Positions 1 through 64,000 of a DNA stretch of 64,000 nucleotides are shown one piece after another. The translations under genes and the position numbers were made by a program. Position 1 is the stretch's first letter; each line of letters starts with the position of its first letter. This DNA is from Lysinibacillus sphaericus. Lineage in GTDB: Bacteria > Bacillota > Bacilli > Bacillales_A > Planococcaceae. Location: NCBI RefSeq assembly GCF_006864135.1, contig NZ_SADV01000005.1, forward strand, positions 1 to 64,000, read 5' to 3'. The notes under the pieces are model-generated. The model was not told the origin of the DNA, did no database searches, and was given only the letters and a program-made list of their open reading frames with translations.

Positions 1-23
1 CTTTTTTCTCATTATAAACAAAA

Positions 24-71
24 GTACCCTATAGGATAGACTTTTTTCAAAGTGTCTATCTTATAGGGTAC
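24..71 (-). terminator. Long hairpin, likely terminator of fhs
   Basis: Arms of about 18 nt (GTACCCTATAGGATAGAC and its near-exact complement) flank a 12-nt loop. It lies about 60 bases past the fhs stop, and on the minus strand the stem is followed by TTTTGTTT. It could also serve a gene to the left of the window. Confidence 0.6.
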
Positions 72-130
72 AGTTTACAACTTAAAGGAGCAGCTTTTGT
101 ATTTATATGTTCTTTTGTAATTCTTTCACT

Positions 131-1810
131 CTAGAACAACCCTACCGCATGTCCTTCATTATCAACATTCATACGCAAAGCAGCTGGTGCTTTTGGTAAA
201 CCTGGCATTGTCATAATATCCCCAGTTAAGCATACAAGGAAGCCTGCACCAAGTTTTGGAATGACTTCGCGAATAGTGATTGTAAAGCCTTCTGGACGTC
301 CTAAAAGACTTGGTTGGTCTGATAATGAATATTGCGTTTTCGCCATACAAATCGGTAAAGAATCCCAACCGAATTTTTCAATTTGGGCAATTTGTTTTTT
401 CGCTTGGTCGGTAAATTGCACATCTTTCCCACCATAAACTTTTTGCACAATTGTACGTACTTTTTCCTCAATAGATTCTGTTACATCATATAAAGGTGAG
501 AAATTGTTTTCTTCATCAAGAACAGCTAGTACTTGTTCAGCTAAACCTAGACCACCTTTTCCGCCTTCCTCCCAGACATTTGTACGCGCGATACGAACAT
601 GATTTTCTTGACACCAATTCAGGACTGCTTCTAACTCAGCCTCTGTGTCCGTAATAAAACGATTTAAAGCGATAATCGGCTCAACGCCAAATGTACGAAT
701 CGTCTCAACGTGCTTGGCTAAATTTTCAATTCCTTGTAAAAGTGCCTCTACATTTTCGCCAACTAGTTCCGTTTTCGCTACACCGCCATGCATTTTTAAT
801 GCACGAATTGTAGCTACGATTACAACTGCACTTGGCTTAAAGCCCCCTTTACGCGCTTTAATATTCATAAATTTTTCAGCACCTAAATCTGAACCAAAGC
901 CCGCTTCAGTCACAACGATATCTGCAAGCTTACGAGCTGTTTGTGTCGCCATAATCGAGTTACAGCCGTGTGCGATGTTGGCAAATGGTCCACCGTGAAT
1001 AATGGCAGGTGTCCCTTCAAGCGTTTGCACTAAGTTTGGTTTGAAGGCATCTTTTAATAACAATGTTAAGGCCCCTTCTACTTGAAGATCACGCACGAAT
1101 ACAGGCTCACGATCAAATGTATAACCGATGACGATACTTGATAAACGTTCCCGTAAATCTTCAATACTTGTAGCTAAACAGAAAACTGCCATAATTTCTG
1201 ATGCAACAGTAATGTCAAAGCCATCCTCACGTGGCATCCCTTGAACAGGACCACCTAGACCAACAACAACTTTACGAAGGGCGCGATCATTTAAATCCAT
1301 TACACGCTTCCAGATTATACGGCGAGGATCAATGTTTAAAGCATTTCCTTGATGGATATGATTATCAATAAAGGCTGATAATGCATTATTCGCAGTAGTT
1401 ATCGCATGAAGGTCACCAGTGAAATGCAAGTTAATATCTTCCATCGGCACCACCTGTGCATATCCACCACCTGTTGCTCCACCTTTTACACCCATTACAG
1501 GGCCAAGTGATGGCTCACGTAAAGCAACAACAACATTTTTATTTAATTGGTGAAGTGCATCAGCAAGCCCAACCGTTACAGTTGATTTCCCTTCACCCGC
1601 TGGAGTTGGACTAATAGCTGTTACCAATACAACCTTTGCCTCCTCACCATGTGCTGTAATTTTTAATGGATCAATTTTTGCTTTGTAGCGACCATACTGT
1701 TCAAGTGAATCCTCTGGAATACCTGCTGCTTTCGCTATTTCAGTAATAGGTTGCATAACCGCTTGATTAGCGATTTCTAGATCTGTCAAAGGTTGTTTTT
1801 TCGTTGTCAT
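131..1810 (-). CDS. fhs: Formate--tetrahydrofolate ligase
   Basis: This enzyme makes 10-formyltetrahydrofolate from formate, ATP and tetrahydrofolate, feeding one-carbon units to purine and formyl-methionine synthesis in the cytosol. The 559-residue product has the family's usual length. The nucleotide-binding loop [10 protein letters not shown] is at residues 68-77, and the conserved [10 protein letters not shown] and KGGATGGG segments follow at about 98-116. The ATG start is preceded by a modest AGGATG. The gene stands alone, with a dispersed repeat immediately upstream and a strong hairpin downstream. I see no tetrahydrofolate riboswitch in the leader, although some members have one. Confidence 0.96.
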
Positions 1811-1833
1811 TTGGCATCCTACTTTCTATGTCG

Positions 1834-2072
1834 GTCAATTATGCCTCGGCATAATTGCGTCCGGAATCGGCTTTGTGCTTAGGCCTGCACGAGGGCCGAC
1901 ACGATGTCGGTCATTTCGGTAATGCCACAGGACATTTGCAGGTCAGTTAGCCTTTATCGCATGGATACGATGATTTTAGGCTAACATCCTCTAAGACTTC
2001 CTTTCCGATTCTGTGACATCCGCCGGAGGTCTTAACTCCTTTCAGCAGGAATTTACTGAAAGAAGTTAATTC
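1834..2072. repeat. Dispersed modular repeat, copy A
   Basis: This stretch starts with AATTATGCCTCGGCATAATT and GCGTCCGGA, passes through a GCCACAGGAC module, and ends with CCGCCGGAGG and a pair of inverted segments (AACTCCTTTCAGC and CTGAAAGAAGTTA). The same modules recur at 9975, 13948, 19076, 23846, 44855, 48903 and 54206. It separates fhs from the csp promoter and encodes no credible protein. Confidence 0.8.
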
Positions 2073-2132
2073 CATTATAGACTTTATTGTGAATAAAATC
2101 ATAGTAAGTTATTCAAGTATTTCGACAATCGA

Positions 2133-2161
2133 TTGACAACATTGCACAATTCATGTATGTT
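2133..2161 (+). promoter_or_regulatory. Sigma-A-type promoter of the csp gene
   Basis: A perfect TTGACA (2133-2138) is separated by 17 bases from TATGTT (2156-2161). The predicted start of transcription near 2168 would leave a leader of about 85 nt before the csp start codon. Long leaders are common in cold-shock genes, where they control translation. Confidence 0.7.
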
Positions 2162-2254
2162 CTAAATGAAAATGCATTTTTTCACATTTTCACAATTTAT
2201 GTCACGACTTAATTGATTTTATTCTACATTCAAGCGCATGGGAGGCGAATGCTT

Positions 2255-2455
2255 ATGCAACAGGGAATCGTAAAGTGGTTCAATAATGAAAAAGGTTATG
2301 GCTTTATTGAATGTGATGATGGAGAAGATGTATTTGTACATTTTACGGGAATCCAAGAGGAAGGCTTCCGTACACTTGAAGAAGGTCAAAAGGTATCATT
2401 TGAAGTGGTCGAAGGCAATCGAGGGCCACAGGCGTCAAATGTTGTGAAAGTATAA
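2255..2455 (+). CDS. csp: Cold-shock protein, CspA/CspB family
   Basis: This is a small OB-fold RNA chaperone that binds single-stranded nucleic acid and keeps mRNA open in the cold. The 66-residue product has the RNP1-like segment KGYGFIE and the RNP2-like segment VFVHF, both with the expected aromatic residues. Two ATGs lie close together. The second (2255) is chosen because GGGAGG at 2240-2245 is 9 bases away, while the first is only 3 bases away and would add Met-Leu. The mRNA probably has a structured leader and ends at the hairpin just after the gene. Confidence 0.95.
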
Positions 2456-2460
2456 ACTCA

Positions 2461-2495
2461 AAGGAGCTGTTCGATGGATGAACGGCTCCTTTTTT
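2461..2495 (+). terminator. Rho-independent terminator of csp
   Basis: Arms AAGGAGCTGTTC and GAACGGCTCCTT enclose a 7-nt loop and are followed by a T run. It begins a few bases after the csp stop. Confidence 0.9.
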
Positions 2496-2534
2496 CAAAT
2501 GCTGAAATTAGCGCTGCTTTATAACATTATAACT

Positions 2535-3320
2535 TCAGCGATTGATCCAATAAAAAGCTCCGGGAAAAACTAGCGTTTCCTTCGTTCTATTAGTATCCAT
2601 AAGTGTAACCCCAAACGCCGCTTCATTTAAATGACCTAGTGTCATAGCCGCTGCAGCCACTTCGTCATAAAAATCCAGTCGAATATTTGGTAGATGTAAG
2701 GAGATAAACTGCTCTTGTTGGTCAGGCTCTGGTAGTTGTAATACTTCCTTCCATAAATTCACTGTTGCTTGCACATCTTCCACATAAAATTGGACAGATT
2801 CCATCGATATTGTTTGATTCGTATCAATGGCTCCATTTGCTTTTAATTGTGCCACACGTTCCTCATCTGTATCAGTCCACTCAATCAAAAATGGAAAATC
2901 AATTGCCTGCTCTGGCTTCCCAAAATGCAATAGCTTCCATTCTACTACAGAGCCATCTGGTCTTGTACGACTACAAGCATCAGGCCCATATACTTCAAAT
3001 CCAAGTGCACGTAAACGTTGTGCCTCTTCTTCAATATTTTTTGTACGTAATGCAATTCTTGAAAAACCATAGCGCTCGTTAGCACGTTTAAACGTATAAT
3101 GTAGGGAATAAGGTAATTTCACTGCATTTTCAAATAAATTACGATCATAAATCGCTATTTGCTCAATATAGTTTAATCCAAAATAGCTTAACGTATTGTA
3201 TGTCCCCCACATTGTATGTTGACCACCGTTAACTGTATGGATATTACGTTTATTTAAAAAAACCTTTGTATTTTCTGGTGATTGAACTTGATGAACTAGA
3301 TGGTCAAAATATAAAGTCAT
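2535..3320 (-). CDS. VOC (glyoxalase-like) family protein
   Basis: This 261-residue soluble protein starts with a vicinal-oxygen-chelate-type segment (FDHLVHQV) and has a second half with similar strand spacing (SVQFYVEDVQAT near residue 185), as expected of paired beta-alpha-beta-beta-beta units. The WGTYN and LSYFGLNYIE segments near residues 38-52 resemble the Glyoxalase_3 group. The substrate is unknown. AGGGGG precedes the ATG. It is divergent from the flavin reductase at 3484, so the two may share a regulatory region. I infer an enzyme or resistance-type binding protein but cannot name the reaction. Confidence 0.75.
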   Translation of the reverse strand: MTLYFDHLVHQVQSPENTKVFLNKRNIHTVNGGQHTMWGTYNTLSYFGLNYIEQIAIYDRNLFENAVKLPYSLHYTFKRANERYGFSRIALRTKNIEEEAQRLRALGFEVYGPDACSRTRPDGSVVEWKLLHFGKPEQAIDFPFLIEWTDTDEERVAQLKANGAIDTNQTISMESVQFYVEDVQATVNLWKEVLQLPEPDQQEQFISLHLPNIRLDFYDEVAAAAMTLGHLNEAAFGVTLMDTNRTKETLVFPGAFYWINR

Positions 3321-3483
3321 GACTGAACCCCCTTTTTTTCTCTATTATATACTTTACCTGTTAGTTTTGTTGGTTTAGAATAAAATTTAGAATATTATAA
3401 TTATTAGAAGTTGCTATATTTCAATGCTAGTAGTTCATTAAAAAGATTTTTTATTTTCGTAAATCAATGAAGAGGTGATTAGA

Positions 3484-3972
3484 ATGACAAACAAAGTAGC
3501 TGCTTTTAAACTAGCATTAGGTAATTATCCAACAGGTGTTACCGTTGTCACTGCTTGTAATGACGTAGGTGAACCTATTGGCTTAACTGTCAATTCCTTT
3601 GCGTCAGTTTCCATAGACCCACTCCTTATTTTATGGTCGCTCGATAAAAAATCACAGCTACATCCATATTTTACAGCGACTCAAAAGTTTGCTGTCAATA
3701 TTTTAGCGAGCAATCAAGAACACTTATGTACGCTATTTTCAAGTAAAATCCCAGATCGTTTCGCCCAGGCTAAATGGTCAATCTCTGCTTTAGGTCTACC
3801 GGTTTTACATGATACTGCGGCCATTTTACAATGCAAAACATCTCAGCAAATCGATGCTGGAGATCATACGATATTTATCGGGCAGGTCCTAGAAATTGAA
3901 AATCCACAGAAGGAACCCTTACTATATCATCGCAGGCATATTGGTGAAATCCCAAATAGTTTTTATGAATAG
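3484..3972 (+). CDS. Flavin reductase family protein (HpaC-like)
   Basis: This 162-residue FMN-binding split-barrel protein probably uses NAD(P)H to reduce flavin, either for a partner monooxygenase or as a flavin store. Family marks are YPTGVTVVT near residue 14, GLTVNSFASVSIDPLL near residue 33, and the late GDHTIFIGQV with a final HR.HIG. The ATG at 3484 is chosen over an in-frame GTG at 3475 because AGAGGTG at 3471-3477 overlaps that GTG and sits 6 bases from the ATG. No oxygenase partner lies next to it. Confidence 0.88.
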   Translation: MTNKVAAFKLALGNYPTGVTVVTACNDVGEPIGLTVNSFASVSIDPLLILWSLDKKSQLHPYFTATQKFAVNILASNQEHLCTLFSSKIPDRFAQAKWSISALGLPVLHDTAAILQCKTSQQIDAGDHTIFIGQVLEIENPQKEPLLYHRRHIGEIPNSFYE

Positions 3973-3995
3973 GCTATTGCAAGAAATTTATACGC

Positions 3996-4035
3996 AAAAA
4001 ACAGGATGACTCGTCGTGATCACCCTGTTTTTTTT
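3996..4035 (+). terminator. Rho-independent terminator
   Basis: AAAACAGGATGA and TCACCCTGTTTT form a stem with one mismatch, followed by a T run, 25 bases after the flavin reductase stop. Confidence 0.85.
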
Positions 4036-4108
4036 GACGTATTTTTCCGCTCTTTATCGAAATAATAAGTTTGATTGATGAAACAATAATTGATGAGGTG
4101 AAGTACAA

Positions 4109-4651
4109 ATGTTAAAAAAATCCCTTTACATGATACCTATTATTTTTTTATTTTCGGCTTATGAATGGGTAACTGCAAATTTTCACACCCCCCTTCCTTC
4201 ATTTGAAGAAAAATTCGCTGAAGGTGGATATATATCCGTGGAAAAGTCCGTTAAGAAATTTGAATATCATTGTAAGTGCAAGGTAAAGTTACCTCAATTT
4301 ATGCCACCGATTTCCTTCACACATCAATTTGGGAAATTTTACGAAGATAAAAAATATAACGTGAATGATGCATTGAGTATTATGTTTGTTAATAAAGAAA
4401 TAAAAGAAAATATTTATAAAATTGAGATTCGATCAATAGAGAATAAAATAAACTTCAAAGACAAATTGAACTTTAAAGGTAAAGAATATACTCTTCAAGA
4501 TGATACAAAAGCAATTTATTTTGAAGACCAACTATTTAACTTTTTTGTCTTCGAAAAACACAATTTGCAATATTTACTAGGTATTTATAAAGAGGTAACT
4601 AACACTGATACACCTCATACATTAGTTAAAATAGCTAATTCTTTAAAATAA
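4109..4651 (+). CDS. Secreted or membrane-anchored protein of unknown function
   Basis: The 180-residue product begins with Lys-Lys and a hydrophobic stretch to about residue 17, which looks like a signal peptide or an uncleaved anchor. There is no lipobox. The rest is lysine-rich and mixed alpha/beta, with a CKCK pair at about 55-58. The final third, with a YLLGIYKEV segment and an ending like LVKIANSL, recalls the DUF4367 fold seen after anti-sigma-like anchors; that is a weak resemblance only. AGGTGA precedes the ATG. It is a single gene, low in GC compared with its neighbours. Confidence 0.6.
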   Translation: MLKKSLYMIPIIFLFSAYEWVTANFHTPLPSFEEKFAEGGYISVEKSVKKFEYHCKCKVKLPQFMPPISFTHQFGKFYEDKKYNVNDALSIMFVNKEIKENIYKIEIRSIENKINFKDKLNFKGKEYTLQDDTKAIYFEDQLFNFFVFEKHNLQYLLGIYKEVTNTDTPHTLVKIANSLK

Positions 4652-4737
4652 CCTATGCTGTTGCTATGGATAGTAAGCTCAACAGTTCCTAAACATAAAA
4701 TGGCCAACCTAAACAATGGAAATATCCTCCATACTGT

Positions 4738-4893
4738 TTATTTTTTCTGCGGAAATCTTTGCTTTTCAAGTCTGTTAATTTGCACAATGACACCATCTTG
4801 AATCGTAATGTGTATTTCTCCAAATTCCAAATTTTGAATTGCCTTTGCAATTGCCTCTAGTTTATTGTCATCTACCTTTGCCTGTTGAGTCAT
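4738..4893 (-). CDS. Small YezD-like protein (DUF2292)
   Basis: A 51-residue protein starts at the ATG at 4891-4893 behind a good AAGGGGTG and ends at TAA 4738-4740. A lysine-rich amphipathic N-terminus leads to the core LEFGEIHITIQDGVIVQI, and the end reads EKQRF. This matches the pattern of the YezD/DUF2292 family (G.i.I.i.dG.ivqi....k.R). In Bacillus subtilis the relative belongs to the sulfur-starvation (CymR) set, but I found no CymR-type site here. Biochemical role unknown. Confidence 0.8.
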   Translation of the reverse strand: MTQQAKVDDNKLEAIAKAIQNLEFGEIHITIQDGVIVQINRLEKQRFPQKK

Positions 4894-5151
4894 CCGATAC
4901 ACCCCTTCTTTTAACATTTTTTAAGGCCAAAACATCAATCATAGCCGACTTATCCTAAATAACTCTTGACCTACTATATTATTATCAAAGCTTCTTTTTA
5001 GGCCAAGTTGTAGGTATTTCGTTTCTTTGAAATAATTCTATAATTCTGAAAACCTGTTGTCAATATAAATATTATAAATCTTATTTGTTTACTAAGGAAT
5101 AAAAAATCAATAAGCACCAGCATCGTCCTCATGGACAAAAAACATCAAAAC
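4894..5151. other. Non-coding gap upstream of the yezD-like gene
   Basis: AT-rich sequence that must hold the promoter of the small minus-strand gene. I see no convincing -35/-10 pair on that strand, no riboswitch fold and no further ORF with a ribosome binding site. Confidence 0.4.
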
Positions 5152-5190
5152 AAAAACTGTGCAGATTTATTTACCTCTACACAGTTTTTT
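5152..5190 (-). terminator. Terminator of the coaB-like gene
   Basis: AAAAACTGTG and CACAGTTTTT form a 10-bp stem directly after the coaB-like stop codon on the minus strand, and the A/T tails give a U run in either direction. Confidence 0.85.
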
Positions 5191-5192
5191 CA

Positions 5193-5867
5193 TTAATTAT
5201 TTTGTAGGCAATCCATTAGTGCTTTCGCTGTCTTTTGCTTGCCCATAACCTTCATCGGTTCGCCTTGAGCCGGTACTATCCAGTGTGGCTCATCTCCACC
5301 ATATAAAGATTGTGAGCTATTCGCTACCATAAACTGAGCGTTGGCGGATTCCATCCGTAGACGTGCACGGGATAGTAAAAATTCCTCGTCATCTGTTGCC
5401 TCGAGTTTAAAGCCTACTAAAGTTACTTTAGGCTGCCACCCTTTTATTTGACCTAATACTTTAGGTGCCTTTTTAAAGTGAATGATAGGTGGCTCATCAG
5501 ATGGCATTTTACCTGCTTCCTCCATTAAATTCCCAGATTGGTCATACACTTTGTCAATGAGCCAATCAGAACCTGCAGCTGCCATAATAACGATATCCAC
5601 TTGTTCTTCCTGAACAGCATGTCGAACTTTCTCGCCCAAATCTTCAATACCTTCAAATCGAATGGTACGCATTTTATCTTTGTTCGCTGGAAGCTGTGCA
5701 AAATAACCGTGCATATACAATACGTTTGCCCCAGCCTTTAGTGCCGCTTCAGCTAAATAACAGCCCATCGACCCTTTCGATAAATTCGTATGCCCTCGCA
5801 CACGATCCCATTTTTCAAGTGTTCCCCCACTTGTAATGAGTACGGTCTTACCTCGTAATGTCCCCAT
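5193..5867 (-). CDS. CoaB-like phosphopantothenoylcysteine synthetase domain protein
   Basis: CoaB joins cysteine to phosphopantothenate in coenzyme A synthesis. The 224-residue product starts with the nucleotide-binding LITSGGTLE and has GSMGCYLAEAAL near residue 33, DIVIMAAAGSDW near 90 and HFKKAPKVLG near 130, all typical of the DFP/CoaB fold. Most Bacillales carry a fused CoaBC of about 400 residues, so a stand-alone CoaB-type domain without the flavin CoaC half is either an extra paralogue or a member of a related synthetase group. WDRVRGHTN replaces the usual iDpVR..tN. Whether it makes CoA is an inference. Confidence 0.75.
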   Translation of the reverse strand: MGTLRGKTVLITSGGTLEKWDRVRGHTNLSKGSMGCYLAEAALKAGANVLYMHGYFAQLPANKDKMRTIRFEGIEDLGEKVRHAVQEEQVDIVIMAAAGSDWLIDKVYDQSGNLMEEAGKMPSDEPPIIHFKKAPKVLGQIKGWQPKVTLVGFKLEATDDEEFLLSRARLRMESANAQFMVANSSQSLYGGDEPHWIVPAQGEPMKVMGKQKTAKALMDCLQNN

Positions 5868-5964
5868 ACACTCACCTTTTTCTAGAAAATATACAATTAC
5901 TATTTTATCGTAATGCTATGTTATGCTTCAATGTTGTTTTTATAAGATTGGCGTTAAATTAATA

Positions 5965-6840
5965 CTATTTCATATTTTGCTCTTTTAACCAGGAACTTAA
6001 TATCTCAGCAAATTTCTTGGTCACTGGTGAAGCATGATGTTTCATCGCAATTCCAATTGTGCGATAGCCACCTTGTTTTAAAGGTATAGCTTTTATCGTA
6101 GCAGGTAAGTTATACGTCACTAATTTCGGTAAAATACTAATTCCAAGCTGGTGAGCAATCATTGAAATGATCCCTACCTCTTCCGATAGTTCAAAACGAA
6201 TATTTGGCTTCACGTGATATTGCTCTAACAGCACTTTTACATCATTTGTCCCTTTATATGAAGTCATGATAAATGGCATGTTTTCTAGTTCAACAATATC
6301 AATTTCGGCTTTATTATAAAGTGGACTTTTATCGGAGACAATACACAGCAATGGATCCTGCTGAAGTTCGGTAAACTGATACTGCTTAGACTTTTGACCA
6401 TTTAAAAATCCCACATCAACCTCTCCACTCAATAGCCATTGTTCAATTTCATAATAATCTCCCTCACGCAATTCGACTTGTATACCAGGAAATTGATTGT
6501 CCATAATACGAACAATTTCCGGCATCCAGTTTGAAGAAATACTTGAAATTACTCCAATTCTTACTTTTCCTCGAGTAACGCCAAGTATGTGTGCGGCTTC
6601 TTGCTGTAATAGTTCTTGTGCATCGAGCACATGTCTCATTGCCCTCAGCATTGTATTACCTTCACTCGTTAACGTGACACCTGCTCGACTTCTGTGAATG
6701 AGTGCAAAGCCGAACTCCTTTTCTAAGCTTGAAACAGCATGACTTACAGCAGATTGGGTTAATCCCAATGCATCTGCTGCTTTTGTAAAGCTAGATACCT
6801 CAGCCACTTTATTCAAAATCTCATATTTGACTAAACTCAT
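5965..6840 (-). CDS. LysR-family transcriptional regulator
   Basis: The product has an N-terminal winged helix-turn-helix (VSSFTKAADALGLTQSAVSH, residues about 13-32) followed by a periplasmic-binding-like effector domain, 291 residues in all. The start at 6840 is chosen because AGAGG lies 8 bases upstream; an in-frame ATG 39 bases earlier would add a tail without a site. It is divergent from the EamA transporter, and LysR proteins commonly control the neighbour they diverge from, so the 130-bp gap probably holds its operator. The effector is unknown. Confidence 0.9.
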   Translation of the reverse strand: MSLVKYEILNKVAEVSSFTKAADALGLTQSAVSHAVSSLEKEFGFALIHRSRAGVTLTSEGNTMLRAMRHVLDAQELLQQEAAHILGVTRGKVRIGVISSISSNWMPEIVRIMDNQFPGIQVELREGDYYEIEQWLLSGEVDVGFLNGQKSKQYQFTELQQDPLLCIVSDKSPLYNKAEIDIVELENMPFIMTSYKGTNDVKVLLEQYHVKPNIRFELSEEVGIISMIAHQLGISILPKLVTYNLPATIKAIPLKQGGYRTIGIAMKHHASPVTKKFAEILSSWLKEQNMK

Positions 6841-6974
6841 CGCCTTGTCCTCTATATACATGAATTTTTTTAATACCAACCATTATAAACATTCGTTTTA
6901 CTAATCACAACACAAGATTTATAGTAAATTTTAGAATAAAAACTGTTTTAGTACACAGATTGTAGGTGAGCATA

Positions 6975-7874
6975 ATGAGTATCCAAGGAAAAGCAAATTT
7001 ATTAATGGTTATTGTGACAATGTTTTGGGGCTTATCTTATACTTTTATGGTAATGGGGCTTGAAACATTGGCTGTTTATAATGTGGTGGCATTGCGTTGT
7101 ATCATCGCATTTTTCGTAGCTGGTATTATCTTTTATAAACGCATGATTAAAGTCGATGTTAAAACACTAAAATATGCAGCTATACAAGGGTTTCTATTAT
7201 TCATTGTGTTCGTTCTAAGCTTATTCGGACTAGCAACAACATCGGTATCAAATGCTGGTTTTATTTTAAGTCTAACAGTTATCTTAGTACCTATTTTCAG
7301 CAGTTTTATTGACAAGAAATTACCTTCAAGAGCAGTTAGCTTTGCAATTATTTGCACAATGATTGGGATTACAATTTTAACGGCACATGGCTCATTTACC
7401 TTTCAAAAAGGAGATATTCTAGTAGCCATTGCTGCACTATGTTATTCGTTTTACTTACTATTAAACAGCTCATTTACACGGAGCGTTGAATCAATTTCTT
7501 ATGGCATTTACCAGCTCGGTTTTGCTGGACTGTATGCACTTGTATTAACATTTATTTTCGAAACACCAACACTTCCAAATACAACGACTTCTTGGATTGC
7601 TATTATAGGACTTGGTGTCATTTGTAGTGCATTTTGCTTCGTAGGTCAAACTGTTGCACAACAGTTTACTTCTGCTACACATACAGGACTAATATTTTCC
7701 TTAGAGCCAATTTTCGCAGCGATGTTTGCCATGCTGCTTATTGGTGAAGGAATAACAGTAAAAATAGTAATAGGTGGTAGCTTTATTCTAATTGGTAATC
7801 TTGTTGCCCAATTAGAGCATCTCCATGCTTTACGCTTTATTAAAAAACATGAACATGAAAAAGCTATAAATTAA
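6975..7874 (+). CDS. EamA/DMT-family membrane transporter
   Basis: The 299-residue hydrophobic protein has about ten predicted membrane segments in two EamA repeats: the first opens with MVIVTMFWGLSYTFM and the second with ILVAIAALCYSFYLLL. The glutamate in the late SLEPIFAAMFAMLLIGE segment is typical of the family. It probably exports a small metabolite or amino acid; the substrate cannot be read from sequence. The ATG at 6975 follows TAGGTGAG; an in-frame GTG at 6966 overlaps that site. It is probably regulated by the divergent LysR gene. Confidence 0.9.
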   Translation: MSIQGKANLLMVIVTMFWGLSYTFMVMGLETLAVYNVVALRCIIAFFVAGIIFYKRMIKVDVKTLKYAAIQGFLLFIVFVLSLFGLATTSVSNAGFILSLTVILVPIFSSFIDKKLPSRAVSFAIICTMIGITILTAHGSFTFQKGDILVAIAALCYSFYLLLNSSFTRSVESISYGIYQLGFAGLYALVLTFIFETPTLPNTTTSWIAIIGLGVICSAFCFVGQTVAQQFTSATHTGLIFSLEPIFAAMFAMLLIGEGITVKIVIGGSFILIGNLVAQLEHLHALRFIKKHEHEKAIN

Positions 7875-7876
7875 TT

Positions 7877-7909
7877 CAGAGTGGTGCATGTGCACTCACT
7901 CTGTTTTTT
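7877..7909 (+). terminator. Rho-independent terminator
   Basis: CAGAGTG and CACTCTG arms, extended by TGCATGTGCA in the middle, are followed by TTTTTT just after the EamA gene. Confidence 0.85.
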
Positions 7910-7990
7910 AATTTATATTTAGCTCTAGCATTTAAACTCTCCTTGTTAAATGTGAATCAAGACAAATAGCAATTATCATCATAGTATACA

Positions 7991-8338
7991 TTATGTCGTC
8001 ATAGGTTCAGCTGAATGCTCAGCAAATAATACGATGACACCCTGTTCAACGAGATGAGCATAGTAAGCTGTTTGACCTTCCGTAAGATCAAATCGCTTAA
8101 ATCCTTCTTTTACAGCCGATTCACCGGTAAACCAAGACTTAATTTGATCAACCCAATTCCCTACCTCATATGTTTTAACATTAGCATCCCATTTTACACC
8201 CTTAAATTTACTTGGATCCTTTGCAATAACGTAAATATCCTCTATTTGGCATGCTTCTAAACGTATACTTTCTAAAATATGGAGCATTTCTTCCCTTGTA
8301 TGGGCCACTTCAATTTGTGGGCTTTGCTCATTTATCAT
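7991..8338 (-). CDS. YflT-domain (general stress) protein
   Basis: The 115-residue soluble protein has the layout of the heat-induced stress protein YflT family: an N-terminal alpha/beta part (EIEVAHT-like start, then EDIYVIAKDPSKF) and a C-terminal part that begins at about 68 with IKSWFTGE and continues through a long helix ending in GVIVLFAE. Its molecular role is unknown; relatives belong to general stress regulons. The ATG at 8338 is 8 bases from GGAGG; the in-frame TTG at 8344 is only 2 bases away and is rejected. Confidence 0.82.
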   Translation of the reverse strand: MINEQSPQIEVAHTREEMLHILESIRLEACQIEDIYVIAKDPSKFKGVKWDANVKTYEVGNWVDQIKSWFTGESAVKEGFKRFDLTEGQTAYYAHLVEQGVIVLFAEHSAEPMTT

Positions 8339-8500
8339 GCTCAATTCCTCCTAATTTGTATGGCTTACTAAGTATCTTACCTTCCTATTCAAAAAATAAA
8401 TCCATTTTACCCATTCTTTTAACGAACTTTAATATTTGTAATATCTCTGTGATCCATGTTCACCTTTTGAAACAATGGTCTAATACTTTTATGAAACATT

Positions 8501-8543
8501 AAAAAATAGGCAATGGAAGTACATTAAAGTCCCCTTTGCCTAT
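8501..8543 (-). terminator. Terminator of dps
   Basis: ATAGGCAAAGG and CCATTGCCTAT pair on the minus strand and are followed by six T, directly after the dps stop. Confidence 0.8.
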
Positions 8544-8557
8544 CATTTACTTGGTTT

Positions 8558-8998
8558 TCAATGCTCAAGGAATGCCTTCAACATCCATGTATGCTTTTCT
8601 AAGGACTGATACATAGCATTTAGTATATCCTCTGTTCGATCGTCTCCTTCTTCTGCCGCAAGCTCCATCGTTGAATTCAAAGCCTTCATAAGTTTTTGGA
8701 AATCTGCAATGATTGTTGCTACCATTTCCTCTGTCGTCTCATTTCCTGCCGCTTCCTCTATAAAGGATAGCTCAAGATGTTCTTTTAACGTAGCAACTGG
8801 TTTTCCATCTTTCGAAAGAATACGTTCTGCAATTTCATCTAGATTTAACGTTGTTTCATTATATAATTCTTCAAATTTTGCATGTAGTGTAAAGAAAGCT
8901 TTCCCCGTCACATACCAATGATAATTGTGCAATTTCGTATAAAGTACAGACCATGTAGCGACAAGTTTATTTAATTGTTTGTTTAAGTTTTGTGACAT
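8558..8998 (-). CDS. dps: Dps-family ferritin-like DNA protection protein
   Basis: This is a ferritin-like dodecamer subunit that oxidises and stores iron with hydrogen peroxide and protects DNA. The 146-residue product carries the inter-subunit ferroxidase ligands with exact family spacing: His27, His39, Asp54 and Glu58. The HNYHWYVTG segment and LDEIAERI are diagnostic. The N-terminus lacks a lysine-rich DNA-binding tail, so it may act mainly as an iron store. In relatives PerR controls this gene; I could not find a convincing PerR box in the 200 bases upstream. GGAGG precedes the ATG. Confidence 0.95.
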   Translation of the reverse strand: MSQNLNKQLNKLVATWSVLYTKLHNYHWYVTGKAFFTLHAKFEELYNETTLNLDEIAERILSKDGKPVATLKEHLELSFIEEAAGNETTEEMVATIIADFQKLMKALNSTMELAAEEGDDRTEDILNAMYQSLEKHTWMLKAFLEH

Positions 8999-9000
8999 TA

Positions 9001-9229
9001 TTTCTCCTCCAATGTGCCAGTTATTCTAGTCATTAGTATGCGTTGTAAAGTATGCTAGCTATACACACATTTTTCTCATTGAAAAAATTCTAAGGTCATC
9101 TGTAGATAAAAAATACAAAACCAAAACATTTTTCGCTACATAGCCTGTCCTAAAAAACAGATGGATACCATCAAATGGACGTTTAAACATCACAACAAAC
9201 CGAATAAGAGCTTGTCATTTACAATTAGA
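9001..9229. other. Non-coding gap upstream of dps
   Basis: AT-rich sequence between the dps start and the remains of an Rpn-type gene. It must contain the dps promoter on the minus strand. No ORF, repeat copy or stable hairpin was recognised. Confidence 0.4.
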
Positions 9230-10170
9230 CTACTTTAGTTCCTTACGAATTTCGTTTATCTTTGTCACTGGAAGCTTTGAAACTTCAGCAGTCCTCTCAT
9301 CGTCACACCCGTTTCAATCAAACCACTGATTATTTGTTTAATGGTTTGTTCGATTCCTTGCTCAATTCCTTCCTGCCTTTCTAATTCCAAATCTCCAGCA
9401 AATATCGGCGGTAAATCTTTTTTATTTAGATGCAAAATATCTTCCTCCCTTTCTGCTCAGACATAGATTTTGGTAGCTTTAATAAATAATCAATGAAGGA
9501 AAGAAGCTTACGTATCTCTTTGCGTTCAACTTTACTTAATAACGAAACTTCTCTTAATAATGCTCTTTTGTAAGCACTACGATAGCTCGTTTCGTTTTTT
9601 GTTTGATTTAAATAAATTGATGCTAGTAAAGCTTTACTTAACAGCTTCGTTGATTTTTTTTAATTCAAAATCTGACACGACAAACTTGTTAAATGTATAA
9701 GATATTTTTCATGATACTGATTCGTGCTTTTGGTACTCGTGTCTGTAAAAATTGCACTTGCCACAATCTTCTTACCATAACGATCACTAATGTCGATAAA
9801 AATACTCAAACATCCGCTTCGCAAAGTGCTCTTCATCTACCGCTTGAATCTCTGTATGGACAAGAATCCATTGCTCACTCCCACTCTTTAAATGAACTTT
9901 CGCAATTTGATCAGCTACGTTAACAATGCTCAATAATTTCTTTGAAAAGCTCTTGCTGTAAAAACTCAACTTACTATCAATTATGCCTCGGCATAATTGC
10001 GTCCGGAGGCTTTAACTTCTTTCAGGGGTGTTTGGACACCTACTGAAAGAAGTTGAAAAATCCACTTCTTCATGTAATTCTGGCAAAAAGAACAACAAAA
10101 AATCTTCAAACAAATACGCAATTAACTTCTTCCATAGATTATTTTGATTCACTTGACTAAGCTTATACAC
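9230..10170 (-). pseudogene. Rpn/PD-(D/E)XK-type nuclease (transposase-like) pseudogene
   Basis: The Rpn family are PD-(D/E)XK nucleases linked to recombination. The minus strand can be read through several frames as one damaged member. A GTG at 10168-10170 behind AGGAGA leads into WKKLIAYLFEDFLLFFLPEL. After a repeat insertion it continues as EFLQQELFKEIIEH, shifts frame into NVADQIAKVHLKSGSEQWI and LVHTEIQ, and, after a stop, reads YGKKIVASAIFTD, then ALLREVSLLSKVERKEI, and ends KINEIRKELK with TAG at 9230-9232. At least three frameshifts or stops plus the insertion make it non-functional. Confidence 0.85.
9975..10055. repeat. Dispersed modular repeat, short copy B inside the Rpn pseudogene
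   Basis: An 80-bp minimal form holds only the two end modules: the AATTATGCCTCGGCATAATT palindrome with GCGTCCGGAGG, joined to AACTTCTTTCAG and CTGAAAGAAGTT around GTTTGGACACC. It splits the coding sequence between the FLPELHEEVDFS and EFLQQELF segments, which shows that the family inserts into coding DNA. Confidence 0.85.
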
Positions 10171-10284
10171 ATCTGATTTCTCCTAAACTAGCTGCATAAT
10201 AACTACATCCCCCCTTACCTTAAATACATTACAGCTATTACGAACATACATTTTTAAGAACATTAAAACTATTCTCTATAATTA

Positions 10285-10314
10285 TTTCACTTTCCGAAAT
10301 AGTTTCGCTATAAT
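10285..10314 (+). promoter_or_regulatory. Possible promoter of pepF
   Basis: TATAAT at 10309-10314 is preceded 18 bases upstream by TTTCAC, a poor -35. It lies 31 bases before the pepF start. The -10 is convincing; the -35 is not. Confidence 0.45.
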
Positions 10315-10345
10315 GGAATCACTTACTAAAAAGGGGTGTTAATTC

Positions 10346-12160
10346 ATGAAGGTATTACCATTACGAAAAGATGTACCAGTAGAACAAACATGGGATTTAA
10401 CAGATTTACTTAAAAATGACGCGGATTTTGAACGTGTTTTAGCGCAGCTTGTGGAAAATGCAATAAATTTCGAAAGCACGTATCAAGGTACAATTACGGA
10501 TGCTCAAAAAGTAATTGATGTTTTAAAAGCTTATGAAGCACTATATGAAAGCATAGTTCCTATTGGTACTTATGCAAGTTTAAATAATCGAGCTGACCAT
10601 ACAGATAACGAAGCTCAAATGCGTGCTGCAAAATATGGTACGGCAGTCGGAAAAATTAGTAGTACAATTTCTTTTGTACGCAGTGAATTACTAGCACTAG
10701 ATGAGTCTATTTTAGAGGAAGCTGCTACATTAAGCCCTAATTATAAAGTCTATTTAGAGGAATTATTAAAACAAAAGCCGCATCAGCTACATCCAGAGGT
10801 AGAAAAAGCACTAGCTGCATTTAGCTCTACTTTTAAAGCACCATATGAAACGTATAATACGACAAAGCTTGTAGATATGCATTTTGGAGAGTTTGATGCC
10901 AATGGCGAAAAACATCCACTTAGTTTTGTATTATACGAGAATGATTGGGAGTTTGACGCTGATACAAATGTTCGCCGTGCAGCTTTCCAAGCATTTTCGA
11001 ATAAGTTGCGCGATTATCAGCACACAACTGCAAAAATTTATAACACACACATTCAACAGGAAAAAACGATGGCTGATTTACGAGGTTTTGATTCTGTCAT
11101 TGACTATTTATTATTTGATCAAGATGTTGATCGTACGCTTTATAATCGTCAAATAGATCTGATTACGAAAGAGCTTGCTCCACATATGCGCCGTTACGCA
11201 AAGCTTATTCAACAAGCAAACGGCATTGAAAAAATGACATTTGCCGATCTAAAGATTGCCCTTGACCCAGACTATGATCCGAAATTAACAATGGCTGAAG
11301 CAAAAGAATATGTTGAAAAAGCATTAGATGTTATGGGTGAAGGTTATAAAGAGATGCTCGAAAAGGCCTTTAACGAACGATGGATTGATTATGCACCTAA
11401 CAAAGGAAAATCGACTGGGGCATTCTGTTCAAGTCCATATGGTAGTCATCCGTATATTTTAATGTCTTGGAATGAACGTATGAATGAGGTATTCACTTTA
11501 ATTCATGAGCTTGGGCACGCAGGTCATTTTGTGAATGCACATACCCATCAATCCTATTTTAACTGTCGTCCGTCGTTATACTTTATCGAGGCACCATCAA
11601 CAATGAATGAAATGCTGCTAGCTAATTATTTATTAACCCATAACGACGATCTTCGCTTCAAACGTTGGGTAATTTCAAATATTGTGTCCAAAACGTATTA
11701 TCATAACTTCGTCACACACTTACTAGAGGCAGCTTATCAACGAAAAGTATATGAATTAATTGATGCTGGAGAAGCTGTGAATGCTACTGTTTTAAATCAC
11801 TTAAAACGCACCGTATTAGAAAATTTCTGGGGTGACACCGTCGATATTACGGAGGGAGCAGAGCTTACTTGGATGCGTCAACCACACTATTATATGGGCC
11901 TATATCCATACACATATAGCGCTGGCTTAACAATTTCCACACAAGTATCTAAGCGTATCTTAAAAGAAGGTAAGACGGCTGTAGATGAATGGTTAGCAGT
12001 CCTTCAAGCTGGAGGTACGAAATCACCTGTAGAGCTAGCTCAAATGGCGGGTGTCGATGTTACAACAGATCAGCCGCTTCGAGATACGATTGCTTATATT
12101 GGTCACCTTATTGATGAGCTCGAAAGATTAACGATAGAAATGGAAGCTGTCAAAGGCTAA
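10346..12160 (+). CDS. pepF: Oligoendopeptidase F (M3B zinc metallopeptidase)
   Basis: This cytosolic zinc peptidase cleaves peptides of roughly 7-17 residues. The 604-residue product has the family length and the zinc motif HELGH at about residues 387-391, with the third ligand Glu near 415 in IEAPSTMNEML. An N-terminal oligopeptidase F helical domain precedes the M3 catalytic domain. The ATG follows AAAGGGG. It stands alone between its own promoter and a strong terminator. Confidence 0.96.
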   Translation: MKVLPLRKDVPVEQTWDLTDLLKNDADFERVLAQLVENAINFESTYQGTITDAQKVIDVLKAYEALYESIVPIGTYASLNNRADHTDNEAQMRAAKYGTAVGKISSTISFVRSELLALDESILEEAATLSPNYKVYLEELLKQKPHQLHPEVEKALAAFSSTFKAPYETYNTTKLVDMHFGEFDANGEKHPLSFVLYENDWEFDADTNVRRAAFQAFSNKLRDYQHTTAKIYNTHIQQEKTMADLRGFDSVIDYLLFDQDVDRTLYNRQIDLITKELAPHMRRYAKLIQQANGIEKMTFADLKIALDPDYDPKLTMAEAKEYVEKALDVMGEGYKEMLEKAFNERWIDYAPNKGKSTGAFCSSPYGSHPYILMSWNERMNEVFTLIHELGHAGHFVNAHTHQSYFNCRPSLYFIEAPSTMNEMLLANYLLTHNDDLRFKRWVISNIVSKTYYHNFVTHLLEAAYQRKVYELIDAGEAVNATVLNHLKRTVLENFWGDTVDITEGAELTWMRQPHYYMGLYPYTYSAGLTISTQVSKRILKEGKTAVDEWLAVLQAGGTKSPVELAQMAGVDVTTDQPLRDTIAYIGHLIDELERLTIEMEAVKG

Positions 12161-12170
12161 ACAAAGCAAG

Positions 12171-12209
12171 AACCATCTATGCTATTTTTAAAGCGTAGAT
12201 GGTTTTTTT
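12171..12209 (+). terminator. Terminator of pepF
   Basis: AACCATCTATGC and GCGTAGATGGTT arms with a 10-nt loop and a T run, 11 bases after the stop. Confidence 0.9.
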
Positions 12210-12383
12210 AGTTCTAAGCAGGAAAATACATACATATACTAGAATCAGGCCGTCCCTCTATGTTTTTTGATATTTCTAAATAGACAATCATTTTTCTTCA
12301 TACAAATGTACCGTTATTATTAATTGTATGCAATTTATTTAGCAAAATTCTACTAACAATTTTCAAAGGAAGTGTTTCTAATT

Positions 12384-13367
12384 ATGGTAAAACGTAATGA
12401 TCCATGCCCATGCGGTAGCGGCAAAAAATATAAAAAATGTTGTGAAGGTAAACAACAGGTTACCGTAGAAGCTGTAGCAATCGAAGAATTAGAGCGTGTA
12501 CTACAAACATTTTACTTAGAATATCCAGAACGTAAAGATGTTCGCGCCTATATAGAGCATGTAGGTACATGGCAGCCTAAATTAGAGAGCGTACTACAAA
12601 GAGAGCTGATCGAGGCGATCGCGTTAGACGACTTCTTCTTCCATCAAGAACCATCAATTTGGAAAGGTTACTTAAAGAAAACAAAGAAAAAAACGGTAAG
12701 ACCTTCTACGGTAAAAGTGTTAGAAGGCTGGTCACAACCTCGTCTATTTATTGGTTCCGTGTCAGATGTAGAAGAAAAATATTTCAAGGCTACACATGTG
12801 TTAACAAATGAAGAGATTCATATTCGTCGTGAAAATGACAAACCAATCCCTGAAGGTATGCATGTCTTTGCATTCATCTTACCAGATGGTACAAAAAAAT
12901 CAGAGCATTATTTAGCTGTATCAACACTTATCTTCTTCCCAGAAGATCATGCTAAAGTATTTGAGCAATTTAAGAAAACTTTTGATGCTTCTGAGAAGAA
13001 GGCTGGAGCATTCCTAAAAGAAGAGCATTTATCCTTCTGGGAATTACTTGTGTCAAACGGTTATAAAGGCGAGGAGTTCACGAATTTTGAGAGCAATGTA
13101 ATCACACAGGTTAAAGATTTCCTTGAGCAAAATGAGCGTGAAACAGCTCCTTTGTTAGAGCTTTTAGAGGATTATTTAATTGAAGGACAACCATCTGCGC
13201 GCAAAGAGGCTGCTATTGCTGCCGGCGCAATTCGATATGGTCAAGAAAAAGAGCTATTCGAGCCGTTATCACTGACTGTAAAAGAAATTGCGGCGACGTT
13301 CGATATTTCAGCTTCCTCTCTCACAAAATACTACCAAGACTTAAGTAGCTATGCTGCAACTAAATAA
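12384..13367 (+). CDS. SEC-C metal-binding motif protein
   Basis: The 327-residue protein opens with a SEC-C motif, NDPCPCGSGKKYKKCC, whose four cysteines (8, 10, 19, 20) bind zinc as at the C-terminus of SecA. The remainder is mostly helical and lysine/glutamate-rich, with a possible helix-turn-helix near the end (VKEIAATFDISASSLTKYY, about 300-318). No enzyme domain is recognised. A role as an adaptor or nucleic-acid-binding protein is a guess. The ATG at 12384 is preceded by AAAGGAAGTG; an in-frame GTG at 12372 overlaps this site. Confidence 0.8.
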   Translation: MVKRNDPCPCGSGKKYKKCCEGKQQVTVEAVAIEELERVLQTFYLEYPERKDVRAYIEHVGTWQPKLESVLQRELIEAIALDDFFFHQEPSIWKGYLKKTKKKTVRPSTVKVLEGWSQPRLFIGSVSDVEEKYFKATHVLTNEEIHIRRENDKPIPEGMHVFAFILPDGTKKSEHYLAVSTLIFFPEDHAKVFEQFKKTFDASEKKAGAFLKEEHLSFWELLVSNGYKGEEFTNFESNVITQVKDFLEQNERETAPLLELLEDYLIEGQPSARKEAAIAAGAIRYGQEKELFEPLSLTVKEIAATFDISASSLTKYYQDLSSYAATK

Positions 13368-13378
13368 TGCTTAAAATA

Positions 13379-13421
13379 GCGCCACACATTCTAAGGAGTT
13401 TTAGAGTGTGTGGCGCATTTT
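13379..13421 (+). terminator. Rho-independent terminator
   Basis: GCGCCACACATTCTAA and TTAGAGTGTGTGGCGC form a 16-bp stem with one mismatch and are followed by ATTTTAG, just after the SEC-C gene. Confidence 0.85.
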
Positions 13422-13422
13422 A

Positions 13423-13493
13423 GTTACCATAGAAAAAAGCTACTTTTATTATCGGCAATGAGCCAACAACAAAGTAGCTTTCTCTATGGTAAC
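13423..13493. repeat. Long imperfect inverted repeat
   Basis: About 23-base arms (starting GTTACCATAG and ending CTATGGTAAC) surround a 24-base spacer. It directly abuts the preceding terminator. It could be a second bidirectional terminator, a small mobile-element relic or an RNA structure. No T run follows either arm closely. Confidence 0.65.
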
Positions 13494-13665
13494 CAACCAA
13501 TACTATTATTTCCGAACATATTGTTATTTATGCATCGAAATTAGTAAATATGATTATTTATTGAGCAAAAATGAAATAAGCTTTATTTTATTTAAACATA
13601 GTCTGTTTAGTTCCTATGATTACTTTGCCATAGTTGTAAGACATTTCTGTACTGGTTTAAAAACA
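13494..13665. other. Gap with no recognised gene
   Basis: AT-rich sequence downstream of the minus-strand zinc protein. A 74-codon plus-strand frame runs through it but has no ribosome binding site and a composition unlike the flanking genes. I see nothing functional. Confidence 0.4.
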
Positions 13666-13857
13666 TTATTTACTATACACCTTCAAGAGCTCTTCTCCAA
13701 GAAATTGTAGTCGCTCTCCTACGGTGCACCCCTCTATACAGAAGCGGTGAGCTCCAGGTTTACCACGATCTTTTCGTAATTGCTTTATCACTAAGCAATC
13801 TGCACAATACGTATCATGTAGTTCATTAATATCTTTCATAACCGTCACTTTATCCAA
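13666..13857 (-). CDS. Small zinc-finger protein (zf-C2HCIx2C-like)
   Basis: The 63-residue product has a clear zinc-ligand pattern: Cys18-x2-Cys21, then His37-x2-Cys40 and Cys44 within AHRFCIEGCTVGERLQ. This is the pattern of the small Bacillus zinc-finger proteins annotated with this domain; their function is unknown. The TTG at 13857 gives the family's usual length and lies 12 bases from AAAGGAG; an ATG six codons later would also be possible. Its upstream region is a dispersed repeat, so its promoter may lie inside repeat copy C. Confidence 0.78.
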   Translation of the reverse strand: MDKVTVMKDINELHDTYCADCLVIKQLRKDRGKPGAHRFCIEGCTVGERLQFLGEELLKVYSK

Positions 13858-13947
13858 ATTGAACTCTCGCTCCTTTCACGTCCAAATTTCGCTTCCTACT
13901 ATTATGAAGTGAACATTTTGAACAAGCAACTATTTTGTTTATCCATT

Positions 13948-14195
13948 TAACATCTTTCTGCAAATCTCTTTTGTATCGACAGGCACAGATGCTTTTTGTA
14001 ACGTAAGTGAAACGGCAGTTACAAATGTCTTTTGTACCGAAAGCATAGCGACAGGTACAGATTTTTACCATCTCTTTAGGTAGTGAGATAAAAGCGGATT
14101 TGAGCTACTTTCTTTTCAGCAGGTGTCTAAACCTCGCTGAAAGACGTTAAAGCCTCCGGCGGATGCCACGGAATTATGCCAAGGCATAGTCGATC
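13948..14195. repeat. Dispersed modular repeat, copy C (inverted orientation)
   Basis: Reading plus, it runs AACATCTTTCTG, then a CTTTTTGTAACGTAAGTGAAACG module, TTGTACCGAAAGCATAGCGACAGG, a GGTAGTGAG module, CTGAAAGACGTTAAAGCCTCCGGCGGATG and finally a decayed AATTATGCCAAGGCATA palindrome. The same order is seen in copy G at 48903, only 320 bp long there. Confidence 0.75.
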
Positions 14196-14270
14196 ATCTA
14201 CTTAGATATTGTGAAAAAGCACTATTGATGTACAATTAATGTATAATCTAAATCAAAAAGTAGGGATTTT

Positions 14271-14663
14271 ATGTTAGAAGTATATATTGATGCTGCTAGT
14301 GCAGGAAATCCTGGCCACAGTGGTATTGGGATATTTATTAAAGGAGAAGGCCATCATATACAAATCAGTGAGTATATAGGGCAAACCAATAACCATATTG
14401 CCGAGTTTACTGCCTTAGTACGCGGTCTTGAGGAAGCACGAAAGCTTGGTTCAAATCTAGTCTCAGTACGCTCCGATTCAAAAATTGTTGTAGCCTCTAT
14501 GGAAAAAGAATATGTGAAAAATGAGGAATTTAAACCTTATCTTGAGCAGGCACTTACACTTGCAAATAGCTTCGATTTATTTTTCATCAAATGGGTTTCA
14601 GATACGCAAAATAAAGCAGCAGATGCACTTGCACGTAAAGCGATTCAAAAAGAAAAAAATTAA
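14271..14663 (+). CDS. RNase HI-family protein
   Basis: RNase H-fold enzymes cut the RNA strand of RNA/DNA hybrids. The 130-residue product has the four acidic positions of the fold: Asp7 in YIDAAS, Glu45 in HIAEF, Asp69 in RSDS and Asp118 in NKAADALA. It lacks the basic handle of Escherichia coli RnhA and resembles the short YpdQ/YpeP type of Bacillus. Cleavage activity is plausible but some relatives are inactive. GTAGGGA precedes the ATG at normal distance. It is monocistronic, downstream of repeat copy C. Confidence 0.88.
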   Translation: MLEVYIDAASAGNPGHSGIGIFIKGEGHHIQISEYIGQTNNHIAEFTALVRGLEEARKLGSNLVSVRSDSKIVVASMEKEYVKNEEFKPYLEQALTLANSFDLFFIKWVSDTQNKAADALARKAIQKEKN

Positions 14664-14945
14664 ACTACGGGGACTGTCCCTTGCCTTATCAAGAGTCGGT
14701 CTCTCCCTTCACTTCATTCAGATACTTAATATCCCCCAATATTTCATTTTTATCATTTTTCATATATAAACAAAATATATGCCATGCTCATAATTAATCG
14801 CATAGGGATCGCCAAGTCCTCATCCAATTAACTTACATACATGGCATATATACATAAATATCACCCCTAATTTTTGATGATGAGCCATAAATCAATATAT
14901 TTTCCAATTATTATTAGTATAATTTGTCTCTTTAATGTTATTTTA
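14664..14945. other. Gap upstream of the NlpC/P60 gene
   Basis: No gene with a credible start and ribosome site. A short minus-strand frame from about 14869 would begin MYICHVCKLIG but meets TGA at once and again several times further on, so it is at best decayed. The right end leads into the promoter and palindrome at 14946. Confidence 0.4.
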
Positions 14946-14975
14946 TTGACATACCATTGTAATATTACAATGGTA
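14946..14975 (+). promoter_or_regulatory. TTGACA next to a perfect 24-bp palindrome
   Basis: TTGACA at 14946-14951 is followed immediately by a perfect palindrome at 14952-14975 (half-site TACCATTGTAAT). No good -10 lies 17 bases away, but TAATAT at 14974-14979 and TACAAT inside the palindrome are near. The palindrome is placed like an operator for the cell-wall hydrolase 50 bases downstream. The TGTAAT half resembles one half of a WalR site, but the direct-repeat spacing of WalR is not met. Confidence 0.6.
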
Positions 14976-15023
14976 ATATCATATATATATTAAGCTTTTA
15001 AAGTTTTTAGGAGGATATATATT

Positions 15024-15698
15024 ATGAAAAAGAATAAAAAGTATAGATGGGGATTGAAATTAGCTACATTGGCTTTAAGTTCATCTGTACTTTTTTCAAC
15101 AATTGACACAGCATCAGCAGCAACTTATACAGTAAAATCTGGTGATTCTTTATGGAAGATTGCCAATCAGTACGGTGTTACTTATCAAACATTGATGAAA
15201 TGGAATAACTTATCTTCTACGACAATTCGCGTTGGACAAAAGTTAAACCTCAATACTCAACTCACATCAGCAACAATATCAACACCTACACCTAAGCCAA
15301 CAGCTGCACCTAAACCAACAGTTACAGTTACACCTAAACTAACAACTAACCTAGTGCAAGTTGCTAAAAAACAATTGGGCGTAAAATATACATTTGGTGG
15401 AAGTAAGCCGAGTACAGGTTTTGATTGCTCAGGCTACGTCACTTATGTATATAATAATGCTGGTATTTCGACAGCTCGTAAGTCTGCAGCAGGTTTTTAC
15501 AGTTCAGCTAAAAAAGTAAGTTCACCTCAAGTAGGTGATTTAGTATTCTTCGCTAATACATATAAAGCTGGTATTTCTCATGTAGGCATTTATATTGGAA
15601 ATAGTCAAATGATTAGTGCAAGTGACGGTGGTGTTTCTGTTGCTAACATAAATAGCTCTTATTGGAAAACACACTTTGCTGGATATGGTCGTATATAG
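15024..15698 (+). CDS. LysM-NlpC/P60 cell-wall D,L-endopeptidase
   Basis: This secreted peptidoglycan hydrolase cuts stem peptides between D-Glu and the diamino acid, as LytE and CwlS do. The 224-residue product has a signal peptide ending near Ala33, one LysM repeat (residues about 34-77), a Thr/Pro-rich linker (about 80-108) and an NlpC/P60 domain. The catalytic Cys135 is in GFDCSGYV and His186 in ISHVGIYIG. GGAGG precedes the ATG. Expression may be governed by the palindrome just upstream. It is compact, with one LysM where LytE has three. Confidence 0.95.
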   Translation: MKKNKKYRWGLKLATLALSSSVLFSTIDTASAATYTVKSGDSLWKIANQYGVTYQTLMKWNNLSSTTIRVGQKLNLNTQLTSATISTPTPKPTAAPKPTVTVTPKLTTNLVQVAKKQLGVKYTFGGSKPSTGFDCSGYVTYVYNNAGISTARKSAAGFYSSAKKVSSPQVGDLVFFANTYKAGISHVGIYIGNSQMISASDGGVSVANINSSYWKTHFAGYGRI

Positions 15699-15703
15699 TG
15701 AAT

Positions 15704-15736
15704 AAAAAACAGTTGGGATGCCCCAACTGTTTTTTA
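15704..15736. terminator. Bidirectional terminator
   Basis: AAAAAACAGTTGGG and CCCAACTGTTTTTT flank a 4-nt loop between two convergent genes, so it can stop transcription from both sides. Confidence 0.92.
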
Positions 15737-15737
15737 T

Positions 15738-16928
15738 TTATACATGTGCTACTTTTTTCGATTTTATTTTTGCTAACCGTATTAAATAAATGATAAAGAC
15801 TACAACTAGCGAGCCTGCTCCAGTTAGATATACAGAAGAATAGCCTACTTGCACGGCCACCATTCCTAAAATATAAGAGCCAAGCGCAATACCAATGTCA
15901 AACATCGTAAAGAACGTTGCTGTTGCATAACCACTGCGTGTATGTGATGTAGACTGTATAGCTAATGCTTGTAAGCTTGTAGTTACTGCCCCATAGCCAA
16001 ATCCAATAAAAATGGCTGCCAATAAAAATAATGCTGGTCCTGAGACAAATGCGAGCATAACAAGACCGATAGCAAAGAGTATAATACCAGGTATAATAAC
16101 GAACTGCGGCCCTTTCGTATCATAAAGTTTACCTGTATATGGACGTGTAATAAGCATTGCTGCTGCAAAAACTGCATAAAATAGACTCGCTACAGCCATT
16201 AAATCTTTTTGCTGAGCGTAGACTGATAAAAACGATAAAACACTCGAATATGAAAAAGCTACTAAACTAGCAATCGCCGCAACTGGAAGTGCACGACATT
16301 CAAATAAATCATCAAATTTAAATGTCAATTTACCCTGATGTTCTGGCTTAGATAAATCATCCGTATTTATCGTTACAGCTAGGATGCCCCCTGCTAATAT
16401 ACAAATACTCATCACAATAAATAGTACATTGAAGCTACTATATTGAATAAGCAGCAAACCGATAAATGGTCCAATAACTACTGCTAAGTTAGTAGACATT
16501 GCGAAATACCCTAGCCCTGCACCTTTTCGATTGGCTGGCACTATATCTGCGGCTAAAGAGCCAGCTGCTGTTGTAATAACACTAAAGAATATCCCTTGAA
16601 TAAAACGTAATCCTAGTAAAAGTCCAAAAGGATGAATAAATAAATATAAAACTGTACATAAAAAATAGCCTATTATTGATATAACTAAAAGCTTTTTCTT
16701 CCCAAAAACATCTAATAATTTACCCGAAAAAGGACGAACTATAATGGCTGATAATAAAAATCCTGATATTAACAATCCCGCTTCCTTGTCTGTCTGATGC
16801 AACTCACCAATCGCATATAACGGCAAAGTCGTTACCAATCCATAAAAAACAAAAAATACCGAGATATTTGTTAAAAAGAGACTAATAAACCGTTTCGTCC
16901 ATATTTTTGTATTTCCCTCTTGCTGCAC
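15738..16928 (-). CDS. MFS transporter
   Basis: The product is a twelve-helix major-facilitator protein of about 396 residues. The loop 2-3 motif RPFSGKLLDVFGKKK (near residue 65) and its repeat RPYTGKLYDTKGPQ in the second half are typical of drug or metabolite exporters. It follows the marR gene, overlapping or touching its stop: a TTG at 16937 would overlap the TGA, but AAAGG lies directly against it, so the GTG at 16928, 9 bases from AAAGG, is preferred. The operon suggests MarR-controlled efflux; the substrate is unknown. Confidence 0.9.
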   Translation of the reverse strand: MQQEGNTKIWTKRFISLFLTNISVFFVFYGLVTTLPLYAIGELHQTDKEAGLLISGFLLSAIIVRPFSGKLLDVFGKKKLLVISIIGYFLCTVLYLFIHPFGLLLGLRFIQGIFFSVITTAAGSLAADIVPANRKGAGLGYFAMSTNLAVVIGPFIGLLLIQYSSFNVLFIVMSICILAGGILAVTINTDDLSKPEHQGKLTFKFDDLFECRALPVAAIASLVAFSYSSVLSFLSVYAQQKDLMAVASLFYAVFAAAMLITRPYTGKLYDTKGPQFVIIPGIILFAIGLVMLAFVSGPALFLLAAIFIGFGYGAVTTSLQALAIQSTSHTRSGYATATFFTMFDIGIALGSYILGMVAVQVGYSSVYLTGAGSLVVVFIIYLIRLAKIKSKKVAHV

Positions 16929-16933
16929 GTCTA

Positions 16934-17332
16934 TCAACCTTTCATTTTTTCCAATAAAATTATAAATTGCTGTTGTTCCTCAACAGTCAATGCCCCTACC
17001 ATTTCTTCCTCAAAAGCTAAGATGGTTTCAGTGATAGCAGTCAAATGTTCCTCTGCATATGGTGATAAAGTAACGATTTTTTCACGTTTATCTTCACCAT
17101 CCATTCTAAGCACCCAACCTAAAGCCTCAAGTCGAGTAATTGCTCTAGTTATACTCGGTGCTTCAACATTTAAATACTTCCAAATTTGTGTTAATGTCAT
17201 TGGCCCATGATTATGTAAGCAATATAAAATAGCCCATTGTGAGCTATACAAGTTGTGCTGTTTCAGTACTTCATTTAAACAATTCGTTAAATAACGACTT
17301 GTTTGGAATAAAGCATGAAAAATAGGATTCAT
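16934..17332 (-). CDS. MarR-family transcriptional regulator
   Basis: The 132-residue winged-helix repressor has a recognition region MTLTQIWKYLNVEAPSITRA (about 50-70) and a wing LGWVLRMDGEDKREKIVTLS. It is the first gene of a two-gene operon with the MFS transporter and probably represses both in the absence of a ligand. AAGGAGG stands 7 bases before the ATG. The inverted repeat immediately upstream is the likely operator. Confidence 0.93.
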   Translation of the reverse strand: MNPIFHALFQTSRYLTNCLNEVLKQHNLYSSQWAILYCLHNHGPMTLTQIWKYLNVEAPSITRAITRLEALGWVLRMDGEDKREKIVTLSPYAEEHLTAITETILAFEEEMVGALTVEEQQQFIILLEKMKG

Positions 17333-17347
17333 GTTAGCGACCTCCTT

Positions 17348-17371
17348 ATTTATTTACCTAGCTAAATAAAT
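17348..17371. promoter_or_regulatory. Probable MarR operator
   Basis: Perfect 9-bp arms ATTTATTTA and TAAATAAAT are separated by CCTAGC. The site lies 16 bases upstream of the marR start, directly above its ribosome binding site, as expected for autorepression. Confidence 0.7.
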
Positions 17372-17566
17372 ACTATACGCTTCATTTTTTTCGCTGTAAA
17401 GTGTTTGAAGTTTTGATGGCGTATAACCACAGCGACTTACGTATTTGTTCATCAGTGATTAGCTTGCATTTTATCAGCGATTTTCTCCGACGCACTACTA
17501 TCAGAAGGGAATTTTTTGAAAGTGTCGAATTAAGCTAATAGATTACAAATAAAAGGAGATGGAAGC

Positions 17567-18121
17567 ATGGAGAAAAAGGTATTAATACTTGCAGGAGACG
17601 CAGTTGAAGCTTTAGAAATTTTTTATCCTTATTACCGTTGTCTTGAGGCTGGCTATGATGTAACGATTGCAGCACCATCCGTAAAAAAATTACAGACTGT
17701 ATTGCACGATTTTGTCGATGGTGTCGATACATACATCGAGCGTACAGCATATGGCATAGAAGCACACGCATCCTTTGCAGAAGTTGATCCAGCACAATTT
17801 GACGGACTCATCATTCCTGGTGGACGAGCGCCAGAATACATTCGTTTAAATGAACATGTTCCGGCACTAGTGAGCCATTTCTTTGAAAAAAATAAACCAA
17901 TCGCTGCTGTATGTCACGCAGCTCAAATATTCGGGACCATTCCAGAAATATTGAAAGGACGTGGACTAACAGCCTATATTGCCTGCAAGCCCGAAGTTCA
18001 AGTAGCAGGTGCAACGTATATCGATTCTAATCTTCATACAGACGATAATTTAATTAGTGGTCATGCATGGCCAGATTTACCCGGCTTAATGCGAGAATTT
18101 ATTCAAAAGCTAGAAAGCTAA
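17567..18121 (+). CDS. DJ-1/PfpI-family protein
   Basis: The 184-residue alpha/beta protein has the nucleophile elbow AAVCHAAQ with Cys116-His117 and a conserved acid in GDAVEALE near residue 14, the usual Glu-Cys-His arrangement. Members act as proteases, glyoxalases/deglycases or chaperones; the sequence does not decide between them. The segment HDFVDGVDTYIERTAYG resembles the stress protein YfkM/YraA group. AAAGGAG precedes the ATG. It is a single gene with a strong terminator. Confidence 0.92.
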   Translation: MEKKVLILAGDAVEALEIFYPYYRCLEAGYDVTIAAPSVKKLQTVLHDFVDGVDTYIERTAYGIEAHASFAEVDPAQFDGLIIPGGRAPEYIRLNEHVPALVSHFFEKNKPIAAVCHAAQIFGTIPEILKGRGLTAYIACKPEVQVAGATYIDSNLHTDDNLISGHAWPDLPGLMREFIQKLES

Positions 18122-18123
18122 CA

Positions 18124-18160
18124 GAATGAGGATGCCTAAAAACAGGCATCCTCTTATTTT
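18124..18160. terminator. Bidirectional terminator
   Basis: GAGGATGCCT and AGGCATCCTC flank a 5-nt loop between convergent genes, with a T-rich tail on the plus strand. Confidence 0.85.
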
Positions 18161-18491
18161 ATGGAGTGGTTTCTTGGAATTCAATTTTTACTACTTTCTT
18201 TGTATTGGTTTCATATTTGATTCGAACATGTACACCGAATTCCTTGTCACTTTGTTTTAGCAAAAGTTTAAATTTTTCAATAGTGGCATTCTCAACAATC
18301 TCGCTTCCCTCATACAAATAATCGAGGATTTTTGCTTGAGGGTATTTTACATGTGTCTCTTTTATCGCTACTTTTCCCCATTGAGCATGGGCTGGAATTC
18401 CCTGTTGTGCATAAGTAATCGTTGGAGTGATGAATACAGTAAACAATACAAGAAAAATGCCAAGTTTCACACAAAATTTTCGCAAGTTCAT
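18159..18491 (-). CDS. Secreted DUF3889 (YqzG-like) protein
   Basis: The 110-residue product has a signal peptide with likely cleavage after ITYA (near residue 28) and a mature domain with WGKVAIKETHVKYPQA, DYLYEG and EFGVHVRIKY, matching the small DUF3889 family found in Bacillus. Function unknown; probably a periplasmic or wall-space protein. The ATG at 18491 is preferred to a TTG one codon earlier because of AGGA 7 bases away. Confidence 0.82.
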   Translation of the reverse strand: MNLRKFCVKLGIFLVLFTVFITPTITYAQQGIPAHAQWGKVAIKETHVKYPQAKILDYLYEGSEIVENATIEKFKLLLKQSDKEFGVHVRIKYETNTKKVVKIEFQETTP

Positions 18492-18543
18492 CAACCTTTC
18501 CTATTTCTTTGGTATAAAGTAGCCAAAACAGCAAAAAATAAGT

Positions 18544-18573
18544 GCTCCTTAAGTATTCTCAACCTTAAGGAGC
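18544..18573 (-). terminator. Terminator of the SASP pair
   Basis: A perfect 10-bp stem, GCTCCTTAAG with CTTAAGGAGC around a 10-nt loop, with a T-rich tract beyond it on the minus strand. Confidence 0.75.
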
Positions 18574-18581
18574 AGTTTTCA

Positions 18582-18725
18582 TTATCTTTTACTGGATTGT
18601 TTTGGTTGTTGAGGATTGTTATGAATTACTTGATTAAATTCTGCTGAATATTCTTCACGATCATTTCTTTTATGTGTATCTTCTTTCTTTTTCTTTTTGA
18701 AGCTCGTTTTATTTTTCTTTGCCAT
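18582..18725 (-). CDS. Small Lys/Gln-rich protein, likely gamma-type SASP relative
   Basis: A 47-residue product starts at the ATG at 18723-18725, 8 bases from GGAGG, and ends with TAA at 18582. It is very rich in Lys, Asn and Gln and holds REEYSAEFNQ, which resembles the Glu-Phe-Ala-Ser-Glu type cleavage site of spore protease GPR in gamma-type small acid-soluble spore proteins. It lies 21 bases downstream of a similar gene. A role as a spore amino-acid reserve is inferred from composition and this motif only. Confidence 0.62.
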   Translation of the reverse strand: MAKKNKTSFKKKKKEDTHKRNDREEYSAEFNQVIHNNPQQPKQSSKR

Positions 18726-18746
18726 TATTTTAGCCTCCAATTTCGG

Positions 18747-18983
18747 TTATTTATTTTTGTTGGACTGCTGATTTTTCTTATGGTTCGTTTTATTATCTTT
18801 ATTTTTGGCTTTCGCATCAAATTCTGCAGCGAATTCTTCATTGAGATTGTCATTCGGGTTATTGTTATTACTATTTGATTTATCGAGGTCTATTTTTTTG
18901 TAGGTATCAAAAGGATTATGCGTTCTCACATTCATTGTTTTATTGTTGTTTCTGTTGTTTCTATTGGTGTTTCTATTGGCCAC
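18747..18983 (-). CDS. Small Asn/Lys-rich protein, likely gamma-type SASP
   Basis: The 78-residue product begins with a GTG 9 bases from AGGAGG. It consists mostly of Asn, Lys, Asp and Thr, has no hydrophobic core and includes EEFAAEFDAKAKN, similar to the TEFASE site cut by GPR in SspE-type proteins. It is first in a two-gene unit with the 47-residue gene. Such proteins are made in the forespore under sigma-G; I could not define a sigma-G promoter. Without a database comparison, other disordered spore proteins remain possible. Confidence 0.65.
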   Translation of the reverse strand: MANRNTNRNNRNNNKTMNVRTHNPFDTYKKIDLDKSNSNNNNPNDNLNEEFAAEFDAKAKNKDNKTNHKKNQQSNKNK

Positions 18984-19075
18984 GGATATTCACCTCCTAC
19001 ATGTAATGTGCTCAGGATAAAAGGTTTTATGCTTTGGGGATAACTGCTGGCATTACTAAAAGGTTTCCAGTCCAA

Positions 19076-19340
19076 TCAATTTCGCCTTAGCATAATTGCA
19101 TCCGGATGTTGAATTGTGCCCGCACAATTCCTTCCTTTCAAATTCGTGACATCCGCCGGAGGCTTTGGGCCAACAGATGTTTTTTACGGGAAAGCGTAGC
19201 GTTAGCGGCATGATATTGGTCACTCAGTCGTGTGTTGTTGTTGCTGTCGCTTTCGCACAGATAAGATATGGCGTCTTTATTTCAGTAGGTGTTTGGAAAA
19301 AGGAACCACATCTGTATTCTTTCAGCTCTTCTTTCCGTCG
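19076..19340. repeat. Dispersed modular repeat, copy D
   Basis: It starts with a decayed palindrome (TCGCCTTAGCATAATTGC), contains GACATCCGCCGGAGGCTTTGGGCCAACA, a GATGTTTTTTACGGGAAAGCGTAGCG module, and GGTCACTCAGTCG, and ends near a TATTTCAGTAGGTGTTTGG module. Immediately right (19322-19365) are two units of the unrelated CTTTCCGTCGCTT family. No real gene lies between 18984 and 19429. Confidence 0.75.
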
Positions 19341-19385
19341 CTTTGATTTTAATCCGTCTTATAGGTAGAACTTTGAATAAAAATA

Positions 19386-19425
19386 AAAAAATGTACATCA
19401 CTAACTTTAATTAGTAATGCACATT
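19386..19425 (-). terminator. Terminator of coaW
   Basis: On the minus strand AATGTGCATTACTAA pairs with TTAGTGATGTACATT, with one mismatch, and seven T follow. It begins a few bases after the coaW stop. Confidence 0.85.
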
Positions 19426-19429
19426 GTAT

Positions 19430-20266
19430 TTAGACAATCGTATATTCAGTTATATTTAATAATGCACCAACTGCACCTGAAAAACCGTGGTCATTAATAA
19501 AGACTGGTGTATGCTTTTTCGTACGTGTGTAATTGGCAATAACACGTGTAAGATGATCATTATTACTTAAAGTTGAACCAATATAAACGATATGTTGAGC
19601 ATTTTTTTCTTCAGCATATTGAATACTAAGTGTGGTAATAACCTCACCTACTAGTCCTTGTACAGTTGCAATAATATCTTCTGTTGGATGTTTGATAGAT
19701 TCCGTAATACCAACTTTCCCAAAATTACTAGCTGTCAGTTGTCCATCAATAGGTGTGTCCATCCCTTGATAAATATCCTTTACTAGTAAATCAATTTCTT
19801 CTCGATTACCCTTAGAGGCCAGTTCTCTTATTTCATTATAATCCGTGATGCCAGTTGTAAGCGCTGACAATCCAATCAATGTTCCACCACCAACGCCTGT
19901 ACCACCAACACGAACATGCGTATTATCTTCCATATAATGAATTGAAGTACCAGTACCAATATTAGTAATCATACTTCTCTCGAAGAAGTAGCCCTCTTTA
20001 TGCAATAAAAATCGAACGCCCTTCAATGTGGCTTCAAACTCTACTATATAATGAATCGATTTCATTGTTTTGATGACATCCAGTAATTGTTCTGTACGCC
20101 CTCCCGTAACACCAATATCCTCAATATCTGGATGATTAATAATCCAATTTTGCACTGCTAGCAAATCATTTGACGGGAAAGTTATTAAAACGAGCTCATT
20201 ATGCTCATCTAAATAAGCAACTTTTGTCAATGTTCCGCCTGCATCAATACCTATAGCCTTTGGCAT
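19430..20266 (-). CDS. coaW: Type II pantothenate kinase
   Basis: This enzyme phosphorylates pantothenate, the first step to coenzyme A; type II enzymes are little inhibited by CoA. The 278-residue product has the ASKHA phosphate loop GIDAGGTLTK at 6-15, a second phosphate motif TNIGTGTS near 108, and VRVGGTGVGGG near 125. The start at 20266 has AAAGGAG 6 bases upstream; the longer frame would add nine residues without a site. It is monocistronic. Confidence 0.93.
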   Translation of the reverse strand: MPKAIGIDAGGTLTKVAYLDEHNELVLITFPSNDLLAVQNWIINHPDIEDIGVTGGRTEQLLDVIKTMKSIHYIVEFEATLKGVRFLLHKEGYFFERSMITNIGTGTSIHYMEDNTHVRVGGTGVGGGTLIGLSALTTGITDYNEIRELASKGNREEIDLLVKDIYQGMDTPIDGQLTASNFGKVGITESIKHPTEDIIATVQGLVGEVITTLSIQYAEEKNAQHIVYIGSTLSNNDHLTRVIANYTRTKKHTPVFINDHGFSGAVGALLNITEYTIV

Positions 20267-21025
20267 ACCATTCTCCTTTGACTTTACGTACAATCTCTAT
20301 TTCAGATGGTGAGATATATACTTAGATTTTGCTTGTATTCAAGAGGCGATTAGAAGCCAGTTGAATAACGTTCATGCCTCCACAAATGTCACGGATTTTG
20401 CAAGGAGTTATTGTGCCAAAATCCGATGTATTGTATTTCAGTACCGACAGCAAATCAACTGCTACAATTACTCGAAAAGTGAAGTTGTATCTCAGTCCTT
20501 CCTAAACTTTAACGCTGTTGAAATAAATGTGCAATAACTTAGCAAACTTTCATGAAAAAAAGACGAAAAATATCAATTTTTTTCTATTAATCACACGATT
20601 TTCGTCGCATTTTTATAACTTTAACATTATTCTACTATAAAAACACAAAAGAACTGAAAATGCAATGACACTCGATGCATTATCGATTTTAGCAAAGTTG
20701 AGCGCTAATTCCTGAAAGTGTTCCGATAAAAGGAAAAATGTCATTTTGTTAAAACGTATGTCATATGAACTAGTTGATGGCGACTCCTAGGGGGATTAGC
20801 TGATATCCTCCAACAATCACTAGTTCGCTTCTCGAAATCAATTTTGCCATTGCCGTGCCTACCTATAAAAATTGCAATCTCGTTATTCGTTATTTATCCC
20901 CACTTTGTCTTAATCTATACCATTTGAAAATAGTTGATTATAAATTGAACAATCTGTTTTATCTTTCATCACTTTTGCGATACGATATACTATAGATGTG
21001 TTACTATTTGAACGGAGGAATACAA
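20267..21025. other. Long gap between coaW and the synthase gene
   Basis: About 760 bases with no convincing ORF. It holds a hairpin (GACGAAAA 20562-20569 with TTTTCGTC 20599-20606) followed by a T run on the minus strand, which could be a terminator or leader structure upstream of coaW. Stretches near 20380-20470 look like decayed sequence but match no element I know. A plus-strand promoter must lie near 20950-21000. Confidence 0.45.
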
Positions 21026-21847
21026 GTGAAAGATCAAAAAAAACTTTATAAAGAAGCGATGCAAGTTTTAAAGGAAACTAGTCGCACTTTTTATATACCG
21101 ATTACTTTTTTAAAAAATGATTTAAAATTGTCTGTGGCAGCCGCGTATTTAGCAATGCGTGCTATAGATGAAATTGAGGATCATGAAAACCTTTCTAATG
21201 ACGTAAAATTCGATTTACTTAATGCAACAAGTGAGTTATTAAAGGAATCATTTAATGCTGAGGCCTATGAAGCATTATTAGCGCCATATGTAGATCAGCT
21301 ACCTGAAGTATCTCTTCGTTTAGCAGATTGGCTAACGTTTTGTCCTGAAGGCTCACGTAAAATTGTCCAAGCTTCAACAAGTGAAATGGCGTTTGGGATG
21401 GCAAAATGGGCAAAAGCAAACTGGCAGGTGCATACGCGAGAGGATTTAGATGATTATACATACTACGTTGCAGGGCTAGTTGGGACAATGCTGTCCGAGC
21501 TTTGGGCGTGGGGTGCTGACATTCAAACGGATCGCGATTTAGCAATTGGCTATGGCCGCGGTCTCCAAGCAGTCAATATTTTACGCAATCAGCATGAGGA
21601 TATGGACGAGCGCGGAGTAAGTTTCGTTCCTGATGGCTGGACTCGTGAAGATTTATTTGCATATGCGGAGGAAAATCTCGCGAAAGCGGATCTTTATATG
21701 AAAGATATTAATAAACGTACTGTATTATTATTCTGTCGTCTACCACTTGCATTAGCCCATAAAACATTGAAGGCAATGCAAGAAGGTCGTGAAAAAATGT
21801 CACGAGCAGAAGTAGAACAAACAGTCGAAGAGGTACAGGTTGACTAA
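21026..21847 (+). CDS. Squalene/phytoene-synthase-like prenyltransferase family protein
   Basis: Family members condense or dephosphorylate prenyl diphosphates. The 273-residue helical protein has both Asp-rich metal sites: DEIED at 48-52 and a second within NQHEDMDERG near 190-198. In Bacillus subtilis the relative YisP acts mainly as a farnesyl diphosphate phosphatase, so squalene or phytoene synthesis should not be assumed. No carotenoid or hopanoid genes adjoin it. The GTG start is 7 bases from CGGAGG; the longer frame from 20996 lacks a site. Confidence 0.87.
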   Translation: MKDQKKLYKEAMQVLKETSRTFYIPITFLKNDLKLSVAAAYLAMRAIDEIEDHENLSNDVKFDLLNATSELLKESFNAEAYEALLAPYVDQLPEVSLRLADWLTFCPEGSRKIVQASTSEMAFGMAKWAKANWQVHTREDLDDYTYYVAGLVGTMLSELWAWGADIQTDRDLAIGYGRGLQAVNILRNQHEDMDERGVSFVPDGWTREDLFAYAEENLAKADLYMKDINKRTVLLFCRLPLALAHKTLKAMQEGREKMSRAEVEQTVEEVQVD

Positions 21848-21860
21848 AACTTTCACCATA

Positions 21861-21905
21861 AAACAGCCTCAGTATGAGAAACTCTCGTACTGGGGCTGTT
21901 TTAGT
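21861..21905. terminator. Bidirectional terminator
   Basis: AAACAGCCTCAGTATGAG pairs with CTCGTACTGGGGCTGTTT between convergent genes, with T and A runs on the respective sides. Confidence 0.85.
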
Positions 21906-22393
21906 TATACGGACTGAACTAGATTAACAATCATTTCATAACTAAAAAAGACTGAAAGCATCGTTAACAACATAAATACTACCTTTTCAGCTTTACTACC
22001 CGTTTTTATAGTAATAGGTAGACGTACTGAAATGGATACTGGGAAGAACAGCTTAACACCCTTCTTAGTTCCCATATCAAGGAAAACATGACTTGCCATC
22101 CCTAATAAAATACCTAGTGAAATGGATTCGTAAGGTATAAATGTATGTAGTAACATCCCTACTAGAAATAAAAAAAGCAAACTATGTGTAAATGAACGAT
22201 GTCCAAACAACGTATTGACAATCTTTGAAATGACGGGAAACTTCCTCCCGATTTTGCTGCCCCCATGGCAAATATCTGGAAGTAATGCACCGATAACGCC
22301 CGCTCCTACTAAAACAAGTGGATTATCATTAGAAATTTGTGCAAAAGCAAGGCTTGCAGTGATGCCCCCGATAATATGTGTATTCCCTTGCAT
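21905..22393 (-). CDS. YdjM-like membrane-bound metal-dependent hydrolase
   Basis: The 162-residue membrane protein has the family marks MQGNTHIIGG at the start, ALLPDICH near 38-45, HRSFTHSLL near 65-73 and SHVFLDMGTKKGV near 100. The conserved His and Asp residues are thought to bind metal at the membrane face. Four or so hydrophobic segments are visible. Substrate unknown; relatives in proteobacteria are LexA-regulated. AAGGAG precedes the ATG. Confidence 0.85.
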   Translation of the reverse strand: MQGNTHIIGGITASLAFAQISNDNPLVLVGAGVIGALLPDICHGGSKIGRKFPVISKIVNTLFGHRSFTHSLLFLFLVGMLLHTFIPYESISLGILLGMASHVFLDMGTKKGVKLFFPVSISVRLPITIKTGSKAEKVVFMLLTMLSVFFSYEMIVNLVQSV

Positions 22394-22595
22394 TATTTAC
22401 TTCTGCTCCTTATATCTCTATATTTTTACCCTTCTTAATTTAACACACTCCAGCGCAAAAGGGAACATATATTCCGAACGTATAATCCCTTTTTTTGTTA
22501 GCGAAATTAACTTTCATATTAAATTCAGAAACATTTCAGGTTCTTATTGTATATATAGGATATTTAGAGATAAAAATGAATATTGGAGGTTATTT

Positions 22596-23840
22596 ATGAA
22601 ATCTATCAAAGGAATTTTGTTTATCATACTAATAATGAGTAGTAGTGCTTTACTGTGGTCTTTCGCTACACCTATAGAACCTATCCAGTCAGTTAACAGG
22701 CTCAGCCACATCATTGGAGGTATGGCCATTACAGGCTTCTTTCTTGTTTTTTTGTTAGCAACAAGAATGAAAATTTTTGAGCGTTGGTTCCATGGTCTAG
22801 AAAATGTTTATTTTTATCATAAATCTTTAGCCATTCTTTCACTAGTATTAGTGGTTATTCATGGTCAATTACAAGGTTTAGTCCCCCACTGGGATAAAGT
22901 ACCAAGAACTTCACTCAGCGAATTTGCGAAAGAACTAGGATCACTTGGGCAATATGGTTTCATAGCGTTAATTGTCATTGCGCTTTTTGCTAAATTTCTA
23001 AAATATGAGCACTGGCGCATCTTTCATCGGTTAATGCTTATCCCTTATACATTTGGAATTTATCATGCCTATTTTTCAAGCAGATACGATTTATTGCAGC
23101 CTACACCTTTAGGAATTTTTACAGCGATAACTACAACTATTGGATTTATGTCCGCATTATATATGTTGACAATGTATCAGGATATGTTTTTCAAATATAC
23201 AGGCAACATTACAGGAATCAAGAAAATGAGCTCCAATGTTATTGAACTGGAGCTAACTCTTGAAAGAAACCTCCCCTTTCGTCATGGACAATTTATTTTT
23301 ATCAAAATTATGCAAGATGGCATAGAAAAGGCGCCTCATCCCTTTTCAATTTCAGGTGGCGATGAAAAAAAATTATTTGTCACTATAAAGGCGGTTGGTG
23401 ATTTCACAAAAAAAGTATATAATTCAGTTCAACTGAATACACCCATCACACTTGATGGTCCTTATGGTCATTTAAACTTTGAAAATGGAACACAACAACA
23501 AATTTGGATAGCTGGCGGTATAGGGATTACTCCATTTTTAGCTTATTTGCAATCACAACCATTGGATCGTAATATTGAGTTATTTTACACTTATCATGGT
23601 CAAAACAATGCTATCTATAAAGATTTTTTACAGGAGTATGCAATAACTAATCAACAATTCAAAGTGAACTTTATTGATACTACCCAAATGGACAGGCTTT
23701 CATTTGAAAATTTTTCAGTACCCCCACAAACAAGTATTTTTATGTGTGGCCCCGAAAAAATGCTAAAACATTTTGCCAAGCAATTGAAATCCCACAATAA
23801 AGATATAAACGTTGACTTCGAGGCATTTAAATTTAAGTAA
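22596..23840 (+). CDS. Ferric-reductase-like membrane flavocytochrome
   Basis: This 414-residue protein likely carries electrons from NAD(P)H through FAD and hemes across the membrane. An N-terminal part of five or six membrane helices has well-spaced histidines (YHKSLA, VVIHGQ, HWRIFHRLM, YHAYF). It is joined to a ferredoxin-reductase-type C-terminus with the FAD motif HPFSISG (near 248), the NAD site GGIGITPF (near 308) and MCGPEKM (near 384). The acceptor could be ferric iron, copper or oxygen. GGAGG is 6 bases from the chosen ATG. The divergent neighbour is ydjM-like. Confidence 0.87.
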   Translation: MKSIKGILFIILIMSSSALLWSFATPIEPIQSVNRLSHIIGGMAITGFFLVFLLATRMKIFERWFHGLENVYFYHKSLAILSLVLVVIHGQLQGLVPHWDKVPRTSLSEFAKELGSLGQYGFIALIVIALFAKFLKYEHWRIFHRLMLIPYTFGIYHAYFSSRYDLLQPTPLGIFTAITTTIGFMSALYMLTMYQDMFFKYTGNITGIKKMSSNVIELELTLERNLPFRHGQFIFIKIMQDGIEKAPHPFSISGGDEKKLFVTIKAVGDFTKKVYNSVQLNTPITLDGPYGHLNFENGTQQQIWIAGGIGITPFLAYLQSQPLDRNIELFYTYHGQNNAIYKDFLQEYAITNQQFKVNFIDTTQMDRLSFENFSVPPQTSIFMCGPEKMLKHFAKQLKSHNKDINVDFEAFKFK

Positions 23841-23845
23841 TAATT

Positions 23846-23963
23846 ATCGATTTATGCCCCGGCATCATTGCGTCCGAAATCCGCGGAGGCTTTAGGTCAA
23901 CACATGTTTTTTTGCGCGAAAGCGTAGCGCAGCTGTTTGGACATCCGCTGAAAGAAGTTAATC
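23846..23963. repeat. Dispersed modular repeat, copy E
   Basis: A short copy has TTATGCCCCGGCATCATTGCGTCCG, CCGCGGAGGCTTTAGGTCAACA, the TTTGCGCGAAAGCGTAGCG module and CATCCGCTGAAAGAAGTTAA. It sits between the reductase stop and the nitroreductase promoter. Confidence 0.8.
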
Positions 23964-24043
23964 AATTTCGAGCAATTTACTTGGAATTTCAAAAAGTATA
24001 TCGTATAGTAAAATCTCATCAAAAATAAAGGAGATCTTTTGAC

Positions 24044-24670
24044 TTGAGTACACCAATAAGTTATTTAAATAAAGTAATACATGATCGTAAATCTGTTCGT
24101 AAATATGAAGCTAATTATAAAATTCCTCAATCAGATTTAGAGGAATTACTTGTGCAGGCAACAACCGCTCCATCATCAAGTAATTTACAACCTTGGCGCT
24201 TTTTAGTGATCCAGGATGAGGAAGTGAAAAAGGAACTACGTTTAATTGCAAATAACCAGGAGCAAGTAGAAACTGCGTCTGCCATCATTGCGGTATTAGG
24301 CGATACTGCAATGTACAATAATGTTGAAGAAATCTATACAAAAAACTTCGAGCTTGGCTATATGGATGAAGCAACAAAAAACATGATGATTGAAAATTCA
24401 TTAAAGATTTATTCAAACCTTCCTACAGAAGTTCTAAAAAATATAGCTACATTTGATGCAGGCTTAATTTCTATGCAAATCATGCTTTTAGCAAAAGATA
24501 TGGGCTATGATACGGTTACAATGGGTGGCTTCAATAAAGAGGCTTTTGCGAAGCGCTTTGCATTAACAGATAATCTAGTGCCAATTGTCTTAATCGCTAT
24601 CGGAAAAGCAGCAGCACCAGCTTACGGCTCATCTCGTTTAGCGCTAAATGACATCGCAAAATTCATTTAA
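24044..24670 (+). CDS. Nitroreductase-family flavoprotein
   Basis: The 208-residue FMN-dependent NAD(P)H oxidoreductase acts on nitro compounds, quinones or enals. Family marks are DRKSVRKYE near 13-21, the TTAPSSSNLQPWRF segment near 40-53, and VTMGGFNKEAF near 165. The TTG start is read because AAGGAG lies 10 bases upstream and no in-frame ATG gives the full N-terminus. The physiological substrate is unknown. It is a single gene downstream of repeat copy E. Confidence 0.9.
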   Translation: MSTPISYLNKVIHDRKSVRKYEANYKIPQSDLEELLVQATTAPSSSNLQPWRFLVIQDEEVKKELRLIANNQEQVETASAIIAVLGDTAMYNNVEEIYTKNFELGYMDEATKNMMIENSLKIYSNLPTEVLKNIATFDAGLISMQIMLLAKDMGYDTVTMGGFNKEAFAKRFALTDNLVPIVLIAIGKAAAPAYGSSRLALNDIAKFI

Positions 24671-24765
24671 TCCAAGAGAAAGACTGTATCAATTACGCTT
24701 GGTTTGAAGTGCTCGCTGAATGAAGAAAAATGTTCTTTTTCGAATAAATATGATACACTAAATAT

Positions 24766-24895
24766 AGAATAAAAAAGACTGGATGCGTCAACATCCAGTC
24801 AAAGCAACAATCATGCCGCAACCATAGCGGCTGACTAAGTTAAAGTTATAGCATTAGCCACCTTACTTAGCCGGCAGGGTGGCTATTTCTTTTTA
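24766..24895 (+). ncRNA. Probable antisense antitoxin RNA (RatA-like)
   Basis: A plus-strand transcript is inferred from TACACT at 24754-24759 with a weak upstream element, a perfect 5' hairpin at 24778-24801 (GACTGGATG arms) and a terminator-like stem AGCCACC...GGTGGCT at 24856-24884 followed by TTTCTTTTTATTTT. It overlaps the 3' end of the convergent toxin gene, the arrangement of txpA/ratA-type type I systems. No transcript has been shown here. Confidence 0.6.
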
Positions 24896-24990
24896 TTTTG
24901 AGAGACAATAATGCTAAGCATCAGTGTCAGTACTGCAATTAGCAAAAGGCTACACTGCACAATCAAACTGAATGCTTCAAATACTGTCAT
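24883..24990 (-). CDS. Holin-like type I toxin peptide
   Basis: The 35-residue peptide starts MTVFEAFSLI and has one hydrophobic helix (about 8-29) and the tail SQNKKK. This is the pattern of the putative holin-like toxins of Firmicutes, which insert in the membrane. Its start is preceded by the G-rich GGGGGGTGAGGCGG typical of this group. The mRNA probably ends at the stem overlapping the antisense RNA. It is too short for ordinary gene callers. Confidence 0.85.
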   Translation of the reverse strand: MTVFEAFSLIVQCSLLLIAVLTLMLSIIVSQNKKK

Positions 24991-25161
24991 CCGCCTCACC
25001 CCCCTTCAAAAGGGAGTTCAGCCGCCACCTGCATTATGAATTGTTACTATTGTTAGTCTAACAATTTTACGAAATATATTCTATGGAAAATCCTCAGAAA
25101 ATTTAAAATTGCTACTCACTTACATAATTAGTCAAACAACTCTAAAGAGTTGCTCTGTACA

Positions 25162-25389
25162 TTAATCCAAGTCTGACAACTTAGCTAATGACTCTTTCAA
25201 AAGCTGTAATTCAGACAGTGAAAACGTAACACCCTTCCCCATCTTTGTATGATCTTCCGACCAGTCTCTAATATCGTATTTCGGCTCACGACCATTCCAG
25301 CTAATTAAATTCAATTCTTTTTTCCAGCCTTTATTGCCTTCCGATAATACCGCAACTGTTTCAACAATTTCGTATTTAATTTCAGCCAT
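25162..25389 (-). CDS. YdbC-like PC4-fold ssDNA-binding protein
   Basis: This 75-residue protein matches the small bacterial PC4/YdbC group, which binds single-stranded DNA as a dimer. Visible marks are WKKELNLISWNGREPKYDIRDW (about 24-45) and the TFSLSELQLLKESL helix. The role may be in repair or transcription. The ATG at 25389 is 7 bases from AGGAGG; an ATG two codons earlier touches that site. Confidence 0.86.
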   Translation of the reverse strand: MAEIKYEIVETVAVLSEGNKGWKKELNLISWNGREPKYDIRDWSEDHTKMGKGVTFSLSELQLLKESLAKLSDLD

Positions 25390-25613
25390 ATTCATTCCTC
25401 CTTATTGTATCTGTAATAAGAACTATATCTTGAAATAATAGGATTATCAAACGTGACAACACTTGCAATAATTACACTTCCTAAGAAACGTAAAATCCTT
25501 CAGAATTAATCTATTTTATTCCGTCATAAAATTAAATTAATTTTTTAACTTGTATACCTTCCTTAGTTCCCATAATGTCGTATATCCGTTCATTATTGAG
25601 TAATCATATAAAT

Positions 25614-26526
25614 CTACAAGTTTGTTATTTTCATATGTATAAAAATAATTGGTTCTCTAATTGACACTAAATTATAGTTTCTTTCAAGCATGGACTCTAA
25701 ATAAAATTTAGTTGTGATTTTGTCACTTTTTTGCAAGTTACAATCATTACACGCCAACACTAAAATCCATAAATTATCATTTTTAACAAAGCTCCACGGA
25801 ATGAAGTGATCGACGTGTGTTTTTCGGCGATTAGTTGATAAATCACAATTACAATAGAAGCATCGATTTTGTTCAAATTGTGTAGGAACCTTGTAAAAAT
25901 TAAAGAACTGCGCTTTGAAATCACTTCTACTTTCGAAAGCAAAGCCATTGTACTTGTAACTTCATTCACTTTTTCGAGATATTTGGCTAAATGATAATTT
26001 GTTAGATTTGTTAAAACCCACTGGTATTTTTCATGAATTGATAGACAGGATTGTTGAAACGAAAATGTGCATGTTTGATGTCAAATTCATAGAATACCCC
26101 TGCTGTATCTCCGTAAAATGCGCCGATCACGTTCTGCTTACAATCACGCTTTACCTCATTGACGATTTTTAGTTGCAACGAATCTAAAAGTTGATCGAAT
26201 TGCCATTCGGGAGGGATAGCATTATCATTAGCATATTTCTGCAAGATGGTTTGCGCACGAGCAGGTTTATTTTTATTTGGTGATTGTGCTAATTTGTGAT
26301 GGATTACTAGATTCCAATATATATTTGTGAAAGAATAAAATATTTGATCATAACTGAGTATTAACTTTTCATCTACATTGTATAAGTTTTCAAGCAATGC
26401 TTTTAAAAACACAAACTTATAAGAAGTTGCGACTGATGACCGATAGTAAAAATTATTCAGATGATGCCAAATCTGATCCTCAGTTACATATTGTTCGCGT
26501 ATTTCACCGACCTTTAAATTATACGA
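25614..26526 (-). pseudogene. HNH endonuclease pseudogene
   Basis: Read across frames, the minus strand encodes one protein of about 300 residues. It starts YNLKVGEIREQYVTEDQIW, passes FLKALLENLYNVDEKLI, shifts frame near 26020 (NTSG to VLTNLTNYHLAKYLE), shifts again near 25940 and ends with a full HNH nuclease module: CFYCNCDLS, THVDHFIPW, NLWILVLACNDCN. The expected start codon position (26524-26526) is TCG behind a good AGGAGG, so the start is also lost. The module ligands themselves are intact. It follows the MazG-like gene by 13 bases. Confidence 0.82.
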
Positions 26527-26539
26527 CTACTGCTTCCTC

Positions 26540-26863
26540 CTACTCCTTCACCTCAACTAAATATATACCTTTCGAAAAGCCTCCGCGTTGGCTCTTCTTC
26601 TGAGTACGTATTTGTTCTAATTGTTCGTAGGGCACGTCGTACATTTGTATAGCTGTATGTACTAATTCTAAAATATCCGCAAGTTCCTCAACGGCCTCTT
26701 TTGGTGAGGCTGCCTCTAGAAATTCTAATGCTTCTTCTTGCATTTTCACTTTTATTTCCTCTACGTGTTCTCCTTGTTCTAATACTCTTATGCTACATGT
26801 TTTACCCTGCGCTTCAATTACTTGAGGAATTAAATCACGTACTAATTTATTGTATATTGGCAT
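26540..26863 (-). CDS. MazG-like nucleotide pyrophosphohydrolase
   Basis: The 107-residue all-helical protein has the metal-binding pattern of the MazG/HisE superfamily: EEALEFLEA (42-50) followed by AVEELADILELVH (57-69), with the acidic E..E....E..D series. MPIYNKLVRDLIP at the start is typical of the phosphoribosyl-ATP-pyrophosphohydrolase-like house-cleaning subgroup. It likely hydrolyses non-canonical NTPs. It lies between a NERD gene and the HNH pseudogene, all minus strand, and probably shares their transcript. Confidence 0.86.
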   Translation of the reverse strand: MPIYNKLVRDLIPQVIEAQGKTCSIRVLEQGEHVEEIKVKMQEEALEFLEAASPKEAVEELADILELVHTAIQMYDVPYEQLEQIRTQKKSQRGGFSKGIYLVEVKE

Positions 26864-26888
26864 GCCAACTGCCCCCCTTTACATACGA

Positions 26889-27575
26889 TTATTTTCCATA
26901 TTTCTGCTGAATCGTTTGAATATGTTGTTTTTTGACTTCATTGGATACTTGCATTTGAGGTACAAGCTTATTGTAAATTGCTTGAATATCGTCTTGAGAG
27001 AAAAACTGTTGTGCAGTTTGCTTTTGTGTTTGGATAAAACGCCTTACATTTTCTCGTTTTATAACATGAACATTTTGGGAAGTTACTAACACCTTTTTTA
27101 ATGTACAGCGTTCACTAAAGACAATGACTGAATAAATTGCTTCTTTCGGGAGGTCTAAAAAATCTTGAATTGCACGGATATGCGTAGCATTTTGACGGAT
27201 TGGATTGAAAAATTTATATTTTTTCTTATTCGGCATCATTTGTGTCCATTGTTGTTGTGTTTCATTGCCAAAAATCCAACCACTATAGTTTTTTGACTCA
27301 ATTACATATAGACCAGTTCGATCAATATAAAGTAAATCAATCTCCGTTAATTCATCTGAATTTCTTTTTGGAATATATACATTTAATAATTGTCTATGAC
27401 TTTGTAAGGCATGCCGTTCAATAATTTTCGATGTTAAGTACTCACCATTTCTCCCTTTATTTAGTTTAACTGCAAAGTAATTATTTTTTGTCTGTTTATA
27501 ATAGACACTTTTCCGATAATGTTTTTCCATAAAGTAAAAGCTTATCACTATCGATATAAAAATTATAATTAGCAT
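26889..27575 (-). CDS. NERD-domain protein with N-terminal membrane anchor
   Basis: The 228-residue product starts with one hydrophobic segment (to about residue 17), then a nuclease-related domain: GRNGEYLTSKIIE near 40, EIDLLYIDRTGLYVIESKNYSGWI near 76-99 with the Asp and Glu-x-Lys of a PD-(D/E)XK-like site. It ends in a Gln-rich helix. Function unknown; such proteins are found near DNA-processing genes. The second ATG is chosen because AGGAG is 9 bases away. It is first in the NERD, MazG-like, HNH row. Confidence 0.85.
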   Translation of the reverse strand: MLIIIFISIVISFYFMEKHYRKSVYYKQTKNNYFAVKLNKGRNGEYLTSKIIERHALQSHRQLLNVYIPKRNSDELTEIDLLYIDRTGLYVIESKNYSGWIFGNETQQQWTQMMPNKKKYKFFNPIRQNATHIRAIQDFLDLPKEAIYSVIVFSERCTLKKVLVTSQNVHVIKRENVRRFIQTQKQTAQQFFSQDDIQAIYNKLVPQMQVSNEVKKQHIQTIQQKYGK

Positions 27576-27581
27576 AAACAT

Positions 27582-27984
27582 ACTCTCCTATCTCTTGTTT
27601 CTTTCACTTCATATAACCCAAAAATCCTAAAACTATTATACCAATTTTTTTATGGATATTTTTAGTATTTTTGACATTAGTGTTCAATTTTCCATCAAAA
27701 TAGTTTCTTGTAGCATTTTAGTTTGAATTAAATTATTTTTTGGAAGCTATCTTGTTCAAACACTGATTTTTTGTGACATCTACAACCCTTGGCTACTAGT
27801 TTGCTAACCCCTTTTTTGTTCCAATCAATCATTTATCAAAAATTCATTATTAATACAATTTTCATATCCGTTGAAATAGTGTAAATGCATTATTAACATT
27901 AAATTCCGGATATAATTAACTGTAGATATATGACTTTAGTATTGTTATTATTATGAAGTATTTTTTAAGAAAGGGGGTTTTCTT
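27582..27984. other. Gap between divergent genes
   Basis: AT-rich intergenic region between the NERD gene and the plus-strand membrane protein. A TATAAT near 27912 could be a -10 for the latter but has no good -35. No ORF or repeat seen. Confidence 0.4.
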
Positions 27985-28476
27985 ATGTACGATTCTTCAT
28001 ATTACAATGATTTCGATGATTTAGACGTGGTATTTCTCATTATTATGTTAATTTGTATTGCATTGATAAGTATTGCAAGCTATGTAATTAGTTCACTTAT
28101 TTATTACCAGGCATCTAAAGTAAATGGCTTTAGCAAACTGGCTTATATTGCTTGGATTCCGATTATTGGTATTTATAACCTTTTCTTATTAACAGCAAAG
28201 GGTAATAATGACGTAACCGTTCGAGCAGCAGCAATGAAAAATGCTATTATTTATGCTGTATTGACATTTGTCTCTTTTATTCCGTTTCTGTTTCTGGATG
28301 CGATTGCTTCAATAGGTCTTCTCGGCTTTATTTTCTATATCACATATCGCCTCTTCTATCGTTGGACTGGTGGAACTGGGAAAGCTGTACTTTATACGAT
28401 TTTATCGGTCATCACATTAGGACTATTCTATTTTATCTATGGCTTAATAAAAATGAATAAACCTTTCGTTGCATAA
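27985..28476 (+). CDS. Small integral membrane protein, unknown function
   Basis: The 163-residue product begins with an acidic tail (MYDSSYYNDFDDLD) and has about four membrane helices, with WIPIIGIYNLFLL in the middle. The pattern, including a late YRLFYRWTGGTGKA loop, is common in unnamed Firmicute membrane proteins. AAAGGGGG precedes the ATG. It is a single gene with its own terminator; no function can be assigned. Confidence 0.7.
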   Translation: MYDSSYYNDFDDLDVVFLIIMLICIALISIASYVISSLIYYQASKVNGFSKLAYIAWIPIIGIYNLFLLTAKGNNDVTVRAAAMKNAIIYAVLTFVSFIPFLFLDAIASIGLLGFIFYITYRLFYRWTGGTGKAVLYTILSVITLGLFYFIYGLIKMNKPFVA

Positions 28477-28490
28477 TACATATGCAAGTA

Positions 28491-28532
28491 CAAAGACCTC
28501 TTTTTACCATTTAAGGTTAAAGAGGTTTTCTA
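28491..28532. terminator. Terminator between convergent genes
   Basis: AGACCTCTTTTTA and TTAAAGAGGTTTT pair with small mismatches and are followed by TTC TAG; it can serve both sides. Confidence 0.7.
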
Positions 28533-28533
28533 G

Positions 28534-29613
28534 TTATTCACGTAATTTTACACTATAGTGCCTTATGGACTTAGGAATACCTTTTAATGCAAGCACCCCA
28601 CTATAGACTAAAAATCTTATTCTAGATTCTAAAAAGAAGACACTAGGAAGCTCTTCTATCAAAGGTAAGAGTTCCGCAATCACTGCCCCTGTCTTGATAA
28701 AATCTGTTGTTGCTTGTTCACTATGTAGCCTTTCTATCGTCTCTATAATAAAGGGATCAAAATAATTTTCTGGTACCCCTTTTATTCCATTATTAATCCA
28801 TAAGCGCAGAATATCGTTAGTTTGCGATAATGTTTCCCATTCATTTTGGAATATACGACGGTCCTGGATAGTTAATGGCTTTTTTTCTTCTATGTTCATA
28901 AAAAGCTGCGCTAATTGCTGTGAACTAAGATGGCTTGTCGCACAATTAACCTTACTCTGTTCTGTTGTATTAATAAGAAAAATCTCATTTGATTTATTTC
29001 GCAATAAATAGAGGAAAAAACGAAGCCCGCATTGTTCATCGGCATTATTACCATACCAAATATAGATAGGAACATGATTCGAAATATCTTCTATTTCACG
29101 CAAAGTATTTGTAAACTTATTTTGATAAACATCTTCTTGTTCATCGTTAATATTTTCAAATAACCAATTGTTTCGGAATGTTTGGCCTCTTTTCTCCTCT
29201 AGCTTCCACAATGGTCCAATTGAGAAGCAATCAGGCAATCCAATCACATGTTTAGGTGGTGCTAGTGCTACTCTCACTGAACCAGCTGCAGATTCGGAGC
29301 TCACAATATGAACTGCCTGTGTTGTTATTCGTTGATCCACAGAACAATGTTTTTGAATACAGTCATTGATAATTTCTACGATGTCGCTTAATTTATGTTG
29401 CTCAAGCCAGAATCCCCACTCGTCAATTGCTTTACTTTCTTCATGGTTGAATGCTTCAAATTGAACATGATGCTGTAATTCATAAGCCTCCCATTCACTC
29501 CTATCTATCAAATCCGATGCGTTCATATAATTATGTGTTTTAATTCGGTAGACAAAAACCATATTTGATTCCAATAAAAAATAAATATATGGATACTTTA
29601 CTTTCGATTCCAT
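28534..29613 (-). CDS. DUF1835/DUF3658-domain protein
   Basis: The 359-residue soluble protein has an N-terminal extension of about 95 residues, then a DUF1835 domain (HIVSSESAAGSVRVAL near 102, LPDCFSIGPLW near 125) and a DUF3658-like C-terminal part beginning near residue 250 (LTIQDRRIFQNEWETL). Found widely in Bacillales, often several per genome, with unknown function. GGGGGG precedes the ATG. It is monocistronic. Confidence 0.8.
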   Translation of the reverse strand: MESKVKYPYIYFLLESNMVFVYRIKTHNYMNASDLIDRSEWEAYELQHHVQFEAFNHEESKAIDEWGFWLEQHKLSDIVEIINDCIQKHCSVDQRITTQAVHIVSSESAAGSVRVALAPPKHVIGLPDCFSIGPLWKLEEKRGQTFRNNWLFENINDEQEDVYQNKFTNTLREIEDISNHVPIYIWYGNNADEQCGLRFFLYLLRNKSNEIFLINTTEQSKVNCATSHLSSQQLAQLFMNIEEKKPLTIQDRRIFQNEWETLSQTNDILRLWINNGIKGVPENYFDPFIIETIERLHSEQATTDFIKTGAVIAELLPLIEELPSVFFLESRIRFLVYSGVLALKGIPKSIRHYSVKLRE

Positions 29614-29781
29614 AACTTAGCCCCCCTTCTATAAAAATTTTACCATATAAAAGTTAGGAACTATTCAGTTGTATGACACTTGATCTATCAAATTTTGAAA
29701 AAGAAGTTAGCTAACAGAAAAAATATGCTATATTATAGTTAGAAAATTTTGAATTTCTAATTTTAAATACAAAGGGGTTTG

Positions 29782-30969
29782 ATGATTGTGTATGAAAATA
29801 TTTTAAGACATCCAGGACCTACGCCAATTCCTAAAAAGGTTCAGCTTGCGATGAATCGCGATATTATTAGTCATCGAAGCAATGAATTTGTAGCGCTTTA
29901 CCGTGAAACAATTGAATTAGTAAAACCTATTTTCGGGACAAAGCAGGATATTTTACTTCTTCCATCAGGTGGAACAGCAGCTTTAGAGGCCGCGGCGGTT
30001 AACACTGTTTCTGCTGGTGAAAATGTTGTTGTGATCACTGTTGGAGCATTCGGAGACTATTTTGTTTCGATTTGTGAGAAATTCGGCTTTCATGTACATA
30101 AGCTTGAAAAAGAATGGGGACAAGCTTGCACAGCTAAGGAGCTACGAGAATTCTTGCAACCGTTGAAAGATATTAAAGCTGTTTTTGTCACATACAATGA
30201 AACTTCGACTGGTATCTTAAACCCAATTGCTGAATTAGCACAAGTTGTACGTGAGGAAACGGATGCATTGTGTATTGTCGATGGTGTAAGTTGCATAGGT
30301 GGAGCTCCTGCTGAAATGGATGCCTGGGGAATCGATATTCTTGTTACTGGATCTCAAAAAGCGATGATGTTACCTCCTGGACTTTCTCTTGTCAGCGTTA
30401 GTGATAGGGCTTGGAACGTTATTGAAGAAAATAATACACCGTCCTATTATTTAAACCTATTAAGCTATCGTAGCTGGGCAGAAAAAGGGATGACTCCAAA
30501 CACGCCTACTGTGACACTTATTTCTGGACTTCATGAGGTTTGTAAACTTATAGAGGAAGAAGGAGGCTTTGAACATACAGTTGCTCGCCATAAACTAATG
30601 AAAAACATGGTGCGTCATGCGATGAATGCCCTTCATATTGAACTTCTCACTACGGATGAGCATGCTTCTCCGACCATTACAGCGATTATGGCACCAAAAG
30701 GGATTGCACTCGGTAACTTCTTGGCACATTTAAAACAACAATATCATTTAGATTTTGCTGGTGGCCTCGGCCATTTGCAAGGTAAAATTTTTAGATTCGG
30801 CCATATGGGCTATTGTTTCCCCAGTGATATTTTACAAGCAGTTTCTTTAATGGAAGCGGCACTTCAAGACTTTGAATATGACTTTGAGCCAGGTGCAGGT
30901 GTGCGGGCAGCACAGGAAGTATTTTTAACCGCTCAGCGAAAACAATGCCACGATAAAGTGAAACTTTAA
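29782..30969 (+). CDS. Class V PLP-dependent aminotransferase
   Basis: The fold-type I aminotransferase resembles alanine/serine-glyoxylate aminotransferases and the PucG type. The 395-residue product has RHPGPTPIP at the start, the cofactor segment LLLPSGGTAALEAA near 60, the Asp of CIVDGVS near 169 and the PLP lysine in TGSQKAMMLPPG (about 193). The acceptor is not clear; a purine-breakdown or glycine-metabolism role is possible. AAAGGGG precedes the start cluster TTG-ATG; the ATG at 29782 is preferred but a GTG two codons later is also possible. Confidence 0.9.
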   Translation: MIVYENILRHPGPTPIPKKVQLAMNRDIISHRSNEFVALYRETIELVKPIFGTKQDILLLPSGGTAALEAAAVNTVSAGENVVVITVGAFGDYFVSICEKFGFHVHKLEKEWGQACTAKELREFLQPLKDIKAVFVTYNETSTGILNPIAELAQVVREETDALCIVDGVSCIGGAPAEMDAWGIDILVTGSQKAMMLPPGLSLVSVSDRAWNVIEENNTPSYYLNLLSYRSWAEKGMTPNTPTVTLISGLHEVCKLIEEEGGFEHTVARHKLMKNMVRHAMNALHIELLTTDEHASPTITAIMAPKGIALGNFLAHLKQQYHLDFAGGLGHLQGKIFRFGHMGYCFPSDILQAVSLMEAALQDFEYDFEPGAGVRAAQEVFLTAQRKQCHDKVKL

Positions 30970-31076
30970 TCAGCGAGGCCTTCTTCATCCCCACAGATAT
31001 GATTTGCCTTCACCAATTAGGATTATATAGGTAATTATTCTTCCTCTTATTACTTGATAATGTGGGATAAAGATTT

Positions 31077-31114
31077 AAACTTCCAAATCTATGTATGGAT
31101 TTGGAAGTTTGTTT
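31077..31114 (+). terminator. Rho-independent terminator
   Basis: AAACTTCCAAATC and GATTTGGAAGTTT are perfectly complementary around an 8-nt loop, followed by GTTTATTTATT, about 105 bases after the aminotransferase. Confidence 0.8.
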
Positions 31115-31206
31115 ATTTATTGTCCCTATTCAATCTCTAATTAAGCAAAAGGGCCATATAATGTAGTAACTGATTGTACTAATTCAAAATGGTTTCATTC
31201 CTCATA

Positions 31207-31691
31207 ATGAAAGGAGTTATTTCAATCAAAAACAATAATGATTGCCATCCTCTAGACAAAATAGAAAAGTGGTTGGTTTTTACTGGTTATGCAGCTTTTG
31301 TTTGGTCGACTCTATTCGGGTTGATCCACATTTACTGGGCTACAGGAGGCACTATAGGATTTGAAGGCCAGACAATGGGCGAAGTGTTATTCATCATTAA
31401 TCTGGTTGCAATTGGCCTATGTATAATTGCTGCATTTACTGCACTTGCACTTGTTCAAGCATGGGGACGACGGTTTCCACCTGGTTGTTGCTCATTTTAG
31501 CATGGGGAGCATGTGTGGTTTTAGGTTTGCGGGGTGGTGTAGGGATAATTCAAAGCTTATTGGGATCAGAATCACTTCCTTTACTTTTAGTAATTGTTGA
31601 ACCGTTTTTCTTGTTAGGAGGAATCTTATATGGTCTTCTTGCTTTTCTTTATATCTATACGAAGAAAAGTAAAACAGGACGGAATAAATAG
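31207..31691 (+). pseudogene. DUF3995 membrane protein, frameshifted
   Basis: Two overlapping frames together make one small four-helix membrane protein. Frame one runs from KIEKWLVFTGYAAFVWS through HIYWATGG and FIINLVAIGLCII to ALVQAWGR; a shift within 31468-31478 gives VSTWLLLILAWGACVVLGLRGGVGIIQSLL and ends LLGGILYGLLAFLYIY. RGGVGIIQ and the W.LGG-like ending are typical of DUF3995. Frame one alone stops 25 bases after the shift. AAAGGAG at 31210 is followed by ATC at the ideal distance, so the start may be damaged too. Confidence 0.78.
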
Positions 31692-31779
31692 GAGATAACC
31701 CTTTAGTAATTCAAGAAACGAGCGTGATTACTGAGCAAGAAGAAATGTTCAATTTAAAAAATCTTTTTAGACTGAACAT

Positions 31780-31850
31780 CCTTATTTAGACTAATATCTT
31801 CAACATTGATCTCATCATGTATACCTGTCATTAAATTGAAAGTTCTTAAT
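31780..31850 (-). pseudogene. Fragment of a second D-serine dehydratase gene
   Basis: The minus strand here can be read MTGIHDEINVEDISLNK, which closely matches MTGLHDEISVEDIGLTNK of the intact dsdA about 900 bases to the right. DNA identity is visible over about 50 bases (ATATCTTC.AC..T.ATCTCATCATGTA). The rest of the gap to 32054 shows nothing else recognisable. It is a small relic of a duplicated or transferred dsdA. Confidence 0.7.
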
Positions 31851-32054
31851 GCATAATGAAACGCATATACTATTTCATTTTTTAGTTATTATTATTAAAT
31901 ATTAAACAAGCATTGAAATCGTAAGAGAACGATACACCTAAGTACATGATCGACTGAATAATCTTTTACAGCCCGAATTATGAATATGAGTACATTTTCA
32001 AAAGCTAAAAGTGTTATACTAATAAACACGTTATAAATTGAGGAGTTAGACAGT

Positions 32055-32246
32055 ATGAAATATTTTAAACCACAAATGCAGCAACTTGTGAAAGAAAACC
32101 GTGAATTACATGATCGCCTAAAAGAGTTAATGTCCGAAATGGATTTGCAAAAAAATTATGCTTTAAAAGCTTTATATCACGCTGAAGTAGCGGACGGTGG
32201 ACGCTATCAGCAAGATTATCAAGCGTTGGACTATTTATATAAATAA
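32055..32246 (+). CDS. Small coiled-coil protein of unknown function
   Basis: The 63-residue product has a heptad-rich helix (QLVKENRELHDRLKELMSEM, about 10-29) and a short aromatic tail (YQQDYQALDYLYK). GAGG precedes the ATG and a strong terminator follows, which supports a real gene. I do not recognise the family. Confidence 0.65.
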   Translation: MKYFKPQMQQLVKENRELHDRLKELMSEMDLQKNYALKALYHAEVADGGRYQQDYQALDYLYK

Positions 32247-32260
32247 CTTTAAAAGTAATA

Positions 32261-32300
32261 AACGCAAGAATGTTGATTCCGATAGCATTCTTGCGTTTTC
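32261..32300 (+). terminator. Rho-independent terminator
   Basis: AACGCAAGAATG and CATTCTTGCGTT form a perfect 12-bp stem followed by TTCTT, shortly after the small coiled-coil gene. Confidence 0.88.
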
Positions 32301-32333
32301 TTATTAACTAACTACCTTAATCATTAATTTTTG

Positions 32334-33656
32334 CTACTGGCACACCTTTGCCATGTACTCCCCACGCATTTCCTCCGGCACCATACTTCCACCTGTTGCC
32401 CATACAAGATGGGTAGCTTGCTCCATCTTATTAACTAAATCATGCTTTTCTAAATAACTTTGTCCATTTTTCATTAACTGAATTGGTCCGAACATCCCTG
32501 CATGTGCAGATGGTTCTAAAAATAGACCTTCCGAATCTATCGCTAAACCGAGCGACGTAAATAATTCTTCATCTTTCACTGTATAACAACCACTAATATA
32601 TGTTTCCATCACTTTGCCAACAAATTTTGACGCACGACCAACAGCAAGGCCATCTGCTTCGGTTTTATTAGTAAGACCGATATCTTCTACACTAATTTCA
32701 TCATGTAAACCTGTCATTAAGCCAATTGTCATACAAGGGGATGCTACGGGCTCTGCGAAAAATATATGGGCATGCTCTCCAAAAATTTCACGTATCCCGT
32801 ACGCAACTCCCCCCGGTCCTCCACCTACACCACATGGTAAATACACGAACAATGGATGAGCAGCATCCACAGAAATATTCGTCTTTTCAAACTGTGCTTT
32901 TAAACGCTTCGCCGCCACTGCATAGCCGGCAAATAGGTCCTTCGAATTTTCATCATCAATAAAATGACACATAGGATCTTGTTCAGCCTCTCGACGACCT
33001 TGTTCTACAGCAACACTATAATCTGCTTCATATTCAATAACTGTCGCACCTTTTTCACGCAGTAATGCTTTTTTCCACTCTTTTGCATCACTCGACATAT
33101 GTACAACGACATTAAAGCCGAGTCTTTTGCCCATAATGCCGATACTCAATCCTAAATTACCTGTAGAACCTACGGCAATTGTGTATTGCTGAAAGAACGA
33201 TTGAAAGTCCTCTGTTGCCAACACCGCATAACTATCCTCTTTTGTTAGCTTGCCACTAGCGATCGCAAGCCGTTCTGCCTGCCTTAATACTTCAAAAATA
33301 CCACCACGGGCTTTAATAGAGCCGGAAATTGGCAAGGCATGATCGCATTTTAAGATAAATTGACCTGGTATTAATACATCAAATTCTTTTTCAAGAGCTT
33401 TCTTCATGCAAGGTATATCTAGTAAAGACGATTCAATAAGCCCTTTGCTTTCCAAAAGCTCTGGAAATGCTAAAGTTAAATAGGTAGAAAAGCGTTTAAG
33501 TGTTTCCTCTGCCTCCTCAACTTCCTCCATTGAAAAAAGATTTGTTTGCGCCTTTTTTTCTCGATTTGTATTTTTCCAAAGTACAGTATGATGATTTGCT
33601 AACTCATTTAGTCCTGGAAATTGATTTAATAGTTCGTGTTTACGCTCATTTTCCAC
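32334..33656 (-). CDS. dsdA: D-serine ammonia-lyase (dehydratase)
   Basis: This PLP enzyme converts D-serine to pyruvate and ammonia, removing a toxic D-amino acid. The 440-residue product has the PLP lysine in SGSIKARGG (about residue 115), the glycine-rich phosphate loop GSTGNLGLS near 163 and CGVGGGPGGVAYG near 268, as in the DsdA group. The GTG at 33656 has AGG 9 bases upstream and overlaps the yqxD stop by 11 bases; earlier codons run into the yqxD gene. Translational coupling to yqxD is likely. Confidence 0.93.
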   Translation of the reverse strand: MENERKHELLNQFPGLNELANHHTVLWKNTNREKKAQTNLFSMEEVEEAEETLKRFSTYLTLAFPELLESKGLIESSLLDIPCMKKALEKEFDVLIPGQFILKCDHALPISGSIKARGGIFEVLRQAERLAIASGKLTKEDSYAVLATEDFQSFFQQYTIAVGSTGNLGLSIGIMGKRLGFNVVVHMSSDAKEWKKALLREKGATVIEYEADYSVAVEQGRREAEQDPMCHFIDDENSKDLFAGYAVAAKRLKAQFEKTNISVDAAHPLFVYLPCGVGGGPGGVAYGIREIFGEHAHIFFAEPVASPCMTIGLMTGLHDEISVEDIGLTNKTEADGLAVGRASKFVGKVMETYISGCYTVKDEELFTSLGLAIDSEGLFLEPSAHAGMFGPIQLMKNGQSYLEKHDLVNKMEQATHLVWATGGSMVPEEMRGEYMAKVCQ

Positions 33657-34119
33657 CTTCAGATTCCTCCATTTTTTGAGCCGAAATCGCTCGTTCACAA
33701 ATTTGTCGAAATTTCAATTCAAACGAAATATTGTTTTCTTGAGTTCGTTTTTTAGGCCCTTTCGTCCGTCCTCCAGCACGTCTAATTTTCTGTCCAACAT
33801 GGCGCATATCGAGCAAACGTTCGATATTTTCATTGGACATCTCTCTTCCATTTTGATCGATTGGATAACCTCCTCTTGCCAAAACCATAGCTGCTAAACC
33901 GTAATCCTGCGTAATGACAATATCATGTTTTGAAAGCGCATTCACTAGCGTAAAATCAACCGAATCTGGACCCTTCGGAACCATAATTGTTATTATATTA
34001 TCACGTTCGATACGGTGGGATGTATCGCAAAACAAGATTGTTTCAATCTCAAACTCAGATGATATAGATAACGCCAAATCCACGACTGGACAGGCATCAG
34101 CGTCAATTAAAACCTTCAC
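33646..34119 (-). CDS. yqxD: YaiI/YqxD-family protein (UPF0178)
   Basis: The 157-residue PIN-like-fold protein opens with VLIDADACPVV, followed by SVDFTLVNALSKHDIVITQDYGLAAM and RGG, the marks of the family. It may be a nuclease, but this is not established. The C-terminal tail is Lys/Glu-rich. The start is the GTG at 34119; AAAGG is rather far away (14 bases), so the exact start is uncertain. In many Bacillales this gene lies by the sigma-A operon, which is not the case here. Confidence 0.88.
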   Translation of the reverse strand: MKVLIDADACPVVDLALSISSEFEIETILFCDTSHRIERDNIITIMVPKGPDSVDFTLVNALSKHDIVITQDYGLAAMVLARGGYPIDQNGREMSNENIERLLDMRHVGQKIRRAGGRTKGPKKRTQENNISFELKFRQICERAISAQKMEESEGGK

Positions 34120-34306
34120 AATAAAGCATCATTCCTTTCTCATAATTAGATAGATCGCTCAACCAATCATTATTTTAATATAATAAATTCTTTCCCCCAT
34201 TTGTTCAATTCTTCACAAACTTTAGACTGTTTGAAAAAGTATTTTATTGAATAGTGCGAAAAATAGATATACGATAAAAATATCAAATAACTGGAGGTTT
34301 TTTACT

Positions 34307-35680
34307 ATGACAACTACAACTGTAAGCAACGAACAATTAGCAAAAGAATACGTTGATGGCGTATTCGAGCAACTAAAACAACAAAATAGTTATCAAGCAG
34401 AGTTCTTACAAGCAGCTGAAGAAATTTTCATTTCATTAGTGCCTGTATTTGCACAACACCCTGAATATATTAAAGCCAATATCTTATCTCGTATCGTTGA
34501 GCCAGATCGTATCATTTCTTTCCGTGTAGCTTGGCAAGATGATAACAATGAAGTTCAAGTAAACCGTGGTTACCGTGTGCAATACAGCAACGTAATGGGG
34601 CCATACAAAGGCGGTCTTCGCTTCCACCCTTCCGTAAATGAATCCATTATCAAATTCTTAGGCTTTGAACAAATCTTTAAAAATGCTTTAACAGGCCAAC
34701 CAATCGGTGGTGGTAAAGGTGGTTCAAACTTCGATCCTAAAGGTAAATCAGATTCGGAAATTATGCGTTTCTGTCAAGCATTCATGACTGAATTATACCG
34801 CCATATTGGTCCAGATGTCGATGTTCCAGCAGGTGATATCGGTGTTGGCGCTCGTGAAGTAGGTTATTTATGGGGCCAATATAAACGTTTAACAAAAGCA
34901 AGCGAATCTGGTGTATTAACTGGTAAAACTCCTGGCTACGGTGGTTCTTTAGCCCGTAAAGAGGCAACTGGCTATGGTACTGTATATTTTGTAAACGAAA
35001 TGCTAAAAGATGTCAATGATTCATTCGAAGGTAAAACAGTTGTAGTTTCTGGTTCTGGAAACGTTTCAACATATGCTATTGAAAAAGCACAAGCTTATGG
35101 CGCAAAAGTTATTGCTTGCTCTGACTCTTCAGGCTATGTTTACGACCCAGAAGGTTTAGATCTTGATGCAATTAAAGCAATTAAAGAAGTAAAAGGCGAT
35201 CGTATCTCCACTTACCTAAACTATCGTCCAAATGCTACATTTACAGAAGGTTGCACTGGTATTTGGACGATCCCTTGTGACATCGCGCTTCCATGTGCTA
35301 CACAAAATGAAATTAATGGCGATTCGGCTCGTACTTTAATCTCTAACGGAGTGAAAGCTATTGGTGAAGGCGCAAACATGCCATCAGATCTTGAAGCAAT
35401 TAACGAATTCTTAAATGCTGGCGTATTATTCGGTCCTGCTAAAGCTGCTAATGCCGGAGGGGTTGCTGTATCTGCTCTTGAAATGGCGCAAGATTCAAGT
35501 CGCGTTTTCTGGTCATTTGAAAAAGTAGATGCTAAATTACATGAAATTATGAAAAACATTTACGCGGACAGCAAAGCAGCTGCTGAAAAATATGGCTACC
35601 CCGGCAATCTTGTAGTTGGCGCGAACATCGCTGGCTTTATAAAAGTTGCTGATGGTATGCTAGCTGAAGGCGTTTATTAA
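34307..35680 (+). CDS. gdhA: Glutamate dehydrogenase, NADP-type (GdhA family)
   Basis: This enzyme interconverts 2-oxoglutarate plus ammonium and glutamate. The 457-residue hexameric-type enzyme has the substrate segment GPYKGGLRFHPSV (98-110), the catalytic lysine in IGGGKGGSNFDPKG (Lys137), PAGDIGVGAREVG and the nucleotide-binding GSGNVSTYA. NADP preference is inferred from length and type. TGGAGG precedes the ATG at 34307; the longer frame lacks a site. Codon use is clean, suggesting high expression. Confidence 0.95.
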   Translation: MTTTTVSNEQLAKEYVDGVFEQLKQQNSYQAEFLQAAEEIFISLVPVFAQHPEYIKANILSRIVEPDRIISFRVAWQDDNNEVQVNRGYRVQYSNVMGPYKGGLRFHPSVNESIIKFLGFEQIFKNALTGQPIGGGKGGSNFDPKGKSDSEIMRFCQAFMTELYRHIGPDVDVPAGDIGVGAREVGYLWGQYKRLTKASESGVLTGKTPGYGGSLARKEATGYGTVYFVNEMLKDVNDSFEGKTVVVSGSGNVSTYAIEKAQAYGAKVIACSDSSGYVYDPEGLDLDAIKAIKEVKGDRISTYLNYRPNATFTEGCTGIWTIPCDIALPCATQNEINGDSARTLISNGVKAIGEGANMPSDLEAINEFLNAGVLFGPAKAANAGGVAVSALEMAQDSSRVFWSFEKVDAKLHEIMKNIYADSKAAAEKYGYPGNLVVGANIAGFIKVADGMLAEGVY

Positions 35681-35710
35681 TATTAATTTCAGAATCCTTT
35701 CAATACACTT

Positions 35711-35740
35711 AAGGTGATAACGAACATTCGTTATTACCTT
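35711..35740. promoter_or_regulatory. 14-bp near-palindrome containing CGAACATTCG
   Basis: AAGGTGATAACGAA and TTCGTTATTACCTT are inverted copies with one mismatch. There is no T run, so it is a poor terminator. CGAA..TTCG resembles the core of PurR boxes, and the purC-type gene starts 126 bases further. Confidence 0.5.
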
Positions 35741-35786
35741 GATTCATCATTAGAAACGAAGTTGAAAACATAAAAAAATCGTTTAA

Positions 35787-35832
35787 AACGAACATTTTTA
35801 CTATTAAATATTCAAAACATTCGTGTTATAAT
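35787..35832 (+). promoter_or_regulatory. Probable PurBox pair and -10 of purC
   Basis: ACGAACATTTT (from 35788) and AAAACATTCGT (ending 35824) are inverted copies of a CGAA-centred motif like the PurR-binding PurBoxes of Bacillus. TATAAT at 35827-35832 follows at once, with TTAAAT 17 bases upstream as a weak -35. PurR control by purine supply is inferred. Confidence 0.6.
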
Positions 35833-35865
35833 AATGAAGTAGTACGAAATATTGGAGGGTTGTTT

Positions 35866-36552
35866 GTGGAATTATTGTATACAGGTAAAACGAAAAATGT
35901 GTTTCAATTAGAAGATGGTCATTACTTATTACAATTTAAAGATGATGTAACTGGAGAAAACGGCGTATTCGATCCGGGTGCTAATACTGTAGGGTTAACA
36001 ATCGACGGTGCTGGTTTAGCTGGACTTCGCTTAACTTCTTATTTCTACTCAAAACTAAACGAACAAGGTGTTCCTACTCACTACGTTGATGCAAACTTCA
36101 ACGATGCAACAATGACAGTAAAGCCTGCAACTGTTTTTGGTAAGGGTTTAGAGGTCATCTGCCGCTTCAAGGCAGTAGGCTCTTTCCTACGTCGCTTTGG
36201 TGCTTACGTAAAAGAAGGACAAGACTTAGATTCTTTCGTAGAAGTTACCATCAAAGATGATGATCGACTAGATCCTCCCATTTCTGAAGATGCTTTAGCC
36301 ATGTTAAACCTGTTAACACGTGAAGAATACGCAATTTTAAAGCAACGTACAATTGAAATTGCTAAATTTGTTGCTGCAGAGCTTGACAAAAAAGGGTTAA
36401 CACTTTTTGATATCAAACTAGAGTTTGGCCGCGACGCTAAAACAAATGAAATTTTATTAATAGATGAAATTTCAGGTGGTAATATGCGTGCTTACAAAGG
36501 CGAACAATACATAGAACCATTAGAGCTTGAAAAAATTATGTTAGCTGAATAA
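35866..36552 (+). CDS. purC: SAICAR synthetase (PurC family)
   Basis: The enzyme ligates aspartate to CAIR in purine synthesis. The 228-residue product has LYTGKTKNVFQ at the N-terminus, ICRFKAVGSF near 95 and DIKLEFGRD near 183, with LIDEISGGNMR near 200, in line with the family. It is alone rather than in a pur operon, so it may be a second copy or a divergent paralogue. GTG at 35866 lies 7 bases from TGGAGG. PurBox-like sites overlap its promoter. Confidence 0.88.
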   Translation: MELLYTGKTKNVFQLEDGHYLLQFKDDVTGENGVFDPGANTVGLTIDGAGLAGLRLTSYFYSKLNEQGVPTHYVDANFNDATMTVKPATVFGKGLEVICRFKAVGSFLRRFGAYVKEGQDLDSFVEVTIKDDDRLDPPISEDALAMLNLLTREEYAILKQRTIEIAKFVAAELDKKGLTLFDIKLEFGRDAKTNEILLIDEISGGNMRAYKGEQYIEPLELEKIMLAE

Positions 36553-36565
36553 AAAACTATTCTAT

Positions 36566-36594
36566 TAGAGTCGCTTTCTTGCGGCTCTTTTTGT
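36566..36594 (+). terminator. Rho-independent terminator
   Basis: AGAGTCGC and GCGGCTCT with a short loop and TTTTT, 14 bases after purC. Confidence 0.8.
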
Positions 36595-36686
36595 TGCTAA
36601 AATGTTTTTTCGAAACTTTTCATCGAATCACTCGTATACTAATTATACGCATCATGCATTTATACTATTATTTTGGAGGTAATTTA

Positions 36687-37334
36687 ATGGATGACTTTAA
36701 TGAAACATCACAAGAAAGGGTAAAGGTTAATCCATTTTTGTCTATTTGGTTGCACCCAAAGCAAACAACCCGTTATATGATAGAAGAAAAATCAATAGGT
36801 TTTGCTCTTCTTCTTTTGTCAATTGGTTATATTGGTGTTACACTTTCAGACCTTATTGATAAGATATCCGTGATAGACTTTTCTCCGTGGCTTATCTTAT
36901 TAATTTGTGTTATTGCATCACCGATTTCAGGAATAATCGGTACAGCTTTTGTTGCACTAATCGCTTGGCTGTTCGGTAAACTTTTTAAAGGAACAGGTAC
37001 GTACTCACACTTATTCAAAGGGTTAAGTTTAACTGCTATTCCATCTATAGTACTTATCCCTTTTTATTTAATTTGGTTATTTACATCACCTGAGTCTTTA
37101 ATGGATCCTAACTTCGCCGGGCCTTACCCTTGGGTTTTTTGGATTGCAATTTTATTATCGATTGTGGTAGCAATTTGGAACCTCATTATTACAGTAGGAA
37201 TTATTGCAGAAGCACACCAAATAACCAATTGGAGGGCCTTCTTTACTCTCTATATTCCAGGCATTCTTCTCATTGTCCTCATTATTCTGATGATTATTCT
37301 CTTTGCAGTTATCGGCATTTTAGCCGGAACGTAA
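36687..37334 (+). CDS. Yip1-family membrane protein
   Basis: The 215-residue product starts with a polar segment containing NPFLSIWLHPKQTTRYMIEE (about 16-35), diagnostic of bacterial YIP1-domain proteins, followed by five membrane helices. The family is of unknown function, possibly in membrane organisation. GGAGG precedes the ATG at 36687; the longer upstream frame crosses the terminator and is rejected. Confidence 0.82.
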   Translation: MDDFNETSQERVKVNPFLSIWLHPKQTTRYMIEEKSIGFALLLLSIGYIGVTLSDLIDKISVIDFSPWLILLICVIASPISGIIGTAFVALIAWLFGKLFKGTGTYSHLFKGLSLTAIPSIVLIPFYLIWLFTSPESLMDPNFAGPYPWVFWIAILLSIVVAIWNLIITVGIIAEAHQITNWRAFFTLYIPGILLIVLIILMIILFAVIGILAGT

Positions 37335-37371
37335 AAAATCTCCCTTCTCTCTATGAGAGGGGAGATTTTTT
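37333..37371. terminator. Bidirectional terminator
   Basis: AAAAAATCTCCC and GGGAGATTTTTT lie between convergent genes, with an internal CTCTCTATGAGAG extension. Confidence 0.92.
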
Positions 37372-37375
37372 CACG

Positions 37376-38578
37376 TTAAACAGAAAGCACTGTATTTTGT
37401 TGGAATAGCTCCGACACACCAGACTCAACAGCTGCTCCACTTACAGCTTGGGAAACAATTTCAACAACCCGCTCATCTAATGATTTAGGTACAATATATT
37501 CCTCCGTTAATTCCTCATCACTTACAAGAGCGGCTATCGCTTCCACTGCAGCTATTTTCATAGCCTCATTAATATCTGTTGCTCGAACATCCAATGCCCC
37601 ACGAAAAATACCAGGGAAAGCAAGCACATTGTTAATTTGATTTGGATAATCGGAGCGTCCTGTCCCCATAATACGCACACCCCATGCTTTAGCGTTTTCA
37701 TACGTAATTTCAGGATTTGGATTTGCTAGTGCAAACACGACTGGATCATCATTCATTGAAGCAATATGTGCTTCAGTTAATAAATTAGCAACCGATACGC
37801 CGATAAAGACGTCAGCACCTTTAATGGCATCTTCCAATGTTCCATGTATTTTTTCAGGATTTGTTAAATGGGCCACTGTTTCTTTAATTGGATTCATACC
37901 TTCAGCGCGACCTTCATAAATGAGACCTTTTGTATCGCACATATAAATATTTTTATAGCCCATTTGCACAAGAATACGCAAAATAGCAATACCGGCTGCT
38001 CCTGCACCATTAATTACGACCTTCATCGTTGCCACATCTTTCTTCACAATACGATTGGCATTAACCATCCCTGCACCTACTACAATCGCCGTTCCATGCT
38101 GATCATCATGGAACACAGGAATATCACATTCTTGGCGCAGACGATCTTCAATTTCAAAGCATCTTGGCGCTGAAATATCTTCTAAATTTACAGCACCAAA
38201 AGTGGGAGCAAGCGCCTTCACAATGCTGACGATTTCATCCGTATTTTTCGTATCTAAACAAATAGGAAAAGCATCAACATTGGCAAAACGCTTTAATAAA
38301 ATAGCCTTCCCCTCCATTACTGGTAATGCTGCCTTCGGGCCAATATCCCCTAACCCTAATACCGCCGTACCATCTGAAACAACCGCTACCATATTACCTT
38401 TCATTGTATAGTCGTAAACAAGCGATGGATTTCTTTCAATCTCTATACAAGGCGCAGCTACCCCAGGCGAATACGCGAGACTTAAATCATATGAATCTTG
38501 CACAGGTACTTTCGAAATTATCTCTAATTTCCCACTATAATACTCGTGCATTTCTAAAGCCTTCTTCATAATATCCAT
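37376..38578 (-). CDS. Malic enzyme (NAD(P)-dependent, YtsJ-like)
   Basis: The enzyme decarboxylates malate to pyruvate and yields NAD(P)H. The 400-residue short-form enzyme has SLAYSPGVAAPC near 32, the tyrosine region, GDIGPKAALPVMEGK near 76, metal-binding FHDDQHGTA near 149 and NGAGAAG near 184. It resembles the YtsJ type; cofactor preference cannot be settled by eye. AAAGGA is 9 bases before the ATG. Confidence 0.93.
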   Translation of the reverse strand: MDIMKKALEMHEYYSGKLEIISKVPVQDSYDLSLAYSPGVAAPCIEIERNPSLVYDYTMKGNMVAVVSDGTAVLGLGDIGPKAALPVMEGKAILLKRFANVDAFPICLDTKNTDEIVSIVKALAPTFGAVNLEDISAPRCFEIEDRLRQECDIPVFHDDQHGTAIVVGAGMVNANRIVKKDVATMKVVINGAGAAGIAILRILVQMGYKNIYMCDTKGLIYEGRAEGMNPIKETVAHLTNPEKIHGTLEDAIKGADVFIGVSVANLLTEAHIASMNDDPVVFALANPNPEITYENAKAWGVRIMGTGRSDYPNQINNVLAFPGIFRGALDVRATDINEAMKIAAVEAIAALVSDEELTEEYIVPKSLDERVVEIVSQAVSGAAVESGVSELFQQNTVLSV

Positions 38579-38991
38579 TCAATCCCATCCTTTTCTTTTC
38601 GAATTATTATATATTTCAGAATCATAATACTTTGTGAAAATAAAGTCAACGAATTTTCTGTCAATTTTAATTTTCCTTCGAAATATCGCTATTTATTATT
38701 AACTTTGATCATTTAATGCTTTGTTATTAAGTTCACAATCAATTATTTTAATATAACACTTACATCCATTGGCTTTATACAAAATGTACAAATACCGCCA
38801 CTAAACCTGTTCAACTTTTCACATAGTATTTTTCTTGTGTAAATGAGAAATTTTTCACAAACTAATGTAAGCGTATCCATTATTCCATCTGGTTCCGTCA
38901 CATTTTCTTCACATTTTTTCACAAAGTTTTTTATTATGCATCCTCAAGTATTCTTTTTTACTTTCTGAATCCCTCGACTTCAAAGCACAAA
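38579..38991. other. Gap upstream of the malic enzyme gene
   Basis: About 410 very AT-rich bases with several TTTTCAC/GTGAAAA stretches but no ORF or known repeat. The malic enzyme promoter must be here on the minus strand. Confidence 0.4.
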
Positions 38992-39020
38992 AAAGAGCCC
39001 TTATTTTAAGGACTCTTGCG
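38989..39020 (-). terminator. Terminator of the MBL gene
   Basis: On the minus strand AGAGTCCTT and AAGGGCTCT pair around AAAAT and are followed by TTTTTTG; it overlaps the stop region of the gene. Confidence 0.8.
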
Positions 39021-39831
39021 CAAACTTATTTATAAAAGCAGTGATAATATGCTTGGAAGACCACTGTTCTTCCGATACTTTGGTAATCGGATAATCACGA
39101 GAAAAGATTGATTTTGTTATTTCTTCTACTGAATAACCTTTATCAAATAATTGCCTTATATTGCTCTCCATTTCTTCTAAATAAGCAATTTTTTCTTGTA
39201 TTTTCGCTCGACCATCCGCTAAAAAGCCCGCATGACAGCAATAAACTTCTTCGAAATCATAGTTTAATATTTTCTGCAATGACGCCAAGGTATGTACGAT
39301 ATTTTCTTCATCAAGGACAACCTTAGTTTTCGTCTGAATATACAAATCACCTGTAAACATTGCACCTGTTTCCCGATTGTAAAATGATACATGATCTGTC
39401 GTATGCCCCGGTGTTTCGATAACATCCCATGTAGCTGATTTCGTTTGTAATGTATTGCCTAAAGGTTGAGCAATAAACGCAGGTCGCTCCCCCCATAATG
39501 CCTGTCGATAAAAAGGATATTCACCATCCTTTGTACAAAGACTTACCGAATCACGGTGAACATAGATAGGAATACCCTTATGTTGCTGAATCCATGCTGC
39601 ATTTCCTGAGTGATCCTCATGAGAATGAGTGAGCGCTAATTGTTCAATCAGTATTTCGTTAAAAAAGGATTGGAACTCCTGTGAAAGTGAATATGAGCCT
39701 GTATCAATTAGTAAACCATCCACAAAAAAACTATAAACACTCATTCCTATCCCCTGAACTGCCACTTTACCGTGAGCACATCGCACATCACGATTTTGTT
39801 GAATCTCTATACTTTTCTCTCGTTTAATCAT
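39001..39831 (-). CDS. MBL-fold metallo-hydrolase
   Basis: The 276-residue protein has the dinuclear zinc motif THSHEDHSGN (His69, His71, Asp73, His74), then HTTDHVSFY near 152 and MFTGDLYIQ. The closing domain fits glyoxalase II- or lactonase-like enzymes. The substrate is unknown. The start at 39831 is chosen from AAAGGGGG 6 bases upstream. Confidence 0.88.
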   Translation of the reverse strand: MIKREKSIEIQQNRDVRCAHGKVAVQGIGMSVYSFFVDGLLIDTGSYSLSQEFQSFFNEILIEQLALTHSHEDHSGNAAWIQQHKGIPIYVHRDSVSLCTKDGEYPFYRQALWGERPAFIAQPLGNTLQTKSATWDVIETPGHTTDHVSFYNRETGAMFTGDLYIQTKTKVVLDEENIVHTLASLQKILNYDFEEVYCCHAGFLADGRAKIQEKIAYLEEMESNIRQLFDKGYSVEEITKSIFSRDYPITKVSEEQWSSKHIITAFINKFAQESLK

Positions 39832-39974
39832 CCTTTTCCCCCTTTGTAAAAAGAGTGTAGCATAAAATGAATAACCAGTCATTTTATGAATACATCACAA
39901 CTCGTATTGTTATTACTCGCTCTGACGGGGCTATCCATCATTTTGACATTTTTATCCACGTTTTGAGCAGGACT

Positions 39975-40335
39975 ATCCACGTTTTTGGATTTCTATCCGT
40001 CGCTCTGACGATTCTATCCACGATTTGAGCAGGGCTATCCACGACTTTGGATTTCTATCCGTCACCTCGGCTCTTCTTTCCGCCGCTCCTACCTTTCTTT
40101 CCGTCGCTTCAGCTCTTCTTTCCGTCGCTTCAGCTTTTCTTTCCGTTGCTTCGGCTCTTCTTTCCGTCACTCTAATTTCTATCCGTCACTTCGACTCTTC
40201 TTTCCGTCACCTTGGCTCTTCTTTCCGTCGCTCTGATTTCTATCCGTCGCTGCAGCTTTTATTTCCATCGCTCTTGCCTTTCTTTTCTTTCCGTCGCCTC
40301 TGCTCTTCTTTCCGTCGCTCCGCCCTTACTCCCCT
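39975..40335. repeat. Tandem array of TTTCCGTCGCTTCGGCTC-type units
   Basis: About 18-21 imperfect copies of an 18-21 bp unit built on (T)CTTTCCGTC(G/A)CTTCGGCT, with a variant CTATCCGTC, fill the gap between the MBL and sulfurtransferase genes. All reading frames stay open for part of it, giving false repeat proteins on both strands. The same unit occurs at 60060-60285 and twice at 19322-19365. Confidence 0.85.
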
Positions 40336-40353
40336 TTCCACTCCAATAAAAAC

Positions 40354-40381
40354 AAAAAACGCCCACAAAAGTGAGCGTTTC
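40354..40381 (-). terminator. Terminator of the sulfurtransferase gene
   Basis: On the minus strand AAACGCTCAC and GTGGGCGTTT pair around TTTT and are followed by a T-rich tail. Confidence 0.8.
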
Positions 40382-40393
40382 TTCCTCAATCAT

Positions 40394-41203
40394 TTATTCA
40401 TTAGTTCCTTTTTCTACATCATATTGTGTAATCCAGTCACTAAAGCTACCTACATATAGTTGAATATTTTCATAACCTTCATCTGCTAGTACTGCATACA
40501 ATGGAGATGCTGTAACACCGCTGCCACAATACACAACAACGTGCTCGTCTTGAGAAACCTTGCTGCGTAACTCATCATTCGCTTGTAGACAACCATCTGA
40601 CTTTAATTGTTCCCAGTCAAAGTTTTTCGCCGTTGGTATATGCCCAGCTACCATATCAAGAGGCTCTATGTCACCACGGTAGCGAGCTGCGGCACGTGCA
40701 TCAAGCAACGTCGCTTCGACTTCTCCATCGACAATGGCTTTAACTGCTTCACGCGGAGCATACAGTTCATCTCGCCAAACAAATTCAATCGTAGATGGTG
40801 GGTATTTTATAATGTCCTTTGTAAAAGATATTTTTTCCTCGAGTGCAGGTGCACCACCATTCACAATCACTACATTTGAAAAGCCCGCATATGTCAGCAT
40901 CCACCAGGCACGTGGTGCAAATGGGGCAGCGCCTTGATCGTAAACGACAATTTGATCTTCATAATTTAATCCTAATCCTTGAAATAATGCCGATAGCTTT
41001 TCTTTATTTGGCATAGGATGGCGGCCATTGCTAGACCCCATATCTGATAGATCCTGCTCTAGATCGATATAAATCGCTCCTGGTGCGTGTCCCTCTTCAA
41101 ATAGTTTATTCCCTGCCTCTTTGTTTTGTAAATCAAAGCGAGCATCTACGAAACGGACTCCATCTAACTGAATTTCCTCAACTGATTTGAATACTTTTCC
41201 CAA
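40394..41203 (-). CDS. Two-domain rhodanese-type sulfurtransferase
   Basis: The protein resembles thiosulfate or 3-mercaptopyruvate sulfurtransferase. The 269-residue product has two rhodanese domains; only the second carries the active loop, VVYCGSGVTASP with Cys226, and the first has VVYDQGAAPFAPR without Cys, as usual. CGSGVTAS favours the mercaptopyruvate type. The TTG at 41203 is 5 bases from AGGTG; the GTG at 41212 overlaps that site. It follows dynA with almost no gap, so it is probably cotranscribed. Confidence 0.9.
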   Translation of the reverse strand: MGKVFKSVEEIQLDGVRFVDARFDLQNKEAGNKLFEEGHAPGAIYIDLEQDLSDMGSSNGRHPMPNKEKLSALFQGLGLNYEDQIVVYDQGAAPFAPRAWWMLTYAGFSNVVIVNGGAPALEEKISFTKDIIKYPPSTIEFVWRDELYAPREAVKAIVDGEVEATLLDARAAARYRGDIEPLDMVAGHIPTAKNFDWEQLKSDGCLQANDELRSKVSQDEHVVVYCGSGVTASPLYAVLADEGYENIQLYVGSFSDWITQYDVEKGTNE

Positions 41204-41213
41204 ACGAATCACC

Positions 41214-44200
41214 TCATGCGTATTGTAATTGTTCGTAAATAGCTTTCCAAGAAGCTAAACGACTTTCTTCCTGAAGTGCAAGTCTTTCTGTTGCAATTTG
41301 TTCAAGTGCCTGATGGTAAATATGCAGACGTAATTGCTCTGCTTCCTCAGCAATATTGGTAATAGCCCATGTCATAAGGGATACTTTCTGTGAATCTAAA
41401 TAGTTTTGCGCATCTGGTTTTGTTAATACTTCAAGCGCCTCACTTAGCTTCACTTTTTCATTTTTCTCAAAGAATGCCTTTTGATTGCGGAAGTGTGATT
41501 TAACACCCGAATATTTCGCGATATCTGTAAATGGTCCTTCAAAATCAAGTAAATCTGGCTCGGAAGATTCAAACGCTAGGAACGAGAAGCTACGGTTTAA
41601 TTCTTTCAGCTCACGTACTTCATCTTTAAAGCGTAATTGCATCTTCTTACTAATAAACTGTGATAAACGGAAGTTTGTTACACGCATTTCTTGTGTAAAG
41701 TCAAAGCGTAAGCTTTGCATTACTTCTTTTAAAGCATGCTCTAATGCTTGCTGAGCTGGCATTGCTGCAAATGTTGAAGGATTGTAGCCTTCCTTAAAGA
41801 ACTCTGGGTAACGATAATACACACGCTGAAGAACATAATATAATAATTCATCAAGTTCTTGCTTCGTTTCACTTTCTAACATACTTGTATTAAGTGAATT
41901 AAACTTCGATGTTATATGCTGTTCAAGAGTTGTTAATTCCTCTAAACGTTCATCCTTACGCTTTAAGTTCTCTTCAGTCTGCGTAATTAAGTCACCTAAA
42001 CGTTGCTCCGTTTTATCAACTTCCTCTGCAAGTGCCTGAACAGCCAATGCACTTAATTCATCATTTAAGAATGTGTGGAAGGCATCTTCGAAAGGTGGCA
42101 TACCTGATGTTAAATCTGCACCCTCTACTTTTTCCTTCAATGCCAATAAGCTTGACACACCGTAAAGTCGAGGGAAGCGAATGCCAAAGCGTTGTAGCTC
42201 TGAACGTACATAGCCTTTGACATCTTCCTGCTCTTCTTCTGTTGTCGCTAAATCAATCGCATTGACGATAAAGAACATCTTATCAAGTTCGAAGGCATCC
42301 TTCACACGCCCTAACTGAATTAAAAACTCACGGTCAGCTTTAGCAAAAGCATGATTATAATAAGTAATAAACAAGATTGCATCAGCATTACGAATATATT
42401 CAAATGCAACTCCTGTATGACGCGCATTAATAGAATCTGCTCCTGGTGTGTCAACAAGTGTCACACCCATTCGTGTTAAAGGACAATCATAATAGAAATC
42501 AATATTATCGACAAAGCATGATTTATTTTCCTGCGCAACAAATTTTTCGAACTCTTCACGGTTAACACGTAATACTTTTCCAAGCTCAGACTTAAATGTT
42601 GGGAATCCTTCTTTATATGCACGAATAAATGATTTATGCACATTTAAGCGTTCGTCCGATAGCTGTACCGCAAGTCCTTCATCTGCACGAGTAAATGCCT
42701 CTTCTAAAGAAGAAACTGATAAACCTACTGCTGCATATGAAGCTTGAATATCCTCTAGCATTTGGTCAGCTGTTTTTAACAGTACATCGGCTGTTTCATG
42801 CGGATGCTCTGGTGTCACAGGACGAATTTTATTAATAGCCGCTGTAGTTGGGTTTGGTGATACTGGTAAAACTTTAGCACCCATTAACGCATTAGAGAAT
42901 GAAGATTTCCCTGCACTAAATGCACCGAAAAGCGCGATTGTGAAATCTTTTTTCTGTAATCGTTCTACTTTATTTTCTAAGTAAGTTGCTACTTCCGCAA
43001 AGCCTTGTACATCCTTTACCGAATTTGCCGTATGAAGTGCACGCTTAACTACACCTTCAATAGGTAGGCTTGTTGCACTTACTGCTTGCTGTACCTCTTC
43101 CTGTTGTAACGCTTCCTCTTTTGGCTTTAACATCGATTCATCAAACAATCGAATATCCGCTAAATCTTGCTTAAAGGCTTGATCCCAATTTGAAAGCTGT
43201 TGATTTGCTAGCTGACGTATTTCAATGCTTGCCTGATGCATAATACTCGCACTATATTGTTGATAACCCTCGATTTCAAGCACTGCCTGAATAGCATCAA
43301 CTTTCGCTTGCATCCCAGCCATTTTTAATTTAGATGGTGCTGCTGTTTCAGTAGCCACTGCTTCTAAAGTTGTCGCTTGTGCATCCTTCCAATTATCAGT
43401 TTCCTGGATGAAGTAGCGTTTTGTTGCCTCTGCTACACGGTTTGCGAAGTTTAGAACTGCATCTCCAGTTAATAGAGCACCAACTTGTACCTGCTGCTCA
43501 ATAAGGGAGAAAGGTAATTCAAAGGCGTAGGCATCAATAGCGGTAGCACGTTCTTCATTTAATGCACTAACATCCTTTAACACCTTTTTCATTAGCCCTT
43601 TTAAATGTCCAGTAATTTGCGCATGCACAACATTTTGATAGGCACTATAGGCATCCTCTTTGCGGCGGTTACGCTCTTCCTCTGTTTTTTTCTTAGCAGT
43701 AAATAAGCCTCCTACTTTGAAACCATCTTGCTGACTCTCTAAATATAGACGTAATTTATCGCGTAAATCAGCTGGCATAATGGCTGCATTCGTAAGAAGT
43801 TCTTTACGCTGGTCCTCGAACGTTTCATTCCAGGCCTCAATCGAAAACAATTCAACTTGACGATTTAGCTTATTGTACTGCTCTAAAATATCTTTATGGT
43901 TTGCCCAGTCATCGGCACTTAATACATCTTCATCGATGTCTAAACGATCTTCTCTTTCTTCTGTTAAATAAGTGTCATGTTCACTTTGTAATAAACGCAG
44001 TGTATTTGATGCTGTCTGTACAAGTTGATCCTGCCAATCATTCATACTATCCATAACAATTTTTTTAACAGCTTTAAAATCATTATAAGGGTGCTCAGGC
44101 TCTCTTAAAGAAGTGAAAAATACACCTTTAGGAACTACTCCCCAAGCTGCAAAGGAATTGTGAACAGTTGCTTTAAATTCCTCAAAGCTTAATTCATTTT

Positions 44201-44825
44201 CATTATGCTTATCAATCATGTTTACGATTAAATAAACGTTTGGATTGTACTTCATTAATTGCTTTGTAAATTGAAAATTCAATTCTGATTGCACATGATT
44301 GTAGTCCATTGTATAAAATACGATATCAGCAATATGAAGGGCTGACTCTGTTGACATACGGTGTGCATCATCTGTCGAGTCGACACCTGGCGTATCCATA
44401 ACTGTGACGCCTAATGGTAATGTCGATGTACTATGACCAATTTCAATTTGAGACACTAGGTCCCCATTTTTACTAAGCTCTTTCACTGTTTTAAAATCAT
44501 AACCCGCTTCAAATTTTACAGGTTTTTCATTGTGCATATAGACAATCGCAAAGTCTTCATCTGATTTATGGACTTTGACGATATTGGCACTCGTTGGAAT
44601 AGGACTTGACGCAAGTAAATCTTCACCTGATAGCGCGTTAATCATGCTAGACTTACCAGCAGAGAAATGGCCAGCAAAGCCGATAACATATTCTTTTTGC
44701 TGTATTTTACGCGCAAAAAGTGATGTCTTATCCATACGCTCTGTATCACCATTATGCTGATAAATTATGTATTGTAACGAAGCTTGCTTTAATAGCGCCT
44801 CCAACTGTTGTTCAAAATCATTCAT
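41214..44825 (-). CDS. dynA: DynA-like double dynamin GTPase
   Basis: This large membrane-remodelling GTPase arises from a fusion of two dynamin-like units. The 1203-residue product has two P-loops, GHFSAGKSS at 52-60 and GAFSAGKSS near 635, two DTPG switches (DTPGVDS and DTPGADS), and base-recognition segments VNMIDKHN and VNAIDLAT. Bacillus subtilis DynA is of similar length and tethers membranes, aiding survival of phage and pore-forming stress. The ATG at 44825 has AAAGGGG 11 bases upstream; the longer frame runs into repeat copy F and is not credible. Confidence 0.94.
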   Translation of the reverse strand: MNDFEQQLEALLKQASLQYIIYQHNGDTERMDKTSLFARKIQQKEYVIGFAGHFSAGKSSMINALSGEDLLASSPIPTSANIVKVHKSDEDFAIVYMHNEKPVKFEAGYDFKTVKELSKNGDLVSQIEIGHSTSTLPLGVTVMDTPGVDSTDDAHRMSTESALHIADIVFYTMDYNHVQSELNFQFTKQLMKYNPNVYLIVNMIDKHNENELSFEEFKATVHNSFAAWGVVPKGVFFTSLREPEHPYNDFKAVKKIVMDSMNDWQDQLVQTASNTLRLLQSEHDTYLTEEREDRLDIDEDVLSADDWANHKDILEQYNKLNRQVELFSIEAWNETFEDQRKELLTNAAIMPADLRDKLRLYLESQQDGFKVGGLFTAKKKTEEERNRRKEDAYSAYQNVVHAQITGHLKGLMKKVLKDVSALNEERATAIDAYAFELPFSLIEQQVQVGALLTGDAVLNFANRVAEATKRYFIQETDNWKDAQATTLEAVATETAAPSKLKMAGMQAKVDAIQAVLEIEGYQQYSASIMHQASIEIRQLANQQLSNWDQAFKQDLADIRLFDESMLKPKEEALQQEEVQQAVSATSLPIEGVVKRALHTANSVKDVQGFAEVATYLENKVERLQKKDFTIALFGAFSAGKSSFSNALMGAKVLPVSPNPTTAAINKIRPVTPEHPHETADVLLKTADQMLEDIQASYAAVGLSVSSLEEAFTRADEGLAVQLSDERLNVHKSFIRAYKEGFPTFKSELGKVLRVNREEFEKFVAQENKSCFVDNIDFYYDCPLTRMGVTLVDTPGADSINARHTGVAFEYIRNADAILFITYYNHAFAKADREFLIQLGRVKDAFELDKMFFIVNAIDLATTEEEQEDVKGYVRSELQRFGIRFPRLYGVSSLLALKEKVEGADLTSGMPPFEDAFHTFLNDELSALAVQALAEEVDKTEQRLGDLITQTEENLKRKDERLEELTTLEQHITSKFNSLNTSMLESETKQELDELLYYVLQRVYYRYPEFFKEGYNPSTFAAMPAQQALEHALKEVMQSLRFDFTQEMRVTNFRLSQFISKKMQLRFKDEVRELKELNRSFSFLAFESSEPDLLDFEGPFTDIAKYSGVKSHFRNQKAFFEKNEKVKLSEALEVLTKPDAQNYLDSQKVSLMTWAITNIAEEAEQLRLHIYHQALEQIATERLALQEESRLASWKAIYEQLQYA

Positions 44826-44854
44826 AAAACCAGTAACCCCTTTATTCATATTAA

Positions 44855-45112
44855 TCAATTTCGCCTTGGCGTAATTGCCGCTGTCGCGCCGATCAACAAT
44901 GCGTCGGATTTTTCCGCCGGAAGCTTTAGGCCAACAAATGTTTTTTGTGCGAAAGCGAAGCGGCAGCAACACGATGTTGGTCACTCAGTCGTTGCCACAG
45001 GACGTGGCGTTCTTAGACTGAGTTCCTCTATTTCAGTAATGTTTAGAAAGAAACTATATCCGCATTCATCTTACCACTTCAGAGGTGGTATTTTTCTGAA
45101 TGAAGATAGTCA
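44855..45112. repeat. Dispersed modular repeat, copy F
   Basis: It begins with TCGCCTTGGCGTAATTGCC, then TCGGATTTTTCCGCCGGAAGC, CCAACAAATGTTTTTTGTGCG, AAAGCGAAGCGGCAGCAACA, GTTGGTCACTCAGTCGTTGCC, ACAGGACGTGGCGTTCTTAG and a CCTCTATTTCAG end. The order matches copies H and A. It lies 30 bases upstream of dynA, so the dynA promoter is inside or beyond it. Confidence 0.8.
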
Positions 45113-45257
45113 TAATTAGTATTCTACCTTATTCGACAAACAAAGTATAACACTAATTTACTTTGAAAAGCATATATATAAAGGTTTCAGACGCCATATT
45201 CATCCATATCGTCCTGTTTAATCAAAAAAAATGCACTATTCAGGTTCACTATCAAAA

Positions 45258-45437
45258 CGTGTGGTTGATTTCCGTTCCGACTGGGCGCTTTGTTGCTGAC
45301 GCTTCGCTTTCGCACAGGTAATACATTGTTGCTGACGCTTCGCTTTCGCACAGGTAATACATTGTTGCTGACGCTTCGCTTTCGCACAGAACAAAGCTCT
45401 TGGGGGCGTCCGATGAGCCGCTTCGCTCCAAGGTCTC
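45258..45437. repeat. Three 36-bp tandem units flanked by conserved borders (locus 1)
   Basis: Units starting at 45292, 45328 and 45364 read GTTGCTGACGCTTCGCTTTC followed by GCACAGGTAATACATT. The left border GGTTGATTTC..GTTCCG..TGGGCGCTTT and right border GGGGGCGTCCGATGAGCCGC also frame the second locus at 51511. The unit is the complement of the GTGCGAAAGCGAAGCG module inside the long repeat. Confidence 0.85.
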
Positions 45438-45678
45438 TAACAAATGGTATCTTCAATTTATGATAGTAGGCCATTATTTTTTTATAAAACTACCAATTTC
45501 TATTCCAAAATGGTTGCACAACTAAGTAAATAATAATTTTCTCCATATTTTAAAGTAAGGAAAATTAAGTTTTAAAAAAAGGTATTAGGCGATTGCAATA
45601 CTAAAATTTCCAAATGCAGTCGAAATTTTAACCACAAAGCGAAATGAGGGACAAACAATTAAATGAGGTGATAAAAAA

Positions 45679-46104
45679 ATGGTGAATTATAGGGATCACG
45701 GTAAAATCGAGCAAAAGTGTAAATGTGGGTGTGAAGATCGGTTTATTTGGCCTCGAATAAAAGCTAGTACCATTCCTTCGGTAGACCCTCCCCCAGTTAT
45801 TACACCTAATGGAAATATCATTCCAACAGTAAATAGATATTTCTTTATTGCTACATCAGATATTCATTTAACGAATGGAGTGACTCTACCTGCTAGCCAA
45901 TTTTGGGATGATGATGGAAATCCAGTAACTGAATTTAAGATTTTTAATCCGAATGGCTACGTTAATCTTTTTATCAATGCCGTAATGCAGGAAGGTGGAA
46001 TTTATACTATAATCCCAACCTCGTTAACCTTAAGTCCAGATAATTCAACAATTTATAAAGGAACTCCAATCATTATAGAATCATTAGGATTTTCTACAAT
46101 GTAA
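45679..46104 (+). CDS. DUF4183-domain spore-surface-type protein with Cys-rich start
   Basis: The 141-residue product has an N-terminal CKCGC cluster (residues about 14-18) and Pro-rich linker, then a DUF4183 domain: RYFFIATSDIHLTNGVTL, FINAVMQEGG, and GTPIIIES. DUF4183 is typical of proteins on Bacillus spore coats and exosporia, sometimes after collagen-like repeats. GAGGTGAT precedes the ATG. It is followed after 29 bases by a paralogue. Spore location is inferred. Confidence 0.82.
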   Translation: MVNYRDHGKIEQKCKCGCEDRFIWPRIKASTIPSVDPPPVITPNGNIIPTVNRYFFIATSDIHLTNGVTLPASQFWDDDGNPVTEFKIFNPNGYVNLFINAVMQEGGIYTIIPTSLTLSPDNSTIYKGTPIIIESLGFSTM

Positions 46105-46133
46105 GAAACAAACCTGAAAGGGGGTGAAAATAA

Positions 46134-46454
46134 GTGGCACTTTCTATTATTAATATTCATGTCAATGTTACAAGTACTTCGACTAGATTTTTCAATGTTT
46201 TAGCTACACCTTTAACGATCTCTGATGGTACAACGGTTGCCGCTACTACCTTTTTAAATGATAGCGGTTCTGCTGCAACTACTTTCCCAATCGTAACAAA
46301 CGGGTACTATAATTTATATATAAACGGGGTGCTTCAGGAGGGTGGTTCCTATTCTGTTTCTGCAACGGAATTAACATTCCAAACTGTTACAGGCACTTTG
46401 CCAGCAGGAACACCAATTATTGTTGAGGCTGTTGAATTAGTGACTACACTTTAA
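46134..46454 (+). CDS. DUF4183-domain protein (paralogue)
   Basis: The 106-residue product consists almost only of the DUF4183 domain: RFFNVLATPLTISDGTTV, YNLYINGVLQEGG and AGTPIIVEAVE. The GTG start follows AAAGGGGGTG. It lacks the cysteine cluster of the upstream gene and is Ser/Thr-rich. Likely cotranscribed with it and made at sporulation. Confidence 0.82.
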   Translation: MALSIINIHVNVTSTSTRFFNVLATPLTISDGTTVAATTFLNDSGSAATTFPIVTNGYYNLYINGVLQEGGSYSVSATELTFQTVTGTLPAGTPIIVEAVELVTTL

Positions 46455-46530
46455 TCATCTTGGGGAAATTGGGTAGAGAAAGAAATATATGTTGTTATAC
46501 GAATCTATAAAAAAATAAACTTCATATAAT

Positions 46531-46578
46531 AAAAATAATGGATGCCTTAAAAAACTTAAGAGCATCCATTATTTTTAT
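46531..46578 (+). terminator. Rho-independent terminator
   Basis: AAAAATAATGGATGC pairs perfectly with GCATCCATTATTTTT around a 16-nt loop that holds CTTAAAAAACTTAAG. It ends the DUF4183 unit. The stretch 46580-46773 shows nothing further. Confidence 0.88.
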
Positions 46579-46773
46579 TTTCCATTTGACATTTAAGCTC
46601 ATATTTTTTTCATAATCCAGTGCACTCCGTGTTACACAGTGTTTGCAACTGAAATTTTATTTTTCTTTTGCTATACTGACATGACATCACTTCATTTGAT
46701 GTTAGAATACTTTGACATGTACAAGCCTATTTGAATCAATGCATTAGATTGAAATCGACTCACAAATAGGAAA

Positions 46774-47388
46774 TTAATTATTTGTTGCACGAATTGTCTC
46801 CTCGATACAGAGCCTAATGGACGTTATTAAATCTTGAATATTCCATCCCGGGATTTTTCCATGCTGAATCGCCAAATCAAATGACGCAGGAATATGAATA
46901 AATCCAGCGCGGACCCCTTTATGTTGCTTTGCGTAAACTAGCCCTTCATACATAATATTGTTGCATAAATAGGTACCCGCCGTATTTGATATTTCCGCTG
47001 GATACCCCTCTTTGCATAATCGATTCACCATATTTCTAATAGGTAAATTCGTTATATACGCGTCTTCACCGCCATCATAAATGCTCTCATCTGCTGGTGT
47101 ATAACCATTATTATCCGCATCGCCATCTTTAATATTAATCGCTATTCGCTCAGGTGTTATTTTAAAACGTCCTCCAGCTAAACCTAATGAAATAATGATT
47201 TCTGGCTTTATCTCAGCAATATATTGTTTCAGCTGCTGAGCAGATTGCTGAAAATCTACTGACAAAATGCGTCCTATAATTTCATAGCCATCCATCATTT
47301 CTCCATGTAAGTTTTCTACAATTTGCATTGTTGGATTAATTTTATACTCAAGAAATGGTACAAACCCTGTTAACAATATTTTTGTCAT
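46774..47388 (-). CDS. pcp: Pyroglutamyl-peptidase I
   Basis: This cysteine peptidase removes N-terminal pyroglutamate. The 204-residue product has TGFVPF near the start and the catalytic triad Glu80 (KITPE), Cys142 (NTAGTYLCNN) and His165 (GFIHIP). Compared with family members of about 215 residues it is slightly short at the C-terminus but complete in its active site. AAGGTG precedes the ATG. Confidence 0.95.
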   Translation of the reverse strand: MTKILLTGFVPFLEYKINPTMQIVENLHGEMMDGYEIIGRILSVDFQQSAQQLKQYIAEIKPEIIISLGLAGGRFKITPERIAINIKDGDADNNGYTPADESIYDGGEDAYITNLPIRNMVNRLCKEGYPAEISNTAGTYLCNNIMYEGLVYAKQHKGVRAGFIHIPASFDLAIQHGKIPGWNIQDLITSIRLCIEETIRATNN

Positions 47389-47625
47389 GTTTTCTTCACC
47401 TTAATTTCTATAGGACGTCGCTTGATTGCCCATCCTTTTTATTATTTTTATTTACTGGTCCGAATTCTGTAACCGAAATAACAACTGAATCCATCAATGA
47501 CCCACATTGCACTGATATACTAATTTTTTTAATTCTACAAAAAAATGCCTCCCATTTACAATATATTTCAGAAAAAACAAACAACTACCCTCTTTTTATT
47601 ACAACAAAAATATGAAAGATCAATA

Positions 47626-47665
47626 AAAAAAGCATGATCTCAAAATTACTTAGACCATGCTCTAG
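47626..47665 (-). terminator. Possible terminator of the 29-residue gene
   Basis: AAAGCATG and CATGCT-type arms (with GATCTC/AGACCATG mismatches) occur 32 bases after the small gene on the minus strand, with a T-rich tail. The remaining gap 47389-47625 has no recognisable gene. Confidence 0.5.
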
Positions 47666-47696
47666 CTATATAAAAATTGTCTTTATTGATACCCTC

Positions 47697-47786
47697 TTAT
47701 TTCAAATGTGCAGTCGCCTGTTTCATAACGTGTTTTCCCACTCCAATATAGATAACCACTGCCGCTCCAATAAATACGAATGTCAT
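47697..47786 (-). CDS. 29-residue membrane protein under a Fur-box promoter
   Basis: The peptide MTFVFIGAAVVIYIGVGKHV plus a nine-residue tail is a single hydrophobic helix with a basic end. Its ATG is 9 bases from AAGGAG. A strong sigma-A promoter with a Fur-type box over the start of transcription lies upstream, so expression should rise in iron starvation. Small Fur-regulated proteins and basic adaptor peptides are known in Bacillus, but I do not recognise this one. Confidence 0.75.
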   Translation of the reverse strand: MTFVFIGAAVVIYIGVGKHVMKQATAHLK

Positions 47787-47851
47787 CGCTAACCGCTCCT
47801 TTTAATATAAATATTTGTATTCGAAAAGACTTAACGTCCACTTATTGATTT

Positions 47852-47900
47852 TGAAAATCATTCTCATTAATATAATATAAATTTCCCACTAATTCGTCAA
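47852..47900 (-). promoter_or_regulatory. Sigma-A promoter with Fur box
   Basis: On the minus strand TTGACG (47895-47900) and TATTAT (47872-47877) are 17 bases apart. TGAAAATCATTCTCA at 47852-47866 (plus reading) matches the 7-1-7 Fur consensus TGATAATNATTATCA at all but two positions and covers the expected start of transcription. Confidence 0.78.
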
Positions 47901-47965
47901 GACATACTTTCATCTTACCCATTTAACATGGTAAGATGTAGAAAAGTCGGAAAAAGGATGCGGTA

Positions 47966-48424
47966 ATGATGAGTAATTCGAAGTACTTTCAAACTATTTT
48001 AAACGGGACAATTCACGCTTTAAAATCGATCCTTCCTATGGATATAGAGGTGAAAACACCTAGTATTATTTCTGAGCCATTTCAACAACAGCAAATGGGT
48101 GTTTTAATCGGTTTAATAGGAGATTTAAAGGGCCGTGTAATCATTGATTCCTCTCCTGAAATTTTTAGTGGTATCGGCAATATAATGTTTGGTATGCCTC
48201 TTGAAGGAGAAATGTTGGAATCCTTTACAGGGGAATTCGGAAATATGATTGCAGGAAATTTATGCACTACTGTAGGACAAGAAAGCTTAGAAATTGATAT
48301 CACACCGCCAACAGTGATGGTTGGCAACACAAAGTTATACGGCTTTGAAAAGGCATTTATACTCCCTGTTACAATTCCAAGTGTTGGTCCGCTGACAGTT
48401 CTTTTAACAATTGAAGGAGAATAG
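47966..48424 (+). CDS. CheX-like CheY-P phosphatase
   Basis: CheX dephosphorylates CheY-P and damps chemotaxis signals. The 152-residue product has the family's E-x2-N catalytic pair in GEFGNMIAGN (Glu90, Asn93) and GRVIIDSSPE before it. No flagellar or che genes are near. AAAGGATG precedes the ATG at 47966; a second ATG follows directly. Confidence 0.88.
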   Translation: MMSNSKYFQTILNGTIHALKSILPMDIEVKTPSIISEPFQQQQMGVLIGLIGDLKGRVIIDSSPEIFSGIGNIMFGMPLEGEMLESFTGEFGNMIAGNLCTTVGQESLEIDITPPTVMVGNTKLYGFEKAFILPVTIPSVGPLTVLLTIEGE

Positions 48425-48782
48425 AGTACTAGAATATCGAACTATTCCAAATGATATATCCTATGCCAATTCATTAAACATTTATGAACACACTTTGTCA
48501 TTCTCTATAATTAACAGAGGATGCCCCATTAGGCTTAAGTCCAAAATACAATTAGTAAAATTTCTTGAAAATAAAGATATTTTAATAACAATTCCTCTAA
48601 TTCTAACCAATAAGTGGCTATCTCAATGACTATTGAGGTGGCTATTTTTTATTCTACCCTCAATTTTTCACATTTTTTTCACACATTTCGCCAATATATG
48701 TGATTTTTTTCACATCTAAAAGAAATTTATTTATATATCATGGCAATAAGAAAGACACAATAAAAGCGTAGGAGGAGCAAAA
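48425..48782. other. Gap between cheX-like gene and the oxidase operon
   Basis: A 72-codon frame overlaps the cheX stop region but has no ribosome site and a poor composition. A weak hairpin (CTCAAT/ATTGAG) with TTTTTT near 48620-48650 may terminate the cheX-like gene. The oxidase promoter must lie in 48660-48770, which contains TTCACA stretches. Confidence 0.45.
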
Positions 48783-48905
48783 ATGGCAAATAAAAAAAAG
48801 TCAGATGAAAATTTAAAAGGTTCACTCTATGCGGTATTTGGAGTAGGAATCATCATTATCTTGCTTTGGGTGTACTGCTTCGATTTGTTCATCAATCGTT
48901 TTTAA
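48783..48905 (+). CDS. Cytochrome ba3 oxidase subunit IIa
   Basis: The 40-residue single-helix peptide has a polar start (MANKKKSDENLKGSLYAVF) and the helix GVGIIIILLWVYCFDLFINRF, as for the small subunit IIa of ba3-type oxidases. AGGAGG is 6-8 bases before the ATG. Its stop codon TAA forms the first bases of a dispersed repeat copy, which separates it by 347 bases from subunit II. Confidence 0.85.
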   Translation: MANKKKSDENLKGSLYAVFGVGIIIILLWVYCFDLFINRF

Positions 48906-49226
48906 CTTCTTTCAGCAATTGTTTTTTGTAGCAAAAGTGAAGCGTCAGCTACAGATGTTTTATGAAACGTAAGTAAAACGTCAAGTCTTTTGTACCAAAA
49001 GCATAGCGACAGGTACAAAAGTCTCCACCTCTATAAGTGGTGGATGAATGCGGATTTAAGCTACTTTTCTGCGAGTATTCAAACGCCCGCTGAAAGAAGT
49101 TAAAGCCTCTGGCGGATGTCACGGAATCGGAAAAGAGTTCTTTGTGCAAGCACAAAGCCGATTTCAGAAGCATTGTTTATCTGCGCGAAAGCGTAGCGAC
49201 AGCGGCAATTATGCCGAGGCATAATG
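48903..49226. repeat. Dispersed modular repeat, copy G, inside the ba3 oxidase operon
   Basis: It starts AACTTCTTTCAGCAATTG right at the subunit IIa stop, then runs TTTTTTGTAGCAAAAGTGAAGCG, TTTATGAAACGTAAGTAAAACG, CTTTTGTACCAAAAGCATAGCG, a GGTGGATGAATGCGG module, CGCTGAAAGAAGTTAAAGCC, GGCGGATGTCACGGAATCGG, TGCGCGAAAGCGTAGCGACAG and ends CAATTATGCCGAGGCATAAT. It has no terminator-like T run at its end, so transcription may pass through. Confidence 0.85.
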
Positions 49227-49252
49227 ATTCTACTAAGAAAGGACAGAGACAT

Positions 49253-49747
49253 ATGCACTTACATAAGTATGAAAAATATTGGCTTGTGTTTGGAGTTACT
49301 ACTTTAGTAGCATTCCTTATCATTCTAGGCATCGGTGCATTCCATCAAGGCTCACATCCAAACAATGGTAAAAAAACACTAGATTATGAGAAAGTAAGAG
49401 AATTTGCACCCTTCGATAACCCGGGTGTACATAAAGTAGAAGGTAAAAATTGGGATTACGAAGTAGTTGTTTTAGCATCAGCATTTAACTACAATCCTCC
49501 AGAAATTGAAGTGCCACTTGGAGCTAAAGTGAAATTTATTGCAACGAGTGCAGATGTAATGCACGGTTTTGAAGTTGCAGGTACAAATATTAATATGATG
49601 CTTGAACCAGGTTACATTTCTGAATATGTAACTACAGTAAATAAAGAGGGAGAGTTTTTAATCGTATGTAATGAATATTGTGGTACAGGACATACGATGA
49701 TGCACTCTATGCTAAAGGTGGTGAAGCCAAATGAGTCTCAACAATAA
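49253..49747 (+). CDS. Cytochrome ba3 oxidase subunit II (CuA)
   Basis: It takes electrons from cytochrome c at its dinuclear copper centre. The 164-residue product has one membrane helix (about 9-30) and a cupredoxin domain with the full CuA ligand set His104, Cys139, Cys143, His147 and Met150 in CNEYCGTGHTMMH. The spacing equals that of the Thermus ba3 enzyme. The ATG at 49253 follows AAAGGA; earlier codons are in the repeat. It overlaps subunit I by 17 bases. Confidence 0.94.
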   Translation: MHLHKYEKYWLVFGVTTLVAFLIILGIGAFHQGSHPNNGKKTLDYEKVREFAPFDNPGVHKVEGKNWDYEVVVLASAFNYNPPEIEVPLGAKVKFIATSADVMHGFEVAGTNINMMLEPGYISEYVTTVNKEGEFLIVCNEYCGTGHTMMHSMLKVVKPNESQQ

Positions 49748-51392
49748 TTTGACAAAAGTGGATCGTCGTGATGCGAAGCTAGCGATGGCACATATTTATG
49801 TGGCATTCATCGCATTGTTATTAGGGGGTCTTGCTGGTTTATTACAAGTTTTCGTTCGTTCTGGTCAATTTACATTACCAGCAGGCATTGGTTACTATCA
49901 AGTTTTAACCGTACATGGTGTTTTACTCGGTCTTATTTTAACAACATTCTTTATTTTTGGTTTCCAAATTGCTAGTGTTAGCCGTACGTCAGGGACTTTT
50001 TCAGACGGTCAACGTCGCCTTGGCTGGATCGGCTTCTGGTTAATGACTATCGGTACAGCAGCAGCTGCAACAATGGTTCTACTTAATGAGGCATCTGTTT
50101 TATATACGTTCTATGCTCCATTGAAAGCTCACTGGATATTCTATTTTGGCCTTACATTAGTCGTTGTTGGTTCTTGGGTTGGCGGCGCGGGTCAAATATT
50201 ACGCTATGCACAGTGGCGCAAAGAAAACAAAGGAAGCGGACAACGAAGCCCATTACTATCATTTATGGTTGTTGTTAATAATTTAATGTGGTTTGTAGCA
50301 ACTCTAGGTGTAGCTGCTTCTGTTCTATTCCAGTTACTACCATGGTCCTTAGGCTTTGTTGAACGTGTCGACATAGCACTATCCCGTACATTATTCTGGT
50401 ATTTTGGTCATGCGCTTGTGTATTTCTGGTTATTACCAGCATACATGGTTTGGTATGTCATTATTCCGAAGGTTATTGGTGGAAAAATTTTCTCTGATTC
50501 TTTAGCAAGACTATCATTTATGCTATTCTTAATTTTCTCTGTACCAGTTGGGATTCATCACCAATTAACAGAGCCTGGTATTGCTAGCACATGGAAATTC
50601 ATACAAGTTGTATTAACGTTTGCCGTAATCGTACCATCCTTAATGACTGCCTTTTCGATGTTTGCAATGTTTGAACTACGTGGTCGTGAATTAGGTGGTA
50701 AAGGTCTTTTCGGCTGGCTCAAAAAGTTACCATGGAAAGATGCTCGTTTCTTCGTGCCATTTATCGGTATGCTAGCGTTTATTCCCGGTGGCGCTGGCGG
50801 TATCATCAATGCTTCTTACCAAATGAACCAAGTAATCCATAATACTATTTGGGTTACAGGGCATTTCCATTTAACAATTGCAACAACAGCCGTTTTAACT
50901 TATTTCGGTGCAGCATTTTGGTTAATTCCATATTTAACAGGTCGTACATTGACTAAATCTTTAAACAATCTTGGTAATTTTGCCGCTATTTTATGGGCTA
51001 CTGGTATGACAATTATGTCTTCCGCTATGCATATCGCTGGGCTGATCGGTGCACCCCGTCGATCTGATTACTCTGAGTATGGCGGTGCTCAACAAGCTTA
51101 TGATTGGATTCCTTATCAAATCGCTCAAGCTGTTGGTGGTACGATTCTATTCATCGCTATCTTAATCATCCTTTATATTGTGGTGAAATTAGCATGGTTT
51201 GCACCAAAAGGAGAAGAGGAATTCCCAGTTGGTGAAGTACATGAAAACGGTGGTACTACTCCAGCTATCTTAGAGAACTTTAAAGTATGGCTTGTTATTT
51301 TAGTAGCATTAATTTTATTTGCTTATACTATTCCAATTATCGATATTATTTCTAATTCCCCTCCAGGCTCTAAAGGCTATAAACTTTGGTAA
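49731..51392 (+). CDS. Cytochrome ba3 oxidase subunit I
   Basis: The catalytic heme-copper subunit of a B-type oxygen reductase has 553 residues with about 13 membrane helices. Heme and copper ligands are visible in VLTVHGVLLG (near 63), WYFGHALVYFWLLPAY (near 222-237), IHHQLTEPG and TGHFHLTIATT (near 380). It reduces oxygen to water and pumps protons. Overlap with subunit II suggests coupling. No subunit III is seen, as usual for ba3. Confidence 0.95.
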   Translation: MSLNNNLTKVDRRDAKLAMAHIYVAFIALLLGGLAGLLQVFVRSGQFTLPAGIGYYQVLTVHGVLLGLILTTFFIFGFQIASVSRTSGTFSDGQRRLGWIGFWLMTIGTAAAATMVLLNEASVLYTFYAPLKAHWIFYFGLTLVVVGSWVGGAGQILRYAQWRKENKGSGQRSPLLSFMVVVNNLMWFVATLGVAASVLFQLLPWSLGFVERVDIALSRTLFWYFGHALVYFWLLPAYMVWYVIIPKVIGGKIFSDSLARLSFMLFLIFSVPVGIHHQLTEPGIASTWKFIQVVLTFAVIVPSLMTAFSMFAMFELRGRELGGKGLFGWLKKLPWKDARFFVPFIGMLAFIPGGAGGIINASYQMNQVIHNTIWVTGHFHLTIATTAVLTYFGAAFWLIPYLTGRTLTKSLNNLGNFAAILWATGMTIMSSAMHIAGLIGAPRRSDYSEYGGAQQAYDWIPYQIAQAVGGTILFIAILIILYIVVKLAWFAPKGEEEFPVGEVHENGGTTPAILENFKVWLVILVALILFAYTIPIIDIISNSPPGSKGYKLW

Positions 51393-51413
51393 CAATGTTT
51401 TGCATCTTCATAA

Positions 51414-51450
51414 AAAAAAGCGATTTCTCTAGCTGAGAAATCGCTTTTCA
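51414..51450 (+). terminator. Terminator of the ba3 operon
   Basis: AAAAGCGATTTCTC and GAGAAATCGCTTTT form a perfect 14-bp stem around AGCT, with a T run. An almost identical hairpin recurs at 51954. Confidence 0.92.
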
Positions 51451-51510
51451 CTTTGCTGAAAAAATGTAATTAAGGTATTAATTAAAGTAAAGCTTTTATG
51501 CAAAACGAGG

Positions 51511-51700
51511 GGTTGATTTCAGTTCCGGTTGGGCGCTTTGTTGCTGTCGCTTCACTTTCGCTACAGAAAACATTTGTTGCTGTCGCTTCGCTTTCGCACA
51601 GATAAAACATTTGTAGCTGACGCTTCGCTTTCGCACAGAGCATAGCTTCCTGGGGGCGTCCGATGAGCCGCTTCACTCGCGAAGCTCGCTCCAGGATCTT
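51511..51700. repeat. 36-bp tandem units with conserved borders (locus 2)
   Basis: Three units begin at 51540, 51576 and 51613 (GTTGCTGTCGCTTC... / GTAGCTGACGCTTC...). They are flanked by the same GGTTGATTTC..GTTCCGG and GGGGGCGTCCGATGAGCCGC borders as at 45258. Reading frames across it are spurious. Confidence 0.82.
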
Positions 51701-51739
51701 ATCTGTGACGCAGATCCCCAAGAGTCGTCAGCCTCCACT

Positions 51740-51950
51740 TCAATCAACCAATTCACATAGCATATTTTTTATGTACGAAACGGAGCGGCAGTAACAAGAT
51801 GTGTTTTTATGCCAAAGCGAATCAGCAAAATACTTAAACGGAGGAAGTTGCACAACTCCCTCCCCCAGGTGAGCGAGTAACTTAGCTCCACCCTCATCGA
51901 AAACGCCACAACATACAAAGTAATTTCCTTGACCATTTCCTTTTCGACAT
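51740..51950. repeat. Degenerate repeat sequence
   Basis: Contains ATTTTTTATGTACGAAACGGAGCGGCAGTAACAAGATGTG, a decayed form of the CGAAAGCGAAGCGGCAGCAACA module given in pieces elsewhere, then AGGAAGTTGCACAACTCCCTC, a short inverted repeat. No gene. Confidence 0.5.
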
Positions 51951-51953
51951 TAT

Positions 51954-51990
51954 GAAAAGCGATTTCTCTGTAGTTGAGAAATCGCTTTGT
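51954..51990 (-). terminator. Terminator of the M32 carboxypeptidase gene
   Basis: AAAGCGATTTCTC and GAGAAATCGCTTT pair around TGTAGTT; on the minus strand the tail is TTTTC. The stem matches that at 51414 base for base over 13 bp. Confidence 0.85.
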
Positions 51991-51993
51991 CCT

Positions 51994-53490
51994 TTAGAGC
52001 TGATACAGCTTCGTATACTTTTCTTGTAAATAGTTTGCTAAATATTTGGCGTTTAAGCCTTCTCCTGTTGCCTCTTGTAACAATTCGAACGGCTTCTTCA
52101 ACGCGCCGTATTGATGGACTTTGTCTGTTAACCACTCTCGAATTGGTAGGAGCTCTCCCTTTACTAACAGCTCATCAAAGTTTGGAAGATCTTTATCCAT
52201 TGCATGCTTCCATTGTGCAGCGTAAATCATTCCTAAAGCATAGGATGGGAAATAGCCAAACATGCCCCCTGACCAGTGCATATCTTGTAGTACCCCTTTT
52301 GCATCTGTTTCAGGACGAATGCCTAAATATTCTTCGTATTTATCATTCCATACTTGTGGAAGATCTTTCGCTTGAAGATCGCCGTTGAATAAATCACGTT
52401 CAATTTCATAGCGAATCATAATATGTAGTGGATACGTTAACTCATCTGCTTCAATGCGAATAAACGATGGCTCCACCATATTAATTGCTCGTAGGAATTC
52501 AGCTAATGCTACATCACCAAATTGCTCAGGTGAATACTTTTGAAGTCGCTCGTAGTTATGCTCCCAGAACTTTTCGTTCCTACCAACAAAATTTTCATAA
52601 AATAAAGATTGGGACTCATGTATTCCCATAGATGTACCTGTTGCTAACGGTAAACCATCAAGCTTCACATCAATATTTTGCTCGTACATGGCATGTCCAC
52701 ACTCATGGATAGTTCCAAAAATTGCTGAGCGGAAATCATTTTCATCATATTTCGTTGTAATACGATTATCTCCATGATTTATGCCTATCATAAATGGATG
52801 CACACTTTCGTCTAAGCGACCTGCATCAAAATCATAGCCAAGTTGTGCTAACATTTCTAATGATAATGCACGCTGAGATTCACGAGGGAAATGCTTAAAT
52901 AATAGGCTTGTATCTGGTTTCTTAGGTGAAGCTGCAATTTTTTGCACAAGAGAAACAATTGTTTCACGTAAGTCACTAAAAACTTGATCTAAAACATCAG
53001 TCGTCATATCAGGTTCATATAAATCTAGTAATGTATTGTATGGAGAACCATTTTTAATCCCCCAATATTGAATGAATTTCTTCTGCCAGCTTATAATTTC
53101 CTCTAGATAAGGTAGGAACAAAGCAAAATTATTAGCTTCCTTTGCTTCTTCCCATGCTGTTTCCGCTTTAGATTGTAAAATTACAAATTTCTTATATTCA
53201 TCAGCCGGAATTTTTTTATTTTGATCATACTCTTTACGTACTTCCTCAACTAAACGCAGTGTAACATAATCAAGATCTGCCTTTTGCCCCTCTAGATCCG
53301 TTAGTAATTGCCCTAACTCTTCACTAGTTTGCATGTCAAATAAGGAGGCAGATAATGTTCCAACTACCTCTGAACGCTGAGCTAATCCCTTCTTAGGTGC
53401 ACCCGTGCGCATATCCCAATAAATCACACTTAATGCTTCTCCGTAATGCTTCATTTTTTTTACATAGTCAGTAAATTGTTGTACGGTCAT
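51994..53490 (-). CDS. ypwA: Thermostable-type carboxypeptidase 1 (M32)
   Basis: This zinc carboxypeptidase removes C-terminal residues in the cytosol. The 498-residue product has the zinc motif HECGH in IFGTIHECGHAMYEQ (near 260) and the family segments DVRTT-like, ESQSLFYEN and MVEPSFIRIEADELTYPLHI. AAAAGGAGG precedes the ATG. It is monocistronic. Confidence 0.95.
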   Translation of the reverse strand: MTVQQFTDYVKKMKHYGEALSVIYWDMRTGAPKKGLAQRSEVVGTLSASLFDMQTSEELGQLLTDLEGQKADLDYVTLRLVEEVRKEYDQNKKIPADEYKKFVILQSKAETAWEEAKEANNFALFLPYLEEIISWQKKFIQYWGIKNGSPYNTLLDLYEPDMTTDVLDQVFSDLRETIVSLVQKIAASPKKPDTSLLFKHFPRESQRALSLEMLAQLGYDFDAGRLDESVHPFMIGINHGDNRITTKYDENDFRSAIFGTIHECGHAMYEQNIDVKLDGLPLATGTSMGIHESQSLFYENFVGRNEKFWEHNYERLQKYSPEQFGDVALAEFLRAINMVEPSFIRIEADELTYPLHIMIRYEIERDLFNGDLQAKDLPQVWNDKYEEYLGIRPETDAKGVLQDMHWSGGMFGYFPSYALGMIYAAQWKHAMDKDLPNFDELLVKGELLPIREWLTDKVHQYGALKKPFELLQEATGEGLNAKYLANYLQEKYTKLYQL

Positions 53491-53600
53491 GCTAACATCC
53501 TCCTTTTCACGCTACTAGTTTATCATATTTTCGAAAATTTTGTATATTATGGACTTTATAGTATTTTTTATAGGAATAGTAACTGTTCACAATTTTATTT

Positions 53601-53690
53601 CTACAAAACTATTCCATTGCGAATAGCATATACAACCGCTCTCGTTCGATCCACTGCACCAATTTTTTGTAAAATGCGAAAAGAAACGTT
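53601..53690 (-). pseudogene. C-terminal remnant of a LuxR/NarL-type response regulator
   Basis: The minus strand reads VSFRILQKIGAVDRTRAVVY followed by AIRNGIVL and TAG at 53601-53603. This matches the last helix-turn-helix and tail (..IlqKlg..dRtqAvvyAirnGiv) of NarL/FixJ response regulators. An in-frame stop lies just upstream and the rest of the gene is absent. Confidence 0.8.
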
Positions 53691-53708
53691 TTAAAATCCA
53701 TATTTTTT

Positions 53709-54158
53709 TCATCCAGTAAGTTGTTTGTATTTCATATAAATAATAAACCGACGAGCACATACACTACCAAGCGGTATAAACATAAGAGCATTCGTTAATG
53801 ATATTACAGCATGCTCTTTTCCCCATTTTGCTGCAAGTAGACGCAAAAGAAGAATTCCTAGAAATACAATAACTCCAGCGACAGAGCTTTGTGTAGTTAC
53901 GATTCCTCTTTCATGATTAACACGGATTTTTTCTAATTTTCCTCTCCAAATCCCGATACCTATGCCAATTGTTAAACAAATGAAGTACAAGATATAGCTT
54001 ATCAGTGTTAATTTATCTGAACTTAAAATAGAAGTACACGTTATCCCAATTAACAAAATCGGTATTATCCACATTCTAGTTGGTCTAACTTTTTTCTCCC
54101 TTAACATAAGAAGAATCATGACTATAAGGACAACCAAGTAGCTACTCATTTCACTCAT
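53709..54158 (-). CDS. CcdC-like membrane protein (DUF1453)
   Basis: The 149-residue product has four to five membrane helices and IGIGIWRGKLEKIRVNHERG in the middle, typical of the CcdC/DUF1453 family. Related genes often precede a histidine kinase and response regulator. Here only a 28-codon regulator remnant follows, so the partner system has been deleted. AGAGGGA precedes the ATG. Confidence 0.78.
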   Translation of the reverse strand: MSEMSSYLVVLIVMILLMLREKKVRPTRMWIIPILLIGITCTSILSSDKLTLISYILYFICLTIGIGIGIWRGKLEKIRVNHERGIVTTQSSVAGVIVFLGILLLRLLAAKWGKEHAVISLTNALMFIPLGSVCARRFIIYMKYKQLTG

Positions 54159-54205
54159 TTCTTTCCCTCTCTTTCTTTAATAAATTTTTAGTAAAAGTAG
54201 AATAT

Positions 54206-54451
54206 CAATTATAGCTCGGCATAATTGCGTCCGGAAGGCAGAAGGCTTTTGGCCAAGACGAGTTGGTTACTCAGTCATTGCCACAGGACGTGGCGTATTT
54301 AGACAGAGTTCCTCTATTTCAGCGGATGTTTGAACACCCGCTCCAAAAGTGACTTAAAACCGCATTCTTCTTTACCACCAATAGAGATGGTAGACTTCTG
54401 TAGCTGTCACTTTGTTTTCGCTATAGAAAATAATTGCTGAAAGAAGTTAAA
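54206..54451. repeat. Dispersed modular repeat, copy H
   Basis: It begins CAATTATAGCTCGGCATAATTGCG, then GGCTTTTGGCCAAGACGAG, GTTGGTTACTCAGTCATTGCC, ACAGGACGTGGCGTATTTAG, CCTCTATTTCAGCGG, a TTTACCACC..GAGATGG module and ends ATTGCTGAAAGAAGTTAAAG. The whole gap 54159-54658 has no gene; an AT-rich stretch follows the repeat. Confidence 0.8.
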
Positions 54452-54658
54452 GAAAATAAAAAAAGTCCATTTTTTACGATTGATTTTTTTCCTGATAAAT
54501 GACTTTGTTCCTCATAAAAAAACCTCCTCATTAGGAATGTAAAAGACTTTCGCCACCTTTTCATTTCTACTCGGAGAGGATCAACTTAATTGTAAGATTT
54601 GTATAAGTAGATGTTATTTTGATAACTCATATATCTACTTTTATGTACAATATAAAAA

Positions 54659-55663
54659 TTATAATACCGCTGGGATTATATACTCTTTTATTAATGGCCA
54701 TCTATCTCGTGGATTCATGATGAATTCTGAACTAATTGCTACAATCATATTCATGTTTGGTATACAACAAATCATATTGCCCCCATCCCCTATTGCTGAA
54801 AAGGTAGAAAGTCCATCTTCTTGCCGTAGCCACCATAAATAACCGTAATTGTTATGGTTCATCTCCGTTGATTTACGAATCCATGCCTCAGAGAGAATCC
54901 TTTTATAATCCCAAATACCATTGTTTAAATAAAGGTAGCCAAATCGTGCCATATCACGTGTAGTTAATGTTAGCCCCCATCCACCTGTCGAATGACCGTT
55001 TGGATCATGGACCCACCCCTTAACGTTTTTTCCGAATAAATCATCAAACCCATATGCGTTCATTTGATAGTTAGGAATTTCTTTCATGCCAAGCGGTGTA
55101 AACAAATGTTCATTAGCGAAAGCTCGTGCACTCTTGCCTGTACTTTCAGTAAGAATAGCTGACAATAAATGTGCTCCAGCTGTGGAGTATTTAAACGCGC
55201 CTAAATCCCCATTTTCACCTATTATATCAAGTGTATATTTTATCCAATCCTGCTGTTGACATAGAATATCTAGCGGTTCATGCCAATCCTCATATGGATA
55301 TGGTACTGTCATCGTGAGAAGATGTCGTATTGTAATTTGCTGTTTCTGCTTATTAGCATCAGCACTATATTTAGGGAAAAAATCTAACACCTTTTCTTCA
55401 ACGCTTTTAATATATCCTTTATCGATAGCGATGCCTATAAGTGCAGATAGTACACTTTTCGTTACAGATGCTACATGTTGACAATCATCAGGACTTTTCC
55501 CATTAAAATATTTTTCATATGCTAAATTACCATTTTTAATGATAACAATACCATTTATATTGTTATAATCACTTTTTATCGTGTGCTCTAGCTTGGAAAG
55601 CTTTTCATTATTCAAATATATGCTTTCAGGCTTTACCGTGTGCCAATTTATTGTTGTTTGCAT
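54659..55663 (-). CDS. Serine hydrolase (beta-lactamase/class C-like)
   Basis: The 334-residue penicillin-binding-protein-fold hydrolase has the SxxK motif SVTK at 66-69, Tyr in FKYSTAG (near 155), and HSTGGWGL (near 225) in place of KTG. No signal peptide is seen, so it is probably cytosolic and an esterase-type member. The ATG at 55663 follows GGAGG; the TTG four codons earlier overlaps that site. It is downstream of the MerR gene with a 22-base gap. Confidence 0.88.
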   Translation of the reverse strand: MQTTINWHTVKPESIYLNNEKLSKLEHTIKSDYNNINGIVIIKNGNLAYEKYFNGKSPDDCQHVASVTKSVLSALIGIAIDKGYIKSVEEKVLDFFPKYSADANKQKQQITIRHLLTMTVPYPYEDWHEPLDILCQQQDWIKYTLDIIGENGDLGAFKYSTAGAHLLSAILTESTGKSARAFANEHLFTPLGMKEIPNYQMNAYGFDDLFGKNVKGWVHDPNGHSTGGWGLTLTTRDMARFGYLYLNNGIWDYKRILSEAWIRKSTEMNHNNYGYLWWLRQEDGLSTFSAIGDGGNMICCIPNMNMIVAISSEFIMNPRDRWPLIKEYIIPAVL

Positions 55664-55684
55664 AGGAACCTCCAAATGGTTTTG

Positions 55685-56509
55685 TCATTTTTTCTTGACA
55701 GGAAAATATACCTCAGTCATATAATCCTCAGAAGAGTTTGCTTGATTTGGATCTGTTACATATATTTCATATGGCGGCAATATCAATTCATAACCCTCGT
55801 TTTCAATCCACTTCATCAAATTAGCATAGACAGATGTTAATTCAGGATATGCTCCCTTTAAAACGGATTTAGCACAGAGACTACCAGGCAAATCTCTCGT
55901 TCCTTTAACAGACTCAGCTATTGGAATAGCGAACTCAGTATCATTACCAGTAGGGTTAAATTCAGGGCTGTGGTAAATCGTCATCGGCTTACCGAGTAAA
56001 GTAAGCTGCTCCGTCGCAATCTTTTCATATAGCTTGCTAAAATAGTTACCGTATCCTGATGAATAGTCATCACTGCTCATTATTAGACGCTTAAAAAGAA
56101 TATTTATTGGCTTTGTTTCAACTAGCTGTACTTCGATATCGTCAAGGTACGACATGATTGGCAACCCCTTTTCTAAGTTTGCAATATCATGACTTAGTTG
56201 TTTTACAAGATATTCAAAAGCCTTTAGTTTTTCTTGCATCTCATTTCTTTTATGGTTAAGCGCAGAAAAAAGCATTTCTTCGGATTGATCCTCTTCCAAT
56301 TCCAACATTGCTTTAATTTCTTCAAGAGAAAAATGATAGGATTTTAAACGGTTGATATAAAGCATCCTTTTTAGTTGTTCGATGGAATAATACCTATAAC
56401 CGCTTTCAGCATTAATCTCATCTGGGTTAATTAATCCAATTTCATCGTAATATCGAAGTGTTTTTGTCGAGACACCACATATTTTTGAGAATTCTCCTAT
56501 TGATAACAC
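55685..56509 (-). CDS. MerR-family regulator with GyrI-like effector domain
   Basis: The 274-residue regulator has an N-terminal winged HTH (MLSIGEFSKICGVSTKTLRY, YDEIGLI), a long coiled coil (about 75-115) and a C-terminal AraC-effector/GyrI-type domain that likely binds small hydrophobic molecules, as in BmrR. GTG start, GAGGTG upstream. It probably controls itself and the serine hydrolase. Confidence 0.9.
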   Translation of the reverse strand: MLSIGEFSKICGVSTKTLRYYDEIGLINPDEINAESGYRYYSIEQLKRMLYINRLKSYHFSLEEIKAMLELEEDQSEEMLFSALNHKRNEMQEKLKAFEYLVKQLSHDIANLEKGLPIMSYLDDIEVQLVETKPINILFKRLIMSSDDYSSGYGNYFSKLYEKIATEQLTLLGKPMTIYHSPEFNPTGNDTEFAIPIAESVKGTRDLPGSLCAKSVLKGAYPELTSVYANLMKWIENEGYELILPPYEIYVTDPNQANSSEDYMTEVYFPVKKK

Positions 56510-56872
56510 AAAACCACCTCATTTATTAATTTGTTACTTGCTACAATTCATTTATACACCTTCCCCTTAGGGCAAAGTCAATTACTTTCATTATTCCCAT
56601 ATGAACTACATTACGTGTGTTCCGGTGGCTCCAAGCCGTTTTTCAGCAGGTGTGTCCAAACATTCACCCTATCTTAAATTACTCAATTTGGGTTGTATAT
56701 ACCAAAGAAGCTCTCCTCATCATTTTCATGATCAAGGAGAGCTTCTTACTTTTATATAAATAAGGGGAAATACTAGCTTTTAAGTGCAATGTTCGGTTTC
56801 CAATCAAACATTTTTAAGCGCTAAATTTTATAACAACAAATATATAGTTGGGGATGCTACATATTAAAGAAG
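56510..56872. other. Gap with repeat remnant and hairpin
   Basis: At 56620-56672 a shard of the dispersed repeat remains (GTTCCGGTGGCTCCAAGCC, TTTTTCAGCAGGTGTGTCC). At 56703-56752 AAGAAGCTCTCCT pairs with AGGAGAGCTTCTT, a likely bidirectional terminator for the eut operon. No gene seen. Confidence 0.6.
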
Positions 56873-57817
56873 TTAAATGTTTTGACAAATTGTTAATACT
56901 TGTTTAACGGCTTCTGCTGATTGATGGAGCGCCTCTTTTTCTTCATTCGTCAGGTGCAACTCAATAACTGACTCAATGCCATTGCCTCCTAATATTGTCG
57001 GCACTCCTAAAAATAATTCGTGGTAACCATACTCTCCTTCTAAAAGGGCGATAGAAGGAATTATTTTACGTTGATCTTTCATGATGATTTCGACCATCTG
57101 TGCACATGCAGCAGCTGGTGCATAATAAGCACTACCATTGCCTAACAAACCAACAATTTCCCCGCCACCTTTACGTGTACGTTCTACGATTAGTTGCAGT
57201 CTGTCTTGAGGAATCAATTTTTCTAAAGGGATCCCTCCAGCATAGGAATATCGAATTAAAGGGACCATTTCGTCGCCATGTCCACCTAAGACGAATCCTG
57301 ATACATCCTCCGGTGCAATTTGCAATTCTTGTGCCACAAATGTATTAAAACGTGCTGTATCTAACACACCTGATTGACCAATGATACGATTTTTCGGAAA
57401 GCCTGTTTCCTTATAGCAAACATAGGTCATGGCATCGACTGGATTGCTTAATATAAGGATTATGCTGTTTGGAGCATAATGTTTTATTTGTCTAGATACT
57501 TGTTGAATAATTTTTGCATTCGTCGTCACTAAATCATCTCGGCTCATGCCTGGTTTACGAGGAATACCAGCTGTAATAATGACAATATTTGCTCCAGCAA
57601 TATCCTCATAATTGCTCGTTCCTTTAATAGAAACATTAAATTTTTCTATTGGTCCTGTTTGTAATAAATCTAGCGCCTTTCCTTTTGTCGGATTCTCCGC
57701 TTCTGGAATATCTAACAGGACAACATCTCCTAGTTCTTTTTGTGCCAAAAATAAGCTTAAAGTTGCACCAGTATGACCAGCACCGATTACAGCAATTTTA
57801 CTTTTTCGAAATGTCAT
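56873..57817 (-). CDS. Malate dehydrogenase-family protein, last gene of the eut operon
   Basis: This NAD-dependent 2-hydroxyacid dehydrogenase has 314 residues. The Rossmann motif is GAGHTGAT at 12-19. The substrate loop reads [12 protein letters not shown], where Arg follows Pro as in malate rather than lactate dehydrogenases, and the catalytic His is in [10 protein letters not shown]. Its ATG overlaps the stop of the shell gene by ATGA, so it is translated with the microcompartment genes. It may reoxidise NADH made by EutE or pull carbon into malate; both are inference. It has no clear encapsulation peptide. Confidence 0.9.
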
Positions 57818-58176
57818 TTTTCATCACCTCGATTGTCAGCGGCTGCTGTTTCCGTCGTTTTTTTAACACGTGTTGCTGCTGGTGCAGATTTTTTCTTTGG
57901 TGCTTCCGGTCCTTTAACCATCTGAAAAACATCTTCATCAGGTCTCGGAATTACGTGAGCGCCTAATAGTTCTCCAACGCGCTTAGCTGCCTCTTTCCCA
58001 GCATCTACAGCTGCTTGAACTGAACCAACATCACCTTTAACTACTACAGTAACGATGCCACCATCAACAAATTCTTGTTTGACGATGGTTACATCTGCCG
58101 CCTTTATCATCGCGTCTGCTGCCTCATAAGAACCAACTAATCCTTTCGTCTCAATCATTCCTATTGCGCTACCCAT
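57814..58176 (-). CDS. BMC-domain shell protein with charged tail
   Basis: A hexameric microcompartment shell subunit of the EutM/PduA type. The 120-residue product has the BMC core ([45 protein letters not shown]) and then about 30 extra residues rich in Lys, Ala and Pro. The tail may bind a partner or nucleic acid. The ATG at 58176 lies 6 bases from GAGGTG. It overlaps eutN upstream by 8 bases and mdh downstream by 4. Confidence 0.92.
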
Positions 58177-58453
58177 TTTCCTCACCTCGCATCACTTCCG
58201 TGGAATCAATAATACCTATAACGACCGCATCGATAGGCAATGGATTTTCTTTCATAATATATCGGGATGATCCACCACTTGTAATGAGCACATCATCTCC
58301 GATTCCTGCCCCGATACGGTCTGCTGCTACAATTTCTGTTCGAATCGGCTGTTGATTAGAATCGATTGGTTGAATAATTAATAATTTTAAGCCATTCAAC
58401 CCTTCTTCTTTACGTGTTGCCCATACACTACCGATAACTCTGCCCATCTGCAT
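58169..58453 (-). CDS. eutN: EutN/CcmL-type pentamer vertex protein
   Basis: This shell vertex protein forms pentamers that close the microcompartment. The 94-residue product has MGRVIGSVWATRK, LLIIQPID and GAGIGDDVLITSGGSSR, diagnostic of the family. The ATG at 58453 is 6 bases from AGAGGTG. It lies between pduL and the second BMC gene. Confidence 0.93.
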   Translation of the reverse strand: MQMGRVIGSVWATRKEEGLNGLKLLIIQPIDSNQQPIRTEIVAADRIGAGIGDDVLITSGGSSRYIMKENPLPIDAVVIGIIDSTEVMRGEENG

Positions 58454-58486
58454 GAACTTCACCTCTTTATCCCGTATGGACTATTG

Positions 58487-59353
58487 TTAGTCAGAGCGAA
58501 TTGTTAACGTCTTATTCAGCTCTCGTATTTTGTCATACGCCAATGCCGTCACAATGGTTTTCTTAGGAACAACAATTTCCGGTGCTTCTATTTCAAGCAC
58601 TTCTACTTGCGAAAGCAGTTTCTTATCAAATAGATAGCTTAACGGTTTTTCAGCTTGACTGACGATTGGCGGAAGTTCTTTGACGTTCATTTTTTCCTTA
58701 GCTTGAGCATTGACAATTTCTGCAAATGTACCCTGTTGGATTAAACCTGCATTAGCCTCATCAGTATCGATATGCATCTCCAATCGATAACGCTCTGAAA
58801 CGCGAATCATTACATTTGATAAAATAATCGGTCTTATACCTTCTATGTTAATTTGTACCGATTGTCCGTCCACTACTTGGAACTGAGCACTGTCAGTCGG
58901 TGACATATGAATATGTGCTTGTGCTATAATGAGTCCCTCATTAAGCACGACACTGCCCTTTGGACCAATTAGTGTAACGGGGCTAGAGCCTTTAATATCT
59001 CCTGATACCCTTAATGGTGGCTTAACCCCTAATTTCATCGCGTCTGTCCAACTAATTTCTACTTGAGATAATGAACGAGCTGGACCTAAAATGCGTACTC
59101 GTTCAATGGATCCCTTTGGACCAGCAATAACAACAGTTTCCTCAGCAGCAAACTGTCCTGGTTGTGAAAGCTCAAACTTAGGTGTTAATTGATAGTTTTC
59201 ACCAAAAAGCTGCTCCACTTCCGTTTGAGCAAGATGTACATGTCGCGCTGATACACCGACAGGGATTTTTCCGTCATGATGAGAGGAAGGCTGATTTTTT
59301 AAAACTTGCTGTAACACTTCTTCAACAATTTTTTGGATTAAATTTTCCTGCAT
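58487..59353 (-). CDS. pduL: PduL-type phosphotransacylase with extra C-terminal domain
   Basis: It converts acetyl-CoA and phosphate to acetyl phosphate inside the compartment, recycling CoA. The 288-residue product has an N-terminal amphipathic helix (MQENLIQKIVEEVLQQVLKN) like an encapsulation peptide, then the two PduL domains with zinc ligands in SARHVHL, AHIHM and EMHIDTDEANA. The last 70 residues, with VPKKTIVTALAYDKIRELN, resemble a small domain found in other eut/pdu proteins. The ATG follows GGAGGAGG. A second pduL lies directly upstream. Confidence 0.92.
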   Translation of the reverse strand: MQENLIQKIVEEVLQQVLKNQPSSHHDGKIPVGVSARHVHLAQTEVEQLFGENYQLTPKFELSQPGQFAAEETVVIAGPKGSIERVRILGPARSLSQVEISWTDAMKLGVKPPLRVSGDIKGSSPVTLIGPKGSVVLNEGLIIAQAHIHMSPTDSAQFQVVDGQSVQINIEGIRPIILSNVMIRVSERYRLEMHIDTDEANAGLIQQGTFAEIVNAQAKEKMNVKELPPIVSQAEKPLSYLFDKKLLSQVEVLEIEAPEIVVPKKTIVTALAYDKIRELNKTLTIRSD

Positions 59354-59365
59354 CTAACCTCCTCC

Positions 59366-59956
59366 TTATGTCAATGATCTGATAATTCTTCCTTGGGCTT
59401 GCTGTTCAATAAAGCCAGCATTTGCTTCATCTGTATCGATATGCATCTCTAGACTAAAATCGTTTGATACACGAACTACAACCCCACGAAATGTCACAGG
59501 TCGCTCACTATCAACTTCGACAGATACTAATTCATTATTTTGTACGTCCAATACTAACGCATCTTCTTCTGTCATATGAATATGTGCCTGTGCAATAATG
59601 ACTCCCTGCTTGATGATTATTTCTTGTTCTTGATTAATTAATTTGATGCTAGCTGAACTTTCGATATCACCCGATTGTCTCAAAGGAGGGGTTAATCCTA
59701 ATTTCATTGCATCTGTTCGACTAATTTCCACCTGTGTCGCCGCTCTTACTGGACCTAATACACGAACATTGTGAAGAACACCTTTTGGTCCCTCAATAGA
59801 GACACGCTCTTTAGCTGCAAACTGCCCTGGCTGCGAAAGATCAAAATCCTTCGTTAGCGTCGCATTTGGACCAAAAAGTACCTGCAAATCCTCTTCACTG
59901 ACATGTATATGACGAGCTGAAATGGCCACAGGAAATGTTTTTGTCGCTGTATTCAA
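59366..59956 (-). CDS. pduL: PduL-type phosphotransacylase, short paralogue
   Basis: The 196-residue product has the same zinc ligand sets SARHIHV, AHIHM and EMHIDTDEANA and the substrate segments of PduL, but starts directly at the catalytic domain without the helix that targets the shell. It may therefore be cytosolic or be captured by its partner. TTG at 59956 is chosen because AGGTG is 6 bases away; a GTG three codons earlier overlaps that site. It ends 12 bases before the next pduL. Confidence 0.92.
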   Translation of the reverse strand: MNTATKTFPVAISARHIHVSEEDLQVLFGPNATLTKDFDLSQPGQFAAKERVSIEGPKGVLHNVRVLGPVRAATQVEISRTDAMKLGLTPPLRQSGDIESSASIKLINQEQEIIIKQGVIIAQAHIHMTEEDALVLDVQNNELVSVEVDSERPVTFRGVVVRVSNDFSLEMHIDTDEANAGFIEQQAQGRIIRSLT

Positions 59957-60059
59957 GTTAGCCACCTCTATATCTATTTCACTATATTGTTATAGGAAAT
60001 GAAGCAGGATGAAGCGCAACGCAATGTGTAACATCCTGCCCTTTCCTTTATGATGTTCT

Positions 60060-60285
60060 TTCCATCGCTTTGACTTTCTTCCGTCACCCGAGGATTCTTT
60101 CCGTCGCTTCGGTCTTTCTTTCCGTCACTTCGACTCATCTTTCCGTCGCTTTGACTTCCTTCCGTCACTCGAGGATTCTTTCCGTCGCTTCGGTCTTTCT
60201 TTCCGTCACTTCGACTCATCTTTCCGTCGCTTCGGACCCTCTTTCCGTCACTTCGGCTCTTCTTTCCGTCGCCCTTGTCCGGACT
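60060..60285. repeat. Tandem array of TTTCCGTCGCTTCGG units inside the eut operon
   Basis: About 11 units of 19-21 bp alternate TTTCCGTCGCTTCGGTCTTTC, broken here as the pairs CGTCGC and CGTCAC, with a higher-order period of about 80 bp. It occupies the only long gap of the operon, between eutM and the first pduL. Both strands show open frames that are not genes. The same unit is at 39975-40335. Confidence 0.85.
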
Positions 60286-60294
60286 GAAATAAAA

Positions 60295-60573
60295 TTAAGC
60301 CTCTGCTTTTGGTAAAATTAATTCTAATTCATGGTGTGGGCGTGGGATTACATGAACTGATAGAAGTTCTCCAACACGTTGGGCCGCTGCTGCACCTGCA
60401 TCAGTAGCTGCTTTTACTGCGCCTACATCACCACGAACTAATACAGTGACAATACCGCCACCAACATGTACTTTTCCTACTAAATTAACACTAGCAGCCT
60501 TCACCATTGCATCCGCTGCTTCAATTGCTCCTACTAATCCTTTTGTTTCTACCATTCCTAATGCTGTACTCAT
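60295..60573 (-). CDS. eutM: EutM-type BMC shell protein
   Basis: The main hexameric shell facet protein has 92 residues with the canonical BMC signature [38 protein letters not shown] and [11 protein letters not shown]. Its pore loop holds the usual Gly residues. GGAGG precedes the ATG. It follows eutE by 17 bases. Confidence 0.96.
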
Positions 60574-60589
60574 TTGTCATTCCTCCAAA

Positions 60590-62080
60590 TTATTTATTTT
60601 GTAATGTTATTTGTTTTAATACTTGATCAACAATTTGTTGAACTACTGCTGTATCCAAAGATGGATCTTGTGCCTTGATATTCTCTACTACTGGTTTTGC
60701 TAAAAATTCTGGTTTTGGCACTTCTACATCTTTAATGCCATAAGCCATACGTTTAATATTCAATAAATGTCTCGCTGTAATGTTATCGGACGTAATATTG
60801 CCACCAAAAGTACCACACCCTAATGTAAAGGATGGTGCCAATCCAGTAGTTCCACCAACTGCGCCGATGGATGATAATGTATTAACAACAATTCTAGACA
60901 CCGGTAATTCCACTGAAAACTGCTCAGCTAAAGCTGTATTTTCTGTATGAATCGAGCATGTATGCCCGCGTCCACCTATGTTTAGTAAATCAATCATTAC
61001 CTGTTTTGCCTCTGTACTGTCCTCGACAGTGTATAACGCAAATATCGGTGATAATTTTTCCAGTGAAAATGGAATGTTCTTGCCAATCATCGTTTCCATA
61101 CCAACAAGTACTTTTGTATCTTCCGGCACAGTAATACCGATAGAATCTGCTAAGCAAGCTGCTGACTTACCTACAATTTGAGGATTTACTTTCCCAGGGA
61201 CTGGAGAAATCAGCTTCTCCATCTTCACCTTCTCTTCATCACTCAAAATATAAGCATTGTTTTTCTTTAGCTCTGTTAAAACTTGCTGTGCGATGACTTT
61301 ATCTACGATAATTGATTGTTCTGTAGCACAAATTGTGCCGTTATCAAAAGACTTACTTTGCACAAGCTGGCGAACGGATTTGGATATATTCGCCGATTTT
61401 TCAATGTAAGCTGGAACATTTCCTGGTCCTACACCGTAAGCAGGTTTGCCCGAACTATAGGCTGCTTTTACTAGAGCACCGCCACCAGTCGCTAAAATTA
61501 AGTGAATATCTGGGTGCTTCATTAATTGCTGCGTAGCTTCCATAGAAGACATTGTTAAACAATGTAGCAATCCTGCTGGTGCTCCAGCTTGTTCTGCAGC
61601 TACTCTACAAATCTCTAAAGCTTCCTTTGTACAATCAACCGCATATGGGTGTGGGCTTAGTACGAGACCATTTCTAGTTTTCAATGAGATAAGTGTTTTA
61701 AAGATTGCTGTTGATGTTGGATTTGTTGTTGGTACGATGCCAGCGATGACTCCAAACGGACTAGCAATCTCTGTCACTTTCTTCATTCGATCGAAACCAA
61801 CGACACCAACAGTTTTCAAATCTTTAATATCTTCATAAACATCTCTAGAGGCTACCTCATTTTTCATTTTTTTATGATTAGGTATGCCCATCCCTGTTTC
61901 CTGAACGGCCATATTTGCCAAACGTTCTGCCTCTTTATATGCTGCATCTGCAACAGCCTTGACGATATGATCTACTTGCTGCTGTGAATACTGCATGTAA
62001 GCAGTCTGGGCAATATTGGCATTTCTCACCGCGTCTCTCATTTCTTGAATTGCTAATAAATCTTTATCTAGTGTGGCCAC
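60590..62080 (-). CDS. eutE: CoA-acylating acetaldehyde dehydrogenase
   Basis: It oxidises acetaldehyde with CoA and NAD to acetyl-CoA. The 496-residue product has the catalytic cysteine in FDNGTICATEQS (near 270) and GPGNVPAYIE. The N-terminus starts at the enzyme domain, and the C-terminus carries an added amphipathic helix (SLDTAVVQQIVDQVLKQITL) like an encapsulation peptide. In enterobacterial EutE that peptide is at the N-terminus. GTG start, AAAGGAGG upstream. Confidence 0.94.
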   Translation of the reverse strand: MATLDKDLLAIQEMRDAVRNANIAQTAYMQYSQQQVDHIVKAVADAAYKEAERLANMAVQETGMGIPNHKKMKNEVASRDVYEDIKDLKTVGVVGFDRMKKVTEIASPFGVIAGIVPTTNPTSTAIFKTLISLKTRNGLVLSPHPYAVDCTKEALEICRVAAEQAGAPAGLLHCLTMSSMEATQQLMKHPDIHLILATGGGALVKAAYSSGKPAYGVGPGNVPAYIEKSANISKSVRQLVQSKSFDNGTICATEQSIIVDKVIAQQVLTELKKNNAYILSDEEKVKMEKLISPVPGKVNPQIVGKSAACLADSIGITVPEDTKVLVGMETMIGKNIPFSLEKLSPIFALYTVEDSTEAKQVMIDLLNIGGRGHTCSIHTENTALAEQFSVELPVSRIVVNTLSSIGAVGGTTGLAPSFTLGCGTFGGNITSDNITARHLLNIKRMAYGIKDVEVPKPEFLAKPVVENIKAQDPSLDTAVVQQIVDQVLKQITLQNK

Positions 62081-62095
62081 TAAAGCCCCTCCTTT

Positions 62096-62746
62096 CTAAA
62101 CAACTGGGTTTCTCGCTAAATTTCCAATAGCTTCTCTAAAAGCATTTGCAGCAGCTTGGCAGGAAGATTGGCTACCACTTAATAAACCGCCACCGAAATT
62201 GGTTTCAGATGGTGGACCAAAGAAAACCTTTAGTTCTACATCTGCAGCCTTTAATGCCGCATCTAAACCGACTACAGCCTCAAGGGGCGGTGCTATTAAA
62301 TAAGCAAGGGCTGTTCCAACCTTAACGTTTGCTAGCTCAGCCAGATACGTACCACAGCTCGCTACAGTATGTGCAAAAAGAGCATGGCTTTCATTTTGAA
62401 GAATGGCTTCAAAATACGTATCAAACTGAATTTTCTGCTGAATCGCATCAAAACCACTGCGTATTTCATCCGGCGAGCTACCAGCAATGATGCCAATGAC
62501 CTCACCAGATAATGGCCCAGATGCATGTGCCGCTCCAGCATAAAAGCTTTTTGCATAAACAACATCAACATCTGCTTTTTTCGTAGCCTCGTCCAACGCT
62601 ACATATCCAACATCATCTATTGTTAGCGTTACGAGTCCAATGCTATTGTGATATGGCTTTAAATCTAATTGCTCTGCTAATTCATTATTCACTCTTGGAA
62701 TGATTTGCATTGCCAAAATTTCTGCCATAAGTTTTTGAGGATTCAT
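62096..62746 (-). CDS. eutL: EutL trimeric shell protein
   Basis: This tandem-BMC shell protein forms a gated trimer. The 216-residue product matches the usual 219 and has VYAKSFYAGAAHASGPLSGE near 65-84 and FFGPPSETNFGGGLLSGSQSSC near the end. The ATG at 62746 is 7 bases from GGGGG; the longer frame would overlap eutC. It lies between eutC and eutE. Confidence 0.94.
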   Translation of the reverse strand: MNPQKLMAEILAMQIIPRVNNELAEQLDLKPYHNSIGLVTLTIDDVGYVALDEATKKADVDVVYAKSFYAGAAHASGPLSGEVIGIIAGSSPDEIRSGFDAIQQKIQFDTYFEAILQNESHALFAHTVASCGTYLAELANVKVGTALAYLIAPPLEAVVGLDAALKAADVELKVFFGPPSETNFGGGLLSGSQSSCQAAANAFREAIGNLARNPVV

Positions 62747-62756
62747 TGTTTGCCCC

Positions 62757-63797
62757 CTAACCTTCTTGTGCCACAAGACCTACTCCACTTGCCTTGTAAT
62801 GCAATATTTTTTGAACGACTGTTCCTAAATAAGCACCTGCCTCTAATGGCGGGATACCACCTTTATGAATGTTCGAAACGACCATACGATCAGCTTCTAC
62901 TGTGCCAATTCTAGGTTGATAGCATATATAGGCACTCATGGACTCAGCCGATACAAGTCCAGGGCGCTCACCGATTAAATAAACGATCACTTCTGCTTGT
63001 AAAAGCTCCCCAATTTCATCCATAAGGGCAACACGCCCTTTATCAATATAGAAAGTAGTTCCTATTTCAATATTTAAATTGCGAAGACTTTGCTGTAAGG
63101 CTAAGTATACGTCTTGCACATTTTCTTCAATCGCACTTGCACTTAATCCGTTAGAAATAATGATTTGTACTTTTGGATTTTTTGTACATTTAGATTGAAT
63201 AAGTATCTTTGATTCTTCTGATAAACGACGACCTAAATCTGGTCTAGTAATGTATTCTTCCTTATCTGTCACTCTTGTTGTTACTTGAAAGACATCAAGC
63301 TTTTGTAGTAGCTCTTCTGTTACTTCTCCATATACCGCATCTACTGCCGCTGCATGATCGAGTCGGAACTTTAGCCAAGTTTTTGTTTTAGGCCTTGTCC
63401 CAGCTCTTCCAACACCAATTCTTGCTGGTGTATGCTTTTTAGCAGCTTGAACACTTTCAGACACTTCATCCTCTTCAAATTTAAATTCTGTGATAGGTAC
63501 TGCAGTATAAGTCGATTCATCATTACTTGCGCTGTAATATGATTGTTCATGATTACTTGATTCAGTATGATAAAGCTTAATTAATGGATCATTTGATTGT
63601 TCTATTGTGCTCGGGCTTGCTACTTCATCAGTACCATTAGCATTAGCTACCGTATTGTGAAACTTAATAAGTGTTTCCTTGTGGTTTTCTGTTGGCACAG
63701 CTGTGTCATGAGAAAACTTTTCTGACGCATTATTGCCCATCTTTTCCATAACTAACTGTGTAATCATCGATACTAATTGTTCATTCAATGGATTCAC
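62757..63797 (-). CDS. eutC: Ethanolamine ammonia-lyase small subunit
   Basis: With EutB and adenosylcobalamin it splits ethanolamine to acetaldehyde and ammonia. The 346-residue product is longer than the usual 295. The core begins near 122 (TPARIGVGRAGTRPKTKTWL). The first 20 residues form an amphipathic helix (NEQLVSMITQLVMEKMG) like an encapsulation peptide, and a Ser/Asn-rich linker of about 100 residues follows with two similar segments (ETLIKFHNT, DPLIKLYHT). GTG start abuts the eutB stop. Confidence 0.94.
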   Translation of the reverse strand: MNPLNEQLVSMITQLVMEKMGNNASEKFSHDTAVPTENHKETLIKFHNTVANANGTDEVASPSTIEQSNDPLIKLYHTESSNHEQSYYSASNDESTYTAVPITEFKFEEDEVSESVQAAKKHTPARIGVGRAGTRPKTKTWLKFRLDHAAAVDAVYGEVTEELLQKLDVFQVTTRVTDKEEYITRPDLGRRLSEESKILIQSKCTKNPKVQIIISNGLSASAIEENVQDVYLALQQSLRNLNIEIGTTFYIDKGRVALMDEIGELLQAEVIVYLIGERPGLVSAESMSAYICYQPRIGTVEADRMVVSNIHKGGIPPLEAGAYLGTVVQKILHYKASGVGLVAQEG

Positions 63798-64000
63798 CTA
63801 CCTTTCAAATATAGATAAATCGCCAGCTCTTGCAGATAGACGACCATTTTCATAGATGCCCATTTTTTCTAACCACGCTAGATATTCAGGAGCTGGTTTT
63901 TTACCAAACGTTTGAAGTAATGTTGCGACATCATGGAAGCTCATTGACTGATAGTTCAGCATGACATCGTCGCCCATAGCGGCAGCGATAATAAAGTTGA
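63798..64000 (-). CDS. eutB: Ethanolamine ammonia-lyase large subunit (C-terminal part)
   Basis: Only the last 66 codons are in the window. NFIIAAAMGDDVMLNYQSMS, FHDVATLLQTFGKKPAPEY and GIYENGRLSARAG match the end of EutB, the catalytic subunit that holds B12. The TAG stop (63798-63800) is followed at once by the eutC GTG. The gene continues beyond the window. Confidence 0.94.
   Translation of the reverse strand, partial: NFIIAAAMGDDVMLNYQSMSFHDVATLLQTFGKKPAPEYLAWLEKMGIYENGRLSARAGDLSIFER

Follow-up and report, generated by a model that had tools for sequence, protein, structure and literature searches.

The 64,000-nt stretch of Lysinibacillus DNA analysed here (the window) contains eight copies of an intergenic repeat in both orientations, which together amount to 1,793 bp, or 2.8% of its length (Table 1). 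The original prediction had placed eight copies at these sites, and the boundaries of all eight were confirmed; the recurring modules that it had described were also found again. Each element spans from CTTCTTTCAG through the terminal hairpin AATTATGCCGAGGCATAATTGAT. A palindrome at one end had been correctly recognized, but both ends form hairpins: the left one is CTTCTTTCAG..CTGAAAGAAG, with its second arm internal to the element, and the modules therefore occupy hairpin loops or the stretches between hairpins. The two ends, CTTCTTTCAG.. and ..AATTGAT, match as inverted repeats over no more than a few letters, and the elements are too short to encode a transposase, in agreement with the earlier observation that neither a transposase nor a terminal inverted repeat is visible. 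These eight repeats are part of a large family of transposase-less mobile DNA.

Table 1. Positions of the eight repeat copies and of modules within them in the window
Feature	Position	Strand	Length	Details
E1	1834..2065	-	232 bp	Target TTAA 2066-2069
Bacillaceae-1-like module in E1	1924..1995	-		33.1 bits, under the gathering score of 35
E2	9976..10052	-	77 bp	Shortest copy in the window; left and right hairpins; target TCAA 10053-10056
E3	13951..14194	+	244 bp	Preceded by TTAA 13947-13950
C modules in E3	13991-14023, 14027-14059			
E4	19075..19384	-	310 bp	Right-end subtype ..GGCGAAATTGAT; decayed left end
E5	23846..23957	-	112 bp	Target TTAA 23958-23961; C module starts at 23905
E6	44854..45105	-	252 bp	End subtype CTTCATTCAG..GGCGAAATTGAT; flank CTAT
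Bacillaceae-1 module (RF01690) in E6	44966..45032	-		75.9 bits
E7	48906..49228	+	323 bp	Target TTAA 48902-48905
C modules in E7	48921-48953, 48985-49017, 49175-49207			
E8	54204..54446	-	243 bp	Target TTAA 54447-54450
Bacillaceae-1 module (RF01690) in E8	54253..54318	-		52.8 bits

The repeat family extends beyond the window, as had been anticipated, with module counts across the host genome far above chance. The right end ATTATGCCGAGGCATAATTGAT was found to have 215 host matches at up to three mismatches and 167 at up to two (controls, 0), CTGAAAGAAGTTAA 207 at up to one mismatch compared with 5 for its reversed control, and CGAAAGCGTAGCG 114 exact matches compared with 0, a large share of them inside tandem arrays. 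At least one right-end match was detected in 82 of 200 genomes of the family. Individual host copies were studied in a set of 57 (initially 58; a false one on the plus strand of L086 was removed before later host-copy counts), which includes only two of the eight window copies. Their sizes, measured from TTAA to ..AATTG, range from 49 to 520 nt, so that the proposed range of 80-320 bp was too narrow. Nearest-neighbour identity among the 48 of 57 copies with long enough alignments was 71-95% and no pair was identical; thus, no current activity is seen. The set was chosen via exact left-end arms, which overstates left-end conservation, and the right hairpin is present in all copies by selection. 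The second arm of the left hairpin was recognizable in 42 of the 57 and not in the other 15; deletion within the core could account for these 15 copies.

Comparison with five relatives revealed empty sites and placed the element directly 3′ of TTAA-like tetranucleotides. The E1 and E4 copies are each missing in four of the five relatives, and the E7 site carries different cores in two relatives, two others having no insertion there; a copy cleanly missing at the same place in relatives indicates insertion. Thirteen copies were submitted to a junction test, and the 10 with comparators yielded 32 filled/empty comparisons across eight sites. Cuts exactly after TTAA and after ..TTGAT were best or tied-best in 13 of the 32, and the net duplication or loss was zero in 22. 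In the remaining 10 comparisons the filled site was longer in six (by 1-4 bases, or 9 in one tie) and shorter in four, the extra bases were inconsistent within a given site, and two of the eight sites, both in xylDSM, never lay on the zero line. No consistent target duplication was thus found across the 32 comparisons. At one site the filled flank reads TTAA, whereas the empty sites read TTGA. In the complete chromosome of a relative, G015, copies located by the right end form a less biased set, albeit with left ends still searched at up to three mismatches; here the flank was TTAA in 21 of 31, a T stood immediately before it in 27 of 31, and the right flank had no strong base preference. The nine bases TTCTTTCAG were 94-100% constant in G015 copies, in a left-end search that permitted 3 mismatches in 15.

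The G015 chromosome also revealed an orientation relative to replication. Its GC skew changes sign between 2.67 and 2.92 Mb, and its first gene resembles dnaA by eye. The inserted strand was the lagging-strand template in 86 of the 98 copies listed, a modest excess (p = 0.01) over the 78% of coding bases co-oriented with replication. Co-orientation was observed for 47 of 51 exact copies and for 24 of 30 one-mismatch copies, the latter not above the coding baseline. In gaps between convergent or divergent genes 17 of 20 copies were aligned with replication; where the flanking genes are co-directional with replication 14 of 19 copies follow it, and in counter-directional gaps 2 of 4. A second (type-2) repeat family, which contains the same internal modules, the Bacillaceae-1 cassette included, had no orientation bias (16/30), a difference from the element family with a Fisher p of 1.4e-4. 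Among the 20 copies listed of 27 in another relative, G001, 10 are on the plus strand below the middle and 10 on the minus strand above it; all 20 fit replication orientation, in a genome whose origin was not located. On host contigs with at least three copies, the majority strand holds 33 of 40 (P = 0.003). The complete genomes G019 and G031, with few diverged copies (three and six listed), had no clear orientation pattern. IS608 and ISDra2 are reported to have this same polarity, with the lagging-strand template receiving the inserted strand (PMC5371812, PMC6006769).

A TTAA-like target, no consistent duplication and replication orientation are marks of IS200/IS605 single-strand transposition, and the elements resemble IS608 and ISDra2 in inserting 3′ of a tetranucleotide, in carrying two end hairpins and in their preference for the lagging-strand template. 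They differ from IS200/IS605 elements proper in the lack of tnpA/tnpB and in ends unlike those of the Lysinibacillus IS200 copies compared. The closest description is that of PATE-like mobile elements. PATEs are palindrome-associated transposable elements of Haloquadratum, and the four features tabulated for them in PMC3119063 (absence of both terminal inverted repeats and target duplication, palindromes near the ends, and a length too short for a transposase) were all found here. Core deletions between repeats, lodged small repeats and strain-specific insertions are further features in common; in PATEs such insertions are seen although the IS200-type transposases of strain C23 are all broken. 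Unlike the PATEs described there, the present repeats are bacterial, have far more copies and interchangeable hairpin cassettes, and no IS605 element with matching ends was found here. Pneumococcal BOX elements, as described in PMC3049150, share fixed end modules, variable inner ones, stem-loops, many copies and seeming dormancy; a link of BOX to ISSpn2 terminal inverted repeats was proposed there, and BOX is likened here by description only, as are the bcr1 repeats. REP/REPIN-RAYT systems also comprise transposase-less palindromes, whose movement is attributed to a Y1 enzyme (PMC3116915, PMC6006769). However, the suggestion that the repeats are REP-like was unsupported: no GTAG/GTGG foot is present (TTAA precedes the left end), the two ends are dissimilar, and the host has no Y1_Tnp match.

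A partner enzyme was sought by several routes. The Y1_Tnp profile (PF01797), applied to the host and 36 relatives, a set that leaves out G024, G025 and G028 with their very many copies, had no match in the host, G003 or the complete G015; Y2_Tnp (PF04986), sought in the host and 31 relatives, had none in the host or G015. None of 33 TnpA/TnpB loci bears the right end of the element, and seven have a single left-end-like match with 2-3 mismatches. Several candidates were rejected: a TnpB partner, sought in the host through the zinc-ribbon profile PF07282, the IS200-type copies of relatives (the ends of those compared are unrelated to the element), and Y1 remnants in G001, G007, G010 and G018, for which DNA similarity points to other IS200/IS605 copies. 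No transposase-like frame was recognized by eye in 12 wider end pairs within 6 kb, drawn from 107 right-end matches of which some were counted twice because of overlapping loci. In IMG/VR the 15-letter left end matched 119 stretches, roughly the number that we would expect by chance, and no match was obtained with the right end; phage and plasmid collections queried with one 140-nt copy gave no match. The lack of Y1 and Y2 transposases in the host and G015 suggests, for the families searched, that the driving enzyme has been lost or belongs to an unrecognized type.

The module GCCACAGGACGTGGCG is a portion of the Rfam family RF01690 (Bacillaceae-1), whose 67 positions correspond to a single cassette within the longer mobile repeat; BSGatlas lists eight Bacillaceae-1 structures in B. 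subtilis. Two of the eight window copies contain the complete motif at a score above the gathering threshold of 35 bits, a third scores below it (Table 1), and no match is listed for the remaining five. Membership in an Rfam RNA family would favour retention of the repeats as functional RNAs, either sRNAs or mRNA parts (in CsrA sequestration, for example), selected in place, as would the strong covariation of the stems: 105 distinct units, chosen on their unpaired letters alone, had pairing in 92.9% of cells compared with 78.0% after shuffling, and changes are two-sided in 14 of 17 pairs. The idea that the repeats fold as RNA is only partly supported: the stems of this one internal module covary, but the module also occurs in the type-2 family and its mismatches do not favour RNA pairing on the Rfam strand, where A.C outnumbers G.U (39 vs 19, p = 0.012) and the G.U excess therefore falls on the reverse complement. 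The right-end (35:35) and C (84:88) hairpins have a G.U excess on neither strand. A control of 41 tRNAs, viral ones included, contained 74 G.U and 0 A.C, although it is a soft one since ARAGORN selects for pairing. Very variable cores, presence or absence of copies at the same site between species, and an orientation that tracks replication also weigh against selection as RNA, which we regard as unlikely.

Movement by another enzyme, as a classical MITE or an element driven by a DDE transposase or by a recombinase of the tyrosine or serine type, or else dispersal through recombination alone, would accommodate the failure of the families searched to reveal an HUH enzyme in the host, the copies without a left hairpin, and the few extra bases in six junction comparisons. 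The label MITE-like is right in kind, the repeats being transposase-less and mobile, but a classical MITE has terminal inverted repeats and consistent target duplication, neither of which is seen; a tetranucleotide that is constant on just one flank and replication polarity also speak against this explanation, which is very improbable. Interpretation as an intron or a bridge RNA was dropped as a matter of judgement, since neither suits copies as short as 77 bp or a constant tetranucleotide.

The repeats are probably non-autonomous elements moved as single-stranded DNA, in the manner of IS200/IS605, by an enzyme acting in trans; we infer a single-stranded intermediate and an HUH-type enzyme. 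The enzyme would recognize both end hairpins, cut on the left 3′ of TTAA and on the right 3′ of TTGAT, and insert the excised strand on the 3′ side of a further TTAA, within lagging-strand template in the wake of replication forks. Cores are put together from hairpin cassettes, among them Bacillaceae-1 and the C hairpin of 35 nt; recombination between repeats most likely accounts for their exchange, duplication and loss, and copies decay once inserted. A further proposal is made tentatively: Bacillaceae-1 might be a hairpin cassette of replication-coupled, single-stranded-DNA mobile repeats rather than a stand-alone sRNA, with an enzyme outside Y1/Y2 and cassettes traded between unrelated families in hairpin loops. 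These repeats may be linked to the 190-bp repeats of B. subtilis.

The family raises the question of what enzyme mobilized hundreds of copies in genomes that now yield no Y1 transposase. RF01690 may need to be re-read as part of a mobile element, and its matches in these genomes should not be tallied as independent sRNA genes. With up to approximately 200 copies per genome, and a second family alongside them that serves as a control, these repeats offer an extensive natural archive of insertion into the lagging strand.

Each of the eight places in the window at which the original prediction saw modules of a dispersed repeat was found to hold one copy of a single family, the TTAA elements (E1 to E8). 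The left-end arm occurs 207 times in the host genome of Lysinibacillus sphaericus at up to one mismatch (control, 5), bearing out the expectation of copies outside the window, and the right end occurs 215 times at up to three mismatches (control, 0). Extraction from the window and from 79 fetched stretches gave 58 host copies, one of them an artefact that was removed; the remaining 57 measure 49–520 nt, with a nearest-neighbour divergence of 5–29% (48 of 57 compared). On the Rfam strand of Bacillaceae-1 (RF01690), the layout is TTAA, then CTTCTTTCAGC, a core, and GCAATTATGCCGAGGCATAATTGAT. The partner arm of the left end is CTGAAAGAAG, or CTGAAATARAGG where a Bacillaceae-1 unit comes next. A pairing second arm is present in 42 of the 57 host copies and missing in 15, and several short copies without it look like deletions between repeated modules. 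E4 and E6 have their own subtype of ends. The cores are composed of recurring hairpin cassettes, namely Bacillaceae-1 units, the C module (a 35-nt hairpin with loop GAAAGCGWAGCGRCA) and longer stem-loops; C modules also occur in tandem arrays. On host contig C22 (stretch L142), open frames that look like translations of C-module arrays were observed, with a TnpB remnant not far off.

Comparison with five relatives across the window's interval revealed 14 insertions of at least 40 bp relative to at least one of them. Five are entire copies (E1 to E5), two fall within E6 and E7, one belongs to type 2, the second repeat family, another is perhaps what is left of a ninth copy after decay, and five are unrelated. 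The E7 site is filled in three genomes, with 326, 227 and 188 nt from TTAA to the end of the right hairpin, and empty in two others, suggesting either that cores are altered once inserted, in place or through conversion, or that the site is hit repeatedly. In the relative FJAT-14745, a TTAA element lies within the stretch matching the window's BsrG-type RNA. Inspection of aligned flanks by eye placed E2 (9976-10052) apparently within a reading frame that stays open in relatives lacking this copy.

Features located in the window and on host contig C9
Feature	Location	Strand	Remarks
Type-2 repeats	window 45253-45474, 51501-51760		C modules in common with TTAA elements
Third repeat type, arrays of TTCTTTCCGTCGCTTCRGCTC-like 21-bp unit	window 40032-40335, 60053-60290, 19321-19358		
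Candidate decayed ninth copy, E6 end subtype, ends ..CTGAATGAAGA	window 24671-24726		48-bp insertion vs KCTC 33748
BsrG-type toxin-antitoxin RNA, RF01412	window 24778-25046	-	57.1 bits
C-hairpin tandem array, 37.7 copies	stretch L062 1022-2346 (host contig C9)		between two genes

Insertion junctions were analysed in 32 filled/empty comparisons from 8 sites: all excisions possible around the element ends were made in turn, and the joined flanks were aligned with the empty site. Cuts after TTAA and after TTGAT were best or tied in 13 comparisons, and nine more lie on the same zero-duplication diagonal (22/32 in total). In the 10 off the diagonal, the filled site had a surplus of 1–4 bases six times (one of these in a tie with 9) and a deficit four times. 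The xylDSM-only sites (positions 69030 and 53834) were on the diagonal in no comparison, and the BsrG site only when the cut was shifted by two bases. Among 31 copies with both ends present in the complete genome G015, the left flank is TTAA in 21, the others being TTCA (3), TTAT (3), TAAG, TCAA, TAAA and ATAA; a T precedes the tetranucleotide in 27, 25 keep the C that opens the element, and constancy over TTCTTTCAG is 94–100%. One filled copy has the flank TTAG, as does its matching empty site, and E2 retains TCAA, which argues that the tetranucleotide is part of the target. At odds with this is the BsrG site, where the empty site reads TTGA and the filled site TTAA.

In G015 (5.29 Mb), GC skew changes sign somewhere between the stretches sampled at 2.65 Mb and 2.92 Mb, and by eye the genome's first gene is dnaA-like. 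Its 118 right ends include 100 listed, two of them second members of double matches; among the 98 listed copies used, the inserted strand lay on the lagging-strand template in 86 (exact, 47/51; one mismatch, 24/30; two mismatches, 15/17). Against a baseline of 78% of coding bases co-oriented (20 evenly spaced stretches), p was 0.01 for all 98 listed, 0.007 for exact and 0.5 for one-mismatch copies. Across 40 G015 stretches, half of them picked for holding copies, 40 of 50 copies run with replication: 17/20 in gaps of convergent or divergent genes (p = 0.0026), 14/19 between genes running with replication, 2/4 between genes running against it, and 7/7 at the edge of a stretch or well away from any gene. 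Type-2 repeats do not align with replication: 16 of 30 were co-oriented in G015. In the host, element direction is common to 66 of 94 neighbouring genes (70%), about the expectation from replication-driven orientation, and on contigs with at least three copies the majority strand holds 33 of 40 (P = 0.003). With the origin located in neither genome, the single-contig G001 has 10 plus copies below and 10 minus copies above its middle (20 listed of 27), and G011 has 6/6 minus below 2.7 Mb and 9/12 plus above, the opposite sense in contig coordinates. No clear pattern was observed in G019 (3 listed) or G031 (6 listed).

The type-2 repeats, with the layout GTTGATT..GGCTGGGCGACTCC..CGCCCAGCCGGAACGGAAATCAAC, have cassettes in common with the TTAA elements, and in other genomes Bacillaceae-1 cassettes are common to both. 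RF01690 matches two window copies, at least 69 places in the host, and 32 of 61 genomes. In a sample leaning to high-scoring hits, 125 distinct Bacillaceae-1 contexts comprised 48 in TTAA elements, 65 in type-2 repeats, 3 near both and 9 elsewhere. In G036, from another genus, Bacillaceae-1 was observed within other repeats (..GCTAGCGCCTGAAGCTGGATATCT..; L293-L295), TTAA-element ends being absent.

The suggestion that the family folds as RNA stood only in part. Among 105 distinct Bacillaceae-1 units, picked on unpaired letters only, 92.9% of cells were paired versus 78.0% (sd 0.5) when shuffled, and the search for compensatory changes found two-sided change in 14 of 17 pairs. However, mismatches on the Rfam strand were G.U 19 and A.C 39 (p = 0.012, post hoc), versus 35:35 for the right end and 84:88 for C (Fisher p = 0.028, post hoc). 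This post hoc test does not support RNA on Rfam's strand; the skew fits either a reverse-complement RNA or neutrally decaying DNA hairpins. PMC4333381 proposes the reverse complement as CsrA-binding and also reports that the strand is in doubt.

Within the genus, 31 of 32 genomes have right ends (up to three mismatches), numbering between 1 and 258 per genome; the smallest of these numbers may reflect chance matches. A wider search at up to two mismatches gave at least one right-end match in 82 of 200 genomes, and in 10 of 19 genera, of the taxonomic family, with up to 70 matches outside the genus. One TTAA element used as query had no match in phage and plasmid collections, and the right end was not found in IMG/VR. 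In the literature searched, mostly without subscription papers, the text on Bacillaceae-1/RF01690 does not describe mobility, and nothing was found linking Lysinibacillus to miniature inverted-repeat elements. The features of PATEs, the palindrome-associated transposable elements of Haloquadratum, match those of TTAA elements as far as they are tabulated in PMC3119063. The TTAA elements are not assigned to IS200/IS605 proper, since the searches turned up no TnpA element that shares their ends.

Of the HUH-type transposase domains, Y1_Tnp was present in 21 of 37 genomes searched, a set lying outside the copy-rich G024, G025 and G028, and was not found in the host, G003 or G015. Many Y1_Tnp-bearing genomes of the genus hold few repeat copies. 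Domain and repeat occur together in G001, G005, G007, G011 and G018, the matches being stop-riddled or partial in G001, G007 and G018, and the ends of compared IS200 copies differ from those of TTAA elements. Y2_Tnp was found in 2 of 32 genomes searched, with none in the host or G015. The right end was not found at any of three host TnpB fragments, one of which carries a sequence resembling the left end (3 mismatches). With neither domain found in the host or G015, and with copies 5–29% divergent from their nearest neighbour, the family looks dormant, its driving enzyme lost or of unknown kind. A similar paradox is reported for Haloquadratum in PMC3119063.
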